Shown: in pieces, positions 1 through 64,000 of the stretch
Numbering within the stretch: position 1 is the first letter of the stretch
How the letters are laid out: every line of letters starts with the position of its first letter
Assembly (NCBI RefSeq): GCF_000336775.1
Contig: NZ_AOLJ01000001.1
Span: 1 to 64,000, forward strand
Direction of reading: 5' to 3'
Length of the DNA stretch: 64,000 nt
Origin: Haloferax gibbonsii ATCC 33959
Lineage (GTDB): Archaea > Halobacteriota > Halobacteria > Halobacteriales > Haloferacaceae
The notes under the pieces: model-generated
The model's input: the letters and a program-made list of their open reading frames with translations, nothing else
What the model was told of the DNA's origin: nothing
The model's database searches: none
Position numbers and translations under genes: made by a program

Positions 1-1
1 G

Positions 2-346
2 GCGTTCGCGTTCGAACTCCTTGATGGCGATGTCCGTGTACGCAACGAGAGCTATGCTGACCCAACCGCGCACGAGTACCGCGTTCGAATTCGGGATGGC
101 GTCCCCCATTCGTGTTCATGTCCTGCTGATGCGAGCGGTGACGGCCCGTGTAAACATCGGGTTGCAGTCGCGATTCGTCCCCAAGTACTCGAACTCGCCG
201 TGCAGATGCGTGTCGTCGCAGATGGTGGGTCAACATCGAGCGGCGATGATGACACAACAGACCTGCCCTGCGAGTGTGAACAGCTATCTGAAACTCTTCC
301 CTGTTGGAACTGCGTCGACGCTGGGCGGCGTGATCTGTCTGAATAG
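2..346 (+). CDS. SWIM zinc-finger protein, 5'-truncated by the window edge
   Basis: This open frame enters from the left edge and stops at 344-346, giving about 114 residues. The centre of the peptide has a clear SWIM zinc-binding pattern: CSCPA, then after a short loop GPCKHRVAVAIR, which fits CxCx(n)CxH. A C-terminal CPCECE/CWNC stretch adds further cysteines. SWIM domains bind DNA or proteins and are common as small haloarchaeal proteins of unknown role. The start codon lies outside the window, so full length and operon context are unknown. The gene converges on the small minus-strand gene that follows. Confidence 0.7.
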   Translation, partial: AFAFELLDGDVRVRNESYADPTAHEYRVRIRDGVPHSCSCPADASGDGPCKHRVAVAIRPQVLELAVQMRVVADGGSTSSGDDDTTDLPCECEQLSETLPCWNCVDAGRRDLSE

Positions 347-381
347 TCGTTAGTGAGTATTTCGTACGTCACTAGTACTCG

Positions 382-567
382 TTAGTCGTCGGACTGTTGG
401 GACGCAGTGTACGCATCAGCAAACTGCTCGCGCATCTCTCGACGGAGCAGTTCGCTCATGACTTCGTAGACGACTGGCTGTGGGTACTTCTCGAGGAGGC
501 GTTGGACGTCGGCTGCACATTCGCTTTTTTCAGTCGCAAAGTTCGCAGTCCATGGTGAGCTACTCAT
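382..567 (-). CDS. Small hypothetical protein, 61 aa
   Basis: This is a short ATG-started acidic protein with a helical core (QRLLEKYPQPVVYEVMSELL) and a charged C-terminus (REQFADAY). I do not recognise a named family. Its amphipathic pattern and composition fit a real haloarchaeal small protein rather than an antisense shadow. It is transcribed toward the SWIM gene and ends 35 bp from it. It could be an antitoxin-like or adaptor protein, but nothing in the sequence establishes that. Confidence 0.5.
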   Translation of the reverse strand: MSSSPWTANFATEKSECAADVQRLLEKYPQPVVYEVMSELLRREMREQFADAYTASQQSDD

Positions 568-941
568 ACCAGATAGTAATTTGTTGTCTCAGTTAACTGT
601 TCGCCTGGTGAGAGATTCCTACGACCGCAGTCCGCGACTCGTGGCCCACAGATATCGATAACTCGAGTGTGCGAAACGCGGTGGGCACGAGGCCCACGAG
701 GGAGTTATCAAGGGGTGGGCGCGGATGGCTTGGTACGCGATTTCGCACCCGTTGCAGAGCAGGGCGCGTCTTGTGTGACACGACGAGCCTGCAACGGCAG
801 TCCACCTGCTAGCATGTTTGGTATTGTGGTTCAGTCATTTAATGACCGCCAACCGAAGCCAACCTGTCCGAGACGGCGACGGCGTTTTTTGAGCCCCTGA
901 CGGGTGCGGGGCGCAGCGAGATGCGTCGCGCGGTGTTCGAG
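568..941. other. Intergenic region upstream of the TFB gene
   Basis: I see no convincing gene in this 374-bp stretch; the open frames present look like chance frames. It contains a perfect 6-bp inverted repeat, GTGGGC-ACGAG-GCCCAC, at 681-697. This could form a short hairpin between the divergent small gene and the TFB, but it lacks a following T-run, so I do not call it a terminator. Confidence 0.4.
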
Positions 942-1868
942 ATGGCGACACGAGATGTCTACGAGCGACAGTTCGACGAATCGTGCGGGAAATCCTGTGG
1001 GAACGCCTCTTGTCCAGAGTGTGGTGGTCAGGTCATTACGGACGCTGGCGAGCAACGGTGTGAGTCCTGTGGGCTCATCATCGACGGGCACGGCATCGAC
1101 CGCGGCCCGGAGTGGCGATCGTTCGAGCGCACGGAGCGAAAACGAGTGGGCGCGCCGCGAACGCCGACTCGACACGATCACGGTCTCGCTACTGAAATCG
1201 GCCGACATGTCGACGCGAACGGGACACCGATACCGGGCGAGCGCCGACAGCAACTCTCCCGACTCCGCACCCAGCACAGTCGGAGTCGGTACCAGTCGAG
1301 TCGTGAACGTCGGCTCGCGCATGGCTTGGACGAAGTCCGGCGACTTGCCGGTGCACTCGACCTCCCTGATAGCCTGCGTGACCAAGCCTGTCGGTGCTTC
1401 CGATCTGCTCAGCAGGCGGATCTGTTGCCAGGACGGTCGATGGAAGCAGTCGCGGCTGCGAGCGTCCATGCAGCCTGTCGATGTGCGGGGCTTTCGCGGA
1501 CACTCGCTGAACTCGTCCCACTCGCACGGGTGGCTGAATCGCGCGTCCGATCGGCGTATAACGCACTCAATACAGAACTCGGGCTGCCTGCGAAGCCAGT
1601 TCCACCGGTTGAGTTCGTTCCGCGAGTGGCAGACGCACTTGACGTGACGGACCAGATTCAGCGACGAGCACGGTCGTTAGCCGAGGCATCAAGCGATGAG
1701 TGGACTCATCGAGGCGCGAACCCGCATGCGGTCGCGGCAGCGTGTGTGTACACCGCGGCGGCAGAACGAGACTGGCCACTCACGCAGGCGCGTGTTGCAG
1801 CGGTGAGTGATACTTCAACCGAAACGGTTCGAACGCATCACCAAACATTGTGTGGAGTAGATGCGTAA
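942..1868 (+). CDS. Orphan transcription initiation factor IIB (TFB) family protein
   Basis: The protein has the TFIIB layout: an N-terminal zinc ribbon (SCPECGGQV, then QRCESCGLII), a B-finger-like charged linker with RGPEWRSFE, and two cyclin-like repeats. The repeats are visible as paired ARAxAxACxxxAxR-type helices (EAVAAASVHAACRCAG and HAVAAACVYTAAAERD). TFB recruits RNA polymerase to TBP-bound promoters. Haloarchaea encode many TFB paralogues that reprogramme transcription. I chose the ATG at 942 (MATRDVYERQFDE), the usual TFB start, rather than the ATG at 921, giving about 308 residues. It stands alone and may be an accessory TFB serving genes of this island; that is inference. Confidence 0.9.
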   Translation: MATRDVYERQFDESCGKSCGNASCPECGGQVITDAGEQRCESCGLIIDGHGIDRGPEWRSFERTERKRVGAPRTPTRHDHGLATEIGRHVDANGTPIPGERRQQLSRLRTQHSRSRYQSSRERRLAHGLDEVRRLAGALDLPDSLRDQACRCFRSAQQADLLPGRSMEAVAAASVHAACRCAGLSRTLAELVPLARVAESRVRSAYNALNTELGLPAKPVPPVEFVPRVADALDVTDQIQRRARSLAEASSDEWTHRGANPHAVAAACVYTAAAERDWPLTQARVAAVSDTSTETVRTHHQTLCGVDA

Positions 1869-2067
1869 TATCCCTCGTGGTCCGTAATTCTGGTATGTTA
1901 ACTATACAGTTGACACCAGTACTGAATAACTATCTTTATTTCAGAAAAGTAAAATAGGTGATTCATTATCGTAGGTCTGACTGAGGTATCCCAAAATTAG
2001 GGTACTAAACGTTGCTGCGGGATCACGTCGTCACGTTTATTTTATCAGTGCCGATACCCCCGTGTCA

Positions 2068-3801
2068 ATGGGAAGTAATCTTGAAATCTCGGCTTCGGAG
2101 GCTGATCTACAGAATATCTTCACCCGAAGCAACCGTTTTACAGTACCCGACTACCAGCGCCTGTATTCTTGGAAAGAGTCGCAATGGGTGGAGTTCTGGA
2201 ACGATCTCACGAATATCGACGAAGATGACACGCATTTTCTAGGATCAATTGTCGTCATTCAACATCAGAAAAAGTACGACGAACTCAACGAGTTAGAGCT
2301 CGTCGACGGTCAACAGCGAATCACGACAATTTCGCTGCTACTGCGGGTTATGCGTGACTTCTATCGGAAGCATTCGGATGGTGGGTTAGGTGACAAAATC
2401 GATTCTGACTATCTCCACGAGACCGATTTCGATAACGATCGCTACCCGAAACTTAGCCTCAGTCGGTTCGAAGATGACGACTATCAGTCTATCCTTGACG
2501 GTGACCCCACTACTGTCAATGAGGATAGCCAACTTCGGCAAGCGTACGAATATTTCCAAGAGCAGGTCTTCGACTGTGATGTCGAGACGATTGATCAATT
2601 GCGGAAGCGACTTCTCGGGTCGATGACGCTCGTCGTTGTTGAGTGTGACAGTACTGCGTCTGCATTTCGATTGTTTGAGACACTCAACAATCGTGGCCTA
2701 GAGCTGTCGGCAGTCGATCTCATGAAAAACGCGTTGTTGCAGGTCGCGTCTGAGAAGTACGGTGGGACCGACCGAGAGACGTACGAGCATATCCGACAAC
2801 AGTGGGAACACGTCCTCGAGAACGTCGTCTATGAGATCAACAACCCGGACCGGTTCTTCCGGCACTATATGATGTCCCGGGAGGACCCCGATATCGAGGG
2901 GAGTGTGACGTCACGGACACTCTACGATACGTTCCGGGATCTCATTGAAAACCAACTCCCAACTGACGAGACCGATCTCGTTGGGTATGTCGATGGAATG
3001 GTTGAGACCTCTGAGTTGTACGTTGGATTCACGAAAGCCAACGTTGACGCGTTTAGTGGGCGAGCACAGAAGCGAATCAACCGCCGTCTTCGAAATCTCA
3101 ATGATATCCAGTCGTCACACTCTCGGACGCTTATGCTCCGTATCTTCGAGGAGTTCGATGAGTACGATCAGATTCTGAGTGTTCTGCGACTGCTTGAAGT
3201 GTTCATGGTCCGTTGGCGCGTTTCAGGTAACCAAACCGGAAGCAAACTGGACCGGATTTTCTCCGAGCTTTGTTCTGATGCATTCGATACGACTGACCCC
3301 GTCCAAACGATCCAAATGCGTCTAGCTGAGGAGGCACCTGGTGACGATGAATTCCGCTCACGGCTTGCGAATAGCGACTTCAGCCGGAATGCACAAACAA
3401 AATACCTTCTTGATACGATTGAGCGGCGACACTACATGGAATCTGGCGAAGGAAAGGATTACGACCGCGCAACAGTCGACATTGAACATATCGCCCCACA
3501 GCAAGCGTTCACCGCGAAAAAATACAGTTCATGGCGTGACGTCCTTGGGGTCGGTAAGGCGGAGTTCAACCAGTACCGAAATCGCCTCGGCAATCTCACG
3601 CTCCTCGAAGAACGTCTGAACGAGTCCGCGAAGGACAATCCGTTCGAACAAAAGAAAGACCAGTATAAACTGTCTGATTTCCAAATGACGCAAGAGGTTC
3701 GCGAACAGTACGACGAGTGGACTATCGAACAGATCGAAGACCGATCTGACCACCTTGCGGAAATCGGGGTTCAGATTTGGGATTTCGAACGATTCGTGTA
3801 G
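2068..3801 (+). CDS. DUF262/DUF1524 single-chain nuclease (GmrSD-like type IV restriction)
   Basis: The N-terminal half is a DUF262 domain with the diagnostic LVDGQQRITTISLL motif near residue 78 and an upstream FTVPDYQRLYSW segment. This ParB/Srx-like fold is proposed to hydrolyse NTP. The C-terminus carries a DUF1524 His-Me (HNH-like) nuclease signature: VDIEHIAPQQ near residue 470, followed by NRLGNLTLLEERLN and a final K..Y..S pattern. Fused GmrS/GmrD proteins of about 580 residues cut DNA carrying modified bases. The ATG at 2068 is preferred over the GTG two codons earlier. It lies directly upstream of a DNA 7-deazaguanine modification locus, so it could discriminate foreign modified DNA; the true substrate is unknown. 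Confidence 0.85.
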   Translation: MGSNLEISASEADLQNIFTRSNRFTVPDYQRLYSWKESQWVEFWNDLTNIDEDDTHFLGSIVVIQHQKKYDELNELELVDGQQRITTISLLLRVMRDFYRKHSDGGLGDKIDSDYLHETDFDNDRYPKLSLSRFEDDDYQSILDGDPTTVNEDSQLRQAYEYFQEQVFDCDVETIDQLRKRLLGSMTLVVVECDSTASAFRLFETLNNRGLELSAVDLMKNALLQVASEKYGGTDRETYEHIRQQWEHVLENVVYEINNPDRFFRHYMMSREDPDIEGSVTSRTLYDTFRDLIENQLPTDETDLVGYVDGMVETSELYVGFTKANVDAFSGRAQKRINRRLRNLNDIQSSHSRTLMLRIFEEFDEYDQILSVLRLLEVFMVRWRVSGNQTGSKLDRIFSELCSDAFDTTDPVQTIQMRLAEEAPGDDEFRSRLANSDFSRNAQTKYLLDTIERRHYMESGEGKDYDRATVDIEHIAPQQAFTAKKYSSWRDVLGVGKAEFNQYRNRLGNLTLLEERLNESAKDNPFEQKKDQYKLSDFQMTQEVREQYDEWTIEQIEDRSDHLAEIGVQIWDFERFV

Positions 3802-4025
3802 TCTCGGTCCCAAGTACTGTGTTAGCTGTTCGTTGAGACCAGTTTCCTCCTGTCTTTGCGGTAGTTTTGTGGCCCCCAAATGGTGAGGGCACCAGCAATT
3901 CAGGGTGGAACGCTCTGAGAGTGGTGTTCGAATAGAATATGTATCCGAGAAAATCAAAACGGCATTTGGTGAGTAGTCAACTGACTACCGAAGGTTCAAG
4001 TCTTGAACAACCATCGGGTTGAAAT

Positions 4026-4310
4026 ATGAGCGGGCACCAATCTGAGACGATTCATTTTGAGTCTTCGGCGGCAGTTCGCGATTTTGTGGATGAGCATATT
4101 GAGGAGTACCGCTCGGTCGCTGAACAGTATGACTCATACGAGGCGGCGACTGCAATGCAGGATGATTTCAACCTCTGCCCGTGGAGTATCGCCACACAGT
4201 TTGATGCCCCCGTTCCCTTCGACGAGCTCGCGGGGCCAAACCCGATTGATGGTGTAACTCACCTCGCGATCCTCTGTCTCGAAGACATCATCCTCGAGTT
4301 CCTTGATTGA
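4026..4310 (+). CDS. Small acidic hypothetical protein, 94 aa
   Basis: The protein starts at an ATG and is highly acidic, with a predicted amphipathic N-terminal half (AVRDFVDEHIEEYRSVAEQY) and a C-terminal hydrophobic helix (HLAILCLEDIILEFLD). No catalytic motif is visible and I do not recognise the family. It sits between the DUF262 nuclease and the DUF7344-type regulator on the same strand, with about 220 bp in front of it, so it probably has its own promoter. Its base composition matches its neighbours. Confidence 0.5.
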   Translation: MSGHQSETIHFESSAAVRDFVDEHIEEYRSVAEQYDSYEAATAMQDDFNLCPWSIATQFDAPVPFDELAGPNPIDGVTHLAILCLEDIILEFLD

Positions 4311-4376
4311 GGGCCAGGTCCGTGTCAATAACTGCTGGCGCTTCTAGTTGATTTTTTGCTCCAGAGGGGTGGGAGC

Positions 4377-4487
4377 ATGTCAGTAAGCACCCAACAAGCT
4401 TCGAACACGAACGATTCAGTTGTATCAACTTCGTTGTGGCGACGTAGTTACGACCGACGATGGCTTGCCGGTGATCGGTGCGTATGA
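4377..4487 (+). CDS. Possible 36-aa small ORF coupled to the DUF7344 gene
   Basis: An ATG at 4377, preceded by a purine-rich GGGGTGGGAG, opens a 36-residue frame (MSVSTQQASNTNDSVVSTSL...). Its TGA overlaps the ATG of the next gene in an ATGA junction at 4484-4487. The overlap and the Shine-Dalgarno-like sequence suggest translational coupling. No homology is apparent and the peptide is short, so it could be a leader peptide or a chance frame. Confidence 0.35.
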   Translation: MSVSTQQASNTNDSVVSTSLWRRSYDRRWLAGDRCV

Positions 4488-4840
4488 GTACCCAATTCTC
4501 CTGCCCTACTGCAGCAGAAGTTTTTGCATTGCTGGGGAACCGTCGTCGGCTCCTCGTTGTCCGTTACCTCTCGCTGTTTAGTTGCGGCCAGACAGTAAGT
4601 GTCCGTCACGTTGCACGGGTCATCTGTGGCATTGAAACAAACACGCCGCCGAGTCAGGTGACTTCTACTGCGTATGAATCAGTATACAACGGTCTAATTC
4701 AAAATCACCTACCACGGATGCACGAGCATGGACTCATTCAATATGACGAGCGTGGCAAAGAGATCGGTGTTTTAACCGATGTGTTCTACTATGCGTATCT
4801 CGTTTCGTTGGTGAGTCTACCGCGAACTCTCCACCAGTAG
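4484..4840 (+). CDS. DUF7344-type winged-helix protein
   Basis: The protein matches the haloarchaeal DUF7344-type winged helix: VFALLGNRRRLLVVRYL at the N-terminus, a DNA-recognition segment, then SVYNGLIQNHLPRMHEHGLI followed by an IQYDERG wing. Such 100-120 residue proteins are inferred transcription regulators, usually beside mobile or defence genes. The ATG at 4484 overlaps the stop of the small ORF at 4377. It lies immediately upstream of dpdA with its own 150-bp spacer, so it is a plausible local regulator of the modification locus; that link is inference. Confidence 0.7.
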   Translation: MSTQFSCPTAAEVFALLGNRRRLLVVRYLSLFSCGQTVSVRHVARVICGIETNTPPSQVTSTAYESVYNGLIQNHLPRMHEHGLIQYDERGKEIGVLTDVFYYAYLVSLVSLPRTLHQ

Positions 4841-4911
4841 CGCAGAACCTCTCGGTGTCTGAGACGCTAAAACATCCCTCACGAATACTGGTAGTGCCCA
4901 CAGATATTCTC

Positions 4912-4918
4912 GTTTATA
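4912..4918 (+). promoter_or_regulatory. TATA-like element upstream of dpdA
   Basis: GTTTATA lies in the 150-bp gap ahead of the GTG start of dpdA at 4991, in an otherwise featureless spacer. Spacing is compatible with an archaeal TATA box followed by a short leader. No clear BRE was identified, so this is a weak call. Confidence 0.3.
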
Positions 4919-4990
4919 CGCCTCGATGAATCAGAGATAGAGACATACATAAGGAGAGCTGGAGTTATGGCTAGTAAGGTGATCTAATCT

Positions 4991-7885
4991 GTGCGATTCT
5001 ACGTTCCAGAATGGGACGACGCTGTCGATGCTCACTATGATTTCGAGCACGACGAACTCTCTGCGATTGACCGCTCAGAGCGGGAACTTAGCTACATCTG
5101 GGATATCTTTGAGTATGGCACGACCCCGATTGATGGCGTTCTAATTTCGCGCGAGCAGGTCGAAACGACGAACCGCAAATCTGAGCGATTACGGAAACAC
5201 GGTGTCTACGACGACCCTGTCCTGTCGATTCCGGACTGGCTTCCAACAATCAGTGACTGTGGTGCGTGGGGCTACAAATCTCTCCCTTTCCCCCCGTACG
5301 ACAACGCGGAGATGCTGGATTTCTACGAAACGCTCGATGTCTCTGTGGGCGTCACAATCGATCATCTCGTGTTAGGGTCTGGAAAAGACAAAGGTCGTCT
5401 GTATCTCGATGAACGTGCTTTCAGCGATGGATTTTCTAAAACAGATATCCCTGACCGGATAACCGATGTCGTCGACCTGATGGTCGATGAATGGCCAGAC
5501 GAGTGGCCAAGTTACGTCGATGACTACGAACCGAGTCTCCGGACACATGAGGCTGTCAGCCCCTTCATACAGTCTGACTTCGAAGGTGAGGTTGATACTG
5601 TCCTCTCTACATTAGCTTCAGACCCGCGGGCGGTTTATCGTGCTGACGACGCTGCGTTCCGATACGAATTAACGCTCGACAATGCCCAAGAGATGTACAA
5701 GCAGTACCAAGCCGGAGAGTATTCATTCCGGCTGATGGTTGCCATCCAGGGATGGGATCCGTCCTCCTATGTTGAGGCGCTTGAGCATGTTCTCGAGATT
5801 GGCTACGATTATGTCGGAATTGGTGGTGTTGCTGGGAGTCCGATCCACGACGTCAGAAAAATCGTGAAGAGTGTCGGAAAGTCAGTCAAAGCATTCGAGC
5901 GCGAACACACCTGCCGGATCGATACCCACGTGTTCGGGTTTGCGAAGACCGAAGGGTTCGACGCAGTCGGTCGTTCTGGAATGACGAGCTTCGACAGCGC
6001 CAGCATGCTTCGTTCGGCATGGACTGGTGGTGACAACTATCGACTAACCAACGACGAGCGGTATGACGCGATTCGTGTCCGATACCCCTCGAATCGGGAT
6101 TCGTTGCACGAGTCAGTCGAAAAGTCGCTCCGTGGACGAGAACTGTTAGTTGCGCTGCGAGCGTACGACGCCAAGAGATCGCTCTCAGCGGCTGTTGACA
6201 CGTGGTACGAAACAGCAGCGGCGGTTATCCCCGAGACGCGAGAGTATCTTCGAGAACACCGCCATGAAGATCGGTATGACCAGTCGCTTCTGCAAGATAT
6301 TGAAGAGGCGTTCCGTGACGACTTCACACACGCCCGCGAGTTGCAGGCGAGTTTCAGCGACTCTCTCCGTGGAAAGCTTGTGAAACTGCTGCGCAAAGAC
6401 AGTCCCGAAGACCCAGTCCCCTTCGCGGAGTACGACGAGTTACTGAATACTGCAGCGACTGCATTCGCCGACTTCCCGCGAATACCCACACTTATTGAAG
6501 ACGCCGAACCGACGCCGCTTGAGAGAATCTGGACTGCAGTCGAGGACTACGCTACGTGGATCGGTGATGATGACCTCCTCGAAGACTACCGTCGCACGCT
6601 CGCGAACCGACCTTGGGAATCTTGTGAGTGCCCAATCTGCAGCGAACACGGTATTGAAGTCTGCATCTTCCGTGGGAATGACCGGAACCGACGGCGTGGA
6701 TTCCACAACACACGCCGGTTCTACGACGAGTTTACTGATTCGATTCCGAAGATTCTCGTAGCGGTTCAGGGATCTGCAGGGCTCAGTCGGTATGATACGA
6801 TTGAAGACTATCTCCAAAACGAAGAGCCAGCGTTCTGGGAGGCCGTCCATGATCTGCCGGTCGCTGAGATCGGTGTGTTCGATGCGGCAGGTGTCCGTGA
6901 GTGGTGGACAGAGACGGGCCAAACTGTTTCCTTTGCGCCAACACGGATGCGAGAGAACCTTCAAGAGCAGGCGAACCGCTACCAGCACCTGTTCCTTGTC
7001 ACGCCAGACGGTGACGTCGATACTGAGCTCACACAGGCGGTTGAGGTAAGTGACTGCGAACTACAGGCATTCTCCAGTCCAGCGGACCTACGACGCGAGG
7101 TTCTGGAGGCGTGTGGTGAAGACTACGTTGTTGGTGATGACTTCGTCCCGCACGTCCCCCAATTGGACCCTACTGACGGCCTGAATATTCTCGTTGTCGA
7201 CCAATGCTCTGGGAGCAAGGAGTTCCCGGACGGTGCACCGGTATTCGATGCAGAGGAGACGCTTGAATATTCACGAGAAGAACTCCTCGAACGAGATAAC
7301 GTTCCCCAGATTGCAGCACGCGACCTGTATACTGGCCGCCAGCAAAAGTATGTTCGAGAGGCTGTTCGGACACTTCGCGATGACGGGCACGAGGTTAGTC
7401 GGTATTTCATTAGTGCCGGTTTCGGACTCGTGTCAGAATATGACCCGCTCCCGCCATACGAAGTCACGTTCAGTTCGATGAACGTCAGCGAGATTCGCCA
7501 CCGCTCGTCTGAGTTGAATATCCGCCCCGACTTGGAGGACGTCCTCAAGCAGAGTGATTACGACGTCGTCTTCTTCACACTCGGAAGTGACTATTACACG
7601 AGCATTGACATTGACTCGCTCGTCCGAGACGTTCCTGCGGACCAGATCGGTGTTGTGTTTAATCGTGATCTGGTCAACGACCAATATGACAATATTGTGT
7701 CAGTTGGTGCACGAACTGAAGACGCAAAAAATCACGGCACAATTGTTGTTGGCCTGAAGGGGGTATACCTCAAGAACTTCGCTCGCCGTGTTGGGACTGT
7801 CGACTCACTCGACCCAGATCTCGTTGAAACACTTTGTCGGGAAGTCGTAGAGGGGCCAACACAAGCAGCACTTGAGCAGTACTAA
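4991..7885 (+). CDS. dpdA: DpdA, DNA guanine transglycosylase with C-terminal DUF6884 domain
   Basis: DpdA enzymes replace guanine in DNA with a 7-deazaguanine base (preQ0 or a derivative). This protein has the full TGT/DpdA set: D89 in ISDCGAWGY (base recognition), VSVGVTIDHL, AIQG near 253, GYDYVGIGGV, HVFGF, and the nucleophile-bearing TSFDSASMLRSAW (D335) with GGDNY. A CECPIC zinc cluster at 545-550 is followed by CIFRGNDRNRRRGFHN, typical of DpdA. Residues about 730-960 form a DUF6884 domain starting at QCSGSKEF. At 964 residues it is over twice the length of the bacterial DpdA I recall. It starts with GTG and is followed 79 bp later by a second TGT-like gene. The queD gene nearby supports the pathway. 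The exact base transferred cannot be read from sequence. Confidence 0.85.
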   Translation: MRFYVPEWDDAVDAHYDFEHDELSAIDRSERELSYIWDIFEYGTTPIDGVLISREQVETTNRKSERLRKHGVYDDPVLSIPDWLPTISDCGAWGYKSLPFPPYDNAEMLDFYETLDVSVGVTIDHLVLGSGKDKGRLYLDERAFSDGFSKTDIPDRITDVVDLMVDEWPDEWPSYVDDYEPSLRTHEAVSPFIQSDFEGEVDTVLSTLASDPRAVYRADDAAFRYELTLDNAQEMYKQYQAGEYSFRLMVAIQGWDPSSYVEALEHVLEIGYDYVGIGGVAGSPIHDVRKIVKSVGKSVKAFEREHTCRIDTHVFGFAKTEGFDAVGRSGMTSFDSASMLRSAWTGGDNYRLTNDERYDAIRVRYPSNRDSLHESVEKSLRGRELLVALRAYDAKRSLSAAVDTWYETAAAVIPETREYLREHRHEDRYDQSLLQDIEEAFRDDFTHARELQASFSDSLRGKLVKLLRKDSPEDPVPFAEYDELLNTAATAFADFPRIPTLIEDAEPTPLERIWTAVEDYATWIGDDDLLEDYRRTLANRPWESCECPICSEHGIEVCIFRGNDRNRRRGFHNTRRFYDEFTDSIPKILVAVQGSAGLSRYDTIEDYLQNEEPAFWEAVHDLPVAEIGVFDAAGVREWWTETGQTVSFAPTRMRENLQEQANRYQHLFLVTPDGDVDTELTQAVEVSDCELQAFSSPADLRREVLEACGEDYVVGDDFVPHVPQLDPTDGLNILVVDQCSGSKEFPDGAPVFDAEETLEYSREELLERDNVPQIAARDLYTGRQQKYVREAVRTLRDDGHEVSRYFISAGFGLVSEYDPLPPYEVTFSSMNVSEIRHRSSELNIRPDLEDVLKQSDYDVVFFTLGSDYYTSIDIDSLVRDVPADQIGVVFNRDLVNDQYDNIVSVGARTEDAKNHGTIVVGLKGVYLKNFARRVGTVDSLDPDLVETLCREVVEGPTQAALEQY

Positions 7886-7964
7886 TTGACAATGCTGGCT
7901 TTGTCAGTAATCTTTCTATTAGGCCATTATCTAAGTAGGCCAACAGCCTATCCGAGCGGGAGGC

Positions 7965-8999
7965 ATGTTATACAGACGACGAACACTCGATCTCCCACAC
8001 GGAGAACTAGAGACACCTGTTCTCTTCCCCGTCCGTAATGTGGGAAAACGGTCGAGTGACAATACTCCCCCCTACATTGGATCAATTCCTGACTTACCAG
8101 TCGCCATGGTCAATACCCGGGCAATCCGGAATCGGAAACCGATGTGGGACCGGTTGACAAATGGAGTCACACTCCGGGAAGAGATGGATGTTCCGGACGA
8201 AACGATCGTTTTTGCTGATAGTGGTGGCTTCGATTTTAGTTCGGAGGAAGTCGACACTACCCCAGCAAAAACCCTCGAAGCACAGCAACGACTAGGTGCG
8301 GACATCTACGGAACTGTTGACATTCCACTCTCTCGTGAGAACCGAGCAGCAGAGAATCAGCGTCGAGTGAACCAGAGTATCGAATATGCACTAGAGGCGA
8401 GTGACCAACACCCTGGTGACGCAGTCCTTTTCGCAAGTGTGCACGGATATGACCCCGAGACGGTTCGGAACTCCATCGCACACCTCGAAAAACACGGAGA
8501 CTTTGATGGTTATGCTCTTGGGAGCATGGTTCCAATTCGAACAGATTATAAAAAAGTAACTAAGCTGATATTAGCAGCACGAACTGCAACAGACAAGCAC
8601 CTCCACGTCTACGGACTTGGTGGGCTTGTATACCAACCACTATTACTATATCTGGGTGTTGATAGCTTTGACTCGTCAGCGTTCATTCGGAGTGCCGGAA
8701 ATCGGAACTATCTGATACCAGGGTTCGGTGGTGAAGAGTTACGGAACATCGAGGAGTTAGAGCGACTTCCGTGTCCGTGTCCAGTCTGTGGACCACGGAC
8801 ACTCGCGGAGATTCGCGAGGACCGCTCTGCACTCGTGCAACACAACCTGTGGGCGTTAGCGACCGAACTGCGGCGGTTCCAGTACGTTGCTGAATCTGGA
8901 CGAGACATCGAAGAGTATCTCGACCTCAGGTTCAACGGAAACGAGGTCACGAAGCGTGCATACGAAACTGCAAAGCAACAAGTCCGGAGGCTCACATGA
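7965..8999 (+). CDS. Second TGT-like transglycosylase (short DpdA paralogue)
   Basis: This 344-residue protein shows a complete queuine/archaeosine TGT motif set: FADSGGFDF with D85, SVHGYDPE (the VQG-like loop), GYALGSMVP, HVYGLGG, and the nucleophile motif VDSFDSSAFIR with D236. A zinc site CPCPVCG (C270, C272, C275) is followed by H293. No PUA domain is present, unlike archaeal ArcTGT, so a DNA rather than tRNA target is likely given the neighbour. It starts at ATG after GAGCGGGAGG and overlaps the next gene by 4 bp. Two intact TGT folds side by side suggest a heterodimer or sequential specificity. It could also be a tRNA enzyme, but its operon argues otherwise. Confidence 0.8.
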   Translation: MLYRRRTLDLPHGELETPVLFPVRNVGKRSSDNTPPYIGSIPDLPVAMVNTRAIRNRKPMWDRLTNGVTLREEMDVPDETIVFADSGGFDFSSEEVDTTPAKTLEAQQRLGADIYGTVDIPLSRENRAAENQRRVNQSIEYALEASDQHPGDAVLFASVHGYDPETVRNSIAHLEKHGDFDGYALGSMVPIRTDYKKVTKLILAARTATDKHLHVYGLGGLVYQPLLLYLGVDSFDSSAFIRSAGNRNYLIPGFGGEELRNIEELERLPCPCPVCGPRTLAEIREDRSALVQHNLWALATELRRFQYVAESGRDIEEYLDLRFNGNEVTKRAYETAKQQVRRLT

Positions 9000-9892
9000 G
9001 CGACGAACGACCGACGATACGCCCGGTCACGCTGAGTCGGTTGGTAGAACTCACCTATAGTTGCGAAGATGGCTATAAGTCGACAGAGGAACTTGCAGAC
9101 ATCCTCGATGTGACCCACCGCCGCGCCCGCGAAACAATTCTCGAAGCGACGCGGATCTCGCTCTTATCTGAAGAGGAGGATATCGACGGCGCCATCTATA
9201 CTACAACAAGTATCGGCGAATCATTCTTAGCTGCTATTCGAGCCGAAGATTGGGACAAAGCGAGCTCAATCCTTGCCGTCCGGAGTCCGCATTACGGTGC
9301 GTTTCTTGAAGCGCTCGACGCGGTAGACAACGTTGGTCTTGACAGCCTCTTAGAGCATCTCGAAGAGACTCACGAATACTCACCCTACTCGTTCAACCAA
9401 ACCGGCATCGAAATTGTTGGAGACTGGGCTGAACGTCTCGGAAGCGTACAGCGAAATGCGTTCACAGGGAACTACTACCTCTCCCAGACAACCGAAATCC
9501 CTCGTAACTTCCATTTCATCGTGCTTGACGCATACGACGATCTTGAACAGACTGCTGGTGTTAATTTACGGCAGCGGTATCTCTCAATTCCAAAACTCAG
9601 AGAGGAGATCTGTGAGCGAATCGGTTGTAAGCGGGACGATTTCGATGACGCAATCCTTGCGCTGTGCCAGCAAAACGTCGGAAAACTCGAACTCTCGGGA
9701 GCACCCATGGATACTGCTGCCAAGGACGCTGCACTAGGCATCAAACAACTCGAGCTTGCGGATGAAGGGCCACTAATCACTACCTCACAGTCAACACAGC
9801 AAGTTATGTCAGGCGTCGAATTGTACGGGAAGAAATACTACTATCTCGCGGTTCACGACCGCGACATCACCTTTGAGCAGGAGGCACACTAA
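8996..9892 (+). CDS. Winged-helix protein of the dpd locus, 298 aa
   Basis: The first 60 residues form a helix-turn-helix (KSTEELADILDVTHRRARE). The rest is a helical body with no catalytic motif I recognise. Its start overlaps the stop of the short transglycosylase and its own stop shares a base with the ATG of the next ATPase (TAATG), so all three are translationally coupled. A protein of similar size and architecture (16114-16977) lies directly before another ATPase in the second operon. It may be an adaptor or DNA-binding partner of the ATPase; function is unknown. Confidence 0.65.
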   Translation: MSDERPTIRPVTLSRLVELTYSCEDGYKSTEELADILDVTHRRARETILEATRISLLSEEEDIDGAIYTTTSIGESFLAAIRAEDWDKASSILAVRSPHYGAFLEALDAVDNVGLDSLLEHLEETHEYSPYSFNQTGIEIVGDWAERLGSVQRNAFTGNYYLSQTTEIPRNFHFIVLDAYDDLEQTAGVNLRQRYLSIPKLREEICERIGCKRDDFDDAILALCQQNVGKLELSGAPMDTAAKDAALGIKQLELADEGPLITTSQSTQQVMSGVELYGKKYYYLAVHDRDITFEQEAH

Positions 9893-11049
9893 TGTCCAAC
9901 AACTTCACCATCACCGATCAGCAGCGAGACTACTCACAGTACGACCTTCGCGGAAACCCATTCCCCTACAGTCCAGTCCCCGCAGAGAACCCCGAGATAT
10001 TTTGTGGCCAAGACCACGTCTCAGAGAAAATCAGTTCGACGGTGTCTTCGGTGCTGTCTACTGGGAAGTCGAAACACCTCGTCGTGACTGGCAAATACGG
10101 AAACGGGAAATCGCACACGCTAAAGTACACTCGCTCGCTCCTTCGTGATCGCGATGACGTCGTTGTCGGCTATGTCGCACAACCTGGTGAGGGGTTCCTC
10201 GACATCTACCATGAGTTTGTCTACGACCTCGGGTTCACTCACCTTCAGAACTTAGCCTACGAGTTCCTTGCCTCAATCACGCAAGAATGTACGGACGAGT
10301 CTCCAGCGAGTGCAGCAGCGATGCGATCGCTCATCGACGAGGGAGACGTCTTGCTGTCTGAGATCATCCCTGAAGCAATCAAGCAATTAAGCGATATCAC
10401 AAAGTTCGCCGACTTCGCTCGTGCCATCGTTCATATGATCTACGAAGATACCAACCTCTACGCTTGGCAGTGGCTGACAGCTGAGGGAATCCGCTACGAG
10501 CAGCGCAAAGAGATGGAGATTCACAGCGCCCTTGATGATGATACGATGGGGGTTCGAGCATTTACAGCGCTCAAAAATATGCTTCTCGAGTTAGGGTATA
10601 CGGCTGTCTTCGTTTTTGTCGATGAGTTCGAGAGTATTGCTCGACTCTCTCCAAAAAACGAACAAGCGACGCTGAATAGTGTTCGTCACCTCATGGACCA
10701 GAACAGTTCTGGTCTCTGCTTGCTCTTCGGGTGTGCACCCGAAGTGTGGCAGGATGTCATGAGCGAATACCATGCATTCAGCGAGCGTATCGGCCAAGAA
10801 GTGACGCTTAAGCCACTCACTAGCGAGCATCTGTCTGATCTCATCGCAGATTATCTCTCGTTAGAGCGCGTAGACGGTGGTGCGGAAGAGTCGCTACGAC
10901 CCTTTACTGAAGAGAGTCTAAATCTGATTCTGCAGCGCTCACAGGGAAATGTTCGTCAAATCTTAGCGCTCTGTAGTCGGCTCCTTGACGATGCTGCAGA
11001 CGCTGACTATGAGACGATTTCCGTCGACGTAGTTGAGGAGGTCATCTAA
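9892..11049 (+). CDS. P-loop ATPase of the dpd locus (ORC/AAA-like)
   Basis: The protein opens like an ORC/Cdc6- or BrxD-type ATPase (DLRGNPFPYSPVP, ENPEIFCG). Walker A is GKYGNGKS at residues 67-74, Walker B is VFVFVDEFES with DE at 244-245, and a sensor-2-like QGNVRQILALCSRLL lies near the C-terminus. At 385 residues it lacks an obvious C-terminal origin-binding winged helix. It is coupled by one base to the upstream winged-helix gene, so the two probably form a complex. It could load or remodel proteins on DNA during base exchange, or gate restriction. A decayed copy of its 3' end lies downstream of queD at 11735-11862. Confidence 0.75.
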   Translation: MSNNFTITDQQRDYSQYDLRGNPFPYSPVPAENPEIFCGQDHVSEKISSTVSSVLSTGKSKHLVVTGKYGNGKSHTLKYTRSLLRDRDDVVVGYVAQPGEGFLDIYHEFVYDLGFTHLQNLAYEFLASITQECTDESPASAAAMRSLIDEGDVLLSEIIPEAIKQLSDITKFADFARAIVHMIYEDTNLYAWQWLTAEGIRYEQRKEMEIHSALDDDTMGVRAFTALKNMLLELGYTAVFVFVDEFESIARLSPKNEQATLNSVRHLMDQNSSGLCLLFGCAPEVWQDVMSEYHAFSERIGQEVTLKPLTSEHLSDLIADYLSLERVDGGAEESLRPFTEESLNLILQRSQGNVRQILALCSRLLDDAADADYETISVDVVEEVI

Positions 11050-11073
11050 CTCTGGATTGATGCGTGAAGACAT

Positions 11074-11535
11074 TTACTCAGCACAGAGCTCATTCGTCTC
11101 TGCAATCTCTATGGAGACATCCGATATGTTGTCCGGTAACGACTCGAGCAGTCGGTTTTCGAGAACAACAGCCATTACTTCTACTGTCGGTGGGTGGTCA
11201 AGGACGACGACGGCATCGCCATCTCCTGACTGAGTAAATGCATCGATGAGTGGGTCACCCTTCTCCAGAAGGAAGCGGTGGTCCCACTCATCGATAGTAC
11301 TCGTTATATCTGCCTTGTCGACGAGCCATCCCTCTTCTGTTAGCGTGCCCGTGACTGTGACGGATATTTCGTAGTTGTGTCCGTGTGGTCGAGAACACTT
11401 TCCCTCATGGTGAATAAGTCGATGGCCTGAACTGATTCGAATCGGCCGGTCTTGTCCGATATGGAGTGTTCGTTCACCGGCATCAGATAGCGTGGTTCGA
11501 CTGGACTCTGATTCCTCTGATATTCGTCTAGTCAT
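11074..11535 (-). CDS. queD: QueD, 6-carboxytetrahydropterin synthase
   Basis: QueD converts dihydroneopterin triphosphate to 6-carboxytetrahydropterin, an early step toward preQ0, the precursor inserted by DpdA and TGT. The zinc ligands are H38 (SGHRL), H51 and H53 (HGHNY). The catalytic Cys lies in EGKCSRPHGHNY, EWDHRFLL carries the D/H pair, PPTVEVMA matches the family, and a C-terminal ETNE completes the site. At 153 residues it is a normal length with an extra 25-residue N-terminus. It converges on the ATPase gene, 24 bp away. No queC, queE or folE is visible here; haloarchaea usually have these for archaeosine, so this copy may boost flux for DNA modification. Confidence 0.9.
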   Translation of the reverse strand: MTRRISEESESSRTTLSDAGERTLHIGQDRPIRISSGHRLIHHEGKCSRPHGHNYEISVTVTGTLTEEGWLVDKADITSTIDEWDHRFLLEKGDPLIDAFTQSGDGDAVVVLDHPPTVEVMAVVLENRLLESLPDNISDVSIEIAETNELCAE

Positions 11536-11602
11536 ACTCCAATATTATCTAGGTGGTGGAAAAGTGTTCTGTTGACTGAAAGTGAACCAAATCCGCATAA
11601 GT

Positions 11603-11620
11603 GGATCTGTTGAAATCCCC
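11603..11620. repeat. Remnant of an IS5-type terminal repeat
   Basis: GGATCTGTTGAAATCCCC closely matches the terminal repeat GGCTCTGTTGAAATCC found on the MITE at 59262 and the IS at 60999-62217. No partner end or transposase is nearby. It sits between queD and the decayed ATPase fragment, so a past IS insertion and excision may explain that rearrangement. Confidence 0.45.
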
Positions 11621-11734
11621 AGTAGGAAATACGCTCGTCCGATAGTTTGACCCGATGCAACCTCTCTCGGAGTCACGGTTACTCTAATTTGACGAGCAGG
11701 TGTTCCACTTGGTTCAGTTGCGCCCGCTACTCCT

Positions 11735-11862
11735 CGAAGGTTTGAATCTGATCTTGCAGCGTTCACAGAAAATTGTTTGTCGAATTTTAGCGCTTAGTAG
11801 TCGAATTCTTGGTGATGCTGCAGACGCTGACTATGAGACGATTTATGGATGTAGTTGAGGAG
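11735..11862 (+). pseudogene. Decayed duplicate of the dpd ATPase 3' end
   Basis: This stretch aligns with about 10913-11041 of the ATPase gene. It shares TTTGAATCTGAT.TTGCAGCG, a nearly identical middle, and the exact run GATGCTGCAGACGCTGACTA followed by TGAGACGATTT and GTAGTTGAGGAG. Substitutions and small indels have destroyed the reading frame. Two partial copies of one sequence thus bracket queD, evidence of a duplication with queD inside or beside it. It has no coding potential of its own. Confidence 0.8.
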
Positions 11863-11919
11863 TATTCTAGAAGCAAAGCAGCACCTTTGGAACACATTGA
11901 AATAATCAGACAAACACCA

Positions 11920-12588
11920 CTAAAAGTCGGATAGCGTAGTACCTTGGTAGACAGAAGCTGACTCCCATTCACTAGGGCACTCTGCCTCAACTTGTTCAAA
12001 CACAGCTTTACCGTCCGCCGTTAGTATATATCTGTTTGAGTGAACCCTTGATAATCCAAGGTGTGTCATCCATTTGTAGTGTACTTTTGCACGCGGCGTC
12101 CATGAATTCATACTATTGACGCTCGGATAGAGTTCGCTAATTCGCTCCGCTAGCCTCTGAACCGCGGGTGAATCCTGTTTTGTTGGGACAACCTCGGTGG
12201 AAAGTTGGTGGAGAGTGGCCAACACCGGTAGATGGTGTTCGTAGTAAATAACCATCCAGAGAAGCACCTTTTCGGTTGTTGAGAGTGTGGATTTCAAGCC
12301 AATTCCCAACTTAGAACCGAAGTAACTCTGCTGTACCGGTTGATCAAATACTACTGCTAACCATTGACCAGTACTCGTTAATTTCCCTTCGTCAAGAAGA
12401 CCGAGAAGCCTTAATAGACGGATGACTTGTTGAATTTTTTTACTACCAACATTACCTCTATCCGATGCTAACACACGTAGATCGTGTTCTGGTTCCTTGT
12501 ATCGCAACTCAAGCAACTCACACGCTAGCGGCAAATCCTCCCACTCTGGTTGAATCGTAGCTAAGTGCTTGGCTGACGATACCGACAT
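11920..12588 (-). CDS. Winged-helix-like hypothetical protein, 222 aa
   Basis: Residues about 20-75 resemble a winged helix (SKKIQQVIRLLRLLGLLDEG, then KLTSTGQWLAVVFD). Another segment near the C-terminus (HLGLSRVHSNRYILTADGKAVFEQ) looks like a second wHTH ending in the standard wing. I do not recognise a family. Its base composition is more AT-rich than the PIN/CARF genes upstream, suggesting a different origin. It lies 117 bp downstream of the PIN gene on the same strand and may or may not belong to that transcript. It ends close to the decayed ATPase copy. Confidence 0.6.
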   Translation of the reverse strand: MSVSSAKHLATIQPEWEDLPLACELLELRYKEPEHDLRVLASDRGNVGSKKIQQVIRLLRLLGLLDEGKLTSTGQWLAVVFDQPVQQSYFGSKLGIGLKSTLSTTEKVLLWMVIYYEHHLPVLATLHQLSTEVVPTKQDSPAVQRLAERISELYPSVNSMNSWTPRAKVHYKWMTHLGLSRVHSNRYILTADGKAVFEQVEAECPSEWESASVYQGTTLSDF

Positions 12589-12705
12589 CCCGTTACCACT
12601 AACATAGCAACTAACAAATAATTAGTCAATATAATCAGATAACACTGTTTAGTTAGTAACTCCTCAACCGGCGCTCGTCCTCACTGTTGGTTCGGCGTGG
12701 CGAGT

Positions 12706-13749
12706 CTATCGATTCGTCTCGTATTCGGTCGTGATGGCACGATCTCTACGTAGCTTTTCCTTGACACGGTTGCTCCGACAGTCAATATCGAGACGACATC
12801 GTTTCCAGTCATCTCCCGATTTTCCGTTCCAGACACCGTATACGGTTACTTTGGGGAACTCGAGAATACCGAAGAGTACTGCGAGGATATAGAGAAGGTC
12901 ATGAAGCTCATCCCACGTCACGGTGACTTTCCGTGGGGTGTCGACAGGGAAGCTAATGTGCTGCGCTAGGATATCGGCGTCACGTGCCTGTTCAACGAAC
13001 CCATAGTCGTTACTGAGGAGGATGACTCGTTTGCGGTTATTAGCGTTGTACTCGACGTAGGCCTCGACGATCGACTCGTCTCCCTTCTCGCTCTCGATCG
13101 TGTCTGCGTAGTGATGGTCACGCAGTTGCCGGTATTCGTAGAGGCCGAGGAGTCCCTCTCGATTCGCACCAGCAGGTTGGTTGTCAAGTCGAGCGAATTC
13201 CGGACCGAATGCGTCCTCGAGCGACCGCGTCTCATAATGGTTGTAGTGCCAGTTGAGTTCGTCGTAGACTCCCGTTGCAAGTGCAAATCCGTTAACTGGA
13301 CTGCGGCCTGCTGAATTACTGTACGTCGTCGGGTCAAGTTCTAAAACATCGGGCATTCTCCACGCCATCAAGTTCGTGTCGATGCCGAGCACGATCGGCT
13401 TGTGTCCGGCGTCGAGATCTGGATAGCCGTATCGATGGAAGAACGTCTCGACTTCGTCGACGTTCTCTATGTCGACAACCCCGGCGGCGACGAGCGCACG
13501 CACATACGTTTCAGCATCCGGAAGATCGTTATAGACACGCTCACCGTAGGCTGTCTGCATCTGCTCACGGGTATCTTGATAGGTGAGTGCGCCCTGTGTG
13601 AATCGAACGGTCGTATCGACCGGATTCGAGATATCGAGACGGAGTAATTCCCCGATATCCTCACATGGGTGTTTCACGCTGACTGAGGTGATGCCCTCAG
13701 TGTACAGGGCATTAAGCAAGTGCGTGACGTGCGCTCGCTCGAGGTACAT
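12706..13749 (-). CDS. PIN-like nuclease partnered with a CARF protein
   Basis: After an N-terminal domain of about 110 residues, the protein shows PIN-type active-site motifs: VLGIDTNLMAW (D124, N126), GVYDELNWHY (E164), EKGDESIVEAY (D224) and VILLSNDYGFVEQA (D248). PIN domains are metal-dependent RNases, often effectors of toxin or signalling systems. The gene starts on the last base of the CARF gene's stop codon (TGATG), so the two are co-translated and probably act together. The N-terminal region could bind the CARF partner or RNA. No named family is assigned; RNase activity is inferred from the acidic residues. Confidence 0.75.
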   Translation of the reverse strand: MYLERAHVTHLLNALYTEGITSVSVKHPCEDIGELLRLDISNPVDTTVRFTQGALTYQDTREQMQTAYGERVYNDLPDAETYVRALVAAGVVDIENVDEVETFFHRYGYPDLDAGHKPIVLGIDTNLMAWRMPDVLELDPTTYSNSAGRSPVNGFALATGVYDELNWHYNHYETRSLEDAFGPEFARLDNQPAGANREGLLGLYEYRQLRDHHYADTIESEKGDESIVEAYVEYNANNRKRVILLSNDYGFVEQARDADILAQHISFPVDTPRKVTVTWDELHDLLYILAVLFGILEFPKVTVYGVWNGKSGDDWKRCRLDIDCRSNRVKEKLRRDRAITTEYETNR

Positions 13750-14222
13750 CAGAATACCACCTGGAAGTCGATAAGGTCAAGCGCCTGATTCGGCACGTCG
13801 GGGAAAATACGCCCGTAGAACTGGCCTTCGGAGAGGTAGAGGTAGAAGACATGATCGGCGTCGTATTGGATTCCGGCTTGAAACGCAATCGCGGACATGA
13901 ACTTTCGTCCTGGTGTAACGTCGACGGCTACTGTCCCGTCGGTCTCGTGTGCCGATAGCACCGGTGTGCGATAATGTTCGACGATCCGCCCGAACTCCGT
14001 CTCATTGTCGAGGTTCGTAACGGTGATCTCAGGTGTTTTGCTCCCATATTCGACGACGATCCGTTCTAGCACCGATGTGACACTATCGAGGTAGCTGCTG
14101 AGTCCTGGATTTCCGAGGATGTAGATCTCGTCTGGGACATATCCGGATTCACAGGCTGCTGCGAGTGGGTTCGCGACCGATTCAACGTTCGGACTCATCG
14201 ATGTGACCCAGGCCCTGTCCAT
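13749..14222 (-). CDS. CARF-domain sensor protein
   Basis: This 157-residue protein is essentially a single CARF domain. It has a first strand and loop (AWVTSMSPNVESVANPL), a second strand (EIYILGNPGL), and the characteristic VDVTPGRKFMSAIAFQAG loop, which matches the D/N-x-T-x-G-x-K ligand-binding motif. CARF domains bind cyclic oligoadenylates made by type III CRISPR complexes. No nuclease domain is fused; the following PIN gene shares a base with its stop and probably supplies it. It could instead be a ring-nuclease-like ligand-degrading enzyme. It lies 61 bp after csa3 in the same direction. No CRISPR locus is in the window, so the ligand source is unknown. Confidence 0.75.
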   Translation of the reverse strand: MDRAWVTSMSPNVESVANPLAAACESGYVPDEIYILGNPGLSSYLDSVTSVLERIVVEYGSKTPEITVTNLDNETEFGRIVEHYRTPVLSAHETDGTVAVDVTPGRKFMSAIAFQAGIQYDADHVFYLYLSEGQFYGRIFPDVPNQALDLIDFQVVF

Positions 14223-14283
14223 AGAGTATCGTCTCGACCGGAAGGCAAAACTCTACGGTGGTGCGGTTAGATTCGGTGACCAG

Positions 14284-14934
14284 TCAAGAACGTGTTCGAG
14301 AGATCAGGATGCGTCCGGTTGTGGTCAGTTCAACAACCTTCGTTTTGCCGTGCGTTTCAGAGGTAACGAGTCCTTGTCGTTCGAGGAGCTTCACGTGTCG
14401 GGTAATGGTACTCTTCGAGACATCCATGGCCTCGGTGATCTCAGTAAGTGAGACCGGCGTGTCGAGTGTGACGATGGTCTCGAGTGTCGGCTCCGTTTGT
14501 GCCGGTGCGTTCGCCGTGAGGTCGGGGAGGGTTCGTTCCCGGACTTCGCCGTCGATATCGCTGAACTGATAGCTTGCGTGGATATGGTGTGTCCGCGAGA
14601 GCGCAGCGACGGTGAGAGGTAAGAAGATATCCCGGGCTCCACCTCCGAAGATGACGACAACCTCCCCGTTGGCAGCATCGATGAGTGTCCCGCAAATTTG
14701 GATCGCCACCTCGAAATCGTCGTGCGGTATCTCGGTCGTCTCAATGTCAACACTTGGTTCGATCTGTTCGATCATCCGACGAACGTCGTTAATTGCTTGA
14801 GTACCGCGGCTATCATCTGTGGTTGTGGTCGGAATCAAGAGGTCGATGTGGGTGTTGCGCTCGATGCCCTGACTGAGTATAGGCCGTGTTACGCGGGTGC
14901 TATCGTATCCTATGGGTGCAATATACGATCGCAT
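14284..14934 (-). CDS. csa3: Csa3-like CARF/HTH transcription regulator
   Basis: The N-terminal half is a CARF domain: IAPIGYDSTRVTRPIL for the first strand and ligand loop, and VVVIFGGGARDIFLPL for the G-rich binding loop. The C-terminal 70 residues are a MarR-like winged HTH (VSLTEITEAMDVSKSTITRH, then a wing with GKTKVVELTTTGR). Csa3 proteins control CRISPR and associated effector genes in response to cyclic oligonucleotides. At 216 residues the length is typical. It heads the minus-strand csa3-CARF-PIN group and is divergent from the seven-gene operon at 15257. It probably regulates one or both sides through the shared intergenic region. Confidence 0.85.
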   Translation of the reverse strand: MRSYIAPIGYDSTRVTRPILSQGIERNTHIDLLIPTTTTDDSRGTQAINDVRRMIEQIEPSVDIETTEIPHDDFEVAIQICGTLIDAANGEVVVIFGGGARDIFLPLTVAALSRTHHIHASYQFSDIDGEVRERTLPDLTANAPAQTEPTLETIVTLDTPVSLTEITEAMDVSKSTITRHVKLLERQGLVTSETHGKTKVVELTTTGRILISRTRS

Positions 14935-15256
14935 TGCCTATGACATCCCTTCCTCGTATATAGTACTGTTGCGCGTATATGAAACAGTTCTAGTCTAGTG
15001 TACTATTTCGGAGTGGCCACACTCTTAGGAATCGAGTATCTCTATGGACTCACTATATTTGCGCGAGTGAAACAAACGGAATCTATGCCCTCATGTGTTG
15101 TATTTCTCTCTAGTTTGCAATAGTTGTTGCTCCCACGACAGATATAATACGTTAATAGTTCTATCCATTTCCACGAATCGCTATGCAGCAACGAGGGTGC
15201 CAATTGTAACCAAACCGATTCATGGCATCAAAAACGATAATCCCAACCATGGATTT
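14935..15256. promoter_or_regulatory. Divergent promoter region with candidate Csa3 operators
   Basis: This 322-bp AT-rich region separates csa3 from the defence operon. It contains an inverted repeat ACTGTT (14965-14970) and AACAGT (14983-14988) with a 12-bp centre holding GTATAT, and a second symmetrical site GAGTG-GCCA-CACTC at 15011-15024. TATA-like runs (TATATAG near 14958, ATATAATAC near 15144) could serve the two directions. The plus-strand frame remains open through this region, but its composition is non-coding and I place the start at 15257. Confidence 0.45.
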
Positions 15257-16111
15257 ATGACACAACCTTCCCCATGCGAGAACGTGCCTAGTCTGCCTTC
15301 TATCGAGGATATCCTGAAGACGACGACATCGACCGTCGTCATGCGGGACCCGCAACTCCAGAAGCGCAACAAACACGCACGTGCACAACTCCGGAGTATA
15401 CCTTTCTTCGTAGAACTCGGCATCGACACCGTCGTCCATGCGGACATCTACGACAATGACTTCAAACTCATTGACTACACTCACTACTCTTCGGGGGACG
15501 TTGTGGACACCGTCGATGACATCGAGTTCCCTCTCGTCCATATCACCACTCAGGAAGGAGTCGAGGAATACGGCGAGGAAGAACTCGTCCGAGCATTACT
15601 CCAACGTGCCACCGAAGAACGCGAGCGATACATCCTAGTCACCGATACAACCTCGCCTCGTCTCCCGACGTACATCCAAAAGCCGGGGCGGTCTATCGTT
15701 GACGACTACGACGTCGCTGTGAAAGACTACAAGAAACTCTCTGCCGACTACCTCGGTGACTACGTCGACTCCGCACTACCGGCGTCTCAGACACGCAATC
15801 TCCACTATCACCGGGCCTCCGAGTACCACAAACAGCACGACGCACCCGCAGACACTCTCGAGAACATCTACGATTACACGCGTGCACCCGCAGAGAGTCC
15901 CGTCTGGGAACCGCTTTACTACTTCATCGAGCACGATCTCGAGAACGTCCTTGACGAGTATTCCGAGCGTATCAGTGACGCACTCCGATCGTGGACTGAG
16001 CGTGGTGAAACCCGGTACGTCGCGAATCAGATGCTCGATGCACTCCGTGTTTGCGAGTTTGAGAAAGAACAGCTAAAAGAATACCAGCAGACCGACCCTC
16101 ACCTTCGCTAA
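15257..16111 (+). CDS. First gene of the helicase/PLD operon, unknown function, 284 aa
   Basis: I do not recognise this protein. The ATG at 15257 (MTQPSPCENVPSL) is preferred over earlier in-frame starts, whose upstream sequence looks non-coding. The middle (ELGIDTVVHADIYDNDFKLI and ERYILVTDTTS) has alternating strands and helices, suggesting a Rossmann-like or nuclease-like core, but no catalytic motif is certain. The C-terminus is acidic and helical. It lies 2 bp before the winged-helix gene, so it belongs to the operon. It could be the counterpart of a small Dpd subunit. Confidence 0.6.
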   Translation: MTQPSPCENVPSLPSIEDILKTTTSTVVMRDPQLQKRNKHARAQLRSIPFFVELGIDTVVHADIYDNDFKLIDYTHYSSGDVVDTVDDIEFPLVHITTQEGVEEYGEEELVRALLQRATEERERYILVTDTTSPRLPTYIQKPGRSIVDDYDVAVKDYKKLSADYLGDYVDSALPASQTRNLHYHRASEYHKQHDAPADTLENIYDYTRAPAESPVWEPLYYFIEHDLENVLDEYSERISDALRSWTERGETRYVANQMLDALRVCEFEKEQLKEYQQTDPHLR

Positions 16112-16113
16112 TT

Positions 16114-16977
16114 ATGGCTGACTATCAATTTGCGGTTAACAAGCCGGATCGAGTGCTGATCAACTACAACACAGTTCGTTCAGCCGAACTAAAGGCCGTT
16201 TACGAGTCGCTCGTGAGCAATCGGACGGTTCAGAGCATTGTCTCGGACTTTGCACACGAGAAGGAGGACAACGTCCGCAATTGCATCAGCTTCTTGCACG
16301 CGATTGACCTCATCGAACGCGGCGGTGACGACCGTGTTGTCTCCCCATTGAACCGTGACATGTTCCCAAATCTCGAATTCGAAGCACGGTTCCTCTATCA
16401 CCTCCGCCAGCAACGGTTCCCGAAGAACCATCTGACGCGGATTCAGAATGTCGCACTAGAAACCGCCGATCGGTCGGTCACTCTCGACGTTCTCCTCCCG
16501 CGGGTGAAGGGTGAACTTGACCAGTACGACTTCGCATGGAACGAGACCAAACTCCGCATGTGGCGGGCGCTCAGTACGCAACTCGGGTTAGTCTCCGAGA
16601 CGAAAACACGCGGCGTGATCCTGAGTCCGTGTCGTCGCCTTCTCTATGATCTTCTCGAACTCTATGAACAACAGGAGGACAGCACAGACCTGTATAGCGC
16701 TCTCACATGGATTGAAGAGAACTTCTTCAACGTCTTCGAGACGACGACTGGCTCGCCTCGGGTCCATCCTGCGATCTCTGATGTCCTTCAAAATATGGAG
16801 TCCGAAGACGTTCTCGAACTCCGTGGGATGTCCGACGCCAGAGACACAGTCACGCTCCCTGAATCCGTGCACACACAACGCTCCCGGTCGGTCAACGTCT
16901 ACGACCTAGCTACACTCCCTGACTCGCCCACCTATCAGTATCCGCTCTCGCAGTTTGAGCAGGTGATCACGCAATGA
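16114..16977 (+). CDS. wHTH adaptor of the large ATPase, DpdG-like by position
   Basis: The N-terminal 80 residues look like a winged helix (LVSNRTVQSIVSDFAHEKED, then NCISFLHAIDLIERGGDDRV). The remainder is helical, with MWRALSTQLGLVSE and a regulator-like C-terminus. At 287 residues it precedes a large ATPase and overlaps its start by 4 bp (ATGA), the same arrangement seen with the 8996/9892 pair. In bacterial Dpd clusters a protein of similar size (DpdG) precedes the ATPase DpdH. That equivalence rests on position and length, not on a motif, and should be treated as a hypothesis. Confidence 0.6.
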   Translation: MADYQFAVNKPDRVLINYNTVRSAELKAVYESLVSNRTVQSIVSDFAHEKEDNVRNCISFLHAIDLIERGGDDRVVSPLNRDMFPNLEFEARFLYHLRQQRFPKNHLTRIQNVALETADRSVTLDVLLPRVKGELDQYDFAWNETKLRMWRALSTQLGLVSETKTRGVILSPCRRLLYDLLELYEQQEDSTDLYSALTWIEENFFNVFETTTGSPRVHPAISDVLQNMESEDVLELRGMSDARDTVTLPESVHTQRSRSVNVYDLATLPDSPTYQYPLSQFEQVITQ

Positions 16978-19900
16978 GTAGAATGTCCAAAATCTGGGAT
17001 GATAGCGTCGTCCGTGACTACCTGACGCCGGAAGCTCATCAAAAATCTCGCGAACAGTTCCTGAAGACACACATAGACATCGATAAGATCCGAGCAGACT
17101 ACCTTTTCCCGCACGAGGGAACAGACGAATTCGTCACGCAGGAGGAGTTCCGAGACGCTATCCTCAAATCAAAGGTCGACGACGACAATCGGATATTCAT
17201 CCTCCGTGGCGAGACCGGAAGTGGGAAAAGCCAGCTCTGTCAGTGGCTCGAATACCAGATCGGCGCTGATCCAAATGAGGGGGACGAGACACACATCGCA
17301 CTCCACGTGTCCCGGAGTAAGACTGGGATCGGCGATATACTCGACATCATCTCTGGACCGATCGACACCGACGTTACTGTGAGTAACGTCTCGGACCTCG
17401 ACCCCGAGAAGGTTGCCGACGCGATCATTACCACGCTTCAAGCGTTCGGTGCGGGGATGGAGCAGTTCAGTAAAGACGAAATCGATGCCCTTACTGTAGA
17501 TCGATCGAATGCAGCCGACCTTTCGTCAATCCTCGAGAAAAATATCGCGGAGTATCAGGAATCCGCGACGAGTGAGGGCGAAAAGCGGATGTCAGACCTC
17601 ATCACGAAGAAGGATTACAGGGACCTCTCAATGGCGGCCTTCGGCTCGACGAAGGGAAGCGATACACTCTTTCCCGCTTTACAGAGCCAAGTCCACGAAA
17701 TCCTTTCCCGAAACCTCGGTGTCGAAGACTTCCAAGGGAAACTCGAGGAACTTTCCGAGGAATACGAGAAACGAAATCTCCGTCCCGTCCTCATCTGTGA
17801 GGATCTTACGACATTCACTGTCCTCAAAGAACAACTCCTCGATCACATCTTCCAACTCGACAGCGGTCACTACGACGTCGTACTTGGCTGGACGTCCGGT
17901 TGGGAGAAGGATGACCTCTCGCGTGCCTTGGGTACGAGCCAGGGCATCAGCACGTACATGGAGGACCGTGCAGAAGGGTACCTTAGTACGACGGACGAGG
18001 ATGGTCGGGCGTACTTCCTCGACGATGACCTCACCGTCAAACTCGCCCGGAAATACATGTCGGTTATCCTTGATGAGTCAGATATGGACGAGTCACTTGC
18101 CGATGGTGTCCTCGAGTCGTTCGACAGTCTGTACCCGTTCAACGAGACGTTCATCGAGGAGTCCTACAACCATCTCATTCAGGATGGAAACAAACGTCGA
18201 ACCCCCCGCCTACTCTTGATGCGAGTCATTCGAGAGTGCCTGAGCTCAACCGTTCCACCCTTCGACGCGATCGAGGATAACCCGTACGTGGAACCGTTCC
18301 CCTCCCCAGTCGATCTCTCGTACACGGAGAGTCTCCAGCGACTCGGCAAGTGGTACGGGAGCGCAACGACGGATCGCCAACTCCGCGTTCACCGCCAGAT
18401 CCCTGAGACGTTTGACGTTCCGCTGACCGATGTCAATATCGACGACGACTGGGCATATTTACAAGCGGACGTCCCGGCTCCGACACTTAATCTCGGGGTC
18501 AGTGAGGGAACGTTCCATCCCGGCGAATACATCACGCTACGGGCGACGCTCGACAACCGTGGCGAGGAAGACGTTACGATTCGTTTCAACGGTAGCGAGA
18601 TCGCGACGACCGACTCCGACGGTTTCGCTTCCGTTCGGCTTCCGAACGAGAAGGGAGACATTACGTTCCAGGCTGAGAAAGATGGTGAGACAGACGCAAC
18701 AGCCGTTACCGTCGTGGAACCATCTGACGATACGTCTATTTCGGTCACGGTCAACCCGAAGACGCCAGCGGTGAGTGACGAAGTCACCGTCACAGCACGT
18801 GTAAATGGCGAACCACGAAGGGGTGTGCGAGTCTCCATCGACGATAACGAACTCGGCGAAACACGTAGTGACGGGAAGATTCATTTCAACGCGCCGGATA
18901 CTGGGTCGGCCACCGTCGAGGCAGTCTATGGCGACGCACGCGAGGAGACGACAATCGACATCGAGAGCTCAGACATCCACATTCCCGTTGGAACTGACCT
19001 CGACTCGACGACGGTCAAAGAGTACCTCCTCCAGTACCGTAACTGGATCAAGGTTGGTGACGCCTACGACAGTTCGACAGTCCTCCGTAAGGGGACCGCT
19101 GGCGTTCTAAACGAGTGGCACGACCCGACTCTCCTCGGCAACCTCAACGCGCGTAACGACGGTGTCCATGGCATCTATTACACACGTGGAGCTGACATTC
19201 CGGTCACAATCGTCGGCGCAGACGAGCGTCAGGGGATGAGCTTCGAGCTCGACTTCGGTGTTGAATACGACGATATCTACGAACCGCTATTCTGGTACGG
19301 CATTAGCGAGTCGGGCGAGTTCCCCCAAGAAGACAAATATGACCTCAACTACGATCTCCTCCGCGCGTGGACGGACAAACAGGTCGCCGACTTCCGAGCG
19401 AAGATGCGTGCCGATCTGGAAGCGTGTATTGACCCGATGACGCTCGAGGAATTCACCGTACTCGCGCAGTTTCTTATTCTCAACGCGAAGACCGGTCAAC
19501 GCGAGATCGAAGCCGAGATGATGTTCGAGAAACCTCCAGAGGGTGGATTCATCCCCGGTGCCGAAGACGAACAGCCGTCTGCCCTACGAGAAGCGACGCT
19601 GGATCTTCTCAAGTCTCGAAACGCTCCGTACCATCTCTCGAAAGGACTGTTTCTCCTCAAGTCGAACGTCGTTGACCGCGAACGTCTCTCGAAGGCTATC
19701 CAGAACGTCTCCGAAAACCTCGATCAGTACCTGTTGCAGGCCATGCAGATCGACACAGCGGATCTCTCCAGCGCTTACCAGATCAGCACCACTCGATCGA
19801 CTGGCTACGGCGTCGACATCCTCTTCGACCGTGTGAAGGCCTATGCGACGACGCTCGACGATGTCTCGGCCGAACAGAACGCCGTGCACGTCACTGAAAC

Positions 19901-20333
19901 CATCGACAGGGTTACCACCTACTATGAACCGAACCACGACCAGGACGACCTCCACGATGCACTCACGCAACTCCATGACGTCCTCGATAAACTGGACGCG
20001 AGCAAGTACGAGTCGTGGAAAGAAGCCCGTGAAGCGGTAGCGGGCGACGCAAAGATCGACTTAGGGCAGTTCCGTCAGCGAATGAGGACGTTCGAGGATA
20101 TCTCCGATAAATATGGCTACAAACTCATCGCGACGCTTCATGACTATGAGGAGAGCCGAGCGACGGAATCGGCATGGGAGATCTACGAAGCGATCGCAGA
20201 GATGATCGAGGAAGCAGATGGCGTCACACTCCCAGAAGATGTCGGTTTCCGTGACCGCGTCAGAGATCTCTCAGAGTTTGAGACGTACGAAAAGCGGCGG
20301 AATGCCATCGAAACCACACTTGGAGGGAACTGA
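16974..20333 (+). CDS. Large P-loop ATPase with two Ig-like domains, DpdH-like by position
   Basis: Residues 74-95 hold Walker A (RIFILRGETGSGKSQLCQWL) and a later RPVLICEDLTTF is a good Walker B, so this is an AAA-type NTPase of 1119 residues. Between about 500 and 670 are two beta-rich repeats of Ig-like or carboxypeptidase-regulatory type, marked by LRATLDNRGEEDVTIRFNG and VTARVNGEPRRGVRVSIDD. Such domains are usual in cell-surface proteins and odd in a cytoplasmic ATPase. The C-terminal 400 residues are helical, with no signal peptide or membrane segment. It overlaps the wHTH gene by 4 bp and precedes the coiled-coil gene by 2 bp. Likely role: ATP-driven core or switch of the restriction complex. 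Confidence 0.75.
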   Translation: MSRMSKIWDDSVVRDYLTPEAHQKSREQFLKTHIDIDKIRADYLFPHEGTDEFVTQEEFRDAILKSKVDDDNRIFILRGETGSGKSQLCQWLEYQIGADPNEGDETHIALHVSRSKTGIGDILDIISGPIDTDVTVSNVSDLDPEKVADAIITTLQAFGAGMEQFSKDEIDALTVDRSNAADLSSILEKNIAEYQESATSEGEKRMSDLITKKDYRDLSMAAFGSTKGSDTLFPALQSQVHEILSRNLGVEDFQGKLEELSEEYEKRNLRPVLICEDLTTFTVLKEQLLDHIFQLDSGHYDVVLGWTSGWEKDDLSRALGTSQGISTYMEDRAEGYLSTTDEDGRAYFLDDDLTVKLARKYMSVILDESDMDESLADGVLESFDSLYPFNETFIEESYNHLIQDGNKRRTPRLLLMRVIRECLSSTVPPFDAIEDNPYVEPFPSPVDLSYTESLQRLGKWYGSATTDRQLRVHRQIPETFDVPLTDVNIDDDWAYLQADVPAPTLNLGVSEGTFHPGEYITLRATLDNRGEEDVTIRFNGSEIATTDSDGFASVRLPNEKGDITFQAEKDGETDATAVTVVEPSDDTSISVTVNPKTPAVSDEVTVTARVNGEPRRGVRVSIDDNELGETRSDGKIHFNAPDTGSATVEAVYGDAREETTIDIESSDIHIPVGTDLDSTTVKEYLLQYRNWIKVGDAYDSSTVLRKGTAGVLNEWHDPTLLGNLNARNDGVHGIYYTRGADIPVTIVGADERQGMSFELDFGVEYDDIYEPLFWYGISESGEFPQEDKYDLNYDLLRAWTDKQVADFRAKMRADLEACIDPMTLEEFTVLAQFLILNAKTGQREIEAEMMFEKPPEGGFIPGAEDEQPSALREATLDLLKSRNAPYHLSKGLFLLKSNVVDRERLSKAIQNVSENLDQYLLQAMQIDTADLSSAYQISTTRSTGYGVDILFDRVKAYATTLDDVSAEQNAVHVTETIDRVTTYYEPNHDQDDLHDALTQLHDVLDKLDASKYESWKEAREAVAGDAKIDLGQFRQRMRTFEDISDKYGYKLIATLHDYEESRATESAWEIYEAIAEMIEEADGVTLPEDVGFRDRVRDLSEFETYEKRRNAIETTLGGN

Positions 20334-20335
20334 CT

Positions 20336-21091
20336 ATGGCTATACAGTCCACAGCGCTCGAGTCAAAACTCGAGAGCCTCGAACAGAAGGCGGACCAGTA
20401 CGACACGCGAACGAACACGGCAGCTCGAGTTAACAAAGCCGAAGAACACCTGATGGAACTGAACCAGGCGCTTAACAAACTCGAGGGTTCGCTTGACGTT
20501 TTCGAACAGCAGGCGGGAATCCTAACAGAGGTCTTCGGACACTCCCCCCCGTCGAGGGCGACAAGTGCCCGTGACAAGGCACGCTCGATTACACGCGTCT
20601 CTCAGGATGACGTTCTCGACATGATCGACGAAAGTGGCCAATCGTTGTCGAATCATATCGACGAGGTCCGAGAGACACGTGAGGACGTGAACGACGCACG
20701 ACGATCCATCAACGATCACCTAAAAAAGATTCAGCGTCGAAAACTCGATGACGCGAACACCGCGGAGAGCATTCAGAAGATCGTCGGCGAGGATCCAGAC
20801 GCGATGGACACGATTAGCCGGTATCGGTCGTTCATCAGGTCTATCCTCAATCCCAATGGTTCGGTTTCCAGCCTAAAGACACAGTGGCAGGGACTGGAAA
20901 AGGCCTTCGAGAACCTCGATACGGACTGGAAGGGCTTCCAGAGACACCACGACCTCAGCGATCAAACGATTGAAGATCTGAAGACGCTTAGTGAGGAGGG
21001 CCAAGTCGACCTCGATGACCTTTCAGATGCGAGCGTCAATGAGATGCTAAATATTCCCGAACTCCGGTCGACAATCAAGGTGAGTCTATAG
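20336..21091 (+). CDS. Coiled-coil operon protein, 251 aa
   Basis: The protein is almost wholly helical. Residues about 5-55 form a strong coiled coil (SKLESLEQKADQYDTRTN and LMELNQALNKLEGSLDVFEQ) and a second follows near 100-130. No enzyme motif is visible. It starts 2 bp after the ATPase stop and ends 6 bp before the first helicase, so it is embedded in the operon and probably a structural bridge between ATPase and helicases. I do not recognise a family. Confidence 0.65.
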   Translation: MAIQSTALESKLESLEQKADQYDTRTNTAARVNKAEEHLMELNQALNKLEGSLDVFEQQAGILTEVFGHSPPSRATSARDKARSITRVSQDDVLDMIDESGQSLSNHIDEVRETREDVNDARRSINDHLKKIQRRKLDDANTAESIQKIVGEDPDAMDTISRYRSFIRSILNPNGSVSSLKTQWQGLEKAFENLDTDWKGFQRHHDLSDQTIEDLKTLSEEGQVDLDDLSDASVNEMLNIPELRSTIKVSL

Positions 21092-21097
21092 ACGCCA

Positions 21098-24000
21098 ATG
21101 GAGAATCCTGCTAAACGTGCGGAAGCGGCGATGGACGCCTATCGGAAACACTTCATTGGTGCCGGTGGTCGAGCGGCGCGAAACGTCGCCCATCGTTTTG
21201 AAGCCACTAACAACGGCGAGGAATCCGTTATCGGCTTTCGCGGCCCATATCTGCAGGCGCTTAATGTTGCGAACTGGAGCACAAAGTCTTGGCTCTCGTT
21301 CAGCAAGCGAGCGGGGATTCATCCGCTTGTCCGTCTCGCGTTCGAGGATATCGGGTTCCGCCGACTCTATGACTTCCAAGAGCGGAGTGTAGAGACGATC
21401 CTCGACGGGCAGGATACTGTTATCACGGCCGCGACCGGCCGGGGGAAGACCGAAGCGTGGCTCATCCCCATCCTTGACTACATCCTCAATGCGAATCAGG
21501 GGAACGTCGATGAGAGTTGCCCTGATGATGTTAAAGCGGTCCTCACGTATCCGACGAAAGCGCTCGCCCAGGACCAGTTGAAGCGCCTGATCAAGTACCT
21601 CTATCGGATCAACGCGGAACTCCCGACGAACGACCGCATCACTGTCGGGATCTACGACGGGGACACGCCGGGAAATATGTCCTCGCGTGCGGAGGGCTAC
21701 CTGAATGCGACGTTCAAGTACTTCGAGTGTCCGGGCTACAACGACGCGCTCGAGAAATGTCAGAACTGCGGGAAGAGTGTTCATGTCCGGAATGCCGGCC
21801 AGCGTTACGAACTTGAACCCGAGAAGAAGCAGTGTGTCGACGACGTTCCTTTAGACTTCCTCCGATTGACAAAAAAAGAGATCCTCGAGGAGGGTGTTGA
21901 CATCCTACTCACGAACCCGGACACGATCAACCTCAAACTTGTCAACACGAACGCGGGCGACGAACACGACACGTTTGTCTACGAGCCACAGTTCTTCGTC
22001 TTCGACGAGGTCCACACCTACGACGGTCTCTTCGGGAGTTATACGGCGATGCTCACGAAGCGTATCCGAGCACTACGCGGGACACGTGATGTCGACGCCC
22101 CGCAGGTGATCGCGAGTAGTGCCACCGTCGAGAACGATGTCGAATTGTTCCGGCGTATCAGCGGAGCGGCGGACGTCGCGCACGTCGATGAAAACCCCCG
22201 CGAACTAGACCCACCGCCACTCCAGAACGTACCCGACGCACTCTACGATGAACCGATAACGGTGGTGCAATTACGTCGCGCGGTTCGTGGTGAGAGATCG
22301 TACCCGGCCCCGCTCGACTCGTTCGACCCATCCATCGACGACCCGAGTACGATCGACAACGAGAGCCTTGACGAACTGGTCGGTGACGCGCTCTTCGAGC
22401 ATCTCACCTCGAAGTCGAACGATCCGGTCGTACACGCTATACAGCACTTCCACGAAGAACTTGCCGACGAGCCACGAACTCGCGAGGCGTTCCTCGACAC
22501 TCTCGAGACAGAGTACTCGCTCACCGACGCACAATCGGAGACTGCCCTCCAAAACTTCCGCACGCTCGGCGAGTACTCGGGCTTACTGGAGAACCGAAGC
22601 CACCTCTTCTCGTGGCCGCTCGACGGGTTCTACAGTTGTGCACAGTGCGCGGCCGTCTATCGTTCCCCACATGACTCGTGTGCGGAGTGTGACTCGGGCA
22701 TCGTCACGCGTGCGACGTACTGCCGTCGGTGCGCTGAGGAAGCTCTTGTGGCGTGGTACTGTCCCGAGTGTGATCAACTCGAGTCCTATACGCCGTCCGA
22801 AGAGGGAAGCTTCGCCTCGCGGGATGAGCAGTATTGTGGGCGGTGTGAGGCCGCACGCGATGACGAGGTGCGTCTGCTTCGAGTGTCGTTCACGCCCGAA
22901 CTGGAGTGTCAGTCCTGTGGCGCTGTGGAAGAGCGCAGCGTCATTGAGACCTGCACATGTGATGCGGCGATGACGCGTACCTCTGTCAACGAGTGGACGT
23001 GCACGAACCCACAATGTGGCCGAGCGAAATCCGCTGACTCAGGGTGTTCCGCCTGCGGTTCCGAGCAACGCGTCCTCCGACGGAGTGACGCGGCCGTCGA
23101 GTGCCGGTCCTGTGGGCAGACGTACGATGCCACAGACATCCCACGCCAGTGCGCGTGTGGGCATTCGGTCGAGAACACCCGGCTCATCCCTTGGATATGC
23201 GTCCGCGGGGGATGTACGCGCGACTATCACGCGCCGTCTCCCCCGACGGAGTGTGAGTGTGGTACGGAGGTGTTCGTCAAGAAGGGGCTCTTTGAGGTGT
23301 TCGAGAATGACCACTGTACTGAGTGCGATACCGCCGTCCTCTCTGGGTCATCCTGCCAGTGTGACGATCCGGAGCACCAACAGCAGGCCGACGCCTTTCA
23401 GTCCTATCAGACGATCACTAACGGCGGACGCATCGTTCCGGTTCGCGACCATACGTCAGTCGTCCCGTGTCGTCATCAGCGACTCGGGTATCGGATCGGA
23501 CAGCGCTACGACGAGTTGGTCCGCAGTCCGAACAACATCGCCGTCACGACCTCTCAGTACTTGCTCCGCGGGGTCGCGGACGATGAGGACTACTCGTCGG
23601 CGAAGATGTTGTCGTTCGCCGACTCCCATCGCGACATGAAGGAACTCGGACGGGACTTCAACGAACCGGAAGTTGAGACACTCCTCGATCAAGCACTCGT
23701 CGAAGCGATTCGTACTGCCGACGACTCGTGGCTGACGCTCGATAACGTGCTCACGGAATCGTTGGCGTGCATCGACACCCTTCACGACGAACTCAGTCCA
23801 CCCCGTGCCCTCCAGGACGTCTCGTTCGACTTGAAGGAGCATCTCGTCGACCGCTCTCGCCGGTTCATGGACACCGAGGAGGCAATCCGGGACAGACTTA
23901 GTCGACGGGCGGTCCCACACAGTTACACGAAACGGTTCCGAGAGCGGGGTGGCTCGCTAGCTTCGGACGGCCTCGTCGACGTCCGCGTCGATCCGGGGGT

Positions 24001-26620
24001 ACTCGCGGACCTCTCCGATGCCGAGCGTGACCTCCTCCGGGGCGTCGTCGAAACCGGGAACGGCTGTCCCGTCGGTTCACTCCCGGAGCGATTCGGAGAC
24101 AGCACACGCGGCGACGTCATCGATGCGCTAATCAAGCGCGGCGTCCTTGACGGGGAAAGCGACGACTATCTTTCACTGAACCCGATGGTGCTTGAGTTGA
24201 CGCTCGCAGGTGACGCCGACAGCATCCAGTACAATCCTGGGTCAGGCCGGTTCTCGCCGTCGTGGCTCAGCCAGCTCGGCGTCCAATCGCGTGACCTAGT
24301 CCCCTTCGACACCACACTCGAGGAGCGGGCCGACCCAACCAGTCCTCAGTTCCATCAACGGGCGTACCGCGCCGAGTACTCTCGGGCGCGAATCCTAATC
24401 GCAAAAGTCTATCTCGGGATGACGGACAAACGCGAGCGTCGCGAACTCGAGTATCTCTTCCGAGAGGGCAACTACCCTCACTTCCTCTCCTCAGGCCCAA
24501 CGATGGAACTCGGTGTCGACATTGGTGACCTTGATGCGCTTCTCCTCTACGGGGTGCCGCCGAACATGAACGCGTACCTCCAGCGCGTCGGCCGCGCCGG
24601 TCGAAGTTCGCACTCCTCACTCGTCCACAGCGTCAGCCAGCGTAACCCGATTGACTACTACTACTACGAAGAACCGACGGACCTCATAAGCACAGATCCG
24701 AAACCCGTCCCGCTCAACGAGCACAATGAGGAGGTCCTCCGTGTTTCACTCTCGTGGGCTGTGTTCGACTACGTCGCAGCGAACTTCGTTGTGCCCTGGG
24801 AGGTCGACGGCTGGGGTCCGAACGCCACTGTTTCAGGCGGGGACGACTTCGAACGTCGTGACACCGATACCGACGATTCCGACTACGGGAAGCTCACGCA
24901 TCTAATGACGCTACCCGTCTCGAAACTTGGCCTTGACACCGATGTCTCGAAACTCGCCGCGCTCGGAACGATTGTCAGCGACAACGAGCGACAGATTCGT
25001 GACTACTTGCGCTCCCTGCTTGCGTACCAGTACTGTACCGACTGTAGCGCGAAATACGATCGCTCGGACACTGTCGACACCTGTCGTGTGGACGGATGCA
25101 ATAGCCGAATCCTCGACGCGCAGGTGGAGTTCGGCGACATCGTCGACGAGGCGGTGGCGTCTTTCCAAGACCGCTATCTCAACCCGTATCGGACGTACCG
25201 CAACCGACTCATCGAGGAACAGCAGGCGCTGAGCCAGGAGCGGACGACCCTCCGTCGAGAGAAACGGCGTGCTCGACGTGATGAGGCGACGCGGCTTCGC
25301 CGTCGCGAGAGCGCGGTTGCAGAACGTATCCGTGCACTTCAGGACCACCTCGACACGCTCGAGCGACAATCCTATTCAGACTTCCTCCAGAACGCACGCA
25401 CCAGTAAGTTCGCGTTCACCATGCGGAACGTCTCGAACAACGTCGGACTGACGCTAGTCACCGAAAAGGACGGCGCGTACACTCGTCGCGATGTCGGTGG
25501 TAATTACGGTGGACGGAACGTCCGCATGGCCATTCAGGAACTCTACCCCGCAGCGGCGTACCTCGACGACGGCGAGACATACGTCGTCAGTCACCTTCGA
25601 ACAGACGACTTCGATTCCTCAACACTCCGCGAGCAAGTCGTGGACGCCGATACCGATGCCGACCACCTCGCCGAGGAGAAGGTCTGCAGTGCGTGCCACA
25701 CGTCGCACCCCCTCACCACGTCCGAGTGCCCCTGTGACCACGACGCCCCGCTCAAACGCCGTCGACTCGTCGCGATGGACAGCGTCGAAGCCCACCGCGA
25801 CGATCTCCGCATGAGCAAGGATGGTGAGCCAGCCCGCAAACTATACCAGAGGCCCGCAGAGGAAGTACAGAACACCTATGCGGAACGCGAGACGTCCATT
25901 TTGGAATTTGAACCGATTGAGTCTTTCCGCGTTCACGATGGAGACGGCGCGCCGATCGGGTCGCTTGAGTATGGGGATTACACCGTTCTCACGCACACCC
26001 AGAGTTACCGCGCGAAATACAAGAACGGCGAGACCGATCCACGCCAGACTCTCTTCGAGGTCTGTGGCGAGGGGAACTGCACAGGCATAATCTATCGTGA
26101 CGACGAGGGGCACGCGCAGTGCTCCGCGGATCCCGAACATAGTCCGAATCGACGCGGTGCCGACTCTGAGTACGTCCGCCTTGGGTACTCCTACGAGACG
26201 AGTGGCGTCCGTGTCTCACTCGACGACACCGAGCAGTCGCATACATTTGTTCACGGCCTCCGCGTCGCGCTTCAGTCGCTCGGCGGAGTAAATATCAGGG
26301 AGCTCAACGAAACGACGGCCGACGACCATGTCGATCTGCTTGACGCTCAGGAAGGTGGTGCGAACATCGCCAAACTCCTCGTCGAACGCGATTCTGGTGA
26401 CTTCCGGAACTTCCAGTACGCGATGGAACTGGTCCGTGACCACTTCGTCTGCAACTGTGAGGACGGCTGTCCATTGTGCCTCTACCAGTACGGCTGTGAC
26501 GAACACAACCAGCCACGGTCGTTCGCTCGCGGCAGCGTTCTCGACTACTTCAAGCTCGGACTGCCGACGATTGCACCGGTCGATACAATTACCACCGATT
26601 CGCCAGCTACTGACCCATGA
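21098..26620 (+). CDS. Giant SF2 helicase with zinc knuckles and DUF1998-type C-terminus (copy 1)
   Basis: This 1840-residue protein is a superfamily 2 helicase. Motif I is AATGRGKTE (111-119), motif II is FVFDEVHTY near 302, motif III is SSATVEN, and motifs V-VI are SSGPTMELGVDIGDL and LQRVGRAGRSS near 1160. Residues about 510-755 insert many CxxC pairs (for example CAQCAAVYRS, CRRCAEEALV, CPECDQL) that form serial zinc ribbons. A basic coiled coil lies near 1370-1430. The C-terminal CEDGCPLCLYQYGCDEH near 1785 is the DUF1998/MZB-type cysteine cluster seen in DISARM DrmA/DrmB-like and DpdJ-like helicases. It overlaps the next, paralogous helicase by 4 bp. Likely role: ATP-driven translocation on unmodified invading DNA. 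Confidence 0.85.
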   Translation: MENPAKRAEAAMDAYRKHFIGAGGRAARNVAHRFEATNNGEESVIGFRGPYLQALNVANWSTKSWLSFSKRAGIHPLVRLAFEDIGFRRLYDFQERSVETILDGQDTVITAATGRGKTEAWLIPILDYILNANQGNVDESCPDDVKAVLTYPTKALAQDQLKRLIKYLYRINAELPTNDRITVGIYDGDTPGNMSSRAEGYLNATFKYFECPGYNDALEKCQNCGKSVHVRNAGQRYELEPEKKQCVDDVPLDFLRLTKKEILEEGVDILLTNPDTINLKLVNTNAGDEHDTFVYEPQFFVFDEVHTYDGLFGSYTAMLTKRIRALRGTRDVDAPQVIASSATVENDVELFRRISGAADVAHVDENPRELDPPPLQNVPDALYDEPITVVQLRRAVRGERSYPAPLDSFDPSIDDPSTIDNESLDELVGDALFEHLTSKSNDPVVHAIQHFHEELADEPRTREAFLDTLETEYSLTDAQSETALQNFRTLGEYSGLLENRSHLFSWPLDGFYSCAQCAAVYRSPHDSCAECDSGIVTRATYCRRCAEEALVAWYCPECDQLESYTPSEEGSFASRDEQYCGRCEAARDDEVRLLRVSFTPELECQSCGAVEERSVIETCTCDAAMTRTSVNEWTCTNPQCGRAKSADSGCSACGSEQRVLRRSDAAVECRSCGQTYDATDIPRQCACGHSVENTRLIPWICVRGGCTRDYHAPSPPTECECGTEVFVKKGLFEVFENDHCTECDTAVLSGSSCQCDDPEHQQQADAFQSYQTITNGGRIVPVRDHTSVVPCRHQRLGYRIGQRYDELVRSPNNIAVTTSQYLLRGVADDEDYSSAKMLSFADSHRDMKELGRDFNEPEVETLLDQALVEAIRTADDSWLTLDNVLTESLACIDTLHDELSPPRALQDVSFDLKEHLVDRSRRFMDTEEAIRDRLSRRAVPHSYTKRFRERGGSLASDGLVDVRVDPGVLADLSDAERDLLRGVVETGNGCPVGSLPERFGDSTRGDVIDALIKRGVLDGESDDYLSLNPMVLELTLAGDADSIQYNPGSGRFSPSWLSQLGVQSRDLVPFDTTLEERADPTSPQFHQRAYRAEYSRARILIAKVYLGMTDKRERRELEYLFREGNYPHFLSSGPTMELGVDIGDLDALLLYGVPPNMNAYLQRVGRAGRSSHSSLVHSVSQRNPIDYYYYEEPTDLISTDPKPVPLNEHNEEVLRVSLSWAVFDYVAANFVVPWEVDGWGPNATVSGGDDFERRDTDTDDSDYGKLTHLMTLPVSKLGLDTDVSKLAALGTIVSDNERQIRDYLRSLLAYQYCTDCSAKYDRSDTVDTCRVDGCNSRILDAQVEFGDIVDEAVASFQDRYLNPYRTYRNRLIEEQQALSQERTTLRREKRRARRDEATRLRRRESAVAERIRALQDHLDTLERQSYSDFLQNARTSKFAFTMRNVSNNVGLTLVTEKDGAYTRRDVGGNYGGRNVRMAIQELYPAAAYLDDGETYVVSHLRTDDFDSSTLREQVVDADTDADHLAEEKVCSACHTSHPLTTSECPCDHDAPLKRRRLVAMDSVEAHRDDLRMSKDGEPARKLYQRPAEEVQNTYAERETSILEFEPIESFRVHDGDGAPIGSLEYGDYTVLTHTQSYRAKYKNGETDPRQTLFEVCGEGNCTGIIYRDDEGHAQCSADPEHSPNRRGADSEYVRLGYSYETSGVRVSLDDTEQSHTFVHGLRVALQSLGGVNIRELNETTADDHVDLLDAQEGGANIAKLLVERDSGDFRNFQYAMELVRDHFVCNCEDGCPLCLYQYGCDEHNQPRSFARGSVLDYFKLGLPTIAPVDTITTDSPATDP

Positions 26621-29600
26621 CCCACAACACACTTGAGCATGCTGAAGACCTGAAGCGCACATATGGCGACCACTACGTCGCCAGCCAAAACACCGCGACG
26701 CTCAAAGACATCATCTCGCGCTACGAGGGCGGGACAGAGCAGTCGCTCCACGATCGACTTCCCGAATTCATGCGGACGCGCGGTCCATTCCTCCAGGCCC
26801 TCAATCTGCCACGGCAGAGTGACACTCCGTGGCCAGCGTTCGCCGAAACCCGGCCGTCAATCGCCGACGACGCGCCTGACGGCCTCCACGACGATATCGT
26901 TCGGACGTTCTCTGAGGCTGGCTTCGAGCGCCTCTACGCGTTCCAAGAGGACACAGCGGACGCGATACTCGCCGACGACCACACCCTCGTCACCGCCGGG
27001 ACCGGTCGCGGCAAGACCGAGAGCTGGCTCATCCCCATTCTCCAGTACATCTGTGAGGCGAAAGCTGGCTACCACGACGCCGATCCGCAGAGCGTCAAGT
27101 GTGTCCTCACCTATCCGACGAAAGCGCTTGCACAGGATCAACTGAAGCGCCTCATCGGGTACCTCTCTACGCTCAACGAGACGCGAACCGGTACCGACCG
27201 GATCACCGTCGGCATCTTCGACGGTGACACCCCGCACAACGACCCGGACGCTTACTCGTATCTCGACACCTCGTTCAAGTACTTCGAGTGTCCATGCAGC
27301 AACTGCTCGTCCTCACTAACGGTCGAACGGACCGAGGACGGCTATCGTGTCACACACGATTCGGCCACCGAAATGGACGTCGACCTCGACTTCATCGAAC
27401 TCACGCGCGAGGAAATCGTCGACGCTGAAGTCGACATCCTCCTCACCAACCCAGACACCGTCAACTATCGTTTGTTCAATATCAACGAGCAAGACGAACA
27501 GGCCGTGTTCGTCACGGAGCCGAAGTATGTCGTCTTCGATGAGATCCACGAGTACTCCGAACTCTTCGGTTCGTTCACCGCGACACTCATGCGGCGCTAT
27601 CTCCGCTCTCGTCGTTCACTACTCGGACTCAATGATGACGTGGACGACGATCTCCGACTCGTCGGCGCCAGCGCGACCGTCGAGAACAAGCGTGCAATCT
27701 TCCAGCGCATCAACCCCTTCACAGACGCGGACATCACCGTTGTCGAAGAGGACCCACGGACGCTTGAGTGCCAATTCCCCGATGACCTCCCTGCCCCGCT
27801 CGTTGAACGCACCGCCGACCCGGGTCTTCTCGCCGATACGTCTTCGAAGTGGACGCCCGCCGAATCCTTAGTCGCAGATGTTATCGGGGAACTCCCCAGT
27901 AATGCTGATTCTGGCGAACGACGGCGCATCGCCGGCGACCGACTCTACGACACCCTCCTCGACGAGCGCGGCGACGACCTCGACATCGTCCGCGCGCTCT
28001 ATACGACGCTTCACGAGGAGGCGCAGCGTCCTGCGGACCTTCGCGAGACGCTCTCGGAGACGTACGACCTCACCGATGACCAGGCTGGCCGACTCGTCGA
28101 TAACTTCGTCACGCTCGGTCAGCTATCCGGTGTCCTCGAGAGTCGGGCTCACCTCTTCAGTTGGCCGCTCGACGGCTACTACACCTGCGTGAACTGTGCC
28201 GCCGTCTACGACACGCCGCAGTCAGAGTGCACTCAGTGCGGCCATCACTTCGTTACAAAACTCGCTTACTGCAACCACTGCGGTGAGGAGGCGCTCGAGT
28301 CCTGGTTCTGCCCGGACTGCGAACGGCTCTCCCCACTCAACGTCACGTCTGGTGAGGGCCGCTTCGAGTACTTCCAAGACCATACGTGCAGTTGCGGAAC
28401 GGAGACGATCCGGACGGTCTGGCGCCCCTACTACGAGTGTTCTGGGTGTTGGAATCAACAGAAGATCGACCGGATTACTCACTGTCCGGACTGCGACACC
28501 GCCATGGTCCTCAGCGACGATCAGGACGACCTCGTCTGTCGGAACCCCGAGTGTGACGTCACACAGGAGACCGGGACGGAGGTTGTTTGTGAGAACTGCC
28601 ACTCAAACGACCTCGAACCGCTCAGCGACGATTCGGTGCTTTACTGTGAGGACTGCGGCGACGCCCACGAACAGGAGGCCGGCCACCAGTGCAGTTGCGG
28701 AGGGATGCTCCGTCCGAAGCGCTATCTCGGTTGGTCGTGCAGCGACCCTGATTGTGATGCAGTCTATTTCGGCGAACCGCCCAACACCTGTGATTGTGGG
28801 AAACGGCGATTCGCGCGCACTGGTTTGCTCGACATCAATGCAATTGACCACTGCTCGAACTGCGACACCGATCTCCTGCTGGGTGCTGAGTGTCGCTGTG
28901 ATGACCCTGCGATCTCGCCGACAGTTCGCGGGTTCCGCGAGTACAAACTTGTCGACGAACTCGGCCAGATTCGAAAACCTTCGTCGTTCCACGGTGCCGT
29001 TCCCTGCTACGACCCCCGGAAGACCTACCGGAAGTCATCGCGCTACGAGTCGATGATCCGCGGCCCCGGGAACACCGCTGTCACGACCGCGCAGTACTTC
29101 CTTCGTGAGACCGCGGACGTCAACGAACCTGACTCGTTCCGGGAGGCGAAGATGCTCTCATTCGCTGACAGCCAGTCGGACATGAAAGAACTCAACCGGA
29201 ACTTCACCGAACCTGAGCAGACGCTCTTCGTCACACAACTCGTCGTTGACACACTCGATGAGGCTGACGACAACTGGGTCTCGCTCGCTGAACTCCAGTC
29301 CACAGTCATCAAACGTGCCGTGGAGTACGAGGATATGCTCACTGAGGGCGATGGTGGGCTACTGGAAGCTATGACGGGCTATCGGCAGTCCGTCGAGGAC
29401 TTCCTGAAGGAGGAAGTCGCGGCACGCGTCCTTCGCGGGCGCTACAACAACCGCTGGCGAAGTCGTGACCATCTTCCCTCCGATGGCCTACTTGATGTCA
29501 GCCTTGACATCGACTTGAGCGACTTCGATTCGGGTGAGATGGCCGTCATCGAGGCCTTGAACGGGCAGAGTAAGCAGTACGTCGAATCGCTCAGTGACGA

Positions 29601-32076
29601 TATCGAGGATGCGGGTCGACACGTCGAATCCCTCATCGATCAGGACGTCCTCCGTCGCATCGAGACCGACTCCGGATATCTCATCGGATTTGACGAATCC
29701 TGTGTTTGCTGCACGACCGTCGACGCGGAGACGCCAATAACGTACGTTCCCGCAACGGAGTCGTTCTACTCGACGCTCGATGAGGTCTTCGCTGACCACG
29801 GCCCAGACCTCGACACGGTCACGTTCAGCGCTGATTACGAGGCCCGTAGCGAGTTCACGCACCCTCACTTCGACCTCACAGCCTACCGCGTGAACTATTC
29901 GGACCCCCTACTGCTCGTCTCCCGTGCCTACTTCGGGCTCACAGAGAAGGACGAACGCCGCCGTATCGAGTATCAGTTCCGGGAGGGTCGCTACCCCAAC
30001 TTCCTCTCTTCTGGACCGGCGATGGAAGTTGGGATGGACATCGGTGACCTCGATGCGCTCCTCCTCTACGGTACCCCGCCAAACACGAACTCGTACCTCC
30101 AACGGATCGGTCGAGCAGGCCGACAGTCCGGGTCGTCACTCGTCCACTCGATCAGTCAGCGAAACCCGATCGACTACTACTACTACGAACAGCCGAACGA
30201 ACTCATTCAGGCTAAACCCCAGCCTGTCCCACTCAACGAGACGAACGAAGAGGTGCTTCGTATCTCGCTGACGTGGGCAATCCTCGACTATTTCGCCGCC
30301 GAATGCTGGATTCCGTGGCGTCGCGAGAGCAGCGATGTCGTTGACGAACTCTATTGTGAGGACGATCTCGTCCCACGGAGTGAACCGCGGCCAAATGACA
30401 TCGTGACCTTCACCGCACTTCTCGCGAGCGAGAACGATGCGATCCAGTTCGTCGACGAGGAAGCCCCTCTCCAGACGCTCAAGGTGGCGTACGAGGAACA
30501 TCGAACCGAAGTACGCGACTGGCTTGAGGACATTCTCGGCTTCAGTTACTGTCGTGATTGCGGTCGGAAGCACGAGGCCGGCTACGAGGGTCCGTGTAGT
30601 CGTCCGGAGTGCGACGGCCGTGTCGTCTCTGCGGTCAACGCACACGAGGACGTCATAGAGGAGGCGATGACGACATTCGTCGACGAGTTCGTCGAGAGCT
30701 ACTTCGATTTTGAGGACGACATCCTCAACGAACTCGATAAGGTCCAAACACAGCTCAACGAACTCAATCTGGAGTCACGTGGCCGGCGAAACCGCCGCCG
30801 ACAGAACTCGAATGATCGCGTTGAACAGCGCGACGAGCGTGATCGACTACAGAGTCGGAGCGCAAATCTAAACCAGTATTTGGACCGACTTGCACGGATG
30901 GATTACGGGTCGTTCCTCGAAGAGCACAGCACCACGCCGTTCAGTCTCCGCTCCGTCGAGGATACAGTAGAATACGAACTTATCGGTGAAGACTTCGAGT
31001 CTGTGACCGCCGACTTGCACTCTCGGCCAATCAGGATTGCGCTCTCCGAACTCCATCCCGGTGCCGCCTATCTCCATTCGGACAATCAGCGCTACGTCGT
31101 CACCGGCGTACGCGCCCACTCCTATCAGACTTCTCAACTCGAGAGCACCGCCGCGATCTGTCCGACGTGCGGCGCCGAATACGACCTTGGTGAGGGCCCC
31201 TGCGAGGAGTGCGGCTCCGACCTCAAGCGCCTGAAGACGATCGTCCCCGAGCGCGTCACCGCGTACAAGTCCGACCTCGTACTCGGTCAACTGCCGAACG
31301 GCGACCCCCTCCTCCCGACTCGGCTGTACCAGTCGGATTCCGAGGTGCAGGACACCTACGCACCTACTGAAACGAATGTGACTGCGTTCGACCCCGAACC
31401 AGAGAGAGCGTTCGCCATCACGACCGACGACGGTGACTCTGTAGGACGGTTCGATTACGGAGATGTCACCATCAACTCGTCCGTCCGTCAGTTCAAAGCT
31501 CACTACGTTGGTGGCGGGTCAGATCCGCTACCGAACGTCTTCGAACTCTGTGGAAAGGAAAACTGTGATGGGGTCATCGCACGCGACGACGAGACGGCTT
31601 ACTGTATGCGTCATCCCGAACACTCGACTGAGAACACGGACGTCGTCCGCCTCGCAACCGAGTTCGACACGAAGGCTGTCCGTATCCAGTTCGACGACGA
31701 AGACCTGGAGCACGCCTTCTCGCACGGAGTCCGAATGGCGCTTCAGTACATTGGCGGCGTCGGCGTTCGGGCCGTCCCCGAATCGCTCGGTGAGGACGGA
31801 ACCTACATCTTCGACAACGAAACTGGCGGTAGCGGTGTCACCGTCCTCCTAACGATGGGGTCCGGTAACACGCGGGAGAAATTCGACACTGCAATCAGCC
31901 TCATCGAAGACGCATTCGAATGTAGCTGTGACAATGGCTGTCCGTTCTGCATCTACCAGTACGGTTGTGAGAATCAGAACGACCCTGAGACAATCGCGAA
32001 AGAAGACCTCATGGCGCTCATCGACGCAGGATTGACACTCACTCAGCGCGAGGTCGAGGCGGACGATGACGAATAG
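26617..32076 (+). CDS. Giant SF2 helicase with zinc knuckles and DUF1998-type C-terminus (copy 2)
   Basis: This is a tandem paralogue of the preceding helicase with the same order of parts in 1819 residues. Motif I is AGTGRGKTE near 126, motif II is VVFDEIHEY near 307, motif III is GASATVEN, and motifs V-VI are SSGPAMEVGMDIGDL and LQRIGRAGRQSG near 1161. A zinc-ribbon array lies at about 520-760 and CDNGCPFCIYQYGCENQ near 1768. All helicase motifs are intact in both copies, so neither is decaying. Shared stretches such as YYYYE.P.....KP.PVPLNE.NEEVLR show an old duplication followed by divergence. It overlaps the helicase 1 stop by 4 bp and the PLD gene by 11 bp. The two may act as a heterodimer or read different substrates. 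Confidence 0.85.
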   Translation: MTHNTLEHAEDLKRTYGDHYVASQNTATLKDIISRYEGGTEQSLHDRLPEFMRTRGPFLQALNLPRQSDTPWPAFAETRPSIADDAPDGLHDDIVRTFSEAGFERLYAFQEDTADAILADDHTLVTAGTGRGKTESWLIPILQYICEAKAGYHDADPQSVKCVLTYPTKALAQDQLKRLIGYLSTLNETRTGTDRITVGIFDGDTPHNDPDAYSYLDTSFKYFECPCSNCSSSLTVERTEDGYRVTHDSATEMDVDLDFIELTREEIVDAEVDILLTNPDTVNYRLFNINEQDEQAVFVTEPKYVVFDEIHEYSELFGSFTATLMRRYLRSRRSLLGLNDDVDDDLRLVGASATVENKRAIFQRINPFTDADITVVEEDPRTLECQFPDDLPAPLVERTADPGLLADTSSKWTPAESLVADVIGELPSNADSGERRRIAGDRLYDTLLDERGDDLDIVRALYTTLHEEAQRPADLRETLSETYDLTDDQAGRLVDNFVTLGQLSGVLESRAHLFSWPLDGYYTCVNCAAVYDTPQSECTQCGHHFVTKLAYCNHCGEEALESWFCPDCERLSPLNVTSGEGRFEYFQDHTCSCGTETIRTVWRPYYECSGCWNQQKIDRITHCPDCDTAMVLSDDQDDLVCRNPECDVTQETGTEVVCENCHSNDLEPLSDDSVLYCEDCGDAHEQEAGHQCSCGGMLRPKRYLGWSCSDPDCDAVYFGEPPNTCDCGKRRFARTGLLDINAIDHCSNCDTDLLLGAECRCDDPAISPTVRGFREYKLVDELGQIRKPSSFHGAVPCYDPRKTYRKSSRYESMIRGPGNTAVTTAQYFLRETADVNEPDSFREAKMLSFADSQSDMKELNRNFTEPEQTLFVTQLVVDTLDEADDNWVSLAELQSTVIKRAVEYEDMLTEGDGGLLEAMTGYRQSVEDFLKEEVAARVLRGRYNNRWRSRDHLPSDGLLDVSLDIDLSDFDSGEMAVIEALNGQSKQYVESLSDDIEDAGRHVESLIDQDVLRRIETDSGYLIGFDESCVCCTTVDAETPITYVPATESFYSTLDEVFADHGPDLDTVTFSADYEARSEFTHPHFDLTAYRVNYSDPLLLVSRAYFGLTEKDERRRIEYQFREGRYPNFLSSGPAMEVGMDIGDLDALLLYGTPPNTNSYLQRIGRAGRQSGSSLVHSISQRNPIDYYYYEQPNELIQAKPQPVPLNETNEEVLRISLTWAILDYFAAECWIPWRRESSDVVDELYCEDDLVPRSEPRPNDIVTFTALLASENDAIQFVDEEAPLQTLKVAYEEHRTEVRDWLEDILGFSYCRDCGRKHEAGYEGPCSRPECDGRVVSAVNAHEDVIEEAMTTFVDEFVESYFDFEDDILNELDKVQTQLNELNLESRGRRNRRRQNSNDRVEQRDERDRLQSRSANLNQYLDRLARMDYGSFLEEHSTTPFSLRSVEDTVEYELIGEDFESVTADLHSRPIRIALSELHPGAAYLHSDNQRYVVTGVRAHSYQTSQLESTAAICPTCGAEYDLGEGPCEECGSDLKRLKTIVPERVTAYKSDLVLGQLPNGDPLLPTRLYQSDSEVQDTYAPTETNVTAFDPEPERAFAITTDDGDSVGRFDYGDVTINSSVRQFKAHYVGGGSDPLPNVFELCGKENCDGVIARDDETAYCMRHPEHSTENTDVVRLATEFDTKAVRIQFDDEDLEHAFSHGVRMALQYIGGVGVRAVPESLGEDGTYIFDNETGGSGVTVLLTMGSGNTREKFDTAISLIEDAFECSCDNGCPFCIYQYGCENQNDPETIAKEDLMALIDAGLTLTQREVEADDDE

Positions 32077-34042
32077 CCTCCCTGCCGAGGTCGCCGACAT
32101 CCGTACTCGCTCCCCAGAGTCCCTCTGGGGCGTCTCAGCCGAGAGTATCTACCTCGCCGTCTGCGCCGTCGCAACCGATACCAACCTCACGTACGCACTC
32201 AGACCACATCATATCGCTACCGTCTTCCAGACGAACGATGAGCGCGCTCCTGAAACCGTTGCTGATGTACATCTGTTCCTCCTCACCAAACTCGGACTCG
32301 TTACTGATACCCACGAACTGACCGACTGCGGACGGTTCGTCTTGGCGAGCGAACGACCCGCTGATGCTGTTCGCCTCGTCGCCACTCGACGCCTACCGCG
32401 TATCCAACAACTCCTCCGTGAGTTCGCCACCATCGATACGGATCGCCTCCCACGAAGTGAACTCGACACGCTCGTCCGTGACGCGGAAGACGAGGTCTTC
32501 ATTGCACCACTCCTCGCCTCACTTGCGTTCATCAGCCTCTATCCGGAAGGTGTCATCCTCAACCGTGAGACGATTACCCAGACGGTCGACCGACTTGAAC
32601 GGCACACGAAACGCCCGAACGCGGCAATCACGCTCATCACCGCGCTCACGGCACTCGACAACTCTCGTCTCATCGCCCGCGTCGCGACAACCTACACTAA
32701 CACGACTATCACACCAGCGGATGTCGACCAGACGGCCCCACTCGACGCACTTGCCACCATTGAGCTCGACTCACCAGAACGAACCCCGGTTGCCGAACTT
32801 ACCAACGCGATCGAAGACACCCGACTCGCCGTTGCCCACCACGCAGAAATCTTCGAGACCGCTCTCGACCCAGAGGACCACTCTGTCGAATGCGACGACG
32901 CGACCGTCGATAGCGACCTCGTCAAGGACGTGTTTCCAGACGATCCGTCCCACGAGGCTGTCACGGAGACACTCGACCTCATCGCCACGATTCACACTCA
33001 TCCCACCCTCCACTCGGTCGCTCTCTCTTCACTCACCGATACCCTGGATCTCGATCCCTACCCACTCTACCGTACTATCTCCAACCTTCCGGGTGTCGAC
33101 TGTTCGCTCCGAGATGATCTCCTCATAACCTTCGACGCTGTTCCGTCCGCCCCGGAGGGGACTGATCGCTACGACGGCTTCCGCGATGATCTCTTCGACG
33201 CACTCCACACGCGACTCTCGTGGTTCGACGCTCTCACCGATGTCACGCTCAGGGAAGCACCGCGAATGAGGGAAAACATCATCGAATCACTCGTCATGGG
33301 TGTTGACGACGATCTTGTTGCCCCGACATACTTCGTCTATACCCTCCCGGACCCAGAAGCTCTCGGGAAGGAACGCATGGAGCAGTACGTCGACGACCAG
33401 CCCGCACTACGACGAGAACGTGCGCGCTTGAAACGCTGGAAGGGCCAGCGGGATAACGATCTGCGCCGCTTTACCGAAATGACGGATCGCCTCTTCACAC
33501 GAGGCCAAGAGCGTGACCTTGACGAACGCGTCGTCCGCATCATGACACCATACGATGACGACACTTTCTCCGAGTACACCTCACAGCTCCGGAGTCTCCT
33601 CCGGGACGGCTACGAACTTCGCCTCCTCACTCGGCACACGAAACGTCGATGGGAGTGGGAACGACTCCGCGACAATCTCCTCGGCGATCTCGAGGAGAAC
33701 CGCGAGAATGTCACTATCCGGACGTACTCCCGATACAAGAAATATCAGCGGATCACAAGCGAGACGGACGAAACTGACCTCGCTGAGTTTGGCATCCATG
33801 CAAAACTTCAGACCATTGGACACGCAACTGAGGGTGCCGCACTCCTCGGTTCGGCGAACTTCATGGAGAACAGCTACAACTGGAATCCCGAATGTGGGGT
33901 CTATACGGAGAACTCAAACTTCGTCGCCGCCGCAATCGACTTTTTCGACCACGTCTGGGAGCTCTCCGAGGCTGACGAAGTCGATCTCAGCAGTCTGCAG
34001 GAGATCCCTCGTCGCTCCTTCTACCCTTCCTACTACACGTAA
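32066..34042 (+). CDS. PLD-family protein ending the helicase operon
   Basis: The first 450 residues are helical with wHTH-like segments (LFLLTKLGLVTDTHELTDCG). The C-terminal 170 residues form a phospholipase D-type domain: RVVRIMTPYDDDTFSEY, YELRLLTRH, then the single HxK motif FGIHAKLQTIG followed by LLGSANFMENSYNWNPE. PLD domains in DISARM (DrmC) and Dpd (DpdK) systems are presumed nucleases; one HxK motif implies a dimeric active site. It is 658 residues, larger than a minimal DrmC. The 11-bp overlap with helicase 2 indicates coupled translation, and it is the last gene before an AT-rich spacer. It may supply the cutting activity of the complex. Confidence 0.8.
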   Translation: MTNSLPAEVADIRTRSPESLWGVSAESIYLAVCAVATDTNLTYALRPHHIATVFQTNDERAPETVADVHLFLLTKLGLVTDTHELTDCGRFVLASERPADAVRLVATRRLPRIQQLLREFATIDTDRLPRSELDTLVRDAEDEVFIAPLLASLAFISLYPEGVILNRETITQTVDRLERHTKRPNAAITLITALTALDNSRLIARVATTYTNTTITPADVDQTAPLDALATIELDSPERTPVAELTNAIEDTRLAVAHHAEIFETALDPEDHSVECDDATVDSDLVKDVFPDDPSHEAVTETLDLIATIHTHPTLHSVALSSLTDTLDLDPYPLYRTISNLPGVDCSLRDDLLITFDAVPSAPEGTDRYDGFRDDLFDALHTRLSWFDALTDVTLREAPRMRENIIESLVMGVDDDLVAPTYFVYTLPDPEALGKERMEQYVDDQPALRRERARLKRWKGQRDNDLRRFTEMTDRLFTRGQERDLDERVVRIMTPYDDDTFSEYTSQLRSLLRDGYELRLLTRHTKRRWEWERLRDNLLGDLEENRENVTIRTYSRYKKYQRITSETDETDLAEFGIHAKLQTIGHATEGAALLGSANFMENSYNWNPECGVYTENSNFVAAAIDFFDHVWELSEADEVDLSSLQEIPRRSFYPSYYT

Positions 34043-34645
34043 TTGCAGTAGACCGCAATTGAGGCTCCTAGCGGTCATTTTTTTGAGGTGGTTCGATCGC
34101 TCACGTGGACGATTTAATAGTCGACCGAGAACGCTGTGATGCGGGCGTTGGGTTGTGCCTCTGACCGCCCGCTTTAACACCCCTAAGATTTCTATCGTCA
34201 TTGAATTGAATATGATGTTAAGTCATCTGCATACCGACATCGTTTCTCTGGAAACAGTAGGGTGTATAGTTCGGATAGCAGCGGGTATTCTGACATCTAC
34301 TAATGTGGCTCTGGTACGCTACACCTGATTTGAAAGCTGAAATGGACGAAACCCAGTGTGAATCTGTTTCAGGACAGATGACGACACGAAATAATATTCT
34401 CTCTTGTAGTGACTGCCACATTACTTTCTTTCTGCACTTCAGATTCGGTTCCCAGTTCTATAAGCCACACGTGGTGAAATATAATAGAAAATTTATATAA
34501 TGTATGTATGATAATTTATACTAGTTCTACCATACGTATGTTTATCTTTTTGAATATTCTGCCAATATAGTGATTTAACAATAATTCTAGTCGGTGAGAT
34601 TACCATGAATAACCAGCCACAGGCATTATAAATTTAATTCACTTA
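34043..34645. other. AT-rich intergenic spacer at the end of the defence operon
   Basis: I see no convincing gene in these 600 bp. The first part holds AGACCGCAATTGAGG...CCTAGCGGTC, a possible weak hairpin followed by a T-run (TTTTTTT at 34078-34084), consistent with an archaeal terminator. The rest is markedly AT-rich (for example 34486-34580), unlike the flanking genes, and marks a composition boundary. Confidence 0.45.
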
Positions 34646-35981
34646 TTAATTTTTTCTGTCCCAATGGGTTATATCATCCTCTCGTTCTTTTTCTCGGAGT
34701 TGTTGTTTTTGGATCTTCCCAGTAGGAGTATAGGGAAATAATCTAACGAAACTAACGTAACGTGGAATTTTAAAGTGTGATAAGTGCTGCTCGCACTGAT
34801 TGATGACATCAGTTTCGGTGATCTCATATCCGTCTTTAACTTTGACTAATGCAGTGACAACTTCAGTATAATATTCGTCAGGTGTGGGTACAACCGCAAC
34901 CTCATCAACGGCATCAAGCGCTTTGATTACCCCTTCAACCTCAAACGAAGAGATATTCTCTCCCCCACGGCGGACGATATCTTTCTTGCGGTCGAGAAAA
35001 TAGACAAATCCATCTTCATCAATACGGCCGTAGTCTCCAGTGTGAAACCACCCATCTTGAATTGCTTCTGCAGTTTTTTCGGGTTGGCGGTAGTACCCCT
35101 TCATGATTGCAGGGCAATCCATGACGATCTCCCCTCGAGTTCCCTGGGGAACCGGATTACCATCTTTGTCTACGATTTGAATCCGCTTTTCCGCAGGTGG
35201 AAGCCCAACACTCCCAATACGCCGTTTGGATTTATCGACCGGATTCAATACAAGCATTGTATCTTCTGTCAGTGAATATCCTTCGACAACTTGCAGACTA
35301 AATCGGTCTTCGAATGGTTCAATCAGTTCTGCTGGAGTTCCAGCAGAAAAGACGCGCTCAACCGGGTTATCTGAGTCTGACGATTCTGCAGGCTTGTTGT
35401 CGAGCACCTTAAGCATACTTCCCATCGCATTGAACTCTGTAACATCGTGCTTCCGACACCAATCCCACCAATTAGATGATGAAAATTTAGGGTAGATTAC
35501 GACATTTGCCCCGGCAGCCGCAGCACCAAGCGTTGAGTACACTTGAGCATTCGCATGGAATAACGGCAATGCTGTCAAGAGCGTATCTTCGTGAGTGAAC
35601 TGCATTCGTTTCTGGAAATCAATCGCGCTCAACGTCCAGTTTTCGTGTGTGCACTCAACAGCTTTTGGTGGTCCAGTGGTCCCCGACGTGTACATATGGA
35701 GCCCGACAGCATCACAACCAGAATCATGTGTGGCCGACAGTTTATCTGCTGTCGCAGCGAGTTGGTGAAGCGATTCGAAATCCGTGCTTTCGTCAGTTGT
35801 GACGATTATTTCGACAGATGTGTCCTCTGCTGCCTCAACCGCTGTTTCAGCCAATTCACTAGTCGTAACGAGCAGTTTAGGCTGAGACAGTTCAAGCGAG
35901 TGCCTCAACTCTCTTGGTTTGTACTCGGGATTGGAAGGGGCGGTGACGGCATCAAGATACGCGTTCCCAAAGAAGGTGAAG
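34646..35981 (-). pseudogene. Acyl-CoA ligase, 5' end removed at an IS boundary
   Basis: The remaining frame covers the AMP-forming acyl-CoA synthetase fold. The P-loop is MYTSGTTGPPKAVE, followed by FHANAQVYSTLG, GYSLTEDTMLV, the ATP-binding WFHTGDYGRIDEDG, the hinge LDRKKDIVRRGGENIS, and a C-terminal TPTGKIQKQQLRE lysine motif. The carnitine/crotonobetaine-CoA ligase group (CaiC-like) is the closest resemblance. Reading upstream, FFGNAYLDAV and PSNPEYKPREL show that the N-terminal domain once continued, but it breaks into the IS end at 35982. Roughly the first 90 residues are missing. A TTG within the frame could restart translation, but the product would lack part of the N-domain. Base composition is lower in GC than the oxidase beyond the IS. 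Confidence 0.8.
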
Positions 35982-36921
35982 GGCTGTGTTGAATCGCCAT
36001 ACAGCAGTGGAATTCACTGTTTCACGGCACGCTTGATGTTATAGACGACACACATCAGCGTGATTTCTCGGAACTCGCGGAACCAAGATCGCGCTCGCAC
36101 GGCGAAGCCGAGCGAGCGCTTGACAGCCGAGTTCACAGTCTCGGTCATCGAGCGCTGATTGTAGCGCTGTTCGTCGATTCTGGCGTTGTGTGCGTGGTCG
36201 TACGGTGCGAAGATGCGATGTTTGATGAGCGGGCGAATCCCGAGGTCACGAAGGGATTCGCGGAGCGATTTCTTGTCGTATCCCTTGTCAGCGGCGAGAG
36301 ACCGCAGATCGCCCGCGTTCCGGCGGGCGATCTGCTCAGCGAGGTCTGCATCGCTTCCTTTCCGGTTCGTTGAACAATGAACATCAAGGACGGCTTGAGA
36401 GTCTGTATCTACGAGCTTCGTGACTTTCAGCTTCTGCACGTGGTAGCTGATTCGCTGGCAGTAGTGGCGGCTCGCAGCTGAACGTTCGTAGAATGTAGCG
36501 TCGATAGCACCGTGTTTCGAGGGGTCGTGAAGCTGCGCCGACTGGCGCAGCAGCACTCGGCAGACGCTCATACTGATCCGGTCGAACGCTTTACACAACG
36601 TGGATGGTGAGGGAAGATCGGCCGCTTCGAGGCCGATCTCCCCGGTTATTTGTAGCATCTCCTTGAGAAGGTCAATCGTCATTCGGTAGGACGTGTCGAG
36701 GTAAATCCGCAGACAGTGGAGGGAAACAAGTGCGTAGTCAGCGAATCCGCCGCCTCCTTCCGGGGCGGCGGATTCGTCTCCATCGCCAGTAACTCTTTTA
36801 GAAATCGGGACAATCTCGCTAGTGAAGCGGGAGATTTGCGTCATGCACATTCGCAGTCTTCCGCTTCAACTCCTTTGATTTAGCGACCTTCCCCGACGCT
36901 GTCTAGCGATTCAACACAGCC
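35982..36921. mobile_element. IS5-type insertion sequence (940 bp)
   Basis: The ends are a perfect 16-bp inverted repeat: GGCTGTGTTGAATCGC at 35982-35997 and its complement at 36906-36921. It encloses one transposase gene. The flanking bases (GGTGAAG on the left, TTTGAAA on the right) show no target duplication. With a beheaded ligase on one side and a clipped oxidase on the other, this implies an adjacent deletion or recombination between two copies. Confidence 0.85.
36014..36850 (-). CDS. IS5-family transposase
   Basis: This 278-residue DDE transposase has the catalytic Asp in GAIDATFYERS, the second Asp in LAADKGYDKKS, and the Glu in RSMTETVNSAVKRSLG, followed by the family's RARSWFREFREITLM C-terminus. 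The frame is intact and fills the element at 35982-36921, so the IS may be active. Similar but broken copies occur at 53210-54000 and 55079-55315, indicating repeated activity of this group in the replicon. Confidence 0.9.
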   Translation of the reverse strand: MCMTQISRFTSEIVPISKRVTGDGDESAAPEGGGGFADYALVSLHCLRIYLDTSYRMTIDLLKEMLQITGEIGLEAADLPSPSTLCKAFDRISMSVCRVLLRQSAQLHDPSKHGAIDATFYERSAASRHYCQRISYHVQKLKVTKLVDTDSQAVLDVHCSTNRKGSDADLAEQIARRNAGDLRSLAADKGYDKKSLRESLRDLGIRPLIKHRIFAPYDHAHNARIDEQRYNQRSMTETVNSAVKRSLGFAVRARSWFREFREITLMCVVYNIKRAVKQ

Positions 36922-38071
36922 TTTGAAACCGGTCGATGTCGAACAGGTCGATGTCGACAGCCGGGTCACTCTCAGTCACGAGATCCGCCAGCAACTCACC
37001 CATGAGGCAGCTAAACTTGAAGCCCTTTCCGGAGAATCCTGCACCGACGACGACGTTGGGATCTGACGGTAGATAGTCGACGATGAAGTCTTGGTCCGGC
37101 GTGTGCGTGACCATGCAGGTCTTCAGCCGCTTGATACTCTTCGCCCCTTCAGGGAAGTACCGTTGAGCGTTCTCGTGGAGTACTGTCCGCAACCGCTCGC
37201 GCTCCTTCTCAGTTGGCCGGGGGTCGAAGTCGTTCGGGTCCGCAACATCCTCTAGGTTGTCAACGAGGCCGAATTTGAACCCCGATGTCCCCGCTGCAGG
37301 ACCTCCGTAGTAGCTCTGTTGTTCGTCCTCGATAGAGAAGACGGGGAAAGAGTCGGCCGTGAACTGGCTTCGATTCTCCGGCTGGAAACCGCCGACGATA
37401 ACTCGCCAAGGCGTCAATGTCTCTTCCAGTTCCTCGACGAGCAACTGCGTCCACGCGCCGGCCGTGACGACAACGTGGTTAGCCTCGTAGGTCGTCCGGT
37501 CCGTCTCGACGGTGACGCTGTTCGCCGTTGACTCCCAGTCGACCACTGTCTCGTGGGCGTGCGTGGTCGCACCGTGTTCCTGGGCGAGTTCCACGTGTGC
37601 CTGGACGCACTTGGTGGGGTTGATGAACCCTCCGTCTGGTTGGTAGACCGCCTCGAACTCTTGAGGGAGTTCGAAGCCGGGGAACTTCTCCGACAACTCC
37701 CCGGCGGAGAGATGCTCATACGGCAGGTCGTAGTCCGTACAAGCCTTGAGGGATCCTCGCACAGTCTCGCTGTCAGCTGGGCCGGCGTCGACTGTCCCTG
37801 TGCGGTGGAGAAGCTGTTCGCCGTACTCCTCTTCTAGGGACTCCCACAGAGAGATTGACCGCCGAACGTGTGGGACGTACTCGGGGTCCTCGTGGTTCGT
37901 CAGCCGGATCAACCGCGAGTCACCGTGTGACGAGCCGATGGAGTTCGGGATATTGTACTGGTCTAACCCTAAGACATCGAGTCCTCGTCGTGCTAGATGG
38001 TAGACGGCTGCACTACCGATACCGCCGACACCCATGACTATGACGTCGTACTGTGTACTGCTCGATCGCAT
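36911..38071 (-). CDS. Sarcosine/N-methyl-amino-acid oxidase-like flavoprotein, 3' end clipped by an IS
   Basis: The N-terminus is an FAD Rossmann motif (DVIVMGVGGIGSAAVYHLAR). Near residue 310, KTCMVTHTPDQDFIVD matches the covalent-flavin Cys segment of monomeric sarcosine oxidase and N-methyltryptophan oxidase. VVVGAGFSGKGFKFSCLMGE completes the active-site region. Such enzymes oxidatively demethylate secondary amines, giving formaldehyde and hydrogen peroxide. The last codons (after DIDRFQ) and the stop come from the IS terminal repeat at 36906-36921, but since the family normally ends near here the enzyme may still work. It is divergent from the IclR regulator and probably controlled by it. 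Confidence 0.85.
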   Translation of the reverse strand: MRSSSTQYDVIVMGVGGIGSAAVYHLARRGLDVLGLDQYNIPNSIGSSHGDSRLIRLTNHEDPEYVPHVRRSISLWESLEEEYGEQLLHRTGTVDAGPADSETVRGSLKACTDYDLPYEHLSAGELSEKFPGFELPQEFEAVYQPDGGFINPTKCVQAHVELAQEHGATTHAHETVVDWESTANSVTVETDRTTYEANHVVVTAGAWTQLLVEELEETLTPWRVIVGGFQPENRSQFTADSFPVFSIEDEQQSYYGGPAAGTSGFKFGLVDNLEDVADPNDFDPRPTEKERERLRTVLHENAQRYFPEGAKSIKRLKTCMVTHTPDQDFIVDYLPSDPNVVVGAGFSGKGFKFSCLMGELLADLVTESDPAVDIDLFDIDRFQRLC

Positions 38072-38276
38072 AGTCAGTCGTTGCAGAAGAATAGTGTTAA
38101 AGCCATAGCATTAGGTAAATATGACTGGTTCGTCGTGGCTCTCCATCTCCGGGGTGGTCGAACAGTCCATCGCGTCTCAATGCGATCCGTTGCGGCCCGT
38201 CAGGGCTTTCTCGCTTGTCGCTCGTTTGTATCCTGCAAAAAGAATATGTGAATTGGCTTCTAAACATATCGCAGAC

Positions 38277-39056
38277 ATGAGAAACAGTTCGCCCCGGACA
38301 CTGAAGACGGTCGAGACCACCTGCAGCGTCATCGACGTTTTGGAGGAGAACGGTGGGGCCACCGTTACTGAGGTCGCCGAGACACTGGACATCTCGCCCG
38401 GCGGTGCCTACAACCATCTGGCGACGCTGCACGAAGAGGGTTATCTAGTCAAAGACAACGGGCAGTACGAACTGGGAATGAAGTTCGTCAACAAGGGACG
38501 ACACGTCATCGACAACAACATCCTATACCGAGCCGGAAAGGAGGTTACGGAGAACCTCGCGGAGGAGACTGGCGAGTTCGCGCACCTGATGACCTGCGAA
38601 CACGGCCGTGGCGTCTTCCTGCACAAGGCACGCGGCGAGAGGGGTATCTCGCAGGACTTCAACAACATGAAGCTCAAAAAACACGACTATCTCCACTGGG
38701 GTTCCACGGGTAAGGCGTATTTAGCACATCTCCCGCCTGAGGAGGCGCGGCGGGTCGTCGAAGAACAGGGGTTGCCATCAATGAACGAGAATACCATCAC
38801 TGACCCCGACAAACTGTTTGATGAGTTCGAGACCATACGGGAACAAGGCTACGCCATCAACGATCAGGAGGAGATCATCGGAACGCGCGCCATTGGCGCG
38901 CCCATCGAGAACAATAAGGCTCTCTACGGGGCGATTAGCATCTCGGGACCGAAGAGTCGATTCACGTTCGACCGTCTCCACGACGAACTGAGCGAGCAAG
39001 TGCTGGAGGCTGCCAACATCATCAGTGTGAACATCACTACGCTTCAAAACCAATAG
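38277..39056 (+). CDS. IclR-family transcription regulator
   Basis: The N-terminal wHTH reads TVTEVAETLDISPGGAYNHL and the C-terminal effector domain has GEFAHLMTCEHGRGVFL, LHWGSTGKAYLAHL, INDQEEIIGTRAIGAPI and GAISISGP, all standard IclR features. I chose the ATG at 38277 (MRNSSPRTLKTVET), which gives the usual length of about 259; the longer frame upstream overlaps the divergent promoter. It lies between the oxidase (divergent) and the ABC importer, so it is likely the substrate-responsive regulator of this catabolic island. Confidence 0.9.
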   Translation: MRNSSPRTLKTVETTCSVIDVLEENGGATVTEVAETLDISPGGAYNHLATLHEEGYLVKDNGQYELGMKFVNKGRHVIDNNILYRAGKEVTENLAEETGEFAHLMTCEHGRGVFLHKARGERGISQDFNNMKLKKHDYLHWGSTGKAYLAHLPPEEARRVVEEQGLPSMNENTITDPDKLFDEFETIREQGYAINDQEEIIGTRAIGAPIENNKALYGAISISGPKSRFTFDRLHDELSEQVLEAANIISVNITTLQNQ

Positions 39057-39442
39057 TACATGACATTTGTAGATGACAAACATAGTCGTTTTCGATGTTC
39101 GTGTCCGCGTTTCTGTGACACATAAACGCGAGGTGCCGGCACTGGTGTACCTCACTAGCGTATCTATTACAGGCATATGGATGTAATGATCTGTGGCATT
39201 GCTGTCGCAATCCGATTTGCGTACTGCAAATCACTGGTACACCAGAGGGTGAACACCTTTCTTGTGACTGGACTTCGGCCTTGCGCGCATAAGATTTGAG
39301 GACGTCAACGATTTCGGTGGTGCGACCAGGTCGCTCGGGTTTGAACCGCTCTCGTCTCTATGGAACGGCTGAATTCCCGACCACCAAAATATTTATTAAT
39401 ATGCATGTTAGTCTTTGACGTGCAATGCAATATGAGTTAGCA
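39057..39442. promoter_or_regulatory. Leader and promoter of the ABC substrate-binding gene
   Basis: No gene is seen here. A TATA-like run, AAAATATTTATTAATATG, at about 39386-39403 lies 20-40 bp ahead of the first possible ATG (39425) and fits a short-leader archaeal promoter. The site could also be the IclR target; no clear palindrome was found. Confidence 0.5.
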
Positions 39443-41119
39443 ATGGATTCGGATACTGCGCTTAATAGACGGCGGTACCTAGGACTGCTCGGTGGAAGTG
39501 CTGTGACAGGAATCGCCGGCTGCACAGGTGGCTCGAACCAAGAGGGAACGCTGGGGACGTCTTCGGATTCGGACTCGGATCAGGACACCGACTCGTCGTC
39601 CGAATCAAGTTCCGGCAACCTACGCGGTGGCCATCTCCGGATCGCCATCACGCCGGAGACGACGACCATCAACCCGGTCATGATGCAGTCGAAGTTCCCC
39701 CAACGGTGGGGTGTGAAGCTGTTCTACTCCACGCTCACCCGCGTCGACTCTAACCTCGAACCGTACGGCGACTTGGCAGAGGACTGGTCGTCGAACGATA
39801 CCTCCGACGAGTGGACGTTCACGCTGCGTGAGGCAACGTTCCACGACGGAAGTCCGGTGACCGCCGCCGACGTGAAAGCGACGTTCGATACGGTATACGA
39901 CGAGGAAGTCGGGAGCCCCGGCATGGGGACGATGGGCGATATCCAGCAGGTCGAGGCTGTCGACAAGCGTACGGTCAAATTCACCCTTGGGACCCAAAAC
40001 TCCGACTTCCATAAGCTCGTCTCGAAGGGTTGGGGTTCTATCGTCCCGGAGGACATCGTCACCGACGCCGAGAAGCGCCAAGCACTCGGGACCGAAGAAC
40101 ACGGGTCAGGTGCCTTCACGCTGGAGTCGTTCGCTCCGGGCGATCAGCTTGTTGGGGTCGCGTACGACGATTACTACCGAACAGGTGACGATGGTGAGTC
40201 GCTCCCGTACATCGACCGTATCAGCCAGATCACCATTCCCGAGAAGAGCAACCAAGTCAATGCGCTACGATCAGGTGATATCGACATCATCTGGCAGCCC
40301 GGCTACGGTCAGTGGGGACAGCTCCAAAGTCTTGACAGCGTGACTGCCCACCGGACACCAGGCGGCGAGATTGCGAACTTCGTGATGAACGTGAGCGTTG
40401 AGCCGTGGTCCGACCCACGGGTCCGTCAAGCGGTCAAGCACGCCATCGATCGCGAGGCGATCCTGAACGCGGTTCAGGATGGTCTCGGGACCATCGGTCA
40501 GGACTCGCTGCTATCGCCGGCATACGAGTACTACTCGGATATCGGCGCACCCGAGCGCGACCTCGAGAAGGCGAAGGAACTGCTCGCGGAGGCAGGTTAC
40601 CCCGATGGCATTAACCTCACCGAGGAATTCGACCTCACGCTCCAGACAGCTAGCAATATCCCACATATGCGGGGGACCGCTGTGCTGATGCAAGAGCAGC
40701 TTAAAGAAGCCGGTATTGAGTTCGAATTGGAGACGATGAGCTATGACAACTGGAGTGCGACAGTCTGGAAGAAGTCACCCTTCTACGTCGGTGCCTACGG
40801 GATGCGTATCAGCGGAGCGAATTTCATGAAGCTCATGCTGCACTCGGAGGGCAACTGGAACGGTGAGTCTGACTGGTCGAACGAAGAGTTCGACGAGGTC
40901 GTCGACAAGGCCATCGCGGAGACCGATGTAGACCAGAAACAGCAGTACATGCAGACTGCGCAGAAGCTCGTGCGCGACGAGGGACCGTACGCGATATCGT
41001 TCTACATCGACACCATCGGGGCCTCGAAGAACTATGTCGAGAAGTACAATCTTAACCCACTCGCCTACCAGATCTACCCAGATGAGTACGCACTCGGCTC
41101 GGACGCGCCGACAAAGTAA
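39443..41119 (+). CDS. Extracellular solute-binding protein, Opp/Dpp family 5
   Basis: The N-terminus has a Tat-type signal (NRRRYLGLLGGSAVTG) ending in the lipobox IAGC, so this is a Tat-exported lipoprotein anchored outside the membrane. An acidic Ser/Asp linker follows. The SBP_bac_5 body shows TTINPVMMQSKFPQRW, WTFTLREATFHDGSPVTAADV (the family signature) and YGQWGQL. Family 5 proteins bind peptides, nickel, or glycine-betaine-like and opine compounds. The ATG at 39443 is adopted; one at 39425 would add six residues. With the ATPase and permease genes that follow, a full importer is present. The ligand is not defined by sequence. Confidence 0.9.
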   Translation: MDSDTALNRRRYLGLLGGSAVTGIAGCTGGSNQEGTLGTSSDSDSDQDTDSSSESSSGNLRGGHLRIAITPETTTINPVMMQSKFPQRWGVKLFYSTLTRVDSNLEPYGDLAEDWSSNDTSDEWTFTLREATFHDGSPVTAADVKATFDTVYDEEVGSPGMGTMGDIQQVEAVDKRTVKFTLGTQNSDFHKLVSKGWGSIVPEDIVTDAEKRQALGTEEHGSGAFTLESFAPGDQLVGVAYDDYYRTGDDGESLPYIDRISQITIPEKSNQVNALRSGDIDIIWQPGYGQWGQLQSLDSVTAHRTPGGEIANFVMNVSVEPWSDPRVRQAVKHAIDREAILNAVQDGLGTIGQDSLLSPAYEYYSDIGAPERDLEKAKELLAEAGYPDGINLTEEFDLTLQTASNIPHMRGTAVLMQEQLKEAGIEFELETMSYDNWSATVWKKSPFYVGAYGMRISGANFMKLMLHSEGNWNGESDWSNEEFDEVVDKAIAETDVDQKQQYMQTAQKLVRDEGPYAISFYIDTIGASKNYVEKYNLNPLAYQIYPDEYALGSDAPTK

Positions 41120-41468
41120 TCGAAGTTCGCGAGAGGACACCGTCTGACGAGCACCGAAACCGACATCTACACCGCGCAGACTCTGCGTGCGGTCATGGCA
41201 ATTAACGAACCATGAGCCGGTTCGAACCGAGTCGAACCGACACACGGCCCCCAGAGCGCGACGGGGCCCTTCGCGTCAAGTCACCGCGCAACGTCTCTTC
41301 CGATGCAATCCCACTAAGCGAAGTGGCGGACCCTGTTCTAACCAGCGATAGCACACAATTTCTGTCACGTCAACCAGGTGTTGTATCTCACGGTGGCACC
41401 GCCTCCGAAACAGTTGATGATCGGAGAATGAAATGGTTTGTCGACGAGTTTTATAGCAGAGACACGGG
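41120..41468. other. Convergent intergenic region after the binding-protein gene
   Basis: Two transcription units converge across 350 bp. The open frame on the plus strand here has no supported start, unusual composition and no family similarity, so I do not call it. No strong terminator hairpin was identified. Confidence 0.35.
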
Positions 41469-43541
41469 TTACAGCAGGTCCTCAGTCGGCGTCATCTCTT
41501 CGCTGTCGAGATGACACGAGACCAAGTGATTCGGGTCGTCAGGGTTGACGGCTTCGAGCGTCGGGACGTCCCGTTCGCAAACATCACCGATCTTCTGCGG
41601 ACACCGGGTTCGGAACGGACAGCCCGACGGTGGGTCTCGCGCGCTCGGAACGTCGCCTTCGAGGTAGATCCGCTCTCGTTCCACGCTCGGGTCCGCTGAC
41701 GGAATATTTGACAGCAGCGCGCGCGTATACGGGTGGAAGGGGGGGTCGAAGACCGACTCAGTCGAGCCAACCTCAACGAAGTTGCCGAGATACATGACGG
41801 CTATCCGGTCACTGATGTAGTTAACGACGCTGAAGTCGTGGCTGATGAGAAGATAGGAGGTACCGTACTCCACCTGGAGTTCGGTCAACAGGTTGAGGAT
41901 ACTTGCTTGGACGCTTACGTCAAGCGCTGAGACGGGTTCATCGAGCACGACGAACGAGGGGTTGACCGAGAATGCACGGGCAATGGCGACGCGCTGCTTC
42001 TCTCCCCCGGAGAGGTCCCGCGGGTAGCGGTTTGCGTAGCTCGGCTGGAGACCGACCCGTGTCAGGAGTTCGGCGACACGCTCGCGCTGTTCGTCCTCGG
42101 ACTGATCGGTGAACAGCTCTAGTGGCCGCTTTATCGCCTCCCCGACTGTATGCTTCGGGTTTAGACTTGAATGCGGGTTTTGGAACACTACCTGACACTC
42201 TGAACGGAACTCCTTCCAATCACTGTCTTCCATCTCATCGAACGTCGTCTCCCGGAAGGAGATCTTCCCGTCTGTGGACGGGAGGAGGTTCAGTAGTACC
42301 GACCCCAAGGTACTCTTTCCACAACCGGACTCGCCGACGACACCGAGCGTCTCCGCCTCGCGGACGTGTAGGTCCACACCGTCAACGGCCTTGACCGGTG
42401 GCTCACCGTCGAATACGCGGTCAAGGAACGAACTCTCGCCGAAATATTTCGTGACGTTCTGCGCTTTGATGAGTGTCGGCCGTTCCGACCCTTCCCCGCG
42501 TTCAAGCGTCTGGGTGTCCGCTTGGATGGGGTTCGCCACCGCATGCTTCCACCGCCGACATCGGGTCATATGTGATGGGTTACCGTCGACGCTCACCTTC
42601 TCGACGGAACCCTCTCGACATTCGTCAGTAGCGAACTCACACCGATCGGCGAAGACGCAGCCGTCCGGGATTGTCCGTAGATCGCCGATCTGGCCTGGGA
42701 TCGGCTTTAGACGGCGGTCCTCTCCCTGCGGTAGCGACGCGAGCAACCCCTGGGTATAGGGGTTCGTCGGTGAACGGAACACCTCGTCCGTCGCTCCCAC
42801 CTCCATGATCTCGCCGGCGTACATGATGCCAACCCGATCGGCGATTTGGTTAATCACGCCGAGGTTGTGCGTGATGAGCAGGACGCTTGTGTCCCGTTCC
42901 TCGATGAGATCGTCGATGAGGTCGAGAATTTTTGCCTGCGTAGTAACGTCCAGTCCGGTCGTCGGTTCGTCGAGGATGAGAAGTTTCGGTTGGCACGCCA
43001 AGGCGATGGCCAGAAGGACACGCTGCTGTTGGCCGCCGGAAAGTTCGTGCGGATACTGTGAGGCGTTCGTCTTCGGGTCCGGGAGATTGACCTCGTGAAG
43101 TACTTCGTACGTCTGTTCCATTGCCTCCGACCGCGAGACATCGCGGTGGGTCCGGACAACCTCCGCAATCTGGTCGCCGACCGTCATGCTCGGGTTCAGT
43201 GACGTGTTTGGGTCCTGCGGAACGTGAGCGATCTCGTTCCCCCGGAGTTCTCTGAGTTCCCGTGAGGAGAGATCAAGGACGGGTCGCCCGTCGTACTCGA
43301 TTGTTCCACCCGTGATTCGGCCGTTTCCCTCCAGATACCGGAGTATTGCGAGTGCGAGCGTACTCTTGCCGCTCCCACTTTCGCCGGCGATACCGAGCGT
43401 CTCGCCGGGTTCGATATGGAGCGAAACGTTGCGAACCGCCTTAACCGCCCCGTCGTCGGTTCGATACTCGACGGACAGATCATCGACGGAAAGCACTGAA
43501 CGGTCGTCTTGACTAGTATGAGTCTCACTAACAGCACTCAT
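41469..43541 (-). CDS. Fused ABC ATPase (DppD-DppF-like), two nucleotide-binding domains
   Basis: Two ABC cassettes are joined in one chain of about 690 residues. The first has Walker A GESGSGKSTLAL, signature LSGGQQQRVLLA and Walker B LLILDEPTTGLD. The second has GESGCGKSTLGS, LSGGEKQRVAIA and FVVLDEPVSALD. Each ends in an oligopeptide-type C-terminal domain with clustered cysteines (GCVFADRCEFATDEC and GCPFRTRCPQ). The fusion replaces separate DppD and DppF. I use the ATG at 43541 (MSAVSETHTS). It is divergent from the permeases and convergent with the binding protein, so the importer genes are split over two strands. Confidence 0.92.
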   Translation of the reverse strand: MSAVSETHTSQDDRSVLSVDDLSVEYRTDDGAVKAVRNVSLHIEPGETLGIAGESGSGKSTLALAILRYLEGNGRITGGTIEYDGRPVLDLSSRELRELRGNEIAHVPQDPNTSLNPSMTVGDQIAEVVRTHRDVSRSEAMEQTYEVLHEVNLPDPKTNASQYPHELSGGQQQRVLLAIALACQPKLLILDEPTTGLDVTTQAKILDLIDDLIEERDTSVLLITHNLGVINQIADRVGIMYAGEIMEVGATDEVFRSPTNPYTQGLLASLPQGEDRRLKPIPGQIGDLRTIPDGCVFADRCEFATDECREGSVEKVSVDGNPSHMTRCRRWKHAVANPIQADTQTLERGEGSERPTLIKAQNVTKYFGESSFLDRVFDGEPPVKAVDGVDLHVREAETLGVVGESGCGKSTLGSVLLNLLPSTDGKISFRETTFDEMEDSDWKEFRSECQVVFQNPHSSLNPKHTVGEAIKRPLELFTDQSEDEQRERVAELLTRVGLQPSYANRYPRDLSGGEKQRVAIARAFSVNPSFVVLDEPVSALDVSVQASILNLLTELQVEYGTSYLLISHDFSVVNYISDRIAVMYLGNFVEVGSTESVFDPPFHPYTRALLSNIPSADPSVERERIYLEGDVPSARDPPSGCPFRTRCPQKIGDVCERDVPTLEAVNPDDPNHLVSCHLDSEEMTPTEDLL

Positions 43542-43660
43542 TCTTACGCTTACTGTATACAGTCTCATACAAATATGTTTCTCACAGTGTCCGGTGACGG
43601 CCTATGAGATTCATAGGGGGAAAGATATAAGATAGTATGTGAGGGTTGAACTCATGTAGC

Positions 43661-44626
43661 ATGTCCGCATTTAGCGCATACCTAGTCAAGCGGATGGGGT
43701 ATATCGGGGTGACCCTCCTGTTAATCTCCCTGATTATCTTCGCCATCACGCAACTGCTGCCGGGTAACGCGGCAGTCATGATCTTGGGCAAGCAGGCGAC
43801 AGAAGAAAGCATAGCCGCCATTGAGCAGCAACTCGGGTTGAACCGCGCGTGGTACGTCCAGTATTTCGATTGGTTGGTCGGGTTTGTGACCGGCGACTGG
43901 GGGATCAGCTTTTCAAACCGTCAGGAGGTCGCGAAACTCATCTTCCCCCGCCTTGTCCGGTCGGCACAACTTGCAGCAATTACATCAATTCTCGTGACGG
44001 TAACAGCGATACCACTAGGTGTACTCGCCGCGATCAAGCAGGACTCTATCTGGGACCTCTTGGCTAGCGCGGGTGGCTACGTCGGTGTCAGCCTGCCTGA
44101 GTTCGTCATCGGGACGGCGTTCATTGCGCTCTTCACCGGGCCGGTCTTTCAGATTCTCCCCTACGGTGGCTACGAGCCGCTGAGTTCTGGGGTGGTCACG
44201 TGGGCGAAACATCTGATACTGCCAAGCGTCACATTATCAATTATCTTGACCGCGCACGTAATGCGGCTGACTCGGTCGGAAGTCGTGGAAGTTCTGCGGA
44301 AGGACTACGTGCGCTCGGCGCGGCTTAAGGGATTGAGTGAGACGAAAGTTATCTCCCGGCACGCACTCAGAAATGGACTGCTGCCGACGATCACCCTGCT
44401 CACGCTGAACGTCGGCTACCTTCTTGGGAGTATCGTCGTCGTGGAAGAGGTGTTCACCTTCCCGGGTCTCGGTAGGCTCCTCGTCCGGTCGATTCAGGCG
44501 CGTGACTTGCCGGTGATCCAAGTGACGGTCATGCTACTGGCCATCGTGTACGCCTTCTCGAATCTCACGGCTGACGTGCTGTACACCTATCTGGATCCGC
44601 GAATCGAATACGGTGAGGAAGAATAA
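43661..44626 (+). CDS. ABC permease, DppB type
   Basis: This is a polytopic membrane protein of about 321 residues with six predicted helices, starting with YLVKRMGYIGVTLLLISLII. The ATPase-contacting EAA-like loop reads RSARLKGLSETKVISRHALR and the DppB-type YLLGSIVVVEEVFTFPGLG segment follows. It starts at ATG 43661 (MSAFSAYLVKRM), and its stop shares a base with the next permease start. It forms the transport channel with that gene product. Confidence 0.9.
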   Translation: MSAFSAYLVKRMGYIGVTLLLISLIIFAITQLLPGNAAVMILGKQATEESIAAIEQQLGLNRAWYVQYFDWLVGFVTGDWGISFSNRQEVAKLIFPRLVRSAQLAAITSILVTVTAIPLGVLAAIKQDSIWDLLASAGGYVGVSLPEFVIGTAFIALFTGPVFQILPYGGYEPLSSGVVTWAKHLILPSVTLSIILTAHVMRLTRSEVVEVLRKDYVRSARLKGLSETKVISRHALRNGLLPTITLLTLNVGYLLGSIVVVEEVFTFPGLGRLLVRSIQARDLPVIQVTVMLLAIVYAFSNLTADVLYTYLDPRIEYGEEE

Positions 44627-45519
44627 TGGCAACTGGCGAATCAACTACTGAGTCGGTACGGATTACGGAACTGTTGACAAGTCGTGTTTCGAGCGTCGTG
44701 TTCGGGGTACTCTCCACGAGGAAAGGGTTCATCAGCGTGTGCTTTCTCGCACCCATCCTCGTGTTGAGTCTCGCGGCACCATTGATTGCACCATACGATC
44801 CCACGGCGATCCACGTCGCCGACAAGTTCGCGGGGCCGGGTGGACAGTACCTCCTTGGCACCGACGGCTACGGCCGCGACCTGCTGTCACGGGTACTCTA
44901 CGGTGGCCGTGCGAGTATCATCATCGGACTCGCTTCGACTGCGTTCGGACTAGTCTTCGGCGTCCCCATCGGTATCGTCTCGGGCTACCTTGGCGGCCGG
45001 TTCGATGAGCTGATGATGAGGCTGATGGACACATTGCTCAGCATCCCTTCGCTGTTGCTGGCCCTGCTCGTCGTGACAGTACTGGGCTCCGGCATCGTAA
45101 ACACGATCCTTGCCATCGGTGTCGTCTTCACCCCCGGTATTGCGCGTATCACACGGAGCAGTACCCTCTCAGTGAAGAACGAGGAATACATCACGGCCGC
45201 GGAGGCACGCGGAGAATCCCTCTACCACATCGCGTTCCGTGAGATTCTTCCGAACGTTAGTTCGCCCATTTTGGTTGAGGCGTCAATCCGTGTCGGCTTC
45301 GGCATCCTCATCGGGACATCGCTCTCGTTCCTCGGCCTCGGTACGCAGCCACCGTTCCCCGACTGGGGCTACATGATTTCCGTCTCGCGTAGTCACCTGC
45401 ACTCGTCGATCTGGTTCATGCTGTGGCCAAGCTTGGCACTTGGGTTCACCATCATGGGTTTCAATCTGATTGGCGACGCACTCCGCGACGTAATGGACTC
45501 CAAGGTACACTCCGACTGA
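44626..45519 (+). CDS. ABC permease, DppC type
   Basis: This protein has an N-terminal helix (CFLAPILVLSLAAPLIAPYD), then the DppC signature LLGTDGYGRDLLSRVLYGGR, and an EAA loop EYITAAEARGESLYHIAFRE. It ends with a transmembrane helix and a short cytoplasmic tail. The ATG overlaps the preceding stop by one base, so the pair is translationally coupled. It is the second half of the importer channel. Confidence 0.92.
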   Translation: MATGESTTESVRITELLTSRVSSVVFGVLSTRKGFISVCFLAPILVLSLAAPLIAPYDPTAIHVADKFAGPGGQYLLGTDGYGRDLLSRVLYGGRASIIIGLASTAFGLVFGVPIGIVSGYLGGRFDELMMRLMDTLLSIPSLLLALLVVTVLGSGIVNTILAIGVVFTPGIARITRSSTLSVKNEEYITAAEARGESLYHIAFREILPNVSSPILVEASIRVGFGILIGTSLSFLGLGTQPPFPDWGYMISVSRSHLHSSIWFMLWPSLALGFTIMGFNLIGDALRDVMDSKVHSD

Positions 45520-45671
45520 ACAGGGGTCGTCTTACCCGTCGTCTCGCTCCTCGAACGCTTTTTCGCGTACGCTTGTTTTCGACGGACCTATCGAGGTCAA
45601 CCACCCTCAGCTAGCATGTGATACACTGGCGAACCGGTACGCCTAAGTTTCTCACCTGTCACCCTTCACAT

Positions 45672-46646
45672 GTGAAGTTTGGAATCTTGAGCACGGCGAA
45701 TATCGGCGTCAAACACGTGATTCCCGGAATCAAACGTACGGACCACGAAGTCACTGCCATCTCCTCTCGGAACCCCTCTCGGGCGCGGCAGGTGGCCGAA
45801 AAGTGTGACATCAGGGAGGTCTACGAGTCCTACGAGTCGCTGCTGTCCGACAGCGACGTCGACGCCGTCTACAACCCCCTACCGAACGGTCTCCACGCCG
45901 AGTGGACGAAACAGGCCGTCAACAATGGTCGACACGTCCTCTGTGAAAAGCCGCTGACCGCGGATACCGACGAGGCCCACAACCTCCGCTCCTACGTGAA
46001 AGGCACCGACTGTCTCGTCATGGAGGGACTGATGTACGCCTACCATCCGCGGACCGAACGTGCGCTCGAACTGGTCAGTGAGTACCTGTCGGAGATTAGT
46101 TCCGTCACCGCGCGATTCTCCTTCCACCTCAACCGAACAGACGACATCCGTCTCGACGGCGACTTGGCGGGTGGGAGTCTGATGGACATCGGCTATTATC
46201 CTGTCGACCTCGTGCGCTCCATGCTCGGGACACCCCAATCGATCTACGGAACGCTTGTTGACGCCCGCGGCTGCGGGACGGACACGAACATGAAGGCCAT
46301 CTTCGAGTACGACTCGGGCGCGACGGCACAGCTCTCGTCCAGTTTCGAGTCGCCACTCACCCAGTTCTACCGCGTCGAAGCGGCGAATGGTTGGATCGAA
46401 GTCAGAGACGCCTTCGACACGCCAAAGGATGTCGGGGCAACGATTCGGGGTGAGATCGACGGTAACTCGCTGACAGAGACGTTCGACCCAGTGGACCATT
46501 ATGAGAAGGAAGTCCTCCACTTTGCGCGCTGTTTTGACCAGGGCACGACGCCCCGGACGGACTTGACGCGCGCTACCCAGAACATGGAACTAGTCGACGC
46601 CATCCGTCGAAGCGACACACGTGGTGAACCCATCGCCGTAGTCTGA
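45672..46646 (+). CDS. Gfo/Idh/MocA-family dehydrogenase
   Basis: The N-terminal Rossmann fold begins KFGILSTANIGVKHVIPGI, followed by AVYNPLPNGLHAEWT and the family hallmark LCEKPLTADTDEA. The C-terminal domain shows MEGLMYAYHPRTE and GGSLMDIGYYPVDLVRSML. These NAD(P)-dependent enzymes oxidise or reduce sugars, cyclitols or imino compounds. I chose the GTG at 45672, since family members begin a few residues before this glycine-rich motif. Co-location with an importer and oxidases suggests it acts on the imported substrate or its product; the substrate is unknown. Confidence 0.85.
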   Translation: MKFGILSTANIGVKHVIPGIKRTDHEVTAISSRNPSRARQVAEKCDIREVYESYESLLSDSDVDAVYNPLPNGLHAEWTKQAVNNGRHVLCEKPLTADTDEAHNLRSYVKGTDCLVMEGLMYAYHPRTERALELVSEYLSEISSVTARFSFHLNRTDDIRLDGDLAGGSLMDIGYYPVDLVRSMLGTPQSIYGTLVDARGCGTDTNMKAIFEYDSGATAQLSSSFESPLTQFYRVEAANGWIEVRDAFDTPKDVGATIRGEIDGNSLTETFDPVDHYEKEVLHFARCFDQGTTPRTDLTRATQNMELVDAIRRSDTRGEPIAVV

Positions 46647-47162
46647 AACCTAGAACCGACAGCGCGAATCGGCTCCACGTCTCTCCATCTCTGAACTGGC
46701 CGCAACTCAATTACTGCCCCGAGCAAGCCGGCGGCGCTCAGCGATTCTTTGATGGACACCTTTTTCGGCCAAACTTCGAAATGAACTGGAGTCTATATTA
46801 ATAGAGTTTGACACGAATGCGATAAGAGCAGCAGCGTCAGCACTACTGTGTCGACAGTTCTGCTCAACTGTTTCCCGACATCTGAGTGGGATCAACAGAA
46901 GTGCTTGTAAATCTCAAACAGGGAATTACAATACTGCGGTAATAATGCTTCTATCCCACCACCGAGTGTGAAGTACTGGTAGTACAGACCTAATCGGATT
47001 CCCAAACCCATCCACTGTCCAGTTGTCCCAACTGATTCCTGGACTGTATCAAATAGTATCCTTGGTAGGATTTGTGTACTACAAACTCTCACAGGTGGAG
47101 CTCATGTCCGTACTTGGGTAGCAGGAAATGCCACCATCAATAGAAATAAATGCTATCAACTG
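46647..47162. other. Intergenic region between the dehydrogenase and FAD oxidase
   Basis: These 516 bp contain only short frames with no recognisable product and no start-site support. A minus-strand frame at 46892-47092 has a protein-like composition but no upstream ribosome site or homologous pattern that I can see. Possible remnants of a deleted gene cannot be excluded. The stretch just before 47163 is AT-rich (AATAGAAATAAATGC), in keeping with a promoter for the oxidase. Confidence 0.35.
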
Positions 47163-48353
47163 ATGACTCAACGTATGCCGCAGGCAAACAGCTACGACGT
47201 TGTCGTCATAGGTGCGGGTTCCATCGGATGCAGCACTGCCGACCATCTCGCAGACGACTACGACGTTCTGGTGCTAGAGAAAGGTAAACTTGAAGAGAGC
47301 GCGTCGGCGAACGCGAGCGCATTTATCTCGGATTGGTGGTTCTTCCTTGAAGGTGAGCATATTCCAGGCGTAGCAGTGAAAGTCCGTGACTATTTCGAGG
47401 AGTTGTCGGCGACAGGTGATTTCGAGTTCCACGCTCAACCATTCATCAGTCTGGTCGACGAGGATGAGGCTGGCAGTCCTGAAACACGAAAGATGCGTAA
47501 GAATGCCAAGAAGATCCCCGGAATCGAGTACTTCGATGTCGACGAACTCGCTGAGTCATATCCGGACGTATTAAACCTCGAAGGCTTCGTCGGCGGCATC
47601 GTCGACACCGAGGCGGGCTACGTTAAGCCGCGCCCGTATCTCAAGGCGATGAAAGAACGCGCCGAGCGAAAGGGTGCGGAATTCGAGTTCGGGACGGAGG
47701 TTACGGGAATCGAGACTGAAACTGGCAGCGTCACCGGCGTGACGATGGCTTCCGGCGATCTCGTTCAGTGTGACAGCGTCGTCGTCGCGGCTGGTACGCA
47801 CACTGAGTCGCTGGTCGCGGAGTTCACCGATCTTCCCGTCCAGCCGTTCGTCATTTGCGCGGCCGCGGTCCGGGGCGACCCAGCGTTCAGCGGGTCGGTA
47901 CCGACGACGTCCGGCCGCGGGACGCTTATTGGGCCGAACGCCGACGGCGATCTCCTAGTCGGTGACGAGTATTGGATTGAGGATCTCGACAGCATTCCCC
48001 GAGACTTCCCAAAGGAGGCACAAGAGAAAGTCGCTGAACTCCTCCCACAACTCTTTACAGGATTCGACGGCGGACTGGAGTACGTCGACGGCGGTGAACA
48101 CCACTGCCCGGAGGGAATCACCATCACGCCGGACCAAGTACCCGTCATTGACGAAGTCGGCGATGTTGACGGGTTGGTTGTCGCTGACGGCAGTCGTGGT
48201 GCTGTGTCACTAGCACCTGTCATCGCCGTTGCAGTGCAGTCGATTTTGACTGGGACAGAGACAGAGTTCTCTCTGGACCGGTTCGCCATTGACCGCTTCG
48301 ACCTAGAGGACCCAGAGTACGACCTACCCATGATAACCGAACCCCGCTCGTGA
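47163..48353 (+). CDS. DAO-family FAD-dependent oxidoreductase
   Basis: The N-terminus is a classic FAD-binding beta-alpha-beta (YDVVVIGAGSIGCSTADHL), with an ATG/motif region (ANASAFISDWWFF) and the family C-terminal QVPVIDEVGDVDGLVVADG near residue 325. Family members include sarcosine, glycine and dimethylglycine oxidases. It lacks the TCMxTxTPD flavinylation segment of the other oxidase at 36911, so the two are distinct enzymes rather than duplicates. It may perform another oxidation step on the same class of amine substrate. It stands alone with its own upstream spacer. Confidence 0.85.
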   Translation: MTQRMPQANSYDVVVIGAGSIGCSTADHLADDYDVLVLEKGKLEESASANASAFISDWWFFLEGEHIPGVAVKVRDYFEELSATGDFEFHAQPFISLVDEDEAGSPETRKMRKNAKKIPGIEYFDVDELAESYPDVLNLEGFVGGIVDTEAGYVKPRPYLKAMKERAERKGAEFEFGTEVTGIETETGSVTGVTMASGDLVQCDSVVVAAGTHTESLVAEFTDLPVQPFVICAAAVRGDPAFSGSVPTTSGRGTLIGPNADGDLLVGDEYWIEDLDSIPRDFPKEAQEKVAELLPQLFTGFDGGLEYVDGGEHHCPEGITITPDQVPVIDEVGDVDGLVVADGSRGAVSLAPVIAVAVQSILTGTETEFSLDRFAIDRFDLEDPEYDLPMITEPRS

Positions 48354-48718
48354 TGTCCTCTACGACCGACTGCGAATGCCTCGGATAGACACACTGGTCT
48401 TAGAGGGGATTGAAGCCCGAAATCCAATCTTACCAGTCAGAAAGTGGAGTCTCTGAGCAGATGTTCGTTGTCAGGTCTTGTTGAGAAACGTAGCTCAACC
48501 AGTCCTGTGATATTTGGATACCGTGACGTCGAGAGGCATCAGCCCTTTGGTCTGCTTGTCTCTGACTGGAGACCCTACCAGAAGTAATCACACATATTGG
48601 AAATGAGAAGTCACTCAAGTGCAGTGTCAACCGCAGCAGCGATCTCGTAGAAAGGGTCCAAGAACCGCTTACTGCCCTCTTCCAGTTGTCTCCAACATTC
48701 TGCAACTGAATTTTGTGC

Positions 48719-49643
48719 TCTGTTGAATAGCGGTCTAATCAGTCGATATCACCGCGTTAGAAGGGTGAAGCCAAGGAAATCAATTTCTGTCCATGGAAAT
48801 CGATCTCCTTGACTTCATTGAGCAGTGTCGTGACCTAGCCAAACAAGCTTTAGGAAAGCACGCGGGCGAGCCCGCCAGCGGCGGGTTCGCCCGCTGGGTC
48901 CACGTCGTTCTGCACTGCTTTCGGCTCGAAGAGGGCCACAGCTACCGTGAAACGCCGAATCGGCTGAAGTACCTGACCGAGATTCGCGACGTACTCGGCC
49001 TAGATCGGCACGACCTGCCGGACTACAGCACGATCTACAAATCGTTCGATCGGCTGAAAATGTGGGTGTGGCGGGCGCTGCTGCGCGTTTCCGCGCAGCA
49101 GCACCCGCAGTCTGGCCACGCCGCTCTCGACAGCACGTTCTTCGACCGTCGGCGTGCATCGTCGTACTTCCGCCAGCGGTCGGGGAGCACTGTACAGACG
49201 CTGAAAGTGACGACAGTAACTGATGTGGAGTCGCTTGCGGTTCTTGACGTTCACATCACAGCACGGTGGAAGCATGATACGAAGACCGGACCGCAGGTCG
49301 TCCGCCGAAACGCGGACGACCTGCAGTCGGTCGCCGCCGACAACGGCTTCCAAGACTGGCACACCGAGTACGAGATCGCTGCATATGACGTTGAGTACCT
49401 CGTTCACTACCGCGGGTCGTCACCGAAAGCAGCTCTGAACAACGCGCTCAACCGGGCAAACGGCTACTCTCAGCGCTGGATGGCCGAAACGTCGTACTCG
49501 ACAGCCAAGCGCTCGCTCGGCGACGCCGTGCGAGCGCTCGGCTGGTATCGGCAGTTCCGTGAAATTGTCTTGATGTTCGCTCTCATCAACATAGAATCGC
49601 TGTGTGAGCCGCTGTAACCGTGACTCAGCATCTATTCAACAGA
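48719..49643. mobile_element. IS5-type insertion sequence (about 925 bp) inside a lipoprotein gene
   Basis: The terminal inverted repeat is TCTGTTGAATAG at 48719-48730 and its complement at 49632-49643. The symmetry extends a few bases further (GTGC/GCAC), so the exact ends are uncertain by about 4 bp. It carries one intact transposase. The disrupted host gene reads in frame on both sides, so this is a simple insertion without rearrangement. Confidence 0.8.
48793..49617 (+). CDS. IS5-family transposase, second group
   Basis: This is a 274-residue DDE transposase with Asp in AALDSTFFDRRRASSYF, Asp in QSVAADNGFQDW, and Glu in RWMAETSYSTAKRSLGDA, ending in GWYRQFREIVLMF. It is intact. It shares the plan of the 36014 transposase but differs in the middle (TEYEIAAYDVEYLVHYRG instead of the IRPLIKHRIF motif), so it belongs to a separate subgroup. 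Confidence 0.9.
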   Translation: MEIDLLDFIEQCRDLAKQALGKHAGEPASGGFARWVHVVLHCFRLEEGHSYRETPNRLKYLTEIRDVLGLDRHDLPDYSTIYKSFDRLKMWVWRALLRVSAQQHPQSGHAALDSTFFDRRRASSYFRQRSGSTVQTLKVTTVTDVESLAVLDVHITARWKHDTKTGPQVVRRNADDLQSVAADNGFQDWHTEYEIAAYDVEYLVHYRGSSPKAALNNALNRANGYSQRWMAETSYSTAKRSLGDAVRALGWYRQFREIVLMFALINIESLCEPL

Positions 49644-50042
49644 GCACGTTCAATTGCTTTTGTGTGGTTCTCTGCCTCAGACCCCCAATATATCTGAACG
49701 GAGCGTTTCGATGATGGAAGTACGCTACCGACACATCCGCTACTGAAACCAACGGCAAGTGCGGCACAAGCTTGTCGCCGTTTCATGAGCAAATCAATAG
49801 AGTGTCACCCACCTTGTGGTCCATATAGTACTCATTTTCCGTTACTCCAAGCAAAGTAATGCCAACAATATAATCTTAATCCGTAAAGTGGACTCCATCC
49901 ACCGCTTTCCAGTGGCCAAATTTTTTGTTGATTTGGTATAGCGGCATAAGATATACGCTGTGTGGCAAGGATAACAGCCCTGTATTACTAATCGGCGTTG
50001 TGTGTGTCCCACTCCCGCATAAGCCAAAGTATTAACTAGGTT

Positions 50043-50072
50043 TGAGATTGTCGTAGACCAGTGAAAATCTCA
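50043..50072. promoter_or_regulatory. Inverted repeat upstream of the recombinase
   Basis: TGAGATT at 50043-50049 and AATCTCA at 50066-50072 form a perfect 7-bp inverted repeat with a 16-bp centre, about 55 bp ahead of the recombinase GTG at 50126. It could be an operator or a recombination arm site. The remainder of 49787-50125 holds no convincing gene. Confidence 0.35.
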
Positions 50073-50125
50073 GATTCAGAATTACCTCAGCACGGAGCGA
50101 GCAGGTTACTCTCCGGTGAGAAGGC

Positions 50126-51415
50126 GTGAATCAGCAGTCCGACTCCCAGGGTTTGGAGGTCGAAGAGACGGCTTCAGACGAGGAGACGAGAGAACGCCGC
50201 TACAAATGGTCCCAGATGAGCCTCGACGAACTCGTCGGCGTCTACTGGCAAGACATCGCACCGAAGCGATATCGCGATGGATTCGACGAGGACCACGACG
50301 TTCCGACCTACGATTGGCTCACCGAACACGGATACAGCGGAATCGCGTACGCGCTGCGTGAGCACCACGACCTCACACCCAAGCAATTCTTCGTCGATGT
50401 CGTCGGTCTCGAAGACGAGAGTTCTGATGAGTGGGAATGGGACGTCAACCACGAGAATACTGTCAACGCTCTAGAAGTGTACCTCAACTCGATACAAACT
50501 CGTGGTGGACGGGCGGAGAGTACCGTCGAGACCCACCGGACACGGTTGGCGAAGTGGGTTCGGACCTATCGAGAGTTGCATGGGACGGTTGCGTTGCTCG
50601 AACCGCTGTCTGACCTCGACCAGCAACCGGGAGAAATCGAGCGCTGTCTCGCTGTTCTCGACGTGTTCGACGAGGAGCTATCGACGGATCGGTCGAAGCT
50701 CGAATATCTGCACGTCGCCAGAGCGTGGTACGCCTTCGTTAAACGCCGGAAGTACGCGAAGTACAACCCGCTCTCGGAGGCCGGTGAGGAGTTCGGCTGG
50801 GAAGCGGGAGAACCCGACCCGCAAGCGTTGTCGGCCTCTCAGGTCCGTCGAATCTACAGTGAGGTGGATTCGCCTGAAGCTGAGTTGCTCGTCGTTGCGC
50901 TCGCTGGCTGGGGGTTACGACCCTCCGAGGTTGCCGCGTTGCACGTCGACCAAGTGGTCTTGGACGCAGAGGACCCGCATCTGTCGTTTGGAGGTGGAGA
51001 GCGGAAGAACGGTCCCGGTGAGGTGACACTGTTGTATGGCGTCGACGTCGTCGCTGGTCGGATTGATGCGCTCTCTGACCGTGAGAATTGGAACGGGTAC
51101 TTGTTTCCGTCTCGGTCGTCGTCGACGGGACACGTATCAGTTAGTACGATACGTCGTCGGTTCAAACAACTTGCTGACAGTGCTGAAGTGGTTGTTGATG
51201 GAGATACACCCACGCCGAAGATGGGACGACGGTTCTGGTACTCGGCGTATCAGGAAGCTGTTGGAGAAGTTCTAGAGGGGCTTGAGGGAGTTGCGGAAGA
51301 CCAGGGTAGTTCGTCGACGGAGGTTGTGCTTCGGAACTATTTGTCTAGGGAGCAAGAGCGGAAGGCTCGGCGGAGAAAGATGTATGAGAAGTTGGAGACG
51401 GCGTTTAGTCGTTAG
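50126..51415 (+). CDS. Tyrosine recombinase/integrase-like protein
   Basis: The protein has a haloarchaeal integrase layout. An acidic N-terminus is followed by a SAM-like core-binding domain (STVETHRTRLAKWVRTYREL), then the catalytic region with AGWGLRPSEVAALHVDQV (first Arg). The second catalytic cluster appears as KMGRRFWYSAYQEA, where the usual HxxR is altered, and a C-terminal VLRNYLSREQER could supply the nucleophilic Tyr. The altered box makes activity uncertain. It starts at a GTG (50126) and is 429 residues. It may be a plasmid or integrated-element recombinase, or a domesticated regulator. No attachment site was found. Confidence 0.75.
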   Translation: MNQQSDSQGLEVEETASDEETRERRYKWSQMSLDELVGVYWQDIAPKRYRDGFDEDHDVPTYDWLTEHGYSGIAYALREHHDLTPKQFFVDVVGLEDESSDEWEWDVNHENTVNALEVYLNSIQTRGGRAESTVETHRTRLAKWVRTYRELHGTVALLEPLSDLDQQPGEIERCLAVLDVFDEELSTDRSKLEYLHVARAWYAFVKRRKYAKYNPLSEAGEEFGWEAGEPDPQALSASQVRRIYSEVDSPEAELLVVALAGWGLRPSEVAALHVDQVVLDAEDPHLSFGGGERKNGPGEVTLLYGVDVVAGRIDALSDRENWNGYLFPSRSSSTGHVSVSTIRRRFKQLADSAEVVVDGDTPTPKMGRRFWYSAYQEAVGEVLEGLEGVAEDQGSSSTEVVLRNYLSREQERKARRRKMYEKLETAFSR

Positions 51416-51442
51416 AGTGTGAGCCGACCGCTTCAAAGTAAG

Positions 51443-51456
51443 TATCTTCGAAGATA
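51443..51456. promoter_or_regulatory. Perfect 14-bp palindrome after the recombinase gene
   Basis: TATCTTCGAAGATA is a perfect palindrome 28 bp after the recombinase stop and 57 bp before the next gene. It could be an operator for that gene or a recombination-related site. It is too short and lacks a T-run for a confident terminator call. Confidence 0.35.
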
Positions 51457-51512
51457 GATGCCGATTAGATCACCGTTGGGTACATATAGCAGAAGACAGT
51501 AAGAAACTGTTA

Positions 51513-51836
51513 GTGCCCTTTATCGAGAGTGCAGCCATTGCGATTGCTGTCGAAGCCGGCTCTCGGGGTTGGGAGTGGATCCGAGACTCCAGTGCTGAAG
51601 CTAATGCTCCTTTGATTGCAGCTCAGGAGGTTGCCGATGAAACAGCGGTCACGACAACTGAACTCAGAACTGCCTTTGAACGTGCTACTGAAGATGAGTC
51701 CCCCAAGGAAATCGCCTACAAGCAACGTGAAACGTTCATCAATACAGTCGCAGCCGAACTAGACGCTGAAAATTCGGTAGATATTGTTCGGCTATACCTT
51801 GACAGACTCAGTACCTCACAAAGCATCCTCGGCTAG
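51513..51836 (+). CDS. Hypothetical protein, C-terminus replaced by an ISH3 end
   Basis: It begins with a GTG (PFIESAAIAIAVEAGSRG) and is a helical, acidic 107-residue protein with no recognised domain. Its final residues (after YLDR) are LSTSQSILG, encoded by the terminal repeat of the ISH3 element at 51807-51824. The native C-terminus has therefore been lost. The remnant looks like a small protein such as an antitoxin or structural partner, but no function can be assigned. Confidence 0.5.
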   Translation: MPFIESAAIAIAVEAGSRGWEWIRDSSAEANAPLIAAQEVADETAVTTTELRTAFERATEDESPKEIAYKQRETFINTVAAELDAENSVDIVRLYLDRLSTSQSILG

Positions 51837-53209
51837 CTGTTTCTGAAGCCTGAGTTCTGTGTCGGAGCAGTTGCACTGACGGTCTCGACGAGAGAATCAT
51901 GGACGAATCGATGGAGAGCTGTCGCTGTCGGCGGCGGTCAGCCGCCGACGCGACAGCGTCGCCACTCACACCGCTGGCTAGCCCGGTCGGGAGTTACCGG
52001 GTAAACCGGTCGTCTGGTGGTCGGTTTGCGTGGACGGCCCGACGCACCGCGAGGGCCGTCCACGCTGCCCGTCGCATCATGTTGGTAAATTCCTTGTACG
52101 ACCACTTCCAGAGGCGACGCCCGCCTCGGCGGGGCGTCGCCACGTACTCCCAGTGCAGATACCGCCACACGTTCTGTAACAGCAAACTCACCACAACGTA
52201 CAACAGCCGTACGACCGGATTCTGTGTCGTAGTCGTCGCAATCGTTTGCTCGGAGAGCCGGTAGCTCGCCTCGATACCGAAGCGTTTCGCATAGTGGTAT
52301 CGAGCGTCTCGTGGTGAGTCGATGAACGGCGCGTCAGCGGCGTAGCCGTGACGCGCCACCCCGTGGTCGTCGTACCGTCCGTTTTGGTAGGTACAGTCGA
52401 TGTAGACGGGAAACTCGACGGTCCAGCTGTGACCGTCGAGTTTCGCCGTCAGACTGTGCTGAATCACGCGACTCCAGGCTTCCGAGAGTTCTTGCTTGAT
52501 CGTCCGTCCCCAGCGGACGATCGGCATGACGTAGGCGTGGTTGTGCGCCTGAAGCAGCGTCAAACACTTGCTGTCGTAGAATTCGCGGTCAAGATAGACG
52601 GCCTTGACACCGAGGTCAAGGCCGTCAAGAATACCGAGGAACTCTGCGAGGACACTGCTGGCGGTGTCGCCGTCTTCGAGACGGCGCACCGCCAGCGTGT
52701 AGCGTTTGTTCTTCACGCGTGCGTACAGTGTCGCGTACGCGTGGAACGCGGTGGTTCCACGCTTCGCTTGGGAGTGATAGAGACCGTCGGTGCCGTCTTC
52801 GTCTCCATAGTAGGGCCGCAGGTGGAGGTCTGAAACGACCTCCACCTGCTGAGGAAGAACGTCGAGAACGTCCTTCTGGAGGAGCGTGTTGCCAACTTGT
52901 TCGAGCGTCTCAAGGTCGAACTTGGTGCGAAGATGGTAGAGAACCGAGTTTTTGTGGGGTGCATCTTCGCTTCTCTCACAGAGGGTTGAGACCGAGGTCC
53001 CGTCGGCGCAGGCGCCGACGATGACCTCGTAGAGGTCTTCAGCATGGAGTTCAGCGTTTTCACCGAGAGTGAGAGCAACTTCCTCGTCAAGAGCGTTGAC
53101 GAGGAAGTTAAGGAGCAGGTCCTCGTGGATTGAACCGTCTGCTTGTTGGGTTTTAGACACACCTTCTGCAAGCAGACCTTCTAACTAAGCGGCTTTGTGA
53201 AGTACTGAG
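51807..53209. mobile_element. ISH3-family insertion sequence (about 1.4 kb)
   Basis: The ends are an 18-bp inverted repeat, CTCAGTACCTCACAAAGC at 51807-51824 and its near-exact complement at 53192-53209 (one mismatch). The length of about 1403 bp and single transposase fit the ISH3 family. No target duplication is visible, and both flanks are truncated genes, pointing to a recombined or nested insertion. Confidence 0.8.
51994..53160 (-). CDS. ISH3-family transposase
   Basis: This 388-residue DDE transposase of the ISH3 type has a first Asp near YYGDEDGTDGLYHSQAKRG, a second within KAVYLDREFYDSKC, and a Glu within AKRFGIEASYRLSEQ, followed by a hydrophobic VRLLYVVVSLLLQNVW stretch. The frame is intact, and the gene fills the element at 51807-53209. 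Confidence 0.88.
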   Translation of the reverse strand: MSKTQQADGSIHEDLLLNFLVNALDEEVALTLGENAELHAEDLYEVIVGACADGTSVSTLCERSEDAPHKNSVLYHLRTKFDLETLEQVGNTLLQKDVLDVLPQQVEVVSDLHLRPYYGDEDGTDGLYHSQAKRGTTAFHAYATLYARVKNKRYTLAVRRLEDGDTASSVLAEFLGILDGLDLGVKAVYLDREFYDSKCLTLLQAHNHAYVMPIVRWGRTIKQELSEAWSRVIQHSLTAKLDGHSWTVEFPVYIDCTYQNGRYDDHGVARHGYAADAPFIDSPRDARYHYAKRFGIEASYRLSEQTIATTTTQNPVVRLLYVVVSLLLQNVWRYLHWEYVATPRRGGRRLWKWSYKEFTNMMRRAAWTALAVRRAVHANRPPDDRFTR

Positions 53210-54000
53210 GTTGTAGACGGTAGCTTTGAGAATGATTTCGCGGAACTCTAGCCACCAGCTTCGCGCACGCACGGCACTGCCGAGCGTGCGCTTGATTGAT
53301 GAGAAGACGGTTTCAGCCATTGAGCGTTGGTGATACCGATCACGATCTATGCGGGCGTTATGGGCGTGACCGAGCGCCCAGTAGATGCGATGTTTAATCA
53401 GCGGTCGAATCCCGTTCGCTCGGAGTTCGTCTCGGAAGGCTTTGTCGTCGTAGCCACGGTCTGCGGCCAATGAGAGCAGGTCAGCCGCGTTTCGGCGGGT
53501 GACCTGCGGTCCGATTCGGAAATCGGACCTCATGGTAGTCGTGAGGTGGATGTCGGTGACGTACAGCGATTCGACATCCATGAGTGCCGTAACTTTCAGC
53601 GTCCGAACGTCGTAATGCGTTTGGTTAGCGTAGTGTCTGCTCGGCTGGTCACGGTCAAAACGAGTCGAATCGAGTGCGGCGTGGCCTGTGCGTTTCTCGG
53701 CGCGTCGAGAAACGCACACCAAGTCTTCGCCGAAATCCGAGCGAACCACCGGCAGAAGACGGTGAGATGAGGCAATCGTGTGAGTTCAAGTTCTTCGAGA
53801 ACACCGGGCATCTCGCTGAGCCAATCAAGCGTCACGCGATATGATTTCCCGAATTCGATGCGGAGTGCATGAAGCGCGAGCATCGCCCATTCGGCGAACC
53901 CGCCGCCCCCTACGGGGGCGGCAGGTTCGTCAGGATTAGCGACAACTAGTTTAGCTTTCGCGACCGCATTACGGGTGAAGAGGCGGATCTCAGAAACCAC
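53210..54000 (-). pseudogene. IS5-family transposase, frameshifted and 3'-truncated
   Basis: The 5' part reads MVSEIRLFTRNAVAKAK... up to SAKTWCAFL near 53700. A one-base shift then continues the homologous protein as RRAEKRTGHAALDSTRFDRD, AADRGYDDKAF, RSMAETVFSSIKRTLGSA and EFREIILKATVYN. The last native residues run into the ISH3 inverted repeat at 53192-53209, so the stop codon lies inside that element. All catalytic residues survive, but the frameshift would abolish expression. It resembles the intact 36014 transposase and the fragment at 55079. Confidence 0.8.
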
Positions 54001-54021
54001 AGCAATCTGCCTCTTCGTATT

Positions 54022-54354
54022 CTACGGCAATAACGCGGTTGTAGCCGTTCCGTCTAGCGAAGCTACAGAGCCGTTCTCATCGATTGCAGGGAGTCTGTTG
54101 CCAAACTCGTGGTCAGTTATTCTCTCTCCAGTGTTGATGTCCACTTCAGTACTGCCAGAGAATGTTCCAGATTCTACGAGAACCATTCCATCCTTCGACA
54201 CTACAGGTGCATGCCAAGTGTCGATACCGACGTCAATTGTAGTTCGGTTTTCTGGAGAGATGCGGACTCCCATCAACGGTTGATGACCTGTCCGTTTTGG
54301 GTCGCGCTGTGCCATCGTCCACCGGCTGTCTTCTCTCGGAGATTCATTGCTCAC
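54022..54354 (-). CDS. PQQ/beta-propeller-like protein fragment (N-terminal part)
   Basis: A GTG at 54354 overlaps the stop of the upstream gene by 11 bp and opens a 110-residue frame with DSRWTMAQRDPKRTGHQ, a repeat WHAPVVSKDGMVLVESG and DINTGERI. This is the pattern of one or two PQQ-like beta-propeller blades. It stops at 54022 just before the broken IS5 transposase, and a full propeller would need several more blades, so it is probably truncated. A related C-terminal piece lies at 60502-60969 on the same strand, but in the wrong order to be the other half of this gene by simple insertion. Confidence 0.5.
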   Translation of the reverse strand: MSNESPREDSRWTMAQRDPKRTGHQPLMGVRISPENRTTIDVGIDTWHAPVVSKDGMVLVESGTFSGSTEVDINTGERITDHEFGNRLPAIDENGSVASLDGTATTALLP

Positions 54355-54859
54355 CAGAGTTGTAGATGTCCGTGTCTGTACTATCCGACTGATACAGTTC
54401 AGTATCAGTGTTGTCTGTATTTGCTTCGTTGGAGCTCTGCGTCTCACTCTGCGAACGTTCCGTTGTGCTTGTGGACGAGTCCGTGCTCGTCGTACGTATC
54501 CATTCATCTGAGACATAGTACAAACTACTTCGAATGAGCCCCTTTTTGAGTTGTAAAAAGAGACGCTTATCCCCTAAGTCTAAATCGTGGTCTGTGATTG
54601 CAGAGTACTTTTTCGACGTGTCGAGGTCTTCTATTTTGACTTTATTCGCTTCTCCCCAGACCTGTCTAAACTCGACGACTTGTCCACGTCCAGCTTTTAT
54701 TGAACTACCCTCTCTCAGATGCGTTTTGTATTCGTCAGGTATTTCAAAGGAAAACCGCTCGTTAGTGGCAGGATCTGAAGTTTCAATATGAATTGACAGT
54801 AAATTACTCACTTCGAGACGGGTAGTTTGATATACCCCTGTGACATCAAACCTTTGCAT
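54344..54859 (-). CDS. Hypothetical protein with T-rich tail and Txx(Y) motifs
   Basis: I start it at ATG 54859 (MQRFDVTGVYQTTRLEV), giving 171 residues; the frame upstream is AT-rich and non-coding in look. The first 110 residues form a compact beta/alpha domain of unknown type. The tail is rich in Ser/Thr and ends in two related motifs, DTELYQSD and DTDIYNSG, which recur in other proteins of the kinase cluster and could be phosphorylation sites bound by FHA domains. It overlaps the propeller-like gene downstream. Confidence 0.6.
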   Translation of the reverse strand: MQRFDVTGVYQTTRLEVSNLLSIHIETSDPATNERFSFEIPDEYKTHLREGSSIKAGRGQVVEFRQVWGEANKVKIEDLDTSKKYSAITDHDLDLGDKRLFLQLKKGLIRSSLYYVSDEWIRTTSTDSSTSTTERSQSETQSSNEANTDNTDTELYQSDSTDTDIYNSGEQ

Positions 54860-55078
54860 GGGTGTCAATAAAATTGAATAGAATAAGAAGATATTGTAAT
54901 GTGGATTATATTTCTGCAACCTTCCCAGAAACAAGCGCATATATTACAACTAATTTCCTATGTGATTAATCCCCCAATATGTAGATTTATTCTACCGAAT
55001 TGAATATTCAACAGTAGAGACATTAAACCATATGAGTTCTACAAACTCAGACTACTACTACAGTCGGATTATCGACAT

Positions 55079-55315
55079 CTACAAATTTCTCATCGGGTCG
55101 TTTGCACTCACGCTACTCTCAAAGAAGACGGTCTCACACATCGATCGTTGGCGGTAGCGAGGCCCATCGACCCACGCGTTGTGCGCGTGGTTGATTGGCC
55201 GGAAGATGCGATGATTAAGCAGCGGTCTCACGTCCTCTTCTCGCAGTTTCTCGCGTAAATCCATTCAGTCGTAGCCTTTGTCAGCGGCGAGGCTGTGGAA
55301 TGACGGTTCCCACTT
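55079..55315 (-). pseudogene. Fragment of an IS5-family transposase
   Basis: Reading the minus strand, LAADKGYD precedes an in-frame stop and is followed by MDLREKLREEDVRPLLNHRI, HAHNAWVDGPRYRQRSMCET and then degenerate sequence. These match the second Asp through the Glu region of the 36014 transposase (GIRPLIKHRIFAPYDHAHNA, QRSMTETV). No intact ends flank it. It is a decayed relic of an earlier insertion. Confidence 0.75.
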
Positions 55316-55665
55316 GAGTGTTGGTGAGGGTGTTGACCGATTCGTCTTGGGATCATCAAATCTGTGAGTTGGGTTGGCCATCTGAAATGGCGCCATCAGT
55401 AGTTTCTGGGATAGTATGGGTGAGAAAATATCGGATTAACGATGGTTTCACCCGTCGCAGATAGGACTTCCGGTGAAGTATTTGCTGGTGATTGTGAAAG
55501 CAGTCAGACTACGCCGGGGGTCCCATGATTTGGCGAGAAATCCAGAGTGTACAGCAATTACCGGGCGGCTTAAGTGTATCCCAAGCAGAGTCCGCGGGTG
55601 GATTTTTCATAACAGTATTTTGGGGGTATCCTTTTCAGATAGTAAATGTATATGTTAACCTACTG
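55316..55665. other. Non-coding stretch upstream of the cold-shock gene
   Basis: I see no gene in these 350 bp. The in-frame extension upstream of the cold-shock gene from 55525 has no domain match and is probably untranslated. A TATA-like AGTAAATGTATATG lies near 55641-55654, in position for a promoter with a short leader before the ATG at 55666. Confidence 0.4.
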
Positions 55666-56220
55666 ATGGCCAACCAACTGAACTGCACCGGAACGGTTGA
55701 CTTTTTGATCGATACTGGGTATTACGGGTTTTTGACTACAGATGACGTCAGAGAAGACGTCTTCTTCCACCTCGCGGATGTTGACTCAATGTCCACAGTC
55801 AAAGAGGGGGACTCAATACGATTCAGTTATGCGCAAGCTGAGAAAGGACCGAGAGTCATCGACATGGAGAAGACAATCACAGAACCGGCTGATCAACCGA
55901 ATCAAGAAACACCACCCAGCTCCCCGAATCAACTGCCCGGTGAGATTACATTTTACAATGAGACTGGTGGGTACGGATTCATCTCAACTGACAGTGTTGA
56001 AGATGACGTGTTCTTCCACAGTAAAGACCACTCGATTGGGAGTATCGAAGAAGGTCGGTACGTCTTGTTCGAGTACGAACAAGCCGAGAAGGGACCGCGT
56101 GCAACCGATGTCCGCTATATGAACAGCGGTGACACCGCTAATGAAGAGACGGCTATCCATTCGGACAACACCGATAGAAAGGATGAAGCCACCAAAATCT
56201 TCGACCCAGACAATCAATAA
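55666..56220 (+). CDS. Tandem cold-shock-domain protein
   Basis: Two cold-shock-like domains are present. The first reads GTVDFLIDTGYYGFLTTDDV then EDVFFHLADV; the second reads GEITFYNETGGYGFISTDSV then DDVFFHSKD. Each is followed by a strand ending YAQAEKGPR or YEQAEKGPR. These folds bind single-stranded nucleic acid. The C-terminus ends ATKIFDPDNQ, a T-x-I-F motif like those in neighbouring proteins. I chose the ATG at 55666. It converges with the kinase gene, 8 bp away. Tandem CSDs on one chain are unusual. Confidence 0.85.
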   Translation: MANQLNCTGTVDFLIDTGYYGFLTTDDVREDVFFHLADVDSMSTVKEGDSIRFSYAQAEKGPRVIDMEKTITEPADQPNQETPPSSPNQLPGEITFYNETGGYGFISTDSVEDDVFFHSKDHSIGSIEEGRYVLFEYEQAEKGPRATDVRYMNSGDTANEETAIHSDNTDRKDEATKIFDPDNQ

Positions 56221-56228
56221 TCAGTAAG

Positions 56229-57443
56229 TCACTTGGCTGTCGAAAAGACGAGCTCAAACCCGTACTCAGGATCGACGGGAGAAATCGTGGTCCCGTCGGT
56301 GAGTATTGCACCTCCGTGTGGTTGGTCTGCAGTGCGGTCGATACGCCCGGCCGAAAGCTGTTGTTGATAGCCCTCATCACTCAGAATCCACGTCCACCCA
56401 GTGCCATCATTGATGTATGTGCCATTTAGACTGGTATCATACAACACCCACCGAGAACCATCCCACTCGATTCGAAATTGCTGTTCAGAGATGTGTTGTT
56501 GGCCATCTATGAGCTTGATCTCAGGCGTGGGTTCCTGCCCCAGTGGGCGGCCCACGCTGTCCCCTGGCGTAATCTCAACTGTAATGTCTCCCCGTGACTC
56601 CCTCAATACTGCAGTTCGCTTCGACAGCCCAGCAGCCGTTCGCAGTTGCTGGAGAAGTTCACCGCCATCTGATGGGCGTGCAGCAGGGTCACGTTTTGTT
56701 GCCGACTGAATCACCTTAGAGACTGACTGCGTACAGGACGCACCATCGCTTCGGGGATCAAGTCCACTTGCGGGCGTCTCGTCCAAGTCGTATGACTGCC
56801 CCGTTAACAAATAGTGAATCGTCTTACCAGCACTGTAGACATCTGACCAAGCACCTGTCTCGGCATTGCGAAGGTCAGTTGGTGCCAGCTCAGGCGGTGT
56901 ATATCGATCGGCATAAAACAGCGTTGAATCGCCTGTGAAGCTTCGGACACTGGTGTTGAAATCAACTAGGGCAAGCGTCCCATCCTCTCGATGACGGATG
57001 TTTTTGGGCTTGACATCGAGGTGGAGGATCTGATTCAGGTGGATGAACGCCATCATCTGTGCTACAGCAAAGAGAGGATGCGACTCGGATCGCGTATCCA
57101 CTTCTCCGCTCTGCGATGAGCGCAGGTCGTCGAGGTCTCCTCCGGAGATGTACTCCAATGCGATATACGGGCCTGTTCGAGTGAATTGTGCGTTGACAAG
57201 ATGGGCGATACATGACGCCGTCATGGACCCCGACAGGTACCTAAGAATGCTCTTTTCTTGCTCAAACCGTGTTTCGACCACCGAACGATCATGTGAGGAG
57301 TCATCAGGGAGTTTGAGCGCGATAGACTCGCCAGTGTAATCATCATGGGCTTTCCACACCGTTGCAAACCCCCCACTCCCGACTTGTGTAAGAAGCTCAA
57401 ATCGGGAGTCAACTATATCACCATGACTGAGATTCCATGTCAT
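56229..57443 (-). CDS. Ser/Thr protein kinase fused to an FHA domain
   Basis: The kinase domain has the glycine loop VGSGGFATVW, the ATP Lys in ALKLP (K44), the catalytic loop HLDVKPKNI (D143, K145, N148), metal-binding DFN (D161 in LVDFNTS) and PPEL for APE. An FHA domain follows at about 305-400, with FRIEWDGSRWVLYDTSLNGTYIND. The kinase phosphorylates Ser/Thr and the FHA binds phosphothreonine, so the protein can recruit its own or neighbouring substrates. The start is ATG 57443 (MTWNLSHGDIVDS). It is the hub of this cluster, whose other members carry T-x-x-aromatic motifs. Confidence 0.9.
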   Translation of the reverse strand: MTWNLSHGDIVDSRFELLTQVGSGGFATVWKAHDDYTGESIALKLPDDSSHDRSVVETRFEQEKSILRYLSGSMTASCIAHLVNAQFTRTGPYIALEYISGGDLDDLRSSQSGEVDTRSESHPLFAVAQMMAFIHLNQILHLDVKPKNIRHREDGTLALVDFNTSVRSFTGDSTLFYADRYTPPELAPTDLRNAETGAWSDVYSAGKTIHYLLTGQSYDLDETPASGLDPRSDGASCTQSVSKVIQSATKRDPAARPSDGGELLQQLRTAAGLSKRTAVLRESRGDITVEITPGDSVGRPLGQEPTPEIKLIDGQQHISEQQFRIEWDGSRWVLYDTSLNGTYINDGTGWTWILSDEGYQQQLSAGRIDRTADQPHGGAILTDGTTISPVDPEYGFELVFSTAK

Positions 57444-57526
57444 GGCAATTATGAGACCGTGGTAGAACAGCCAACGGAAGTTACATACTGAAATGATCGA
57501 CCGATGTAGACATTCTCGGACATTTT

Positions 57527-57985
57527 CTATGAGATCTGATTCCCGCACCCCGGACAATAATTCACTGGCCCAGAGGTGGGCAGTTCCGTGCCACAGGCAG
57601 AACAGTAGTTTATGTTGGATGACGACCGGAAACCTCGGTAAAGCTTGGTGTCCTCGTTCGTAGTATCGATATTGTCTTCGATAGTTGCTGGATACTCCGA
57701 TTCGGGCATGGTTATACTCGAATCAATATGTCTCATTGCACGTTGGATTCGGTCGACAACTGTTTTATTCGGGCGCATATTTACCACAGATTCGAGCGCG
57801 TCGCGAATCTTGAGAGCTGTGTGTGGCTCAGCATATGCGAGCTTGACTGCGGCGTCGGACGCATAGATCTGTTCAGTATCGTCCCCGCTAAGGAGATGAC
57901 ATTTCACCGCTTTCAGATGTTTTGGCTTACCAACCTGTCGTGGACTCTTCACAGCTATTTTCTTGAGTGACTTCGCGGATTTCAT
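57527..57985 (-). CDS. Zinc-ribbon protein with DTKLY motif
   Basis: A basic N-terminus (MKSAKSLKKIAVKSPRQVGK) precedes an alpha-helical middle. The protein ends in a two-part zinc ribbon (NYCSACGTELP and NYCPGCGNQIS). An EDTKLYRGF motif lies just before the ribbon, like others in this cluster. There is no catalytic motif. It lies 84 bp upstream of the kinase on the same strand, probably in one transcript, and could be a kinase substrate or adaptor. Confidence 0.7.
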   Translation of the reverse strand: MKSAKSLKKIAVKSPRQVGKPKHLKAVKCHLLSGDDTEQIYASDAAVKLAYAEPHTALKIRDALESVVNMRPNKTVVDRIQRAMRHIDSSITMPESEYPATIEDNIDTTNEDTKLYRGFRSSSNINYCSACGTELPTSGPVNYCPGCGNQIS

Positions 57986-58057
57986 ACCGATAACTAGCTC
58001 ATTCTATCAGTAGACATGTGCGGCATCTTTAGTGTAATCCCATTTCTGTCACCACCC

Positions 58058-58846
58058 TCACGTTGAGTTTCCACATTGCGGGCAGAACTCCGGGTCATTG
58101 TATTGTGACAAGTCGGCGTCACACTGTGAGCAGGTTGAACTGCTGAACAAGCCCCAGATTCCTGAGGAAAACAGCAGACTGGCTGCACTCCAGAATCCAA
58201 TCGTGTACACCAGCGATCCGAGGAGGAGTATCGCAATTTCGCTGGCAAGACTGAAACTATAGATTTGGCCGCCGGCGACTCCAAGCGCGATTCCGCCAGT
58301 AACACCGAGATTCGTGTCTGCTTGGACCTTGCGAAGCCGCCACCGGACAGAAATGAGCGTTAACACCACGACGAGCACCGTATACACAAGCGAGAGATTG
58401 TACCAGAGGCTCCCAATGAAGGGCCCGTCAATGAGGATTTTGAGGAGGAGTGAGACCCCCAGAGTTGTTATAAAGAATACCACGAGAATGTGGCGAACTT
58501 TCGTGAATACACTTGATGAATAGTACCCACCGCGGAAGAACGTGAGTAACCGGACGAAGATGAGTACGGCCGCTGCTCCTTCGACCGCTCGAAACAGGAT
58601 GAACAGATAGGTTCCGTACAGGCCAAAGTTGCCTTGGATCAGTGATAGCGCAATAAAAAAGTAGCCTAAACCCAGCCCAAGAACGCCGACAAGCCGTTCA
58701 CGCCGAGTATACTGTGAGTAGAGCCCTTGCTGCTTCACAGCGTTGATGACGACTCCCAAGAACATCGACTCGATGCCCAGCGTAATCAACCAGACTGGCA
58801 GGGTACTCGGCACCGGGTCTGTAATGGCACTAATTTGGAAAATCAT
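58058..58846 (-). CDS. Polytopic membrane protein with C-terminal zinc ribbon
   Basis: About seven hydrophobic helices are visible (for example WLITLGIESMFLGVVI, YFFIALSLI, ILVVFFITTLGVSLLL). The cytoplasmic end has a zinc ribbon, STCSQCDADLS and EFCPQCGNST, of the same type as in the neighbouring proteins. It could be a membrane sensor or anchor feeding the kinase. It lies 3 bp after the small membrane gene at 58850 on the same strand. Confidence 0.75.
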   Translation of the reverse strand: MIFQISAITDPVPSTLPVWLITLGIESMFLGVVINAVKQQGLYSQYTRRERLVGVLGLGLGYFFIALSLIQGNFGLYGTYLFILFRAVEGAAAVLIFVRLLTFFRGGYYSSSVFTKVRHILVVFFITTLGVSLLLKILIDGPFIGSLWYNLSLVYTVLVVVLTLISVRWRLRKVQADTNLGVTGGIALGVAGGQIYSFSLASEIAILLLGSLVYTIGFWSAASLLFSSGIWGLFSSSTCSQCDADLSQYNDPEFCPQCGNST

Positions 58847-58849
58847 ATG

Positions 58850-59137
58850 TTATTCTGTTGAAACGATTAGCCAGAACGTTCGTGCACACACTACCAACGG
58901 TATCACTACCGCACCAGCGGCGATGGCAATGGTCGTGAGTTCGGTAATAACGGGAAACCGATCCATTCCTTCGAAGAGCATCAATACGATTGACGCACTA
59001 AGGAGGAATCGAAGCCGCTGATTCTGTCTGAGATTCGGGATATGGTGCGTCCCCAAGACAGTCATTGCGACGACACAGAGGGCGAGACCAATTTGTCGCA
59101 AGAGTGCTGGGTCCCACTGTGTAATTGGCGCTACCAT
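58850..59137 (-). CDS. Small membrane protein, 95 aa
   Basis: It has three predicted hydrophobic helices (QIGLALCVVAMTVLGTHHI, FLLSASIVLMLFEGM and TIAIAAGAVVIPLVVCA) separated by basic loops. No family is recognised. It immediately precedes, and probably shares a transcript with, the polytopic zinc-ribbon membrane protein; the pair may form one complex. Confidence 0.65.
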   Translation of the reverse strand: MVAPITQWDPALLRQIGLALCVVAMTVLGTHHIPNLRQNQRLRFLLSASIVLMLFEGMDRFPVITELTTIAIAAGAVVIPLVVCARTFWLIVSTE

Positions 59138-59261
59138 ATAGGCACAAATAATCTCTGCAGTGGATATAATATCTGGGGGGAAGCCAGCACGACAACTGTG
59201 GGCACTGTCCCGTCAAAGGATGTGTCGAACGGTGAAAGAACGAGAAGCGAGTGAGATAGCC

Positions 59262-59386
59262 GGCTCTGTTGAAACCCTCTTGCCGTCTTGCGATTTGTTG
59301 AGAGACTAGTTTTCACTGTGATTCACGGAAACTAGCCAGAAAGAGCGCTCTCTGCAATGTCAACGCTGAAGGATTTCAACAGAGCC
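59262..59386. mobile_element. 125-bp MITE with 8-bp target duplication
   Basis: The ends are GGCTCTGTTGAAACCC at 59262 and GGATTTCAACAGAGCC at 59371-59386, an imperfect inverted repeat. The element has no coding capacity. It is flanked by an exact 8-bp repeat, AGATAGCC, at 59254-59261 and 59387-59394. Its ends match those of the IS at 60999-62217, so that family's transposase probably mobilised it. Confidence 0.9.
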
Positions 59387-59413
59387 AGATAGCCGGATTT
59401 TACGTCGTAGAGT

Positions 59414-60300
59414 ATGCTTTATGACATACGGAGCGCCACATTCTACCAGCACGAAGTCTCACTCTCGACTGTCAACGGGCGTGTCGAGTGTGACTTCGAA
59501 CTTCTCTCTGACAGTCCAACATCATACGAGCGGTACGTGCTGTCAGAAGAGTTCAAGCTCCGTGCGAGCACGCTCCAGTAGGACGCAGTTGCCGACGTAT
59601 TCTACATCCATATCACCACACGGAAGTGCGAATCTGAAGAGGACGACGGTGACGAAGCAGAGGATTCAGAAGATACTGAGCATCAAAGAGTCTTCGGTAT
59701 CGACCTCGGCGTTAACAGTCTCACCGTCTCTTCTACTGAACGCTTCTGGCAAGGAGACGACTACCACCACTGGTGTCGTGAGTTCGAGAAGTGACGCGGT
59801 GAGATACAATAGCGCGGCACGCAAGCCGCGCACAATGATTCACTTCGGCAAGCGCGAAGAGACATGGCGGAAACAGTACATCCACACCGTCGCCAACGAA
59901 CCCGTCACCGAAGCCGTTGAACACGACTGCGACGTAACGGTGTTCGAGGAGTTGACTGAAATCCGTGAACAATTCCTACAGGCGAAGTGGCACCACGTCT
60001 GGGCGTTCCGACGCCTGTTCAAGTACGTCGAGTAGAAAGCCCCTGAACAGGGTGTTTCCGTGAAGCAGGTCTGCCCAAATTACACCTCTCAATGCTGTTC
60101 TCGGATGGATTGCGGGTTCACACATGAGGCCAAGCTCCATGAAGAACACTTCCAATGCCAGAAGTGTGGGCACGAAGTGAATGCGGACTACAACGTCGCG
60201 ACATCGGGACGCGGTACGCTCAGAAGCGAACACACAGACTCCGTTCCTCGCCCAAGTCGGGAGGCGGAGACGCACCAGTAGACGTGCGTGTAAGCGGTGG
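59414..60300 (+). pseudogene. tnpB: Decayed tnpB of an IS200/IS605-type element
   Basis: The TnpB protein can be followed across several frames: MLYDIRSATFYQHEVSL, an in-frame TAG, VFGIDLGVNSLTVSSTERFW (RuvC Asp), further stops, RKQYIHTVANEPVTEAVEHD, VFEELTEIREQFLQ (RuvC Glu), and the zinc finger CSRMDCGFTHEA with FQCQKCGHEVNADYNVA (third Asp). TnpB is an RNA-guided nuclease encoded by these elements. At least three stops and frameshifts make it non-functional. The 5' end lies just beyond the MITE and no tnpA is present. Confidence 0.8.
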
Positions 60301-60501
60301 AACGTTGAACGGCGGGGGGTCACCAGTCTATTACTAGAGACTGATTGCCGGTCGCTCTCGACTCGAGACCACCACACTCTGTCGAGTGCTGCCCGGACCA
60401 CGCTGTGAGTATGGCCAAAGATTGCGGCAGTCCAGTGTTGGTAGCCGCCAGCGGCCCATGTAACGCCCCCTTCTGCGGGAGACTACGCAGCACCAGTGGC
60501 G

Positions 60502-60969
60502 TCAGATTTCGGTTCCACAACTTGGGCAGAAGGAAACCGAGGTGAACTCCTCCAGGCTGATTCCACAGGACGGGCAGAATGAGATGTCGACGCCACTATC
60601 CGACGGTGCCGTTTCGGTAGGCGTACCGTCGTAGACGTTCGTCTTGGGCGGGTCGGTCGCTCCGCCCCTGTACACTTGCGTGTCACTGGATTGCCTGCTC
60701 TGTCCGGATCCGAACGTCGACTCCGGCCCCAGCGCGTAGGCAGTGAGCGTCGGTCCGGCGGCGTACAGCGCACCGGCAGACGTGACATGGAGCGTTCCGT
60801 CGTCTAGATACTTCTCGACTGATCCGGTATCTCTGTCTAGGAGGTAGTTGCCGTAGATGACCCGTTCGCTTCCAGTCATCATGCGTGAGAAGCCACTACC
60901 GGTAAATTTCCATTGTGGACGTCCCATTGCGTCGTCGAAGCCGAAAAGTGTCTCACGGCCAACTCCCAT
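60502..60969 (-). CDS. PQQ-like propeller C-terminus with zinc ribbon, 5'-truncated
   Basis: The frame begins with blade-like repeats (ETLFGFDDAMGRPQWKFTG, VIYGNYLLDRDTGSVEKY, HVTSAGALYAAGPTLTAYAL), then a disordered tail with SDTQVYRGG and KTNVYDGT motifs, and ends in a zinc ribbon (SFCPSCGISLE, SFCPSCGTEI). The open frame continues upstream of the ATG (FFKTAAEPL) to the IS end at 60999, so the 5' part of the gene was lost there. Propeller proteins of this class usually have many more blades. The zinc ribbon and T-x-V-Y motifs link it to the kinase cluster. Confidence 0.65.
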   Translation of the reverse strand: MGVGRETLFGFDDAMGRPQWKFTGSGFSRMMTGSERVIYGNYLLDRDTGSVEKYLDDGTLHVTSAGALYAAGPTLTAYALGPESTFGSGQSRQSSDTQVYRGGATDPPKTNVYDGTPTETAPSDSGVDISFCPSCGISLEEFTSVSFCPSCGTEI

Positions 60970-61118
60970 GAGAGGTTCCGCTGCGGTTTTGAAAAATTGG
61001 CTCTGTTGAAGTCCTATTGGATCGACACCTTTCTCTCTGAAGCAGTTGTTGGGTAGAACTGCGAACCAATCGCCGATTCTGGCACAGTTTTTTATTTATC
61101 CGATAGCATCTTCCGAGT

Positions 61119-61322
61119 ATGAACGACCAACTCAAGTGGGGGATTGGGACTCTCATTCTTGGCGCAGTCGGTCTTACTCTTCTCGGAATTACTGGTGCAT
61201 TTCAGAACCCACTTGGGCCAGAGATACAAAACAGACCAGTTAATTTGGTTGCAGTTGGTGGTAGCCTCCTTCTCGTTATCTCTGGAGTCGAAACAGTCGT
61301 ACAATCTCGACGGCCTGATTAG
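61119..61322 (+). CDS. Small two-helix membrane protein within the IS ends
   Basis: This 67-residue protein has two hydrophobic segments (WGIGTLILGAVGLTLLGITG and VAVGGSLLLVISGVE) and a short charged tail (QSRRPD). It starts at an ATG preceded by AT-rich promoter-like sequence TTTATTTATCCGATAG. It lies between the outer left terminal repeat and the transposase, so it may be a passenger gene or a host gene caught between two element ends. No family is recognised. Confidence 0.5.
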   Translation: MNDQLKWGIGTLILGAVGLTLLGITGAFQNPLGPEIQNRPVNLVAVGGSLLLVISGVETVVQSRRPD

Positions 61323-61343
61323 TGTGCCAGCTCTGTAGAATGT

Positions 61344-62165
61344 TCAGAGTGTCTTGTCGATGTTGTGGGTGAGACAGCCAATAACGAGTTCACGGAACTG
61401 CTTCCACCAGCGTCGTAAGCGGACGAATGCGCCGTATTTCCGTTTGAGACGAGAGTTCACCGTCTCGTTCTGACTACGTTGCCCGTAGAGGTCAGCGTCA
61501 AGCCGGGAGTTCCACGCCTTGTGGAGCGGCGAAAATTCTCGATGCTTGATGACCGGACGAATATCATCTTCACGAGCTAATGCACGAATCTTCTGGTCAT
61601 CGTACCCCTTGTCACCGAGGAGAATCGCTACTTCGTCGGTATTCCGCTTGATGAGCGACGGCGCGATCTTCGAGTCGTGTTTTCGTGTCGTCGTTACGTG
61701 TACGTCGAGAATCGCGTTCGACCTTGTGTCCACAGGAAGCGTGACTTTCAACTGCTGAATCGTCAGCTTCGCTCGCTTTGTATAGTGTTTCGAGGCGTGA
61801 CTCCGGTCGAACCCCGAGGCATCAATCCCGACGACACCGTTGGTCGGAAGGAGTGCGACTGAGAGGTTGAGCAGGACGCGCCAAACCGCCATATCGAGGC
61901 GATTGAACGCCTTACACAACGTCGAGGGGGATGGGAGTTCCTCAAGATCGATGGCGCTTCGAATCCGAGGCATCTCGATCAGCTCGTCGAGAAGCATCCG
62001 GTACGTCGTATTCTTTCGTACCTTGAGACAGAGCAAAACGATGTGCTGGTGAAGTGTGTACCGCTGCTTCGAGAACTTCGACGAGTAGCGAGCAACCGCA
62101 CGACGAGCCAAGTGATACGCCTGCTCAACGAACCGAAGCAACTGCGACTTTGGGAGGGCCTGCAT
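61344..62165 (-). CDS. IS5-family transposase, third group
   Basis: This intact 273-residue DDE transposase has Asp in VVGIDASGFDRSHAS, Asp in ILLGDKGYDDQKI, and Glu in RSQNETVNSRLKRKYGA, with the motif IRPVIKHREFSPLHKAWNSR between them. Its ends match the MITE at 59262, making it the probable autonomous partner. It may still be active. Confidence 0.9.
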   Translation of the reverse strand: MQALPKSQLLRFVEQAYHLARRAVARYSSKFSKQRYTLHQHIVLLCLKVRKNTTYRMLLDELIEMPRIRSAIDLEELPSPSTLCKAFNRLDMAVWRVLLNLSVALLPTNGVVGIDASGFDRSHASKHYTKRAKLTIQQLKVTLPVDTRSNAILDVHVTTTRKHDSKIAPSLIKRNTDEVAILLGDKGYDDQKIRALAREDDIRPVIKHREFSPLHKAWNSRLDADLYGQRSQNETVNSRLKRKYGAFVRLRRWWKQFRELVIGCLTHNIDKTL

Positions 62166-62290
62166 TCGGTCAAACTACCGCTCGAATCTGTAATTCTCTG
62201 AGGATTTCAACAGAGCCTTATTTATCCACACGTCGACAACTCTCGCCCGTGCCTAGTTGACTAAACAGAGCCGACCTTCCACCAGTATAC

Positions 62291-63385
62291 GTGAGTGAGG
62301 CCGGGTACGACGACATGGGTGAGATACTGACCAATCTCGGGGTGAACCACTCGTCTCTCTCCGCGGTCGACCTGAGCAACGCGGAGCAATCCATCCTCAT
62401 GGTGAACTGCCACCAGAAGTGGCGAAACGACGCCGCAAGCACGGCAATGAGTGTGCTCCAGGAACTCGGAGCGGGCTCCGGGTCGTCCCTCGGTGACGTT
62501 GTGAAGGGGCTGGCTTCCGGGGTCAGCGGTGGTTCGCTGGCCGCCTTCGAAGAGTTCATTTCTGAGGGGAGCGCGGCGCTCATATCGGACTACGCCGGCG
62601 AACTGTTGACCGAGTTCACATCGGCAAACTTCGATACCAACACCCAGAGCAAGATCATCACGGCGAGTGTCGAAGACGACGAACTGGTCGAGCTGCTCGG
62701 CCGACAGACCATCGACCTCGAATTCGACCTCGATGGGTGGTACAAGCCCACCTCAATGCCGTCTGGGAGCCAGCCGCTCATTCGAAACCAAGTGACTGGG
62801 GACATACTTGCGTACAAGTTCCCCGTGTCTAGGGGAACTGTCGTGTACACGGCATTCCACAATCACGCACAGACGACGGAGCTGGAACGTGCCCTCCTCC
62901 GGTTGCTCGTCATGGTCCCGATAGCGGAGTCCACCGGAACGAGCATCAAGCAGACCTACACGACCATCACCGGCGATACGAGCGTCCAGCAGGGGGGGGA
63001 CGGTGATCAAAGACGACGACGCGGGCATGGGGACGACGCCCGCGCCCGGACAGTCGAGCGAAACCGGGCTGCCGACGACCACCGTCGAACTCGACGTCGT
63101 CGGCGGCGAGTCGGTCACCGAACACCTCACCGTCGGGCAGTCGGCGCAGGTCGGTCGGAACGACTTCGCCGGCCAGGTGTCGGACCAAGACCGGCAGTAC
63201 ATCTCGGGAACCCACCTGGACGTCAGCGTGCCATCCCCGGGAACCGTCGAGGTGAGGGCTTGAACAGTTCGAACGGAACCACGGTGAACGGCGTGGACAT
63301 TTCCGACGGCGAACCGCGGGAGGTAAGCAACGGCGCGGAGCTAGAACTCGCCGGCACGGCCACCGTGGTCGTCCGAGTCTCCTGA
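62291..63385 (+). pseudogene. FHA-domain protein gene with two frameshifts
   Basis: The first frame (62291 to about 62999) encodes a helical domain of unknown type ending in YTTITGDTSVQ. At an 8-G run (62992-62999) the homologous reading shifts by one base to TVIKDDDAGMGTTPAP, QVGRNDFAGQVSDQDRQYIS and THLDVSVPSPGTVEVR. It then shifts back near 63258 to LNSSNGTTVNGVDISDGEPR. Together these spell an FHA domain (GR..F, S..H, N, SxNGTTVNG). The frame also lacks an obvious native N-terminus near the IS end at 62217. Either the gene is dead, or the G-run and second shift are sequence errors. Confidence 0.7.
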
Positions 63386-63507
63386 TTGACGCCGGAGACG
63401 GGTCGGCTTTCGGGGGCGGCACGGGCGCCCCGGAGACCTGTCCACCGGCGGTGTGCGTACCACCGACCACCGGGCGCGCCTGGATAGACGATGGCCGCGA
63501 AGCCCGC

Positions 63508-63990
63508 TCAGGCGAAGTTCTGGGTGACGTACAGCCGGACCGTGTCCGACCCGGACCCCGACGCGTCGATGGCAGCACCGACACCCTCGCGTTCCCACTT
63601 CTGTCCCAGGACGTTCCGCCGGTGTCCCGCGGAGCCCATCCAGCCGTCGACCACGGTTCGGGCCAGTTCGGTCACGGCCCTCGCTCGGCGTCGTTCGGAG
63701 ACGCCTTCGATCCGGGAGAGACGGAAGGTTCGGCGGGAGATGTTCTCGCCACACCGGCGTCGCCGCTGAGTGGACGACCAGTAGCCGTGAGAGACGTATC
63801 GGTCGAAGGCGCTACGGCCGTCGGGCGTCGTGTGTGAGAAGAACCTACGGTCCGCCATGGCCTCGCTGTGGGCGCGGGCGATGCGCTCGAGGTCCTTGTC
63901 GTACGCGAGTTCGGAGAGTCCGTGGTCCGTCCGAACCTCGTTGACGAAGTGGTGAACCAGCGTCTCAACGTGGATTGGCTCGGTGTCCAT
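63508..63990 (-). CDS. CAP (SCP/PR1)-domain protein, possibly 5'-incomplete
   Basis: The sequence begins PIHVETLVHHFVNEVRTDHG and has the CAP motifs: LERIARAHSEAMADRRFFSH (first His and Glu region), GENISRRTF, DGWMGSAGHRRNVLG (second His) and VRLYVTQNFA at the end. CAP proteins are usually secreted, but no signal peptide is visible; the frame stays open upstream to the window edge, so an N-terminal extension may lie outside. The function in archaea is unknown. It converges with the FHA gene remnant. Confidence 0.8.
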   Translation of the reverse strand: MDTEPIHVETLVHHFVNEVRTDHGLSELAYDKDLERIARAHSEAMADRRFFSHTTPDGRSAFDRYVSHGYWSSTQRRRRCGENISRRTFRLSRIEGVSERRRARAVTELARTVVDGWMGSAGHRRNVLGQKWEREGVGAAIDASGSGSDTVRLYVTQNFA

Positions 63991-64000
63991 CGATGTGCGG

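What the first reader, a model, noticed from the sequence alone, without database searches (positions are those of the whole stretch)
4991..11535. Archaeal DNA 7-deazaguanine modification locus
A DpdA with all catalytic and zinc motifs, a second TGT-like enzyme, a wHTH/ATPase pair and queD lie together. In bacteria dpd clusters install 7-deazaguanine bases in DNA as a self mark. The layout here (two TGT folds, DUF6884 fusion, local ATPase) differs from the bacterial order I know and may be a haloarchaeal variant.
Basis: partly seen in the sequence, partly recalled or inferred. Interest (0 to 1): 0.85.

Follow-up and report, generated by a model that had tools for sequence, protein, structure and literature searches.

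The report
Archaeal DNA-marking and restriction system
These genes look like the self-marking half of a large archaeal antivirus system that swaps guanines in the cell's own DNA for a modified base and lets a linked helicase-nuclease module attack unmarked DNA; the system type was named in a 2025 preprint (BRIGADE), but its two-enzyme marking core is unusual and untested.

Summary
At 4991-11535 lie a DpdA-family DNA-guanine transglycosylase with a C-terminal DUF6884 domain, a second catalytically intact TGT, a winged-helix protein, a BrxD-like ATPase and QueD. Together they match BRIGADE Type II, named in a 2025 preprint (PMC12458937) as Dpd-like and confined to haloarchaea, so the kind is known. 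What I add: among 391 genomes of the class DpdA and the second TGT co-occur in 55, and either alone in one each; catalytic and zinc residues of both are conserved; no above-cut-off DpdB occurs in 28 carriers; the DUF6884 domain models like YaaA (DUF328), the family assigned to DpdC; DpdA, the TGT-wHTH-ATPase triad and the effector are exchanged independently; and the two-TGT core also occurs in methanogens. Most likely it is a restriction-modification-like defence marking host DNA with dPreQ0/dADG, the triad replacing DpdB. The host of virus HVTV-1, whose DNA carries dPreQ1 without a viral DpdA, has this locus. No modified base has been measured; the second TGT's substrate is inferred.

The parts
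4991..7885 (+). DpdA-family DNA-guanine transglycosylase (residues 1 to ~700) fused to a C-terminal DUF6884 / DpdC-like YaaA-fold domain (residues ~730-940)
   Evidence: NF041059 279 bits vs cut-off 200; 7ui4 E 1.3e-39; D89, D124-H125, D335, C545/C547/C550/H572 invariant in 55 homologues; DUF6884 30.8 vs 30 bits; AlphaFold model pLDDT 85.7 matches YaaA 5caj Z 9.7
7965..8999 (+). TGT2: second tRNA-guanine-transglycosylase-family enzyme, archaeal type, catalytic domain only (no PUA domain)
   Evidence: PF01702 103.8 bits; TIGR00432 135.9 bits, model positions 14-346 of 441; 1iq8 E 1.1e-21; D85, D119, D236, C270/C272/C275/H293 invariant in 48 homologues and in 5 methanogens
8996..9892 (+). wHTH1: winged-helix DNA-binding protein, start codon overlaps the TGT2 stop
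   Evidence: no family hit at a useful level; AlphaFold model (mean pLDDT 64, N-terminal ~150 residues confident) matches MarR Z 12.9 over 74 residues
9892..11049 (+). BrxD-like ORC/Cdc6-type AAA+ ATPase
   Evidence: PF10923 BrxC_BrxD 59.7 bits; Walker A GKYGNGKS at residue 67 and Walker B FVDE
11074..11535 (-). QueD-like enzyme of preQ0 synthesis (extra copy; one of three PTPS-family genes in this genome)
   Evidence: PF01242 72.1 bits; zinc His and Cys residues invariant; housekeeping queD-queE-queC on contig C20
11920..12588 (-). 222-aa protein of unknown function, optional partner (family present in 11 neighbourhoods, often between queD and dpdA)
14284..14934 (-). Csa3-type CARF-wHTH protein, divergent from the effector operon; likely its regulator
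   Evidence: PDLC01860 275.8 bits, Csa3_N; beside the u338 gene in 13 effector modules
15095..16111 (+). effector module: u338, unknown protein (first start codon probably too early; relatives have ~289 aa)
   Evidence: conserved first gene of the module in 14 genomes
16114..16977 (+). effector module: wHTH2, 287 aa (winged-helix assignment is a guess from position; no significant family)
   Evidence: conserved in 12 or more modules
16974..20333 (+). effector module: large ATPase, weak N-terminal match to DpdH
   Evidence: PADLOC DpdH 7.9e-8 over residues 7-100; Walker A GETGSGKS
20336..21091 (+). effector module: coiled-coil protein, 251 aa
   Evidence: weak coiled-coil type hits only; conserved position
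21098..26620 (+). effector module: YprA-family helicase 1, 1840 aa
   Evidence: DruE/DpdJ/DrmA hits; Walker A, DEVH, motif VI, many CxxC, C-terminal Cys4
26617..32076 (+). effector module: YprA-family helicase 2, 1819 aa, 36% identical to helicase 1
32066..34042 (+). effector module: PLD-family nuclease
   Evidence: PF13091 33.7 bits, DrmC 38.4 bits; HxK...GSANxMxNS motif in 21 of 22 relatives aligned, the other being unaligned there

Best explanation
The genes at 4991-11535 are the modification half of a BRIGADE Type II, Dpd-like restriction-modification defence system whose effector half is 15095-34042. Proposed working: preQ0 from the chromosomal pathway, boosted by the local QueD, is exchanged for guanine in host DNA by DpdA; the fused DUF6884 domain hydrates the nitrile so that the mark matures from dPreQ0 to dADG. 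There is no DpdB: the TGT2-wHTH1-BrxD-like triad takes its place, with wHTH1 and the AAA+ ATPase opening or targeting DNA and TGT2 making a second base exchange, perhaps on the other strand of the site. The effector ATPase, two YprA helicases and PLD nuclease act on DNA lacking the mark; Csa3 may control their expression. Shown: gene content, catalytic residues, folds, co-occurrence, absence of DpdB. Inferred: the mark, its chemistry, the TGT2 substrate and the restriction step.
For: DpdA above equivalog cut-off and similar to DNA enzyme 7ui4. DUF6884 domain hits PADLOC DpdC models and its model's top VIA-align match is YaaA/DUF328, the family assigned to DpdC in PMC12839542. DUF6884 is fused C-terminally in archaea and N-terminally in Paenibacillus: independent fusions with DpdA. 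queD, queE, queC, folE or yhhQ recur beside the locus in 27, 23, 20, 17 and 9 genomes (the last four identified by reading the sequence). DpdA/TGT2 55/1/1/334. Effector PLD in 28 of 56 DpdA genomes, 1 of 335 others. DpdB absent above cut-off in 28 of 28. Modules reassort but stay paired. The HVTV-1 host record AOLQ01000002, cited for a host DpdA because the virus lacks one (PMC6884629), carries this locus (L055).
Against: No 7-deazaguanine has been measured in DNA of any carrier, as far as I found. TGT2 is nearest tRNA arcTGT. The DUF6884-YaaA match is only Z 9.7 by VIA-align, with no significant Foldseek hit. About half of the carriers lack the Type II nuclease, so this effector is not universal. 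The two YprA proteins are 36% identical, not 'nearly identical' as the preprint words it. Some carriers have broken or separated genes (G087, G331).
Confidence: 0.73

Rival explanations
1. TGT2 does not act on DNA: it modifies a tRNA, or a protein (TGT-fold Cap10 takes part in protein-nucleobase conjugation in type IV CBASS), and so serves as a sensor or licence of the system while DpdA alone marks DNA.
For: TGT2 is nearest arcTGT. It evolves more closely with wHTH1 and the ATPase (r 0.92, 0.91) than with DpdA (r 0.83), and moves separately from DpdA. Cap10 shows TGT folds can serve protein-nucleobase conjugates (PMC11996544).
Against: TGT2 lacks the PUA domain; arcTGT and ArcS are encoded elsewhere. 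All base-exchange and zinc residues are kept. It occurs almost only with DpdA (55 of 56 genomes) and its partners are DNA-type proteins.
Confidence: 0.22
2. The modification genes are a plasmid or island self-protection (anti-restriction) trait, as in phages, and the effector module is an unrelated neighbour.
For: The locus lies on a plasmid in Haloferax alexandrinus and other haloarchaea. 7-deazaguanines protect phage DNA from restriction (PMC6884629). Transposase-like genes lie near the locus.
Against: The effector PLD is found in 28 of 56 DpdA genomes but in 1 of 335 others; six carriers have an alternative DpdJ-type effector nearby.
Confidence: 0.1
3. Both TGT enzymes are tRNA-modifying paralogues and the locus has no role in DNA.
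For: TGT2 similarity to arcTGT; deposited annotation calls DpdA a queuine tRNA-ribosyltransferase.
Against: DpdA matches the solved DNA-guanine transglycosylase 7ui4 and no tRNA TGT (E 1.3e-39); the genome already has arcTGT and ArcS; the locus is patchy, 56 of 391 genomes.
Confidence: 0.04

Closest known systems
BRIGADE Type II (Bell et al. 2025 preprint, PMC12458937)
   Same: Two YprA-family helicases, PLD nuclease, predicted 7-deazaguanine gene cluster, haloarchaeal host
   Different: The main text does not describe the modification core (two TGTs, DUF6884 fusion, BrxD-like ATPase, no DpdB); the helicases here are 36% identical; the core reaches methanogens with a DpdJ-type effector. The preprint's supplement could not be read.
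Bacterial Dpd island (dpdA-dpdK)
   Same: DpdA, DpdC-like domain, queD nearby, YprA helicase, PLD-type nuclease, DpdH-like ATPase N-terminus
   Different: No DpdB; DpdC-like domain fused to DpdA; second TGT; BrxD-like ATPase; two YprA helicases
BREX-related capture (BRC) systems, PMC12839542
   Same: A TGT with an ORC/Cdc6-type ATPase and a proposed NTPase substitute for DpdB
   Different: BRC has PglZ, HerA/FtsK and GNAT, none seen here, and no DpdC
Two-TGT Dpd-like loci on bacterial plasmids (Paenibacillus sp. 37 pART37, Picosynechococcus, Nostoc)
   Same: DpdA whose match extends over the DUF6884 part, plus a separate ~307-315 aa TGT and an NTPase or helicases
   Different: DUF6884 is N-terminal in Paenibacillus; the second TGT is only 25-31% identical over part of its length; the Picosynechococcus one shows no CxCxxC zinc motif

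Membership tests
BRIGADE Type II | Two YprA-family helicases encoded together | tested here: met
   21098-26620 and 26617-32076, helicase motifs and YprA-family hits
BRIGADE Type II | The two YprA homologues nearly identical and both ARMADA-like | tested here: inconclusive
   Same length and architecture, same best hits (DruE1 first, DpdJ second), but 36% identity; no YprA tree built
BRIGADE Type II | Zinc-binding modules and DUF1998-type Cys cluster | tested here: met
   13 and 15 CxxC motifs and a C-terminal CxC...CxxC in each helicase
BRIGADE Type II | Predicted 7-deazaguanine gene cluster | tested here: met
BRIGADE Type II | PLD or PD-(D/E)xK nuclease nearby | tested here: met
   PLD at 32066-34042
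BRIGADE Type II | Halophilic archaeal host | tested here: met
   DpdA 98% identical to Haloferax marisrubri, same genus
Canonical Dpd | DpdA | tested here: met
   NF041059 279 bits vs 200
Canonical Dpd | DpdB (DGQHR/DndB-type ATPase) | tested here: not met
   no match in own genome; none above cut-off in 28 carriers
Canonical Dpd | DpdC | tested here: inconclusive
   present as a fused domain: partial DpdC HMM hits and YaaA-like fold
Canonical Dpd | Restriction genes dpdD-dpdK | tested here: inconclusive
   DpdJ-related helicases, a PLD protein and a DpdH-like N-terminus only
Canonical Dpd | dPreQ0/dADG in host DNA | not testable with these tools
   needs LC-MS/MS
arcTGT (TgtA) | TGT2 passes the TgtA equivalog cut-off and has the C-terminal tRNA-binding domains | tested here: not met
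   135.9 vs 350 bits, match ends at model position 346 of 441, protein of 344 aa

The most novel reading that the evidence does not exclude
Archaeal DNA carries a 7-deazaguanine self-mark made by a two-transglycosylase machine in which an arcTGT-derived enzyme, loaded on DNA by a winged-helix protein and an ORC/Cdc6-like ATPase, and DpdA each exchange bases (for instance one strand each of an asymmetric site), so that DpdB is not needed; the marking enzymes and the restriction module are swappable units shared by haloarchaea and methanogens.
Probability: 0.35. Interest if true: 0.8.

Novelty: new member of a known kind. Interest (0 to 1): 0.56.

Why it matters
I found no report in the papers read of 7-deazaguanine in the DNA of an archaeal host. 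This locus names culturable carriers and a specific prediction. It may explain how virus HVTV-1 carries dPreQ1 in its DNA without its own DpdA: its host encodes this system. The two-TGT, DpdB-free core suggests a second way to insert preQ0 into DNA, and its presence in methanogens widens the range of the modification core beyond haloarchaea (not shown for the BRIGADE Type II effector).

Tried and rejected
Chance or misread frames: rejected by conservation in 55 genomes. Fusion or two-TGT layout as a haloarchaeal invention: rejected. DpdA-TGT2 as a strictly co-evolving heterodimer: not supported, since Halorubrum ezzemoulense (G284) pairs a DpdA that is 95-96% identical to one clade with a TGT2 that is 95-97% identical to another. 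Virus-borne copies: none confirmed in viral contigs; remote TGT hits only in Sulfolobus viruses. PDB profile search with the DUF6884 alignment gave no credible hit. wHTH1 model is low-confidence after residue ~150. Bacterial-type promoter/terminator scan no better than shuffles. The YprA1 genome search failed, so PLD was used as effector marker.
Full report
What is there. The window is the first 64 kb of a 134-kb contig of a 4.06-Mb haloarchaeal draft genome; its DpdA is 98% identical to that of Haloferax marisrubri, in the same genus. The five genes of the finding are present as described. The first encodes DpdA (NCBIfam 279 bits, cut-off 200; solved DNA-guanine transglycosylase 7ui4, E 1.3e-39) with a C-terminal DUF6884 domain. 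The second is a stand-alone TGT catalytic domain nearest archaeosine TGT; its stop overlaps the start of a winged-helix protein, whose stop in turn overlaps the start of a BrxD-like ATPase (coordinates). A QueD gene faces them. The genome has its own arcTGT and an ArcS-like gene (the ArcS identity is inferred from a partial TGT match) and a queD-queE-queC operon on contig C20, so preQ0 should be available.

Both TGTs look active. In 55 DpdA sequences D89, D124-H125, D335 and the zinc ligands C545, C547, C550, H572 never vary; in 48 TGT2 sequences D85, D119, D236 and C270, C272, C275, H293 never vary, and they are kept in five methanogen TGT2 sequences. Assigning these residues to acid-base, nucleophile and zinc roles rests on alignment with 1iq8 and 7ui4 and general knowledge of TGTs.

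The DUF6884 domain. Its model is good (pLDDT 85.7). The best VIA-align match is E. coli YaaA of the DUF328 family (5caj, Z 9.7, rmsd 4.7, 185 residues), though Foldseek gives no significant hit. DpdC is described as DUF328 in PMC12839542, and PADLOC DpdC models hit this domain. The domain is C-terminal in most haloarchaeal loci, a separate gene in 23 genomes, N-terminal in a Paenibacillus plasmid protein, and a related shorter domain (read by eye from the alignment: CT..K, DLYTG, SAKYGLL) follows methanogen DpdA. An invariant DQCS...K motif offers a candidate nucleophile; that is inference.

Neighbourhood and co-occurrence. Over 391 genomes of the class, DpdA and TGT2 are both present in 55, either alone in one each, neither in 334 (Fisher 6e-65). 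The genomes are related, so the p-value overstates independence, but TGT2 carriers span 37 of 86 genera. wHTH1 and the ATPase accompany them in nearly all intact loci. QueD, and families I read as QueE, QueC, FolE and the preQ0 transporter YhhQ, recur beside the locus. DpdB is absent from this genome and never above cut-off in 28 carriers; two carriers have weak partial matches.

The other half. From 15095 to 34042 runs an operon of u338, wHTH2, a large ATPase, a coiled-coil protein, two YprA-family helicases and a PLD nuclease. It recurs as a block, upstream, downstream or tens of kilobases away, in many carriers, with Csa3 divergent in front in 13. The PLD gene is in 28 of 56 DpdA genomes and 1 of 335 others (p 4e-26). 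Six carriers have a different effector block whose 915-aa helicase hits DpdJ. The combination in the window matches BRIGADE as defined in PMC12458937; Type II fits best, except that the helicases are 36% identical here.

Modules are exchanged. Haloferax marisrubri (G040) shares the modification genes at 95-100% identity but its effector is only 31-52% identical; Halorubrum distributum (G111) shares the effector at 69-87% but has wHTH1 at 55% and DpdA at 67%. G284 pairs a DpdA of one clade with a triad of another; TGT2 distances track wHTH1 and the ATPase (r 0.92, 0.91) better than DpdA (0.83). So there are three units: DpdA-DUF6884; TGT2-wHTH1-ATPase; and the effector. Exchange that keeps all three together suggests a common mark; that is inference.

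Beyond haloarchaea. A wHTH1 profile found five genomes outside the class, all with methyl-coenzyme M reductase. Each has TGT2-wHTH1; four have the ATPase and DpdA in the fetched stretch; three of these lie beside a DpdJ-type helicase block like the alternative haloarchaeal effector, and the fourth has another helicase block with a weaker DpdJ-type match. Bacterial plasmids of Paenibacillus, Picosynechococcus and Nostoc also pair DpdA with a second TGT, with much lower similarity.

Link to a known puzzle. Hutinet et al. found dPreQ1 in HVTV-1 DNA although the virus has no DpdA, and suggested host protein EMA11768 of record AOLQ01000002 (PMC6884629). That record carries this locus: fused DpdA at 69% identity, TGT2 at 84%, wHTH1, ATPase and YprA/PLD genes. 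I did not check the EMA11768 accession itself.

Verdict. A DNA 7-deazaguanine restriction-modification-like system of the BRIGADE kind, with an unusual DpdB-free two-TGT core. What it works like (Dpd) is well supported; canonical Dpd membership fails on DpdB; BRIGADE membership is met on most features. No modified base has been measured.

Noticed in passing
2062-3801: DUF262/GmrSD-type (Orf5/SspE-like) gene just upstream; relatives at 55-56% identity lie near the same modification genes in G120, G175 and G062, so it may be a recurrent partner nuclease.
   Followed up: partly
12706-14222: Two CARF-family genes (CARF-PIN-like and CARF_m1) between the two halves; the pair also occurs near the locus in G276 and G304.
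   Followed up: partly
921-1868: TFB-like (transcription factor IIB) gene, read by eye, next to the defence island.
   Followed up: no
36014-36850, 48793-49617, 51994-53160, 61344-62165, 50126-51415: Several transposase-like genes and a recombinase-like gene (read by eye) downstream, suggesting a mobile region.
   Followed up: no
56229-57557: Protein kinase-like gene with an FHA-like tail, read by eye.
   Followed up: no
4478-4840: DUF7344 gene whose family recurs near the modification genes in 18 genomes; possible regulator.
   Followed up: no
L169-L170 (G142 C2): The only genome with the effector-type PLD gene but no DpdA or TGT2; no other effector genes matched within 40 kb.
   Followed up: partly

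What the first reader, a model, noticed from the sequence alone, without database searches (positions are those of the whole stretch)
15257..34042. Seven-gene operon with two giant zinc-rich helicases and a PLD protein
The genes overlap or abut over 18.8 kb: unknown, wHTH, large ATPase, coiled coil, two paralogous 1.8-kaa helicases and PLD. It recalls Dpd (G/H/J/K) and DISARM (A/B/C) restriction modules, but lacks methyltransferases and has duplicated helicases. It may be an undescribed archaeal restriction complex.
Basis: partly seen in the sequence, partly recalled or inferred. Interest (0 to 1): 0.85.

Follow-up and report, generated by a model that had tools for sequence, protein, structure and literature searches.

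The report
Haloarchaeal deazaguanine-linked restriction system (BRIGADE II)
This is a plasmid-borne antiviral system of salt-loving archaea that very probably marks the cell's own DNA with a modified guanine and attacks unmarked DNA with two giant helicases and a nuclease; a 2025 preprint already names the class from sequence alone, and what is added here is its full gene set, a conserved switch gene and a strain in which it could be tested.

Summary
The seven-gene operon is real (g1-g7, 15257-34042, +). It is not an orphan restriction complex. The same window carries its modification half at 4991-11535: a DpdA-DpdC fusion, a second transglycosylase, a winged-helix protein, a BrxD-like ATPase and QueD. 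Two ARMADA-like YprA helicases, a PLD nuclease and a 7-deazaguanine cluster, found only in haloarchaea, is the published definition of BRIGADE Type II (Bell et al. 2025 preprint, PMC12458937; no experiments on it). Gene order is collinear with bacterial dpdG-H-I-J-K: g2 matches DpdG, g3 matches DpdH, while g4=DpdI rests on position only. All 38 helicase-positive genomes carry DpdA; only 4 of 155 helicase-negative genomes in the same family do. Not in the preprint's main text: the two helicases are old paralogues (35-38% identical, separate clades); a Csa3-type CARF-wHTH gene sits divergently upstream in 27/27 two-helicase loci and 0/11 others; an operator-like inverted repeat lies at its start in 19/27; and Haloarcula vallismortis, host of dPreQ1-modified virus HVTV-1, carries the system. 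No likely source of a CARF ligand was found in most of these genomes. Most likely function: Dpd-like, modification-based restriction. Novelty: new member of a known, very recently named kind.

The parts
4991..7885 (+). dpdA-dpdC fusion, 964 aa: DNA guanine transglycosylase (preQ0 insertion) plus a C-terminal DpdC-like/DUF6884 domain
   Evidence: NCBIfam DpdA 5.7e-83, above its cut-off; residues 733-838 match padloc DpdC 3.7e-8; DCGA and GMTSFDS motifs and the CxCxxC cluster line up with Enterobacter DpdA; DpdA present in 38/38 helicase-positive genomes
7965..8999 (+). second tRNA-guanine-transglycosylase-like protein, 344 aa
   Evidence: Pfam TGT 1.3e-29, TgtA-like 1.3e-39; keeps the VDSFDSS and CPCPVC motifs; next to dpdA in relatives
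8996..9892 (+). u298: tandem winged-helix protein, probable DNA-binding subunit of the modification module
   Evidence: AlphaFold pLDDT 82; weak Foldseek hits to multi-winged-helix proteins, e.g. RPC62 4.4e-4, and to MarR folds, low TM; conserved in 17 relatives
9892..11049 (+). BrxC/BrxD-like ATPase
   Evidence: Pfam BrxC_BrxD 3.3e-16, NCBIfam BrxD 1.3e-10
11074..11535 (-). QueD-like 6-carboxytetrahydropterin synthase (preQ0 pathway)
   Evidence: TIGR03367 3e-20 (below curated cut-off); in Halobaculum the same locus has annotated queC, folE, QueE and the queD-family gene
14284..14934 (-). csa3: CARF-winged-helix transcription factor, divergent from the operon
   Evidence: TIGR01884 2e-21, above its cut-off; padloc CARF3 7e-83; 27/27 two-helicase loci, 0/11 single-helicase loci
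14964..14989 (.). operator-like inverted repeat TACTGTT-N12-AACAGTT, 29 bp upstream of the csa3 start
   Evidence: only site in the window; same place in 19/27 loci at <=2 mismatches
15257..16111 (+). g1: conserved alpha/beta protein of unknown fold relation, 284 aa
   Evidence: A2: 28 aligned orthologues; AF2 pLDDT 87.7; no PDB match with E<=1e-3
16114..16977 (+). g2: DpdG-like protein
   Evidence: profile-profile match to DpdG 95.4%, 1.8e-8
16974..20333 (+). g3: DpdH-like ATPase, 1119 aa
   Evidence: NCBIfam DpdH 1.2e-17, below cut-off; profile-profile 99.6%, 1.4e-23 over 462 columns
20336..21091 (+). g4: coiled-coil protein in the dpdI position
   Evidence: position only; profile comparison to DpdI not significant
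21098..26620 (+). g5: YprA-family (ARMADA/Druantia-like) helicase A, 1840 aa, motifs I, II, VI and DUF1998 cysteines intact
   Evidence: padloc DruE 1.8e-36, DpdJ 3.9e-35; motifs conserved in orthologues; own clade
26617..32076 (+). g6: YprA-family helicase B, 1819 aa, motifs intact
   Evidence: padloc DruE 1.1e-40; PDB YprA 2.4e-21; own clade
32066..34042 (+). g7: PLD-family nuclease, 658 aa, HxK...GSxN...E catalytic pattern
   Evidence: PLDc_2 3.7e-8, DrmC 2e-10; H578, K580, S596, N598, E609 invariant in 21 aligned proteins

Best explanation
This is a BRIGADE Type II system: a Dpd-like modification-based restriction system of haloarchaea. Inferred working: (1) preQ0, made by QueD with QueE/QueC/FolE, is exchanged for guanine at chosen sites in host DNA by DpdA. 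The second transglycosylase, the winged-helix protein u298 and the BrxD-like ATPase supply site choice and energy. The fused DpdC-like domain then converts preQ0 to the amide form (dADG). (2) DNA lacking the mark is caught by g2-g3-g4 (DpdG, DpdH and probably DpdI equivalents). It is then unwound or translocated by two specialised YprA helicases, g5 and g6, which probably act together, and is cut by the PLD nuclease g7. (3) Transcription is controlled by the divergent Csa3-type CARF-wHTH protein, acting at least at its own promoter through the TACTGTT-N12-AACAGTW repeat. Shown by computation: gene content, homology, intact motifs, co-occurrence, conserved order and the repeat. Inferred: the chemical mark, the target choice, complex formation, and that Csa3 binds this repeat.
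For: Definition match: two ARMADA-like YprA helicases, a PLD nuclease and a 7-deazaguanine cluster, haloarchaea only (against 12, 24, 94, 114). In the tree g5+g6 lie with ARMADA/Druantia and apart from DpdJ (support 100). g2=DpdG and g3=DpdH by profile comparison, in the order of an annotated bacterial dpdG-H-I-J-K operon. DpdA accompanies the helicase in 15/15 against 4/155 genomes of the family (Fisher p=3e-18) and in 38/38 across the order. DpdA-DpdC fusion. Helicase and nuclease motifs intact. csa3 in 27/27 two-helicase loci, repeat in 19/27. A ~99% copy on a Haloferax plasmid.
Against: The preprint calls the two Type II helicases 'nearly identical'; here and in the other complete loci they are 35-38% identical. 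It may mean architecture; its supplement could not be read. g4=DpdI is not supported by sequence. g7 (658 aa) is much larger than DpdK (~180 aa) and its profile match to DpdK is weak. No DpdB, DpdD, DpdE or DpdF was identified in the annotated part of the window. No experiment on any BRIGADE was found, and no modified base has been measured in DNA of these hosts. In some genomes the modification genes lie tens of kb away (e.g. G030, about 50 kb).
Confidence: 0.78

Rival explanations
1. A non-restriction defence of Druantia/ARMADA type: g1-g7 sense viral replication intermediates (ssDNA-containing) and block replication directly, and the 7-deazaguanine module is a loosely linked neighbour that is not needed for self-recognition.
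For: The helicases are closest to ARMADA/Druantia helicases, not DpdJ; [quoted passage not shown] in some genomes dpdA is tens of kb away.
Against: DpdA co-occurs in 38/38 helicase-positive genomes and rarely without them; DpdG/DpdH homologues accompany the helicases.
Confidence: 0.15
2. A Dpd/BRIGADE locus that is silent unless a CARF ligand acts on Csa3: an inducible second-line system rather than constant restriction. (This can be true together with the best explanation.)
For: csa3 27/27 and the operator-like repeat 19/27; the split CARF-PIN RNase next door in this window; Csa3 proteins bind cA4 elsewhere (PMC8844856, PMC8699464).
Against: No Csm1, Cmr2 or mCpol in any of the 27 genomes; CBASS cyclase matches (SMODS) in at most 6/27, none in the window's own genome; the repeat sits at the csa3 start, not at g1, so it may only control csa3 itself.
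Confidence: 0.3
3. A decayed or decoupled locus (broken remnant on a plasmid).
For: It sits near a transposase gene and a truncated-looking metabolic gene; some relatives have split or partial copies (G214, G324).
Against: All seven frames open, catalytic motifs intact here and in orthologues, helicase orthologues 91-95% identical in another genus.
Confidence: 0.03

Closest known systems
BRIGADE Type II (Bell et al. 2025 preprint, PMC12458937)
   Same: Two ARMADA-like YprA helicases, separate PLD nuclease, 7-deazaguanine module, haloarchaea only, zinc-binding and coiled-coil region between RecA2 and DUF1998
   Different: Preprint says the helicases are 'nearly identical'; here 35-38%. The csa3 regulator, its repeat and the DpdG/DpdH identities are not in its main text
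Bacterial Dpd system (dpdA-K)
   Same: DpdA with DpdC-like domain, DpdG, DpdH, helicase and PLD in the order G-H-(I)-J-K
   Different: No DpdB/D/E/F identified; helicases are ARMADA-like and doubled; extra g1, second TGT, u298, BrxD-like ATPase; PLD protein much larger
BRIGADE Type I
   Same: Shares g1-g5 and DpdA (G015, G022, G381, G394)
   Different: g6-g7 absent; beside g1-g5 stands an operon with a ~913 aa Dpd-branch helicase and a PD-(D/E)XK nuclease; no csa3
ARMADA Types I/II and Druantia
   Same: Helicase family and architecture
   Different: No BrxHII-like helicase or PglX methyltransferase next to g1-g7, no C-terminal nuclease on the helicases
DISARM
   Same: DUF1998 helicase plus PLD (DrmC) nuclease
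   Different: Helicase and DUF1998 fused, no methyltransferase; DrmA profiles score below DruE and DpdJ
PbeABCD
   Same: Haloarchaeal, helicase plus PLD
   Different: No Dnd genes; PbeC is a CxC-type ABC ATPase (PMC10853773); unrelated gene set

Membership tests
BRIGADE Type II | Two YprA-family helicases, both in the ARMADA-like branch | tested here: met
   Tree: g5 and g6 clades together are separate from DpdJ and the short Dpd-like helicases with support 100
BRIGADE Type II | The two helicases are 'nearly identical' | tested here: inconclusive
   35-38% identity in 26 loci, separate clades: not met if sequence is meant, met if architecture is meant. Supplement not readable
BRIGADE Type II | 7-deazaguanine biosynthesis/insertion genes in the neighbourhood | tested here: met
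   DpdA(-DpdC), second TGT, QueD at 4991-11535
BRIGADE Type II | Separate PLD (or PD-(D/E)XK) nuclease, none fused to the helicase | tested here: met
   g7 PLD; helicases end shortly after the DUF1998 cysteines
BRIGADE Type II | Absence of the 4-helix bundle on the PLD protein | not tested
   No structure of g7 was predicted
BRIGADE Type II | Restricted to halophilic archaea | tested here: met
Dpd | DpdA with DpdG-H-I-J-K restriction genes | tested here: inconclusive
   DpdA, DpdG, DpdH met; DpdI and DpdK weak
Dpd | Helicase of the DpdJ clade | tested here: not met
   Tree
Dpd | DpdB (DGQHR domain), DpdD/E/F | tested here: not met
   None among the proteins annotated between 921 and 48353; the rest of the genome was not searched for them
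[quoted passage not shown]
   Absent from the annotated neighbourhood
DISARM | Separate DrmA and DrmB plus methyltransferase | tested here: not met
   Fused helicase-DUF1998; no methyltransferase
Any 7-deazaguanine restriction system | Modified base in host DNA and restriction of unmodified DNA | not testable with these tools
   Needs mass spectrometry and plaque assays

The most novel reading that the evidence does not exclude
BRIGADE II is a base-modification restriction system gated by a CARF sensor, which would be a first as far as I know: Csa3 binds a cyclic oligonucleotide, or another ligand made by an unknown enzyme (no type III cyclase or mCpol in any of the 27 genomes), and so switches the modification-restriction locus on or off through the TACTGTT-N12-AACAGTW operator.
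Probability: 0.3. Interest if true: 0.78.

Novelty: new member of a known kind. Interest (0 to 1): 0.52.

Why it matters
BRIGADE has been named only from sequence, with no gene-by-gene anatomy in the main text and no test. This work supplies the anatomy: a shared g1-g5 core with DpdG/DpdH, and exchangeable helicase/nuclease arms (g6-g7 in Type II; a Dpd-type helicase with PD-(D/E)XK in Type I). It finds a conserved CARF regulator with an operator-like repeat, which may tie a base-modification restriction system to second-messenger signalling. It also finds the system in genetically workable Haloferax and in Haloarcula vallismortis ATCC 29715. The host DpdA cited by Hutinet et al. (EMA11768 in AOLQ01000002, PMC6884629) lies on the same contig as the BRIGADE II operon. 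The virus HVTV-1, which carries dPreQ1 at about 30% of its guanines and grows on this species, becomes a natural test of whether viral 7-deazaguanine evades this system.

Tried and rejected
PbeABCD/Dnd (first guess for a haloarchaeal helicase+PLD locus): rejected, no Dnd genes and a different gene set. BREX-related capture system with TGT (PMC12839542): has PglZ, DUF6079 and HerA, none seen here. g1 as a DpdG relative: no. u298 as DpdG or g2 relative: no. g4 as DpdI: not significant. g1 fold: a confident model but no PDB match at E<=1e-3. PDB sequence searches with g1, u298 and g7 profiles gave nothing. Source of a CARF ligand: Csm1, Cmr2 and mCpol absent, SMODS rare. Viral contigs: only one weak partial helicase match. 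The supplement of the BRIGADE preprint could not be opened (no look-ups allowed).

Full report
Observation. The operon is there as described: seven same-strand ORFs from 15257 to 34042 with junctions of -11 to +6 bp. The two largest products (1840 and 1819 aa) are full-length paralogues at 36% identity, with DEAD and Helicase_C domains, intact motifs I, II and VI, and the DUF1998 cysteine cluster. The last gene is a PLD protein.

Immediately upstream in the same window, at 4991-11535, are a 964-aa DpdA (NCBIfam DpdA 5.7e-83) whose C-terminus matches DpdC (3.7e-8), a second TGT, a 298-aa protein, a BrxC/BrxD-like ATPase and QueD. DpdA keeps the DCGA and T-S-x-D-S motifs and the CxCxxC cluster when aligned with Enterobacter DpdA. 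At 14284-14934, divergent from the operon, is a Csa3-type CARF-wHTH gene.

Relatives. In 170 genomes of the family, 15 have the helicase (E<=1e-100) and all 15 have DpdA; of the other 155 only 4 do (Fisher p=3e-18). At order level 35 of 392 sampled genomes have it, and all 38 helicase-positive genomes followed up carry DpdA. Neighbourhoods were fetched and mapped. In 27 two-helicase loci (26 complete plus G061, which is split over two contigs) the order csa3(-) g1 g2 g3 g4 g5 g6 g7 is kept; in a few loci my simple ORF caller lost one gene (g1, g2 or g4), which tblastn recovered where it was checked (G165 g2, G159 g4). The modification genes stand beside the operon or elsewhere in the same genome. 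A scan of 84,980 species gave full-length relatives only in Halobacteria; all others kept are partial matches of 23-40%.

Identity. Profile-profile comparison gives g2=DpdG (95.4%, 1.8e-8) and g3=DpdH (99.6%, 1.4e-23), with negative controls. An annotated Enterobacter operon reads dpdG-dpdH-(dpdI)-dpdJ-dpdK (the unnamed gene matches the DpdI model), collinear with g2-g3-g4-g5/g6-g7. g4 as DpdI and g7 as DpdK are not shown by sequence. g7 has invariant H578, K580, S596, N598 and E609, a plausible HKD-type active site. The tree places g5 and g6 in two fully supported clades, together beside ARMADA/Druantia and apart from DpdJ (quick tree; deep long branches are unsure). The duplication therefore predates the spread of the system. 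A four-genome third lineage (G146, G277, G109, G164) has one such helicase; in three of them (G146, G277, G109) a PLD gene follows it, with dpdA next to it in two. Another group (G015, G022, G381, G394, with G091 on a contig edge) keeps g1-g5 and carries, beside it, a second operon with a ~913-aa helicase of the Dpd branch and a PD-(D/E)XK protein (annotated in Halobaculum; the Halobaculum helicase placed in the tree): the published definition of BRIGADE Type I.

Known system. Bell et al. (2025 preprint, PMC12458937) define BRIGADE as Dpd/ARMADA hybrids with a 7-deazaguanine cluster and PLD or PD-(D/E)XK nuclease, detected exclusively in halophilic archaea; Type II has two ARMADA-like helicases. 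This locus fits, except that they write 'nearly identical' for the helicases and I find 35-38% in 26 loci. BRIGADE as a system turned up in no other paper of the library, and the preprint reports no experiment on it. Its main text does not mention Csa3, DpdG or DpdH.

New here. (1) csa3 is present in 27/27 two-helicase loci and 0/11 single-helicase loci (Fisher p=8e-10; genomes are related, so this overstates independence). (2) A 26-bp inverted repeat TACTGTT-N12-AACAGTW lies at 14964-14989, 29 bp upstream of the csa3 start, the only site in the window. It recurs at the same place in 19 of 27 loci at <=2 mismatches; 23 have some hit at <=3, against 2.6 in shuffles, and part of the recurrence among close relatives is shared descent. 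The repeat was found by inspecting over-represented words in these same sequences, so the shuffle comparison is not an independent test. (3) No Csm1, Cmr2 or mCpol in any of the 27 genomes, SMODS cyclases in at most 6 and not in the window's own, so a CARF ligand has no known source. (4) NZ_AOLQ01000002 of Haloarcula vallismortis (49,842 bp, same length as G244:C2) carries the operon and dpdA; Hutinet et al. cite the DpdA of this contig as a possible modifier of HVTV-1 DNA (PMC6884629); the passages I read do not mention a restriction operon beside it. (5) u298 is modelled as tandem winged helices (low TM scores), which suggests DNA-site recognition in the modification module.

Mechanism (mostly inference). 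preQ0 insertion by DpdA with TGT2/u298/BrxD-like help, conversion by the DpdC-like domain, detection of unmarked DNA by g2-g3-g4, processing by the two helicases, cleavage by g7, expression set by Csa3. Shown: content, motifs, co-occurrence, order. Not shown: the mark, the target, the complex, and Csa3 binding. The chemistry assigned to DpdA and DpdC follows published work on bacterial Dpd as summarised in PMC12839542 and PMC6884629.

Verdict. A real, intact BRIGADE Type II system, on a plasmid in a close Haloferax relative: a new member of a recently named kind, with a conserved regulator and a tractable host that make it testable.

Noticed in passing
window 12706-14222 (-): Split CARF-PIN pair: 157 aa CARF protein and 347 aa PIN protein that match consecutive parts of one padloc CARF_PIN profile (1.7e-28 and 1e-29). 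Next to csa3 here and in G443, beside the BrxD-like gene in G395: a candidate CARF-activated RNase accessory in 3 of 27 loci.
   Followed up: partly
window 2062-3801 (+): GmrSD-type (DUF262) modification-dependent restriction enzyme just left of dpdA; also next to dpdA in G028. A type IV enzyme against modified DNA beside a DNA-modification module is notable.
   Followed up: no
window 11920-12588 (-): 222-aa protein without any family match; relatives lie near BRIGADE-type loci in G146, G277 and (in two pieces) G449.
   Followed up: no
window 4478-4840 (+): Small 120-aa ORF before dpdA; homologues recur near dpdA or the operon in many relatives; hypothetical protein in Haloferax alexandrinus.
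   Followed up: no
window 34646-35908 (-): AMP-binding enzyme whose match starts at profile position 85: N-terminus apparently missing, next to a transposase gene (36014-36850), probably a broken gene at the island edge.
   Followed up: no
L152 8743-15111: Nostoc linckia plasmid YprA helicase of 2122 aa with an annotated 'chromosome segregation ATPase-like' neighbour, grouping loosely with a Druantia III-like helicase: possibly an unclassified variant.
   Followed up: no
L149 1-13292: Halobaculum operon (short Dpd-branch helicase, PD-(D/E)XK nuclease, large ATP-binding protein) beside g1-g5: gene-level anatomy of what looks like BRIGADE Type I.
   Followed up: partly

Follow-up and report, generated by a model that had tools for sequence, protein, structure and literature searches.

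A recurrent threonine-centred tail tag in otherwise different proteins of haloarchaeal kinase, FHA, PP2C and vWA clusters

FHA domains are, to our knowledge, infrequent in archaea, where hardly any of their ligands are known outside Sulfolobus. FHA domains prefer phosphothreonine to phosphoserine, according to the accessible part of PMC6509490. For GarA and OdhI (PknB/PknG, actinobacteria) and for Bdellovibrio DgcB, the available excerpt of PMC6733907 describes self-ligands that are hydrophobic at -3, +2 and +3, with Glu at -2 and Ser at +1, and the GarA peptide holds ETTSVF (PMC8546545, in extract). Set against these excerpts, the tag described below resembles the GarA peptide and has the hydrophobic +2 and +3 residues in common with the three self-ligands, and the kinase here is PknB-like; the tag is often acidic at -1, and the other positions differ. 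GarA, OdhI and DgcB each carry the ligand at their own N-terminus, in the tail of the FHA protein. Here, by contrast, numerous separate proteins have the motif in their tails, where it often precedes a zinc ribbon, and FHA proteins with the motif in the same chain occur in a single family, the homologues of the 62291 gene in L012 and L028. The Sulfolobus archaellum regulators ArnA/ArnB resemble the present module in the ArnB-type vWA fold, which is shared over the whole length, in the zinc-ribbon-FHA partner and in the Hanks kinase. According to the accessible part of PMC6509490, the phosphosites of ArnB are in the helix bundle at its C-terminus, whereas the site here lies in the disordered last tail and in many other proteins, and the phosphatase is PP2C here and PP2A there.

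The nearest haloarchaeal FHA report found, on the Halo_FHA ESCRT loci (PMC10936438, available in part), shares with the present clusters haloarchaeal FHA, kinase and phosphatase genes and the idea of a phosphoprotein cargo, but no Vps4 or ESCRT-III genes were found in the clusters here. An ESCRT locus was rejected as a candidate, as the scanned cluster stretches gave no AAA-ATPase Walker match and the Snf7 matches were below cut-off and away from the clusters. Bacterial kinase-PP2C-vWA sets, from actinobacteria (PMC7159879, in its accessible part) and from a Gloeothece plasmid, also have vWA, PP2C and kinase genes adjoining. The Gloeothece plasmid has FHA proteins too, its vWA, FHA, PP2C and kinase-FHA genes being consecutive, but unlike the clusters here it carries no T-x-[ILVM]-[FYW] tail tags. 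The module's parts are of known kinds; the sources available to us, which were mainly open literature in listings and excerpts, gave no earlier description of a tail tag recurring in haloarchaea.

The whole stretch of 64,000 nucleotides analysed, called the window, comes from a haloarchaeal assembly and makes up the first 64 kb of a 134-kb contig. The contig is regarded as plasmid-like because it carries, beyond the window end, Orc1/Cdc6 and an ORF judged by eye to be ParA-like. All five FHA matches of the genome lie at 56.4-68.4 kb of this contig, and the tagged cluster extends about 9 kb past the window end into L011 (labels of this type denote fetched stretches with coordinates of their own; genes were called with our own scripts). 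The window holds a Hanks-type Ser/Thr kinase with a C-terminal FHA domain at 56229..57443 on the minus strand (Pfam Pkinase 1e-24, FHA 4.3e-7), which represents the second kinase type of the module and whose start is probably 57443, not 57557 or 57548, judging from alignment with homologues. A membrane protein with a C-terminal zinc ribbon and a tail without the tag (58058..58846, minus strand) adjoins this kinase type also in L013 and L027, a conserved arrangement. The FHA protein at 62291..63385 (plus strand, FHA 22.1 bits) is read in two frames owing to two compensating frameshifts, and its homologues in L012, L013 and L028 are intact. Just past the window end lie a PP2C-FHA (L011:1016-2524), a kinase-FHA (L011:2526-3761), a vWA protein (L011:3781-5010) and a zinc-ribbon-FHA protein (L011:5176-5895).

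The initial annotation had named six motifs of the type T-x-aliphatic-Y/F in the tails of otherwise different proteins of this cluster. All six were found in place, and four further sites lie just past the window end, bringing the cluster to ten sites, spread over seven proteins whose bodies differ. The 198-aa ORF at 54344..54940 (minus strand, start probably at 54859 or 54940), of unrecognised fold and with no match in Pfam or NCBIfam, carries DTELY at 54392-54406 (T180) and DTDIY at 54362-54376 (T190 of 198). A protein with two cold-shock domains (55525..56220, plus strand, Pfam CSD E 2e-23, start probably at 55666) has ATKIF at 56188-56202 (T223 of 231), five residues before the C-terminus, and a cold-shock protein in L012 has DTKVF. 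A shortened beta-propeller relative with a C-terminal zinc ribbon (60502..60969, minus strand) has DTQVY at 60670-60684 (T97) and KTNVY at 60631-60645 (T110 of 155); its homologue L028:5167-6738 (523 aa, PQQ_2) has DTQVY and ETNVY at identical spacing. Beyond the window the tag is found in a membrane protein (L011:6470-7114) as TTEIF two residues from the C-terminus, in a HEAT protein (L011:8804-9532) as NTEIW and DTEIY, and in an 83-aa ORF (L011:9745-9996) as DTKIY, its very last residues. The weak case is a small protein at 57527..57985 (minus strand) with weak matches to a C-terminal zinc ribbon: its DTKLY at 57638-57652 (T113 of 152) is present but fails the disorder filter described below, and conservation did not hold up, the sole homologue found (in L013) being frameshifted and without the tag. 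Other tagged bodies in the clusters include a TATA-binding-protein domain with NTQVY close to the C-terminus, PQQ beta-propellers and cold-shock domains, and a sub-threshold J-domain match is accompanied by NTQIF and repeated DETVIQ.

The motif was scored as T-x-[ILVM]-[FYW] in the disordered-like last 120 aa, disorder being assigned by a simple hydrophobic-content rule. Within its own genome the filtered motif was present in 6/22 called cluster proteins versus 1/195 elsewhere (Fisher p=3.6e-6), a test that is post hoc since this very cluster had supplied the motif definition; the other genomes form the independent one. The Ser version was found in 0/22 and 0/195, respectively. The filter matters, as the contrast weakens to 8/22 versus 17/195 without it. 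Shuffling of the seven tails gave 0.26 expected sites against the 10 seen, with as many in 0/100000 shuffles, a figure biased by the tails having been picked for the motif. An FHA Pfam search was positive in 25 of 391 genomes of the class, own genome included, and is an undercount, since five more module genomes were reached through another protein. From the other 24 FHA-positive genomes the sample took 27 stretches that surround the clusters, with L063 and L064 added later to the cluster set, and a further 20 stretches served as background. Left out of the counts were L010, which overlaps L011, the rows of L028 below 5000, which overlap L027, and L059-L062 and L065-L067, taken as the same clusters as stretches already included; L173-L179 stand outside the enrichment statistics and the stretch counts.

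The disordered-like tails of these clusters showed the motif at 60/811 Thr, 6/826 Ser and 3/1084 Asp, and those of the background at 3/264 Thr and 1/204 Ser. Aliphatic-aromatic was the only one of nine +2/+3 residue classes with such a strong Thr excess. Shifted or reversed versions gave 5-16 Thr matches versus 76 for the true motif, which rules out an artefact of that kind. The 60 sites represent 51 distinct nine-residue strings in 50 proteins, counts that, like the others from these clusters, are inflated by related genomes, and their consensus is S-[DEN]-T-[REKQ]-[VI]-[FY]-[TD]-P-D, with D, E or N at -1 in 32/51 distinct sites. At least one tagged protein occurred in 24/29 cluster stretches versus 3/20 background stretches, and conservation in homologous clusters, which the initial annotation had proposed as a test of its reading, thus did not refute it. 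Three of the five cluster stretches without a filtered tail tag have the membrane protein elsewhere or outside the fetched stretch. Taken with the own-genome counts and the tail enrichment in other genomes, the stretch counts rule out chance.

The tag was also kept where the rest of the tail had changed. The motif Thr of the zinc-ribbon membrane protein of chromosomal clusters is invariant in 12/12 homologues with an otherwise unalignable linker, and only ten of the 571 columns of this 12-sequence alignment are invariant: the motif Thr, six zinc-ribbon residues and three residues of the membrane region. Two genomes have the membrane protein about 190 kb from the module, with TTRVY still kept. 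HEAT proteins of three clusters were all tagged on tails that are unalike (ETRLY and KTRLY in one, RTEVF in another, NTEIW and DTEIY in the third), and a tail tag was present in 0/6 weak HEAT homologues that came from further genomes; none of these six genomes is on the list of 25 FHA-positive ones, which undercounts. A general property of zinc-ribbon tails was ruled out, as 5/6 of these untagged HEAT homologues end in zinc ribbons.

The vWA protein, kinase-FHA and PP2C were observed together in 27/27 clusters found by the FHA search, and in five further genomes missed by the FHA Pfam model the genes for vWA, kinase-FHA, PP2C, zinc-ribbon-FHA and a tagged membrane protein are consecutive (5/5). 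The catalytic Lys, Asp, Asn and Asp of the kinase are invariant in 20/20 kinase-FHA sequences, as are G-R and N-G-T of the phosphothreonine pocket (20/20), with the pocket Ser in at least 90%; the FHA domain of the window kinase has Gln in place of the structural His. The zinc-ribbon-FHA proteins keep the pocket Asn and have lost G-R and Ser in several of 14 sequences, and their profile matches Rad53, GarA and OdhI over the FHA part and ArnA over the zinc-ribbon part. A model of the vWA protein (Halovivax homologue, mean pLDDT 82.5) matches ArnB over its whole length, comprising vWA, beta-sandwich and helical domain (TM 0.70/0.73 against ArnB in 8s05), and its last 16 residues, tag included, have pLDDT below 50. 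Two haloarchaeal plasmid regions with a related vWA beside Hsp70, counted together with a third plasmid stretch, had one tag in 102 tail Thr. Three haloarchaeal PP2C plasmid regions, two of them with kinases, had 0/22 tail Thr tagged, which are small numbers, and no FHA match with phmmer queries.

Judged from these sequence patterns, the cluster is likely to be a phosphothreonine signalling hub, in which the kinase would phosphorylate the tags, FHA domains capture them and PP2C reset them, with the clients tethered. The hub would consist of one or two Hanks-type kinases with FHA, a PP2C, a zinc-ribbon-FHA protein and an ArnB-type vWA protein, and its putative clients are proteins with different bodies, each with the short tail tag S-[DEN]-T-[REKQ]-[VI]-[FY]. 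A module kinase may phosphorylate the tag Thr, module FHA domains may then bind the phosphothreonine while reading the hydrophobic residues at +2 and +3, and PP2C may return the tag to its initial state. As the outcome, and as a purpose that we infer, transcription, RNA, chaperone-like and membrane proteins could be tethered to the hub via the tag. The preponderance of Thr over Ser at the site fits FHA domains, which select phosphothreonine. Points that speak against the hub are the Ser found instead of Thr in 3/15 vWA tails, the five cluster stretches that have no filtered tag, the partial loss of pocket residues in the zinc-ribbon-FHA proteins, the Gln in the FHA domain of the window kinase, the unconserved tag of the 57527 protein and the tagless Gloeothece module. 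The FHA step is one that we only infer, because a preference of the kinase alone could give Thr over Ser. The claim of the initial annotation that the tags are FHA-recognised phosphosites is regarded as partly supported by the sequence data.

In an unlikely alternative the tag is a kinase substrate only: a PknB-like kinase would prefer Thr with hydrophobic +2 and +3 residues, phosphorylation would alter the tail or zinc ribbon itself, and FHA would assemble kinase, phosphatase and vWA protein rather than capture clients. PknB is the best PDB match, and so the best solved relative, of the kinase profile, and the kinase could be the source of the Thr preference. Related sites with an aliphatic +3 residue, such as ATQIV, ATKIV, RETVIL and RDTVIM, occur moreover in the tails of the vWA protein and of the FHA-less PP2C. 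This aliphatic-+3 class is given little weight because it is much less Thr-specific (39/811 Thr versus 27/826 Ser). Against the substrate-only reading, the kinase is paired with FHA in every cluster and the +2/+3 pattern fits the FHA self-ligands, as far as these are described in the accessible part of PMC6733907.

Docking of an unphosphorylated peptide, for example on the vWA domain with the acidic -1 residue at its metal site, or on a zinc ribbon, would agree with the vWA protein being present in all 27 clusters and with the frequent D, E or N at -1; we consider it improbable, as plain docking does not predict a central Thr so strongly favoured over Ser and Asp, and related vWA regions beside Hsp70 lack the tags. 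Hardly any probability is given to shared ancestry, in which recombination would have spread a single zinc-ribbon-plus-linker tail among genes and the motif would be without function. A double CxxC ends 33/50 tagged proteins and single linkage put most of them in one family, but the double-CxxC end is absent from 17/50, the Thr is invariant though the linkers are unalignable, and ten families are left even after deliberate over-merging of homologues.

The phosphothreonine hub may extend to a portable tail code, to which we give about an even chance: a gene gaining an S-[DEN]-T-[REKQ]-[VI]-[FY] tail would become a client of the local kinase/PP2C/FHA hub, and the hub would spread on plasmid-like contigs and recruit TATA-binding, J-domain, cold-shock, HEAT, beta-propeller and membrane bodies. 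If true, such a code would parallel in archaea the modular pTyr-SH2 wiring and could be read off the sequence by itself. A conserved tag that can be read in the sequence gives predicted client lists and exact candidate phosphosites for about 30 genomes and allows haloarchaeal kinase-FHA signalling to be tested directly with synthetic peptides. It also suggests that a short linear motif common to unrelated proteins can serve prokaryotes in wiring their signalling.

The kinase was also considered as a plain anti-phage kinase, and this was rejected: the PADLOC matches PD-T4-6, mad6 and MkoA cover the kinase domain only and are not read as membership. Compared with viral contigs, the kinase alignment gave 80 loci at 21-35% identity.

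The FHA protein at 62291-63385 in the window is split, with two compensating frameshifts that change the frame near 63000 and again near 63260, and unbroken homologues were found in three of the homologous haloarchaeal clusters, L012, L013 and L028. Tags of the MTEVY, ATTIY and TTEVY type, matching the putative FHA ligand T-x-[ILVM]-[FYW], precede the FHA domain of the same chain in two of these three homologues (L012 and L028).

The tag also occurs on other protein bodies in the homologous clusters. Inside the cluster of the module in L012, one protein (16863-17573) has both a TATA-binding-protein domain and a zinc ribbon and carries NTQVY in its tail, hinting at a link between the module and transcription. 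A protein of the L027 cluster with a sub-threshold match to DnaJ (12871-14934) has a linker in which NTQIF is accompanied by several copies of DETVIQ repeated in tandem, possibly a multi-site form of the tag. The CAP-domain protein adjoining the module in the window (63508-63990) is without a counted tag, and such a protein lies next to the module also in L012, L013 and L027.

Two of the haloarchaeal plasmid regions used as controls, L160 and L161, encode several kinases together with PP2C, and no FHA match to the phmmer queries and no tags were found in either; this kinase-phosphatase set is different from the module. Haloarchaeal FHA counts are underestimates, since five genomes harbouring the whole module (L173-L177) are absent from the list obtained by the FHA Pfam search.

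Elsewhere in the window, at 16974-34042, two DruE/DpdJ-like helicase-like proteins of about 1820-1840 aa each lie side by side, followed by a DrmC-like protein and with a weak DpdH match upstream; the region looks like a defence island whose type is unassigned.
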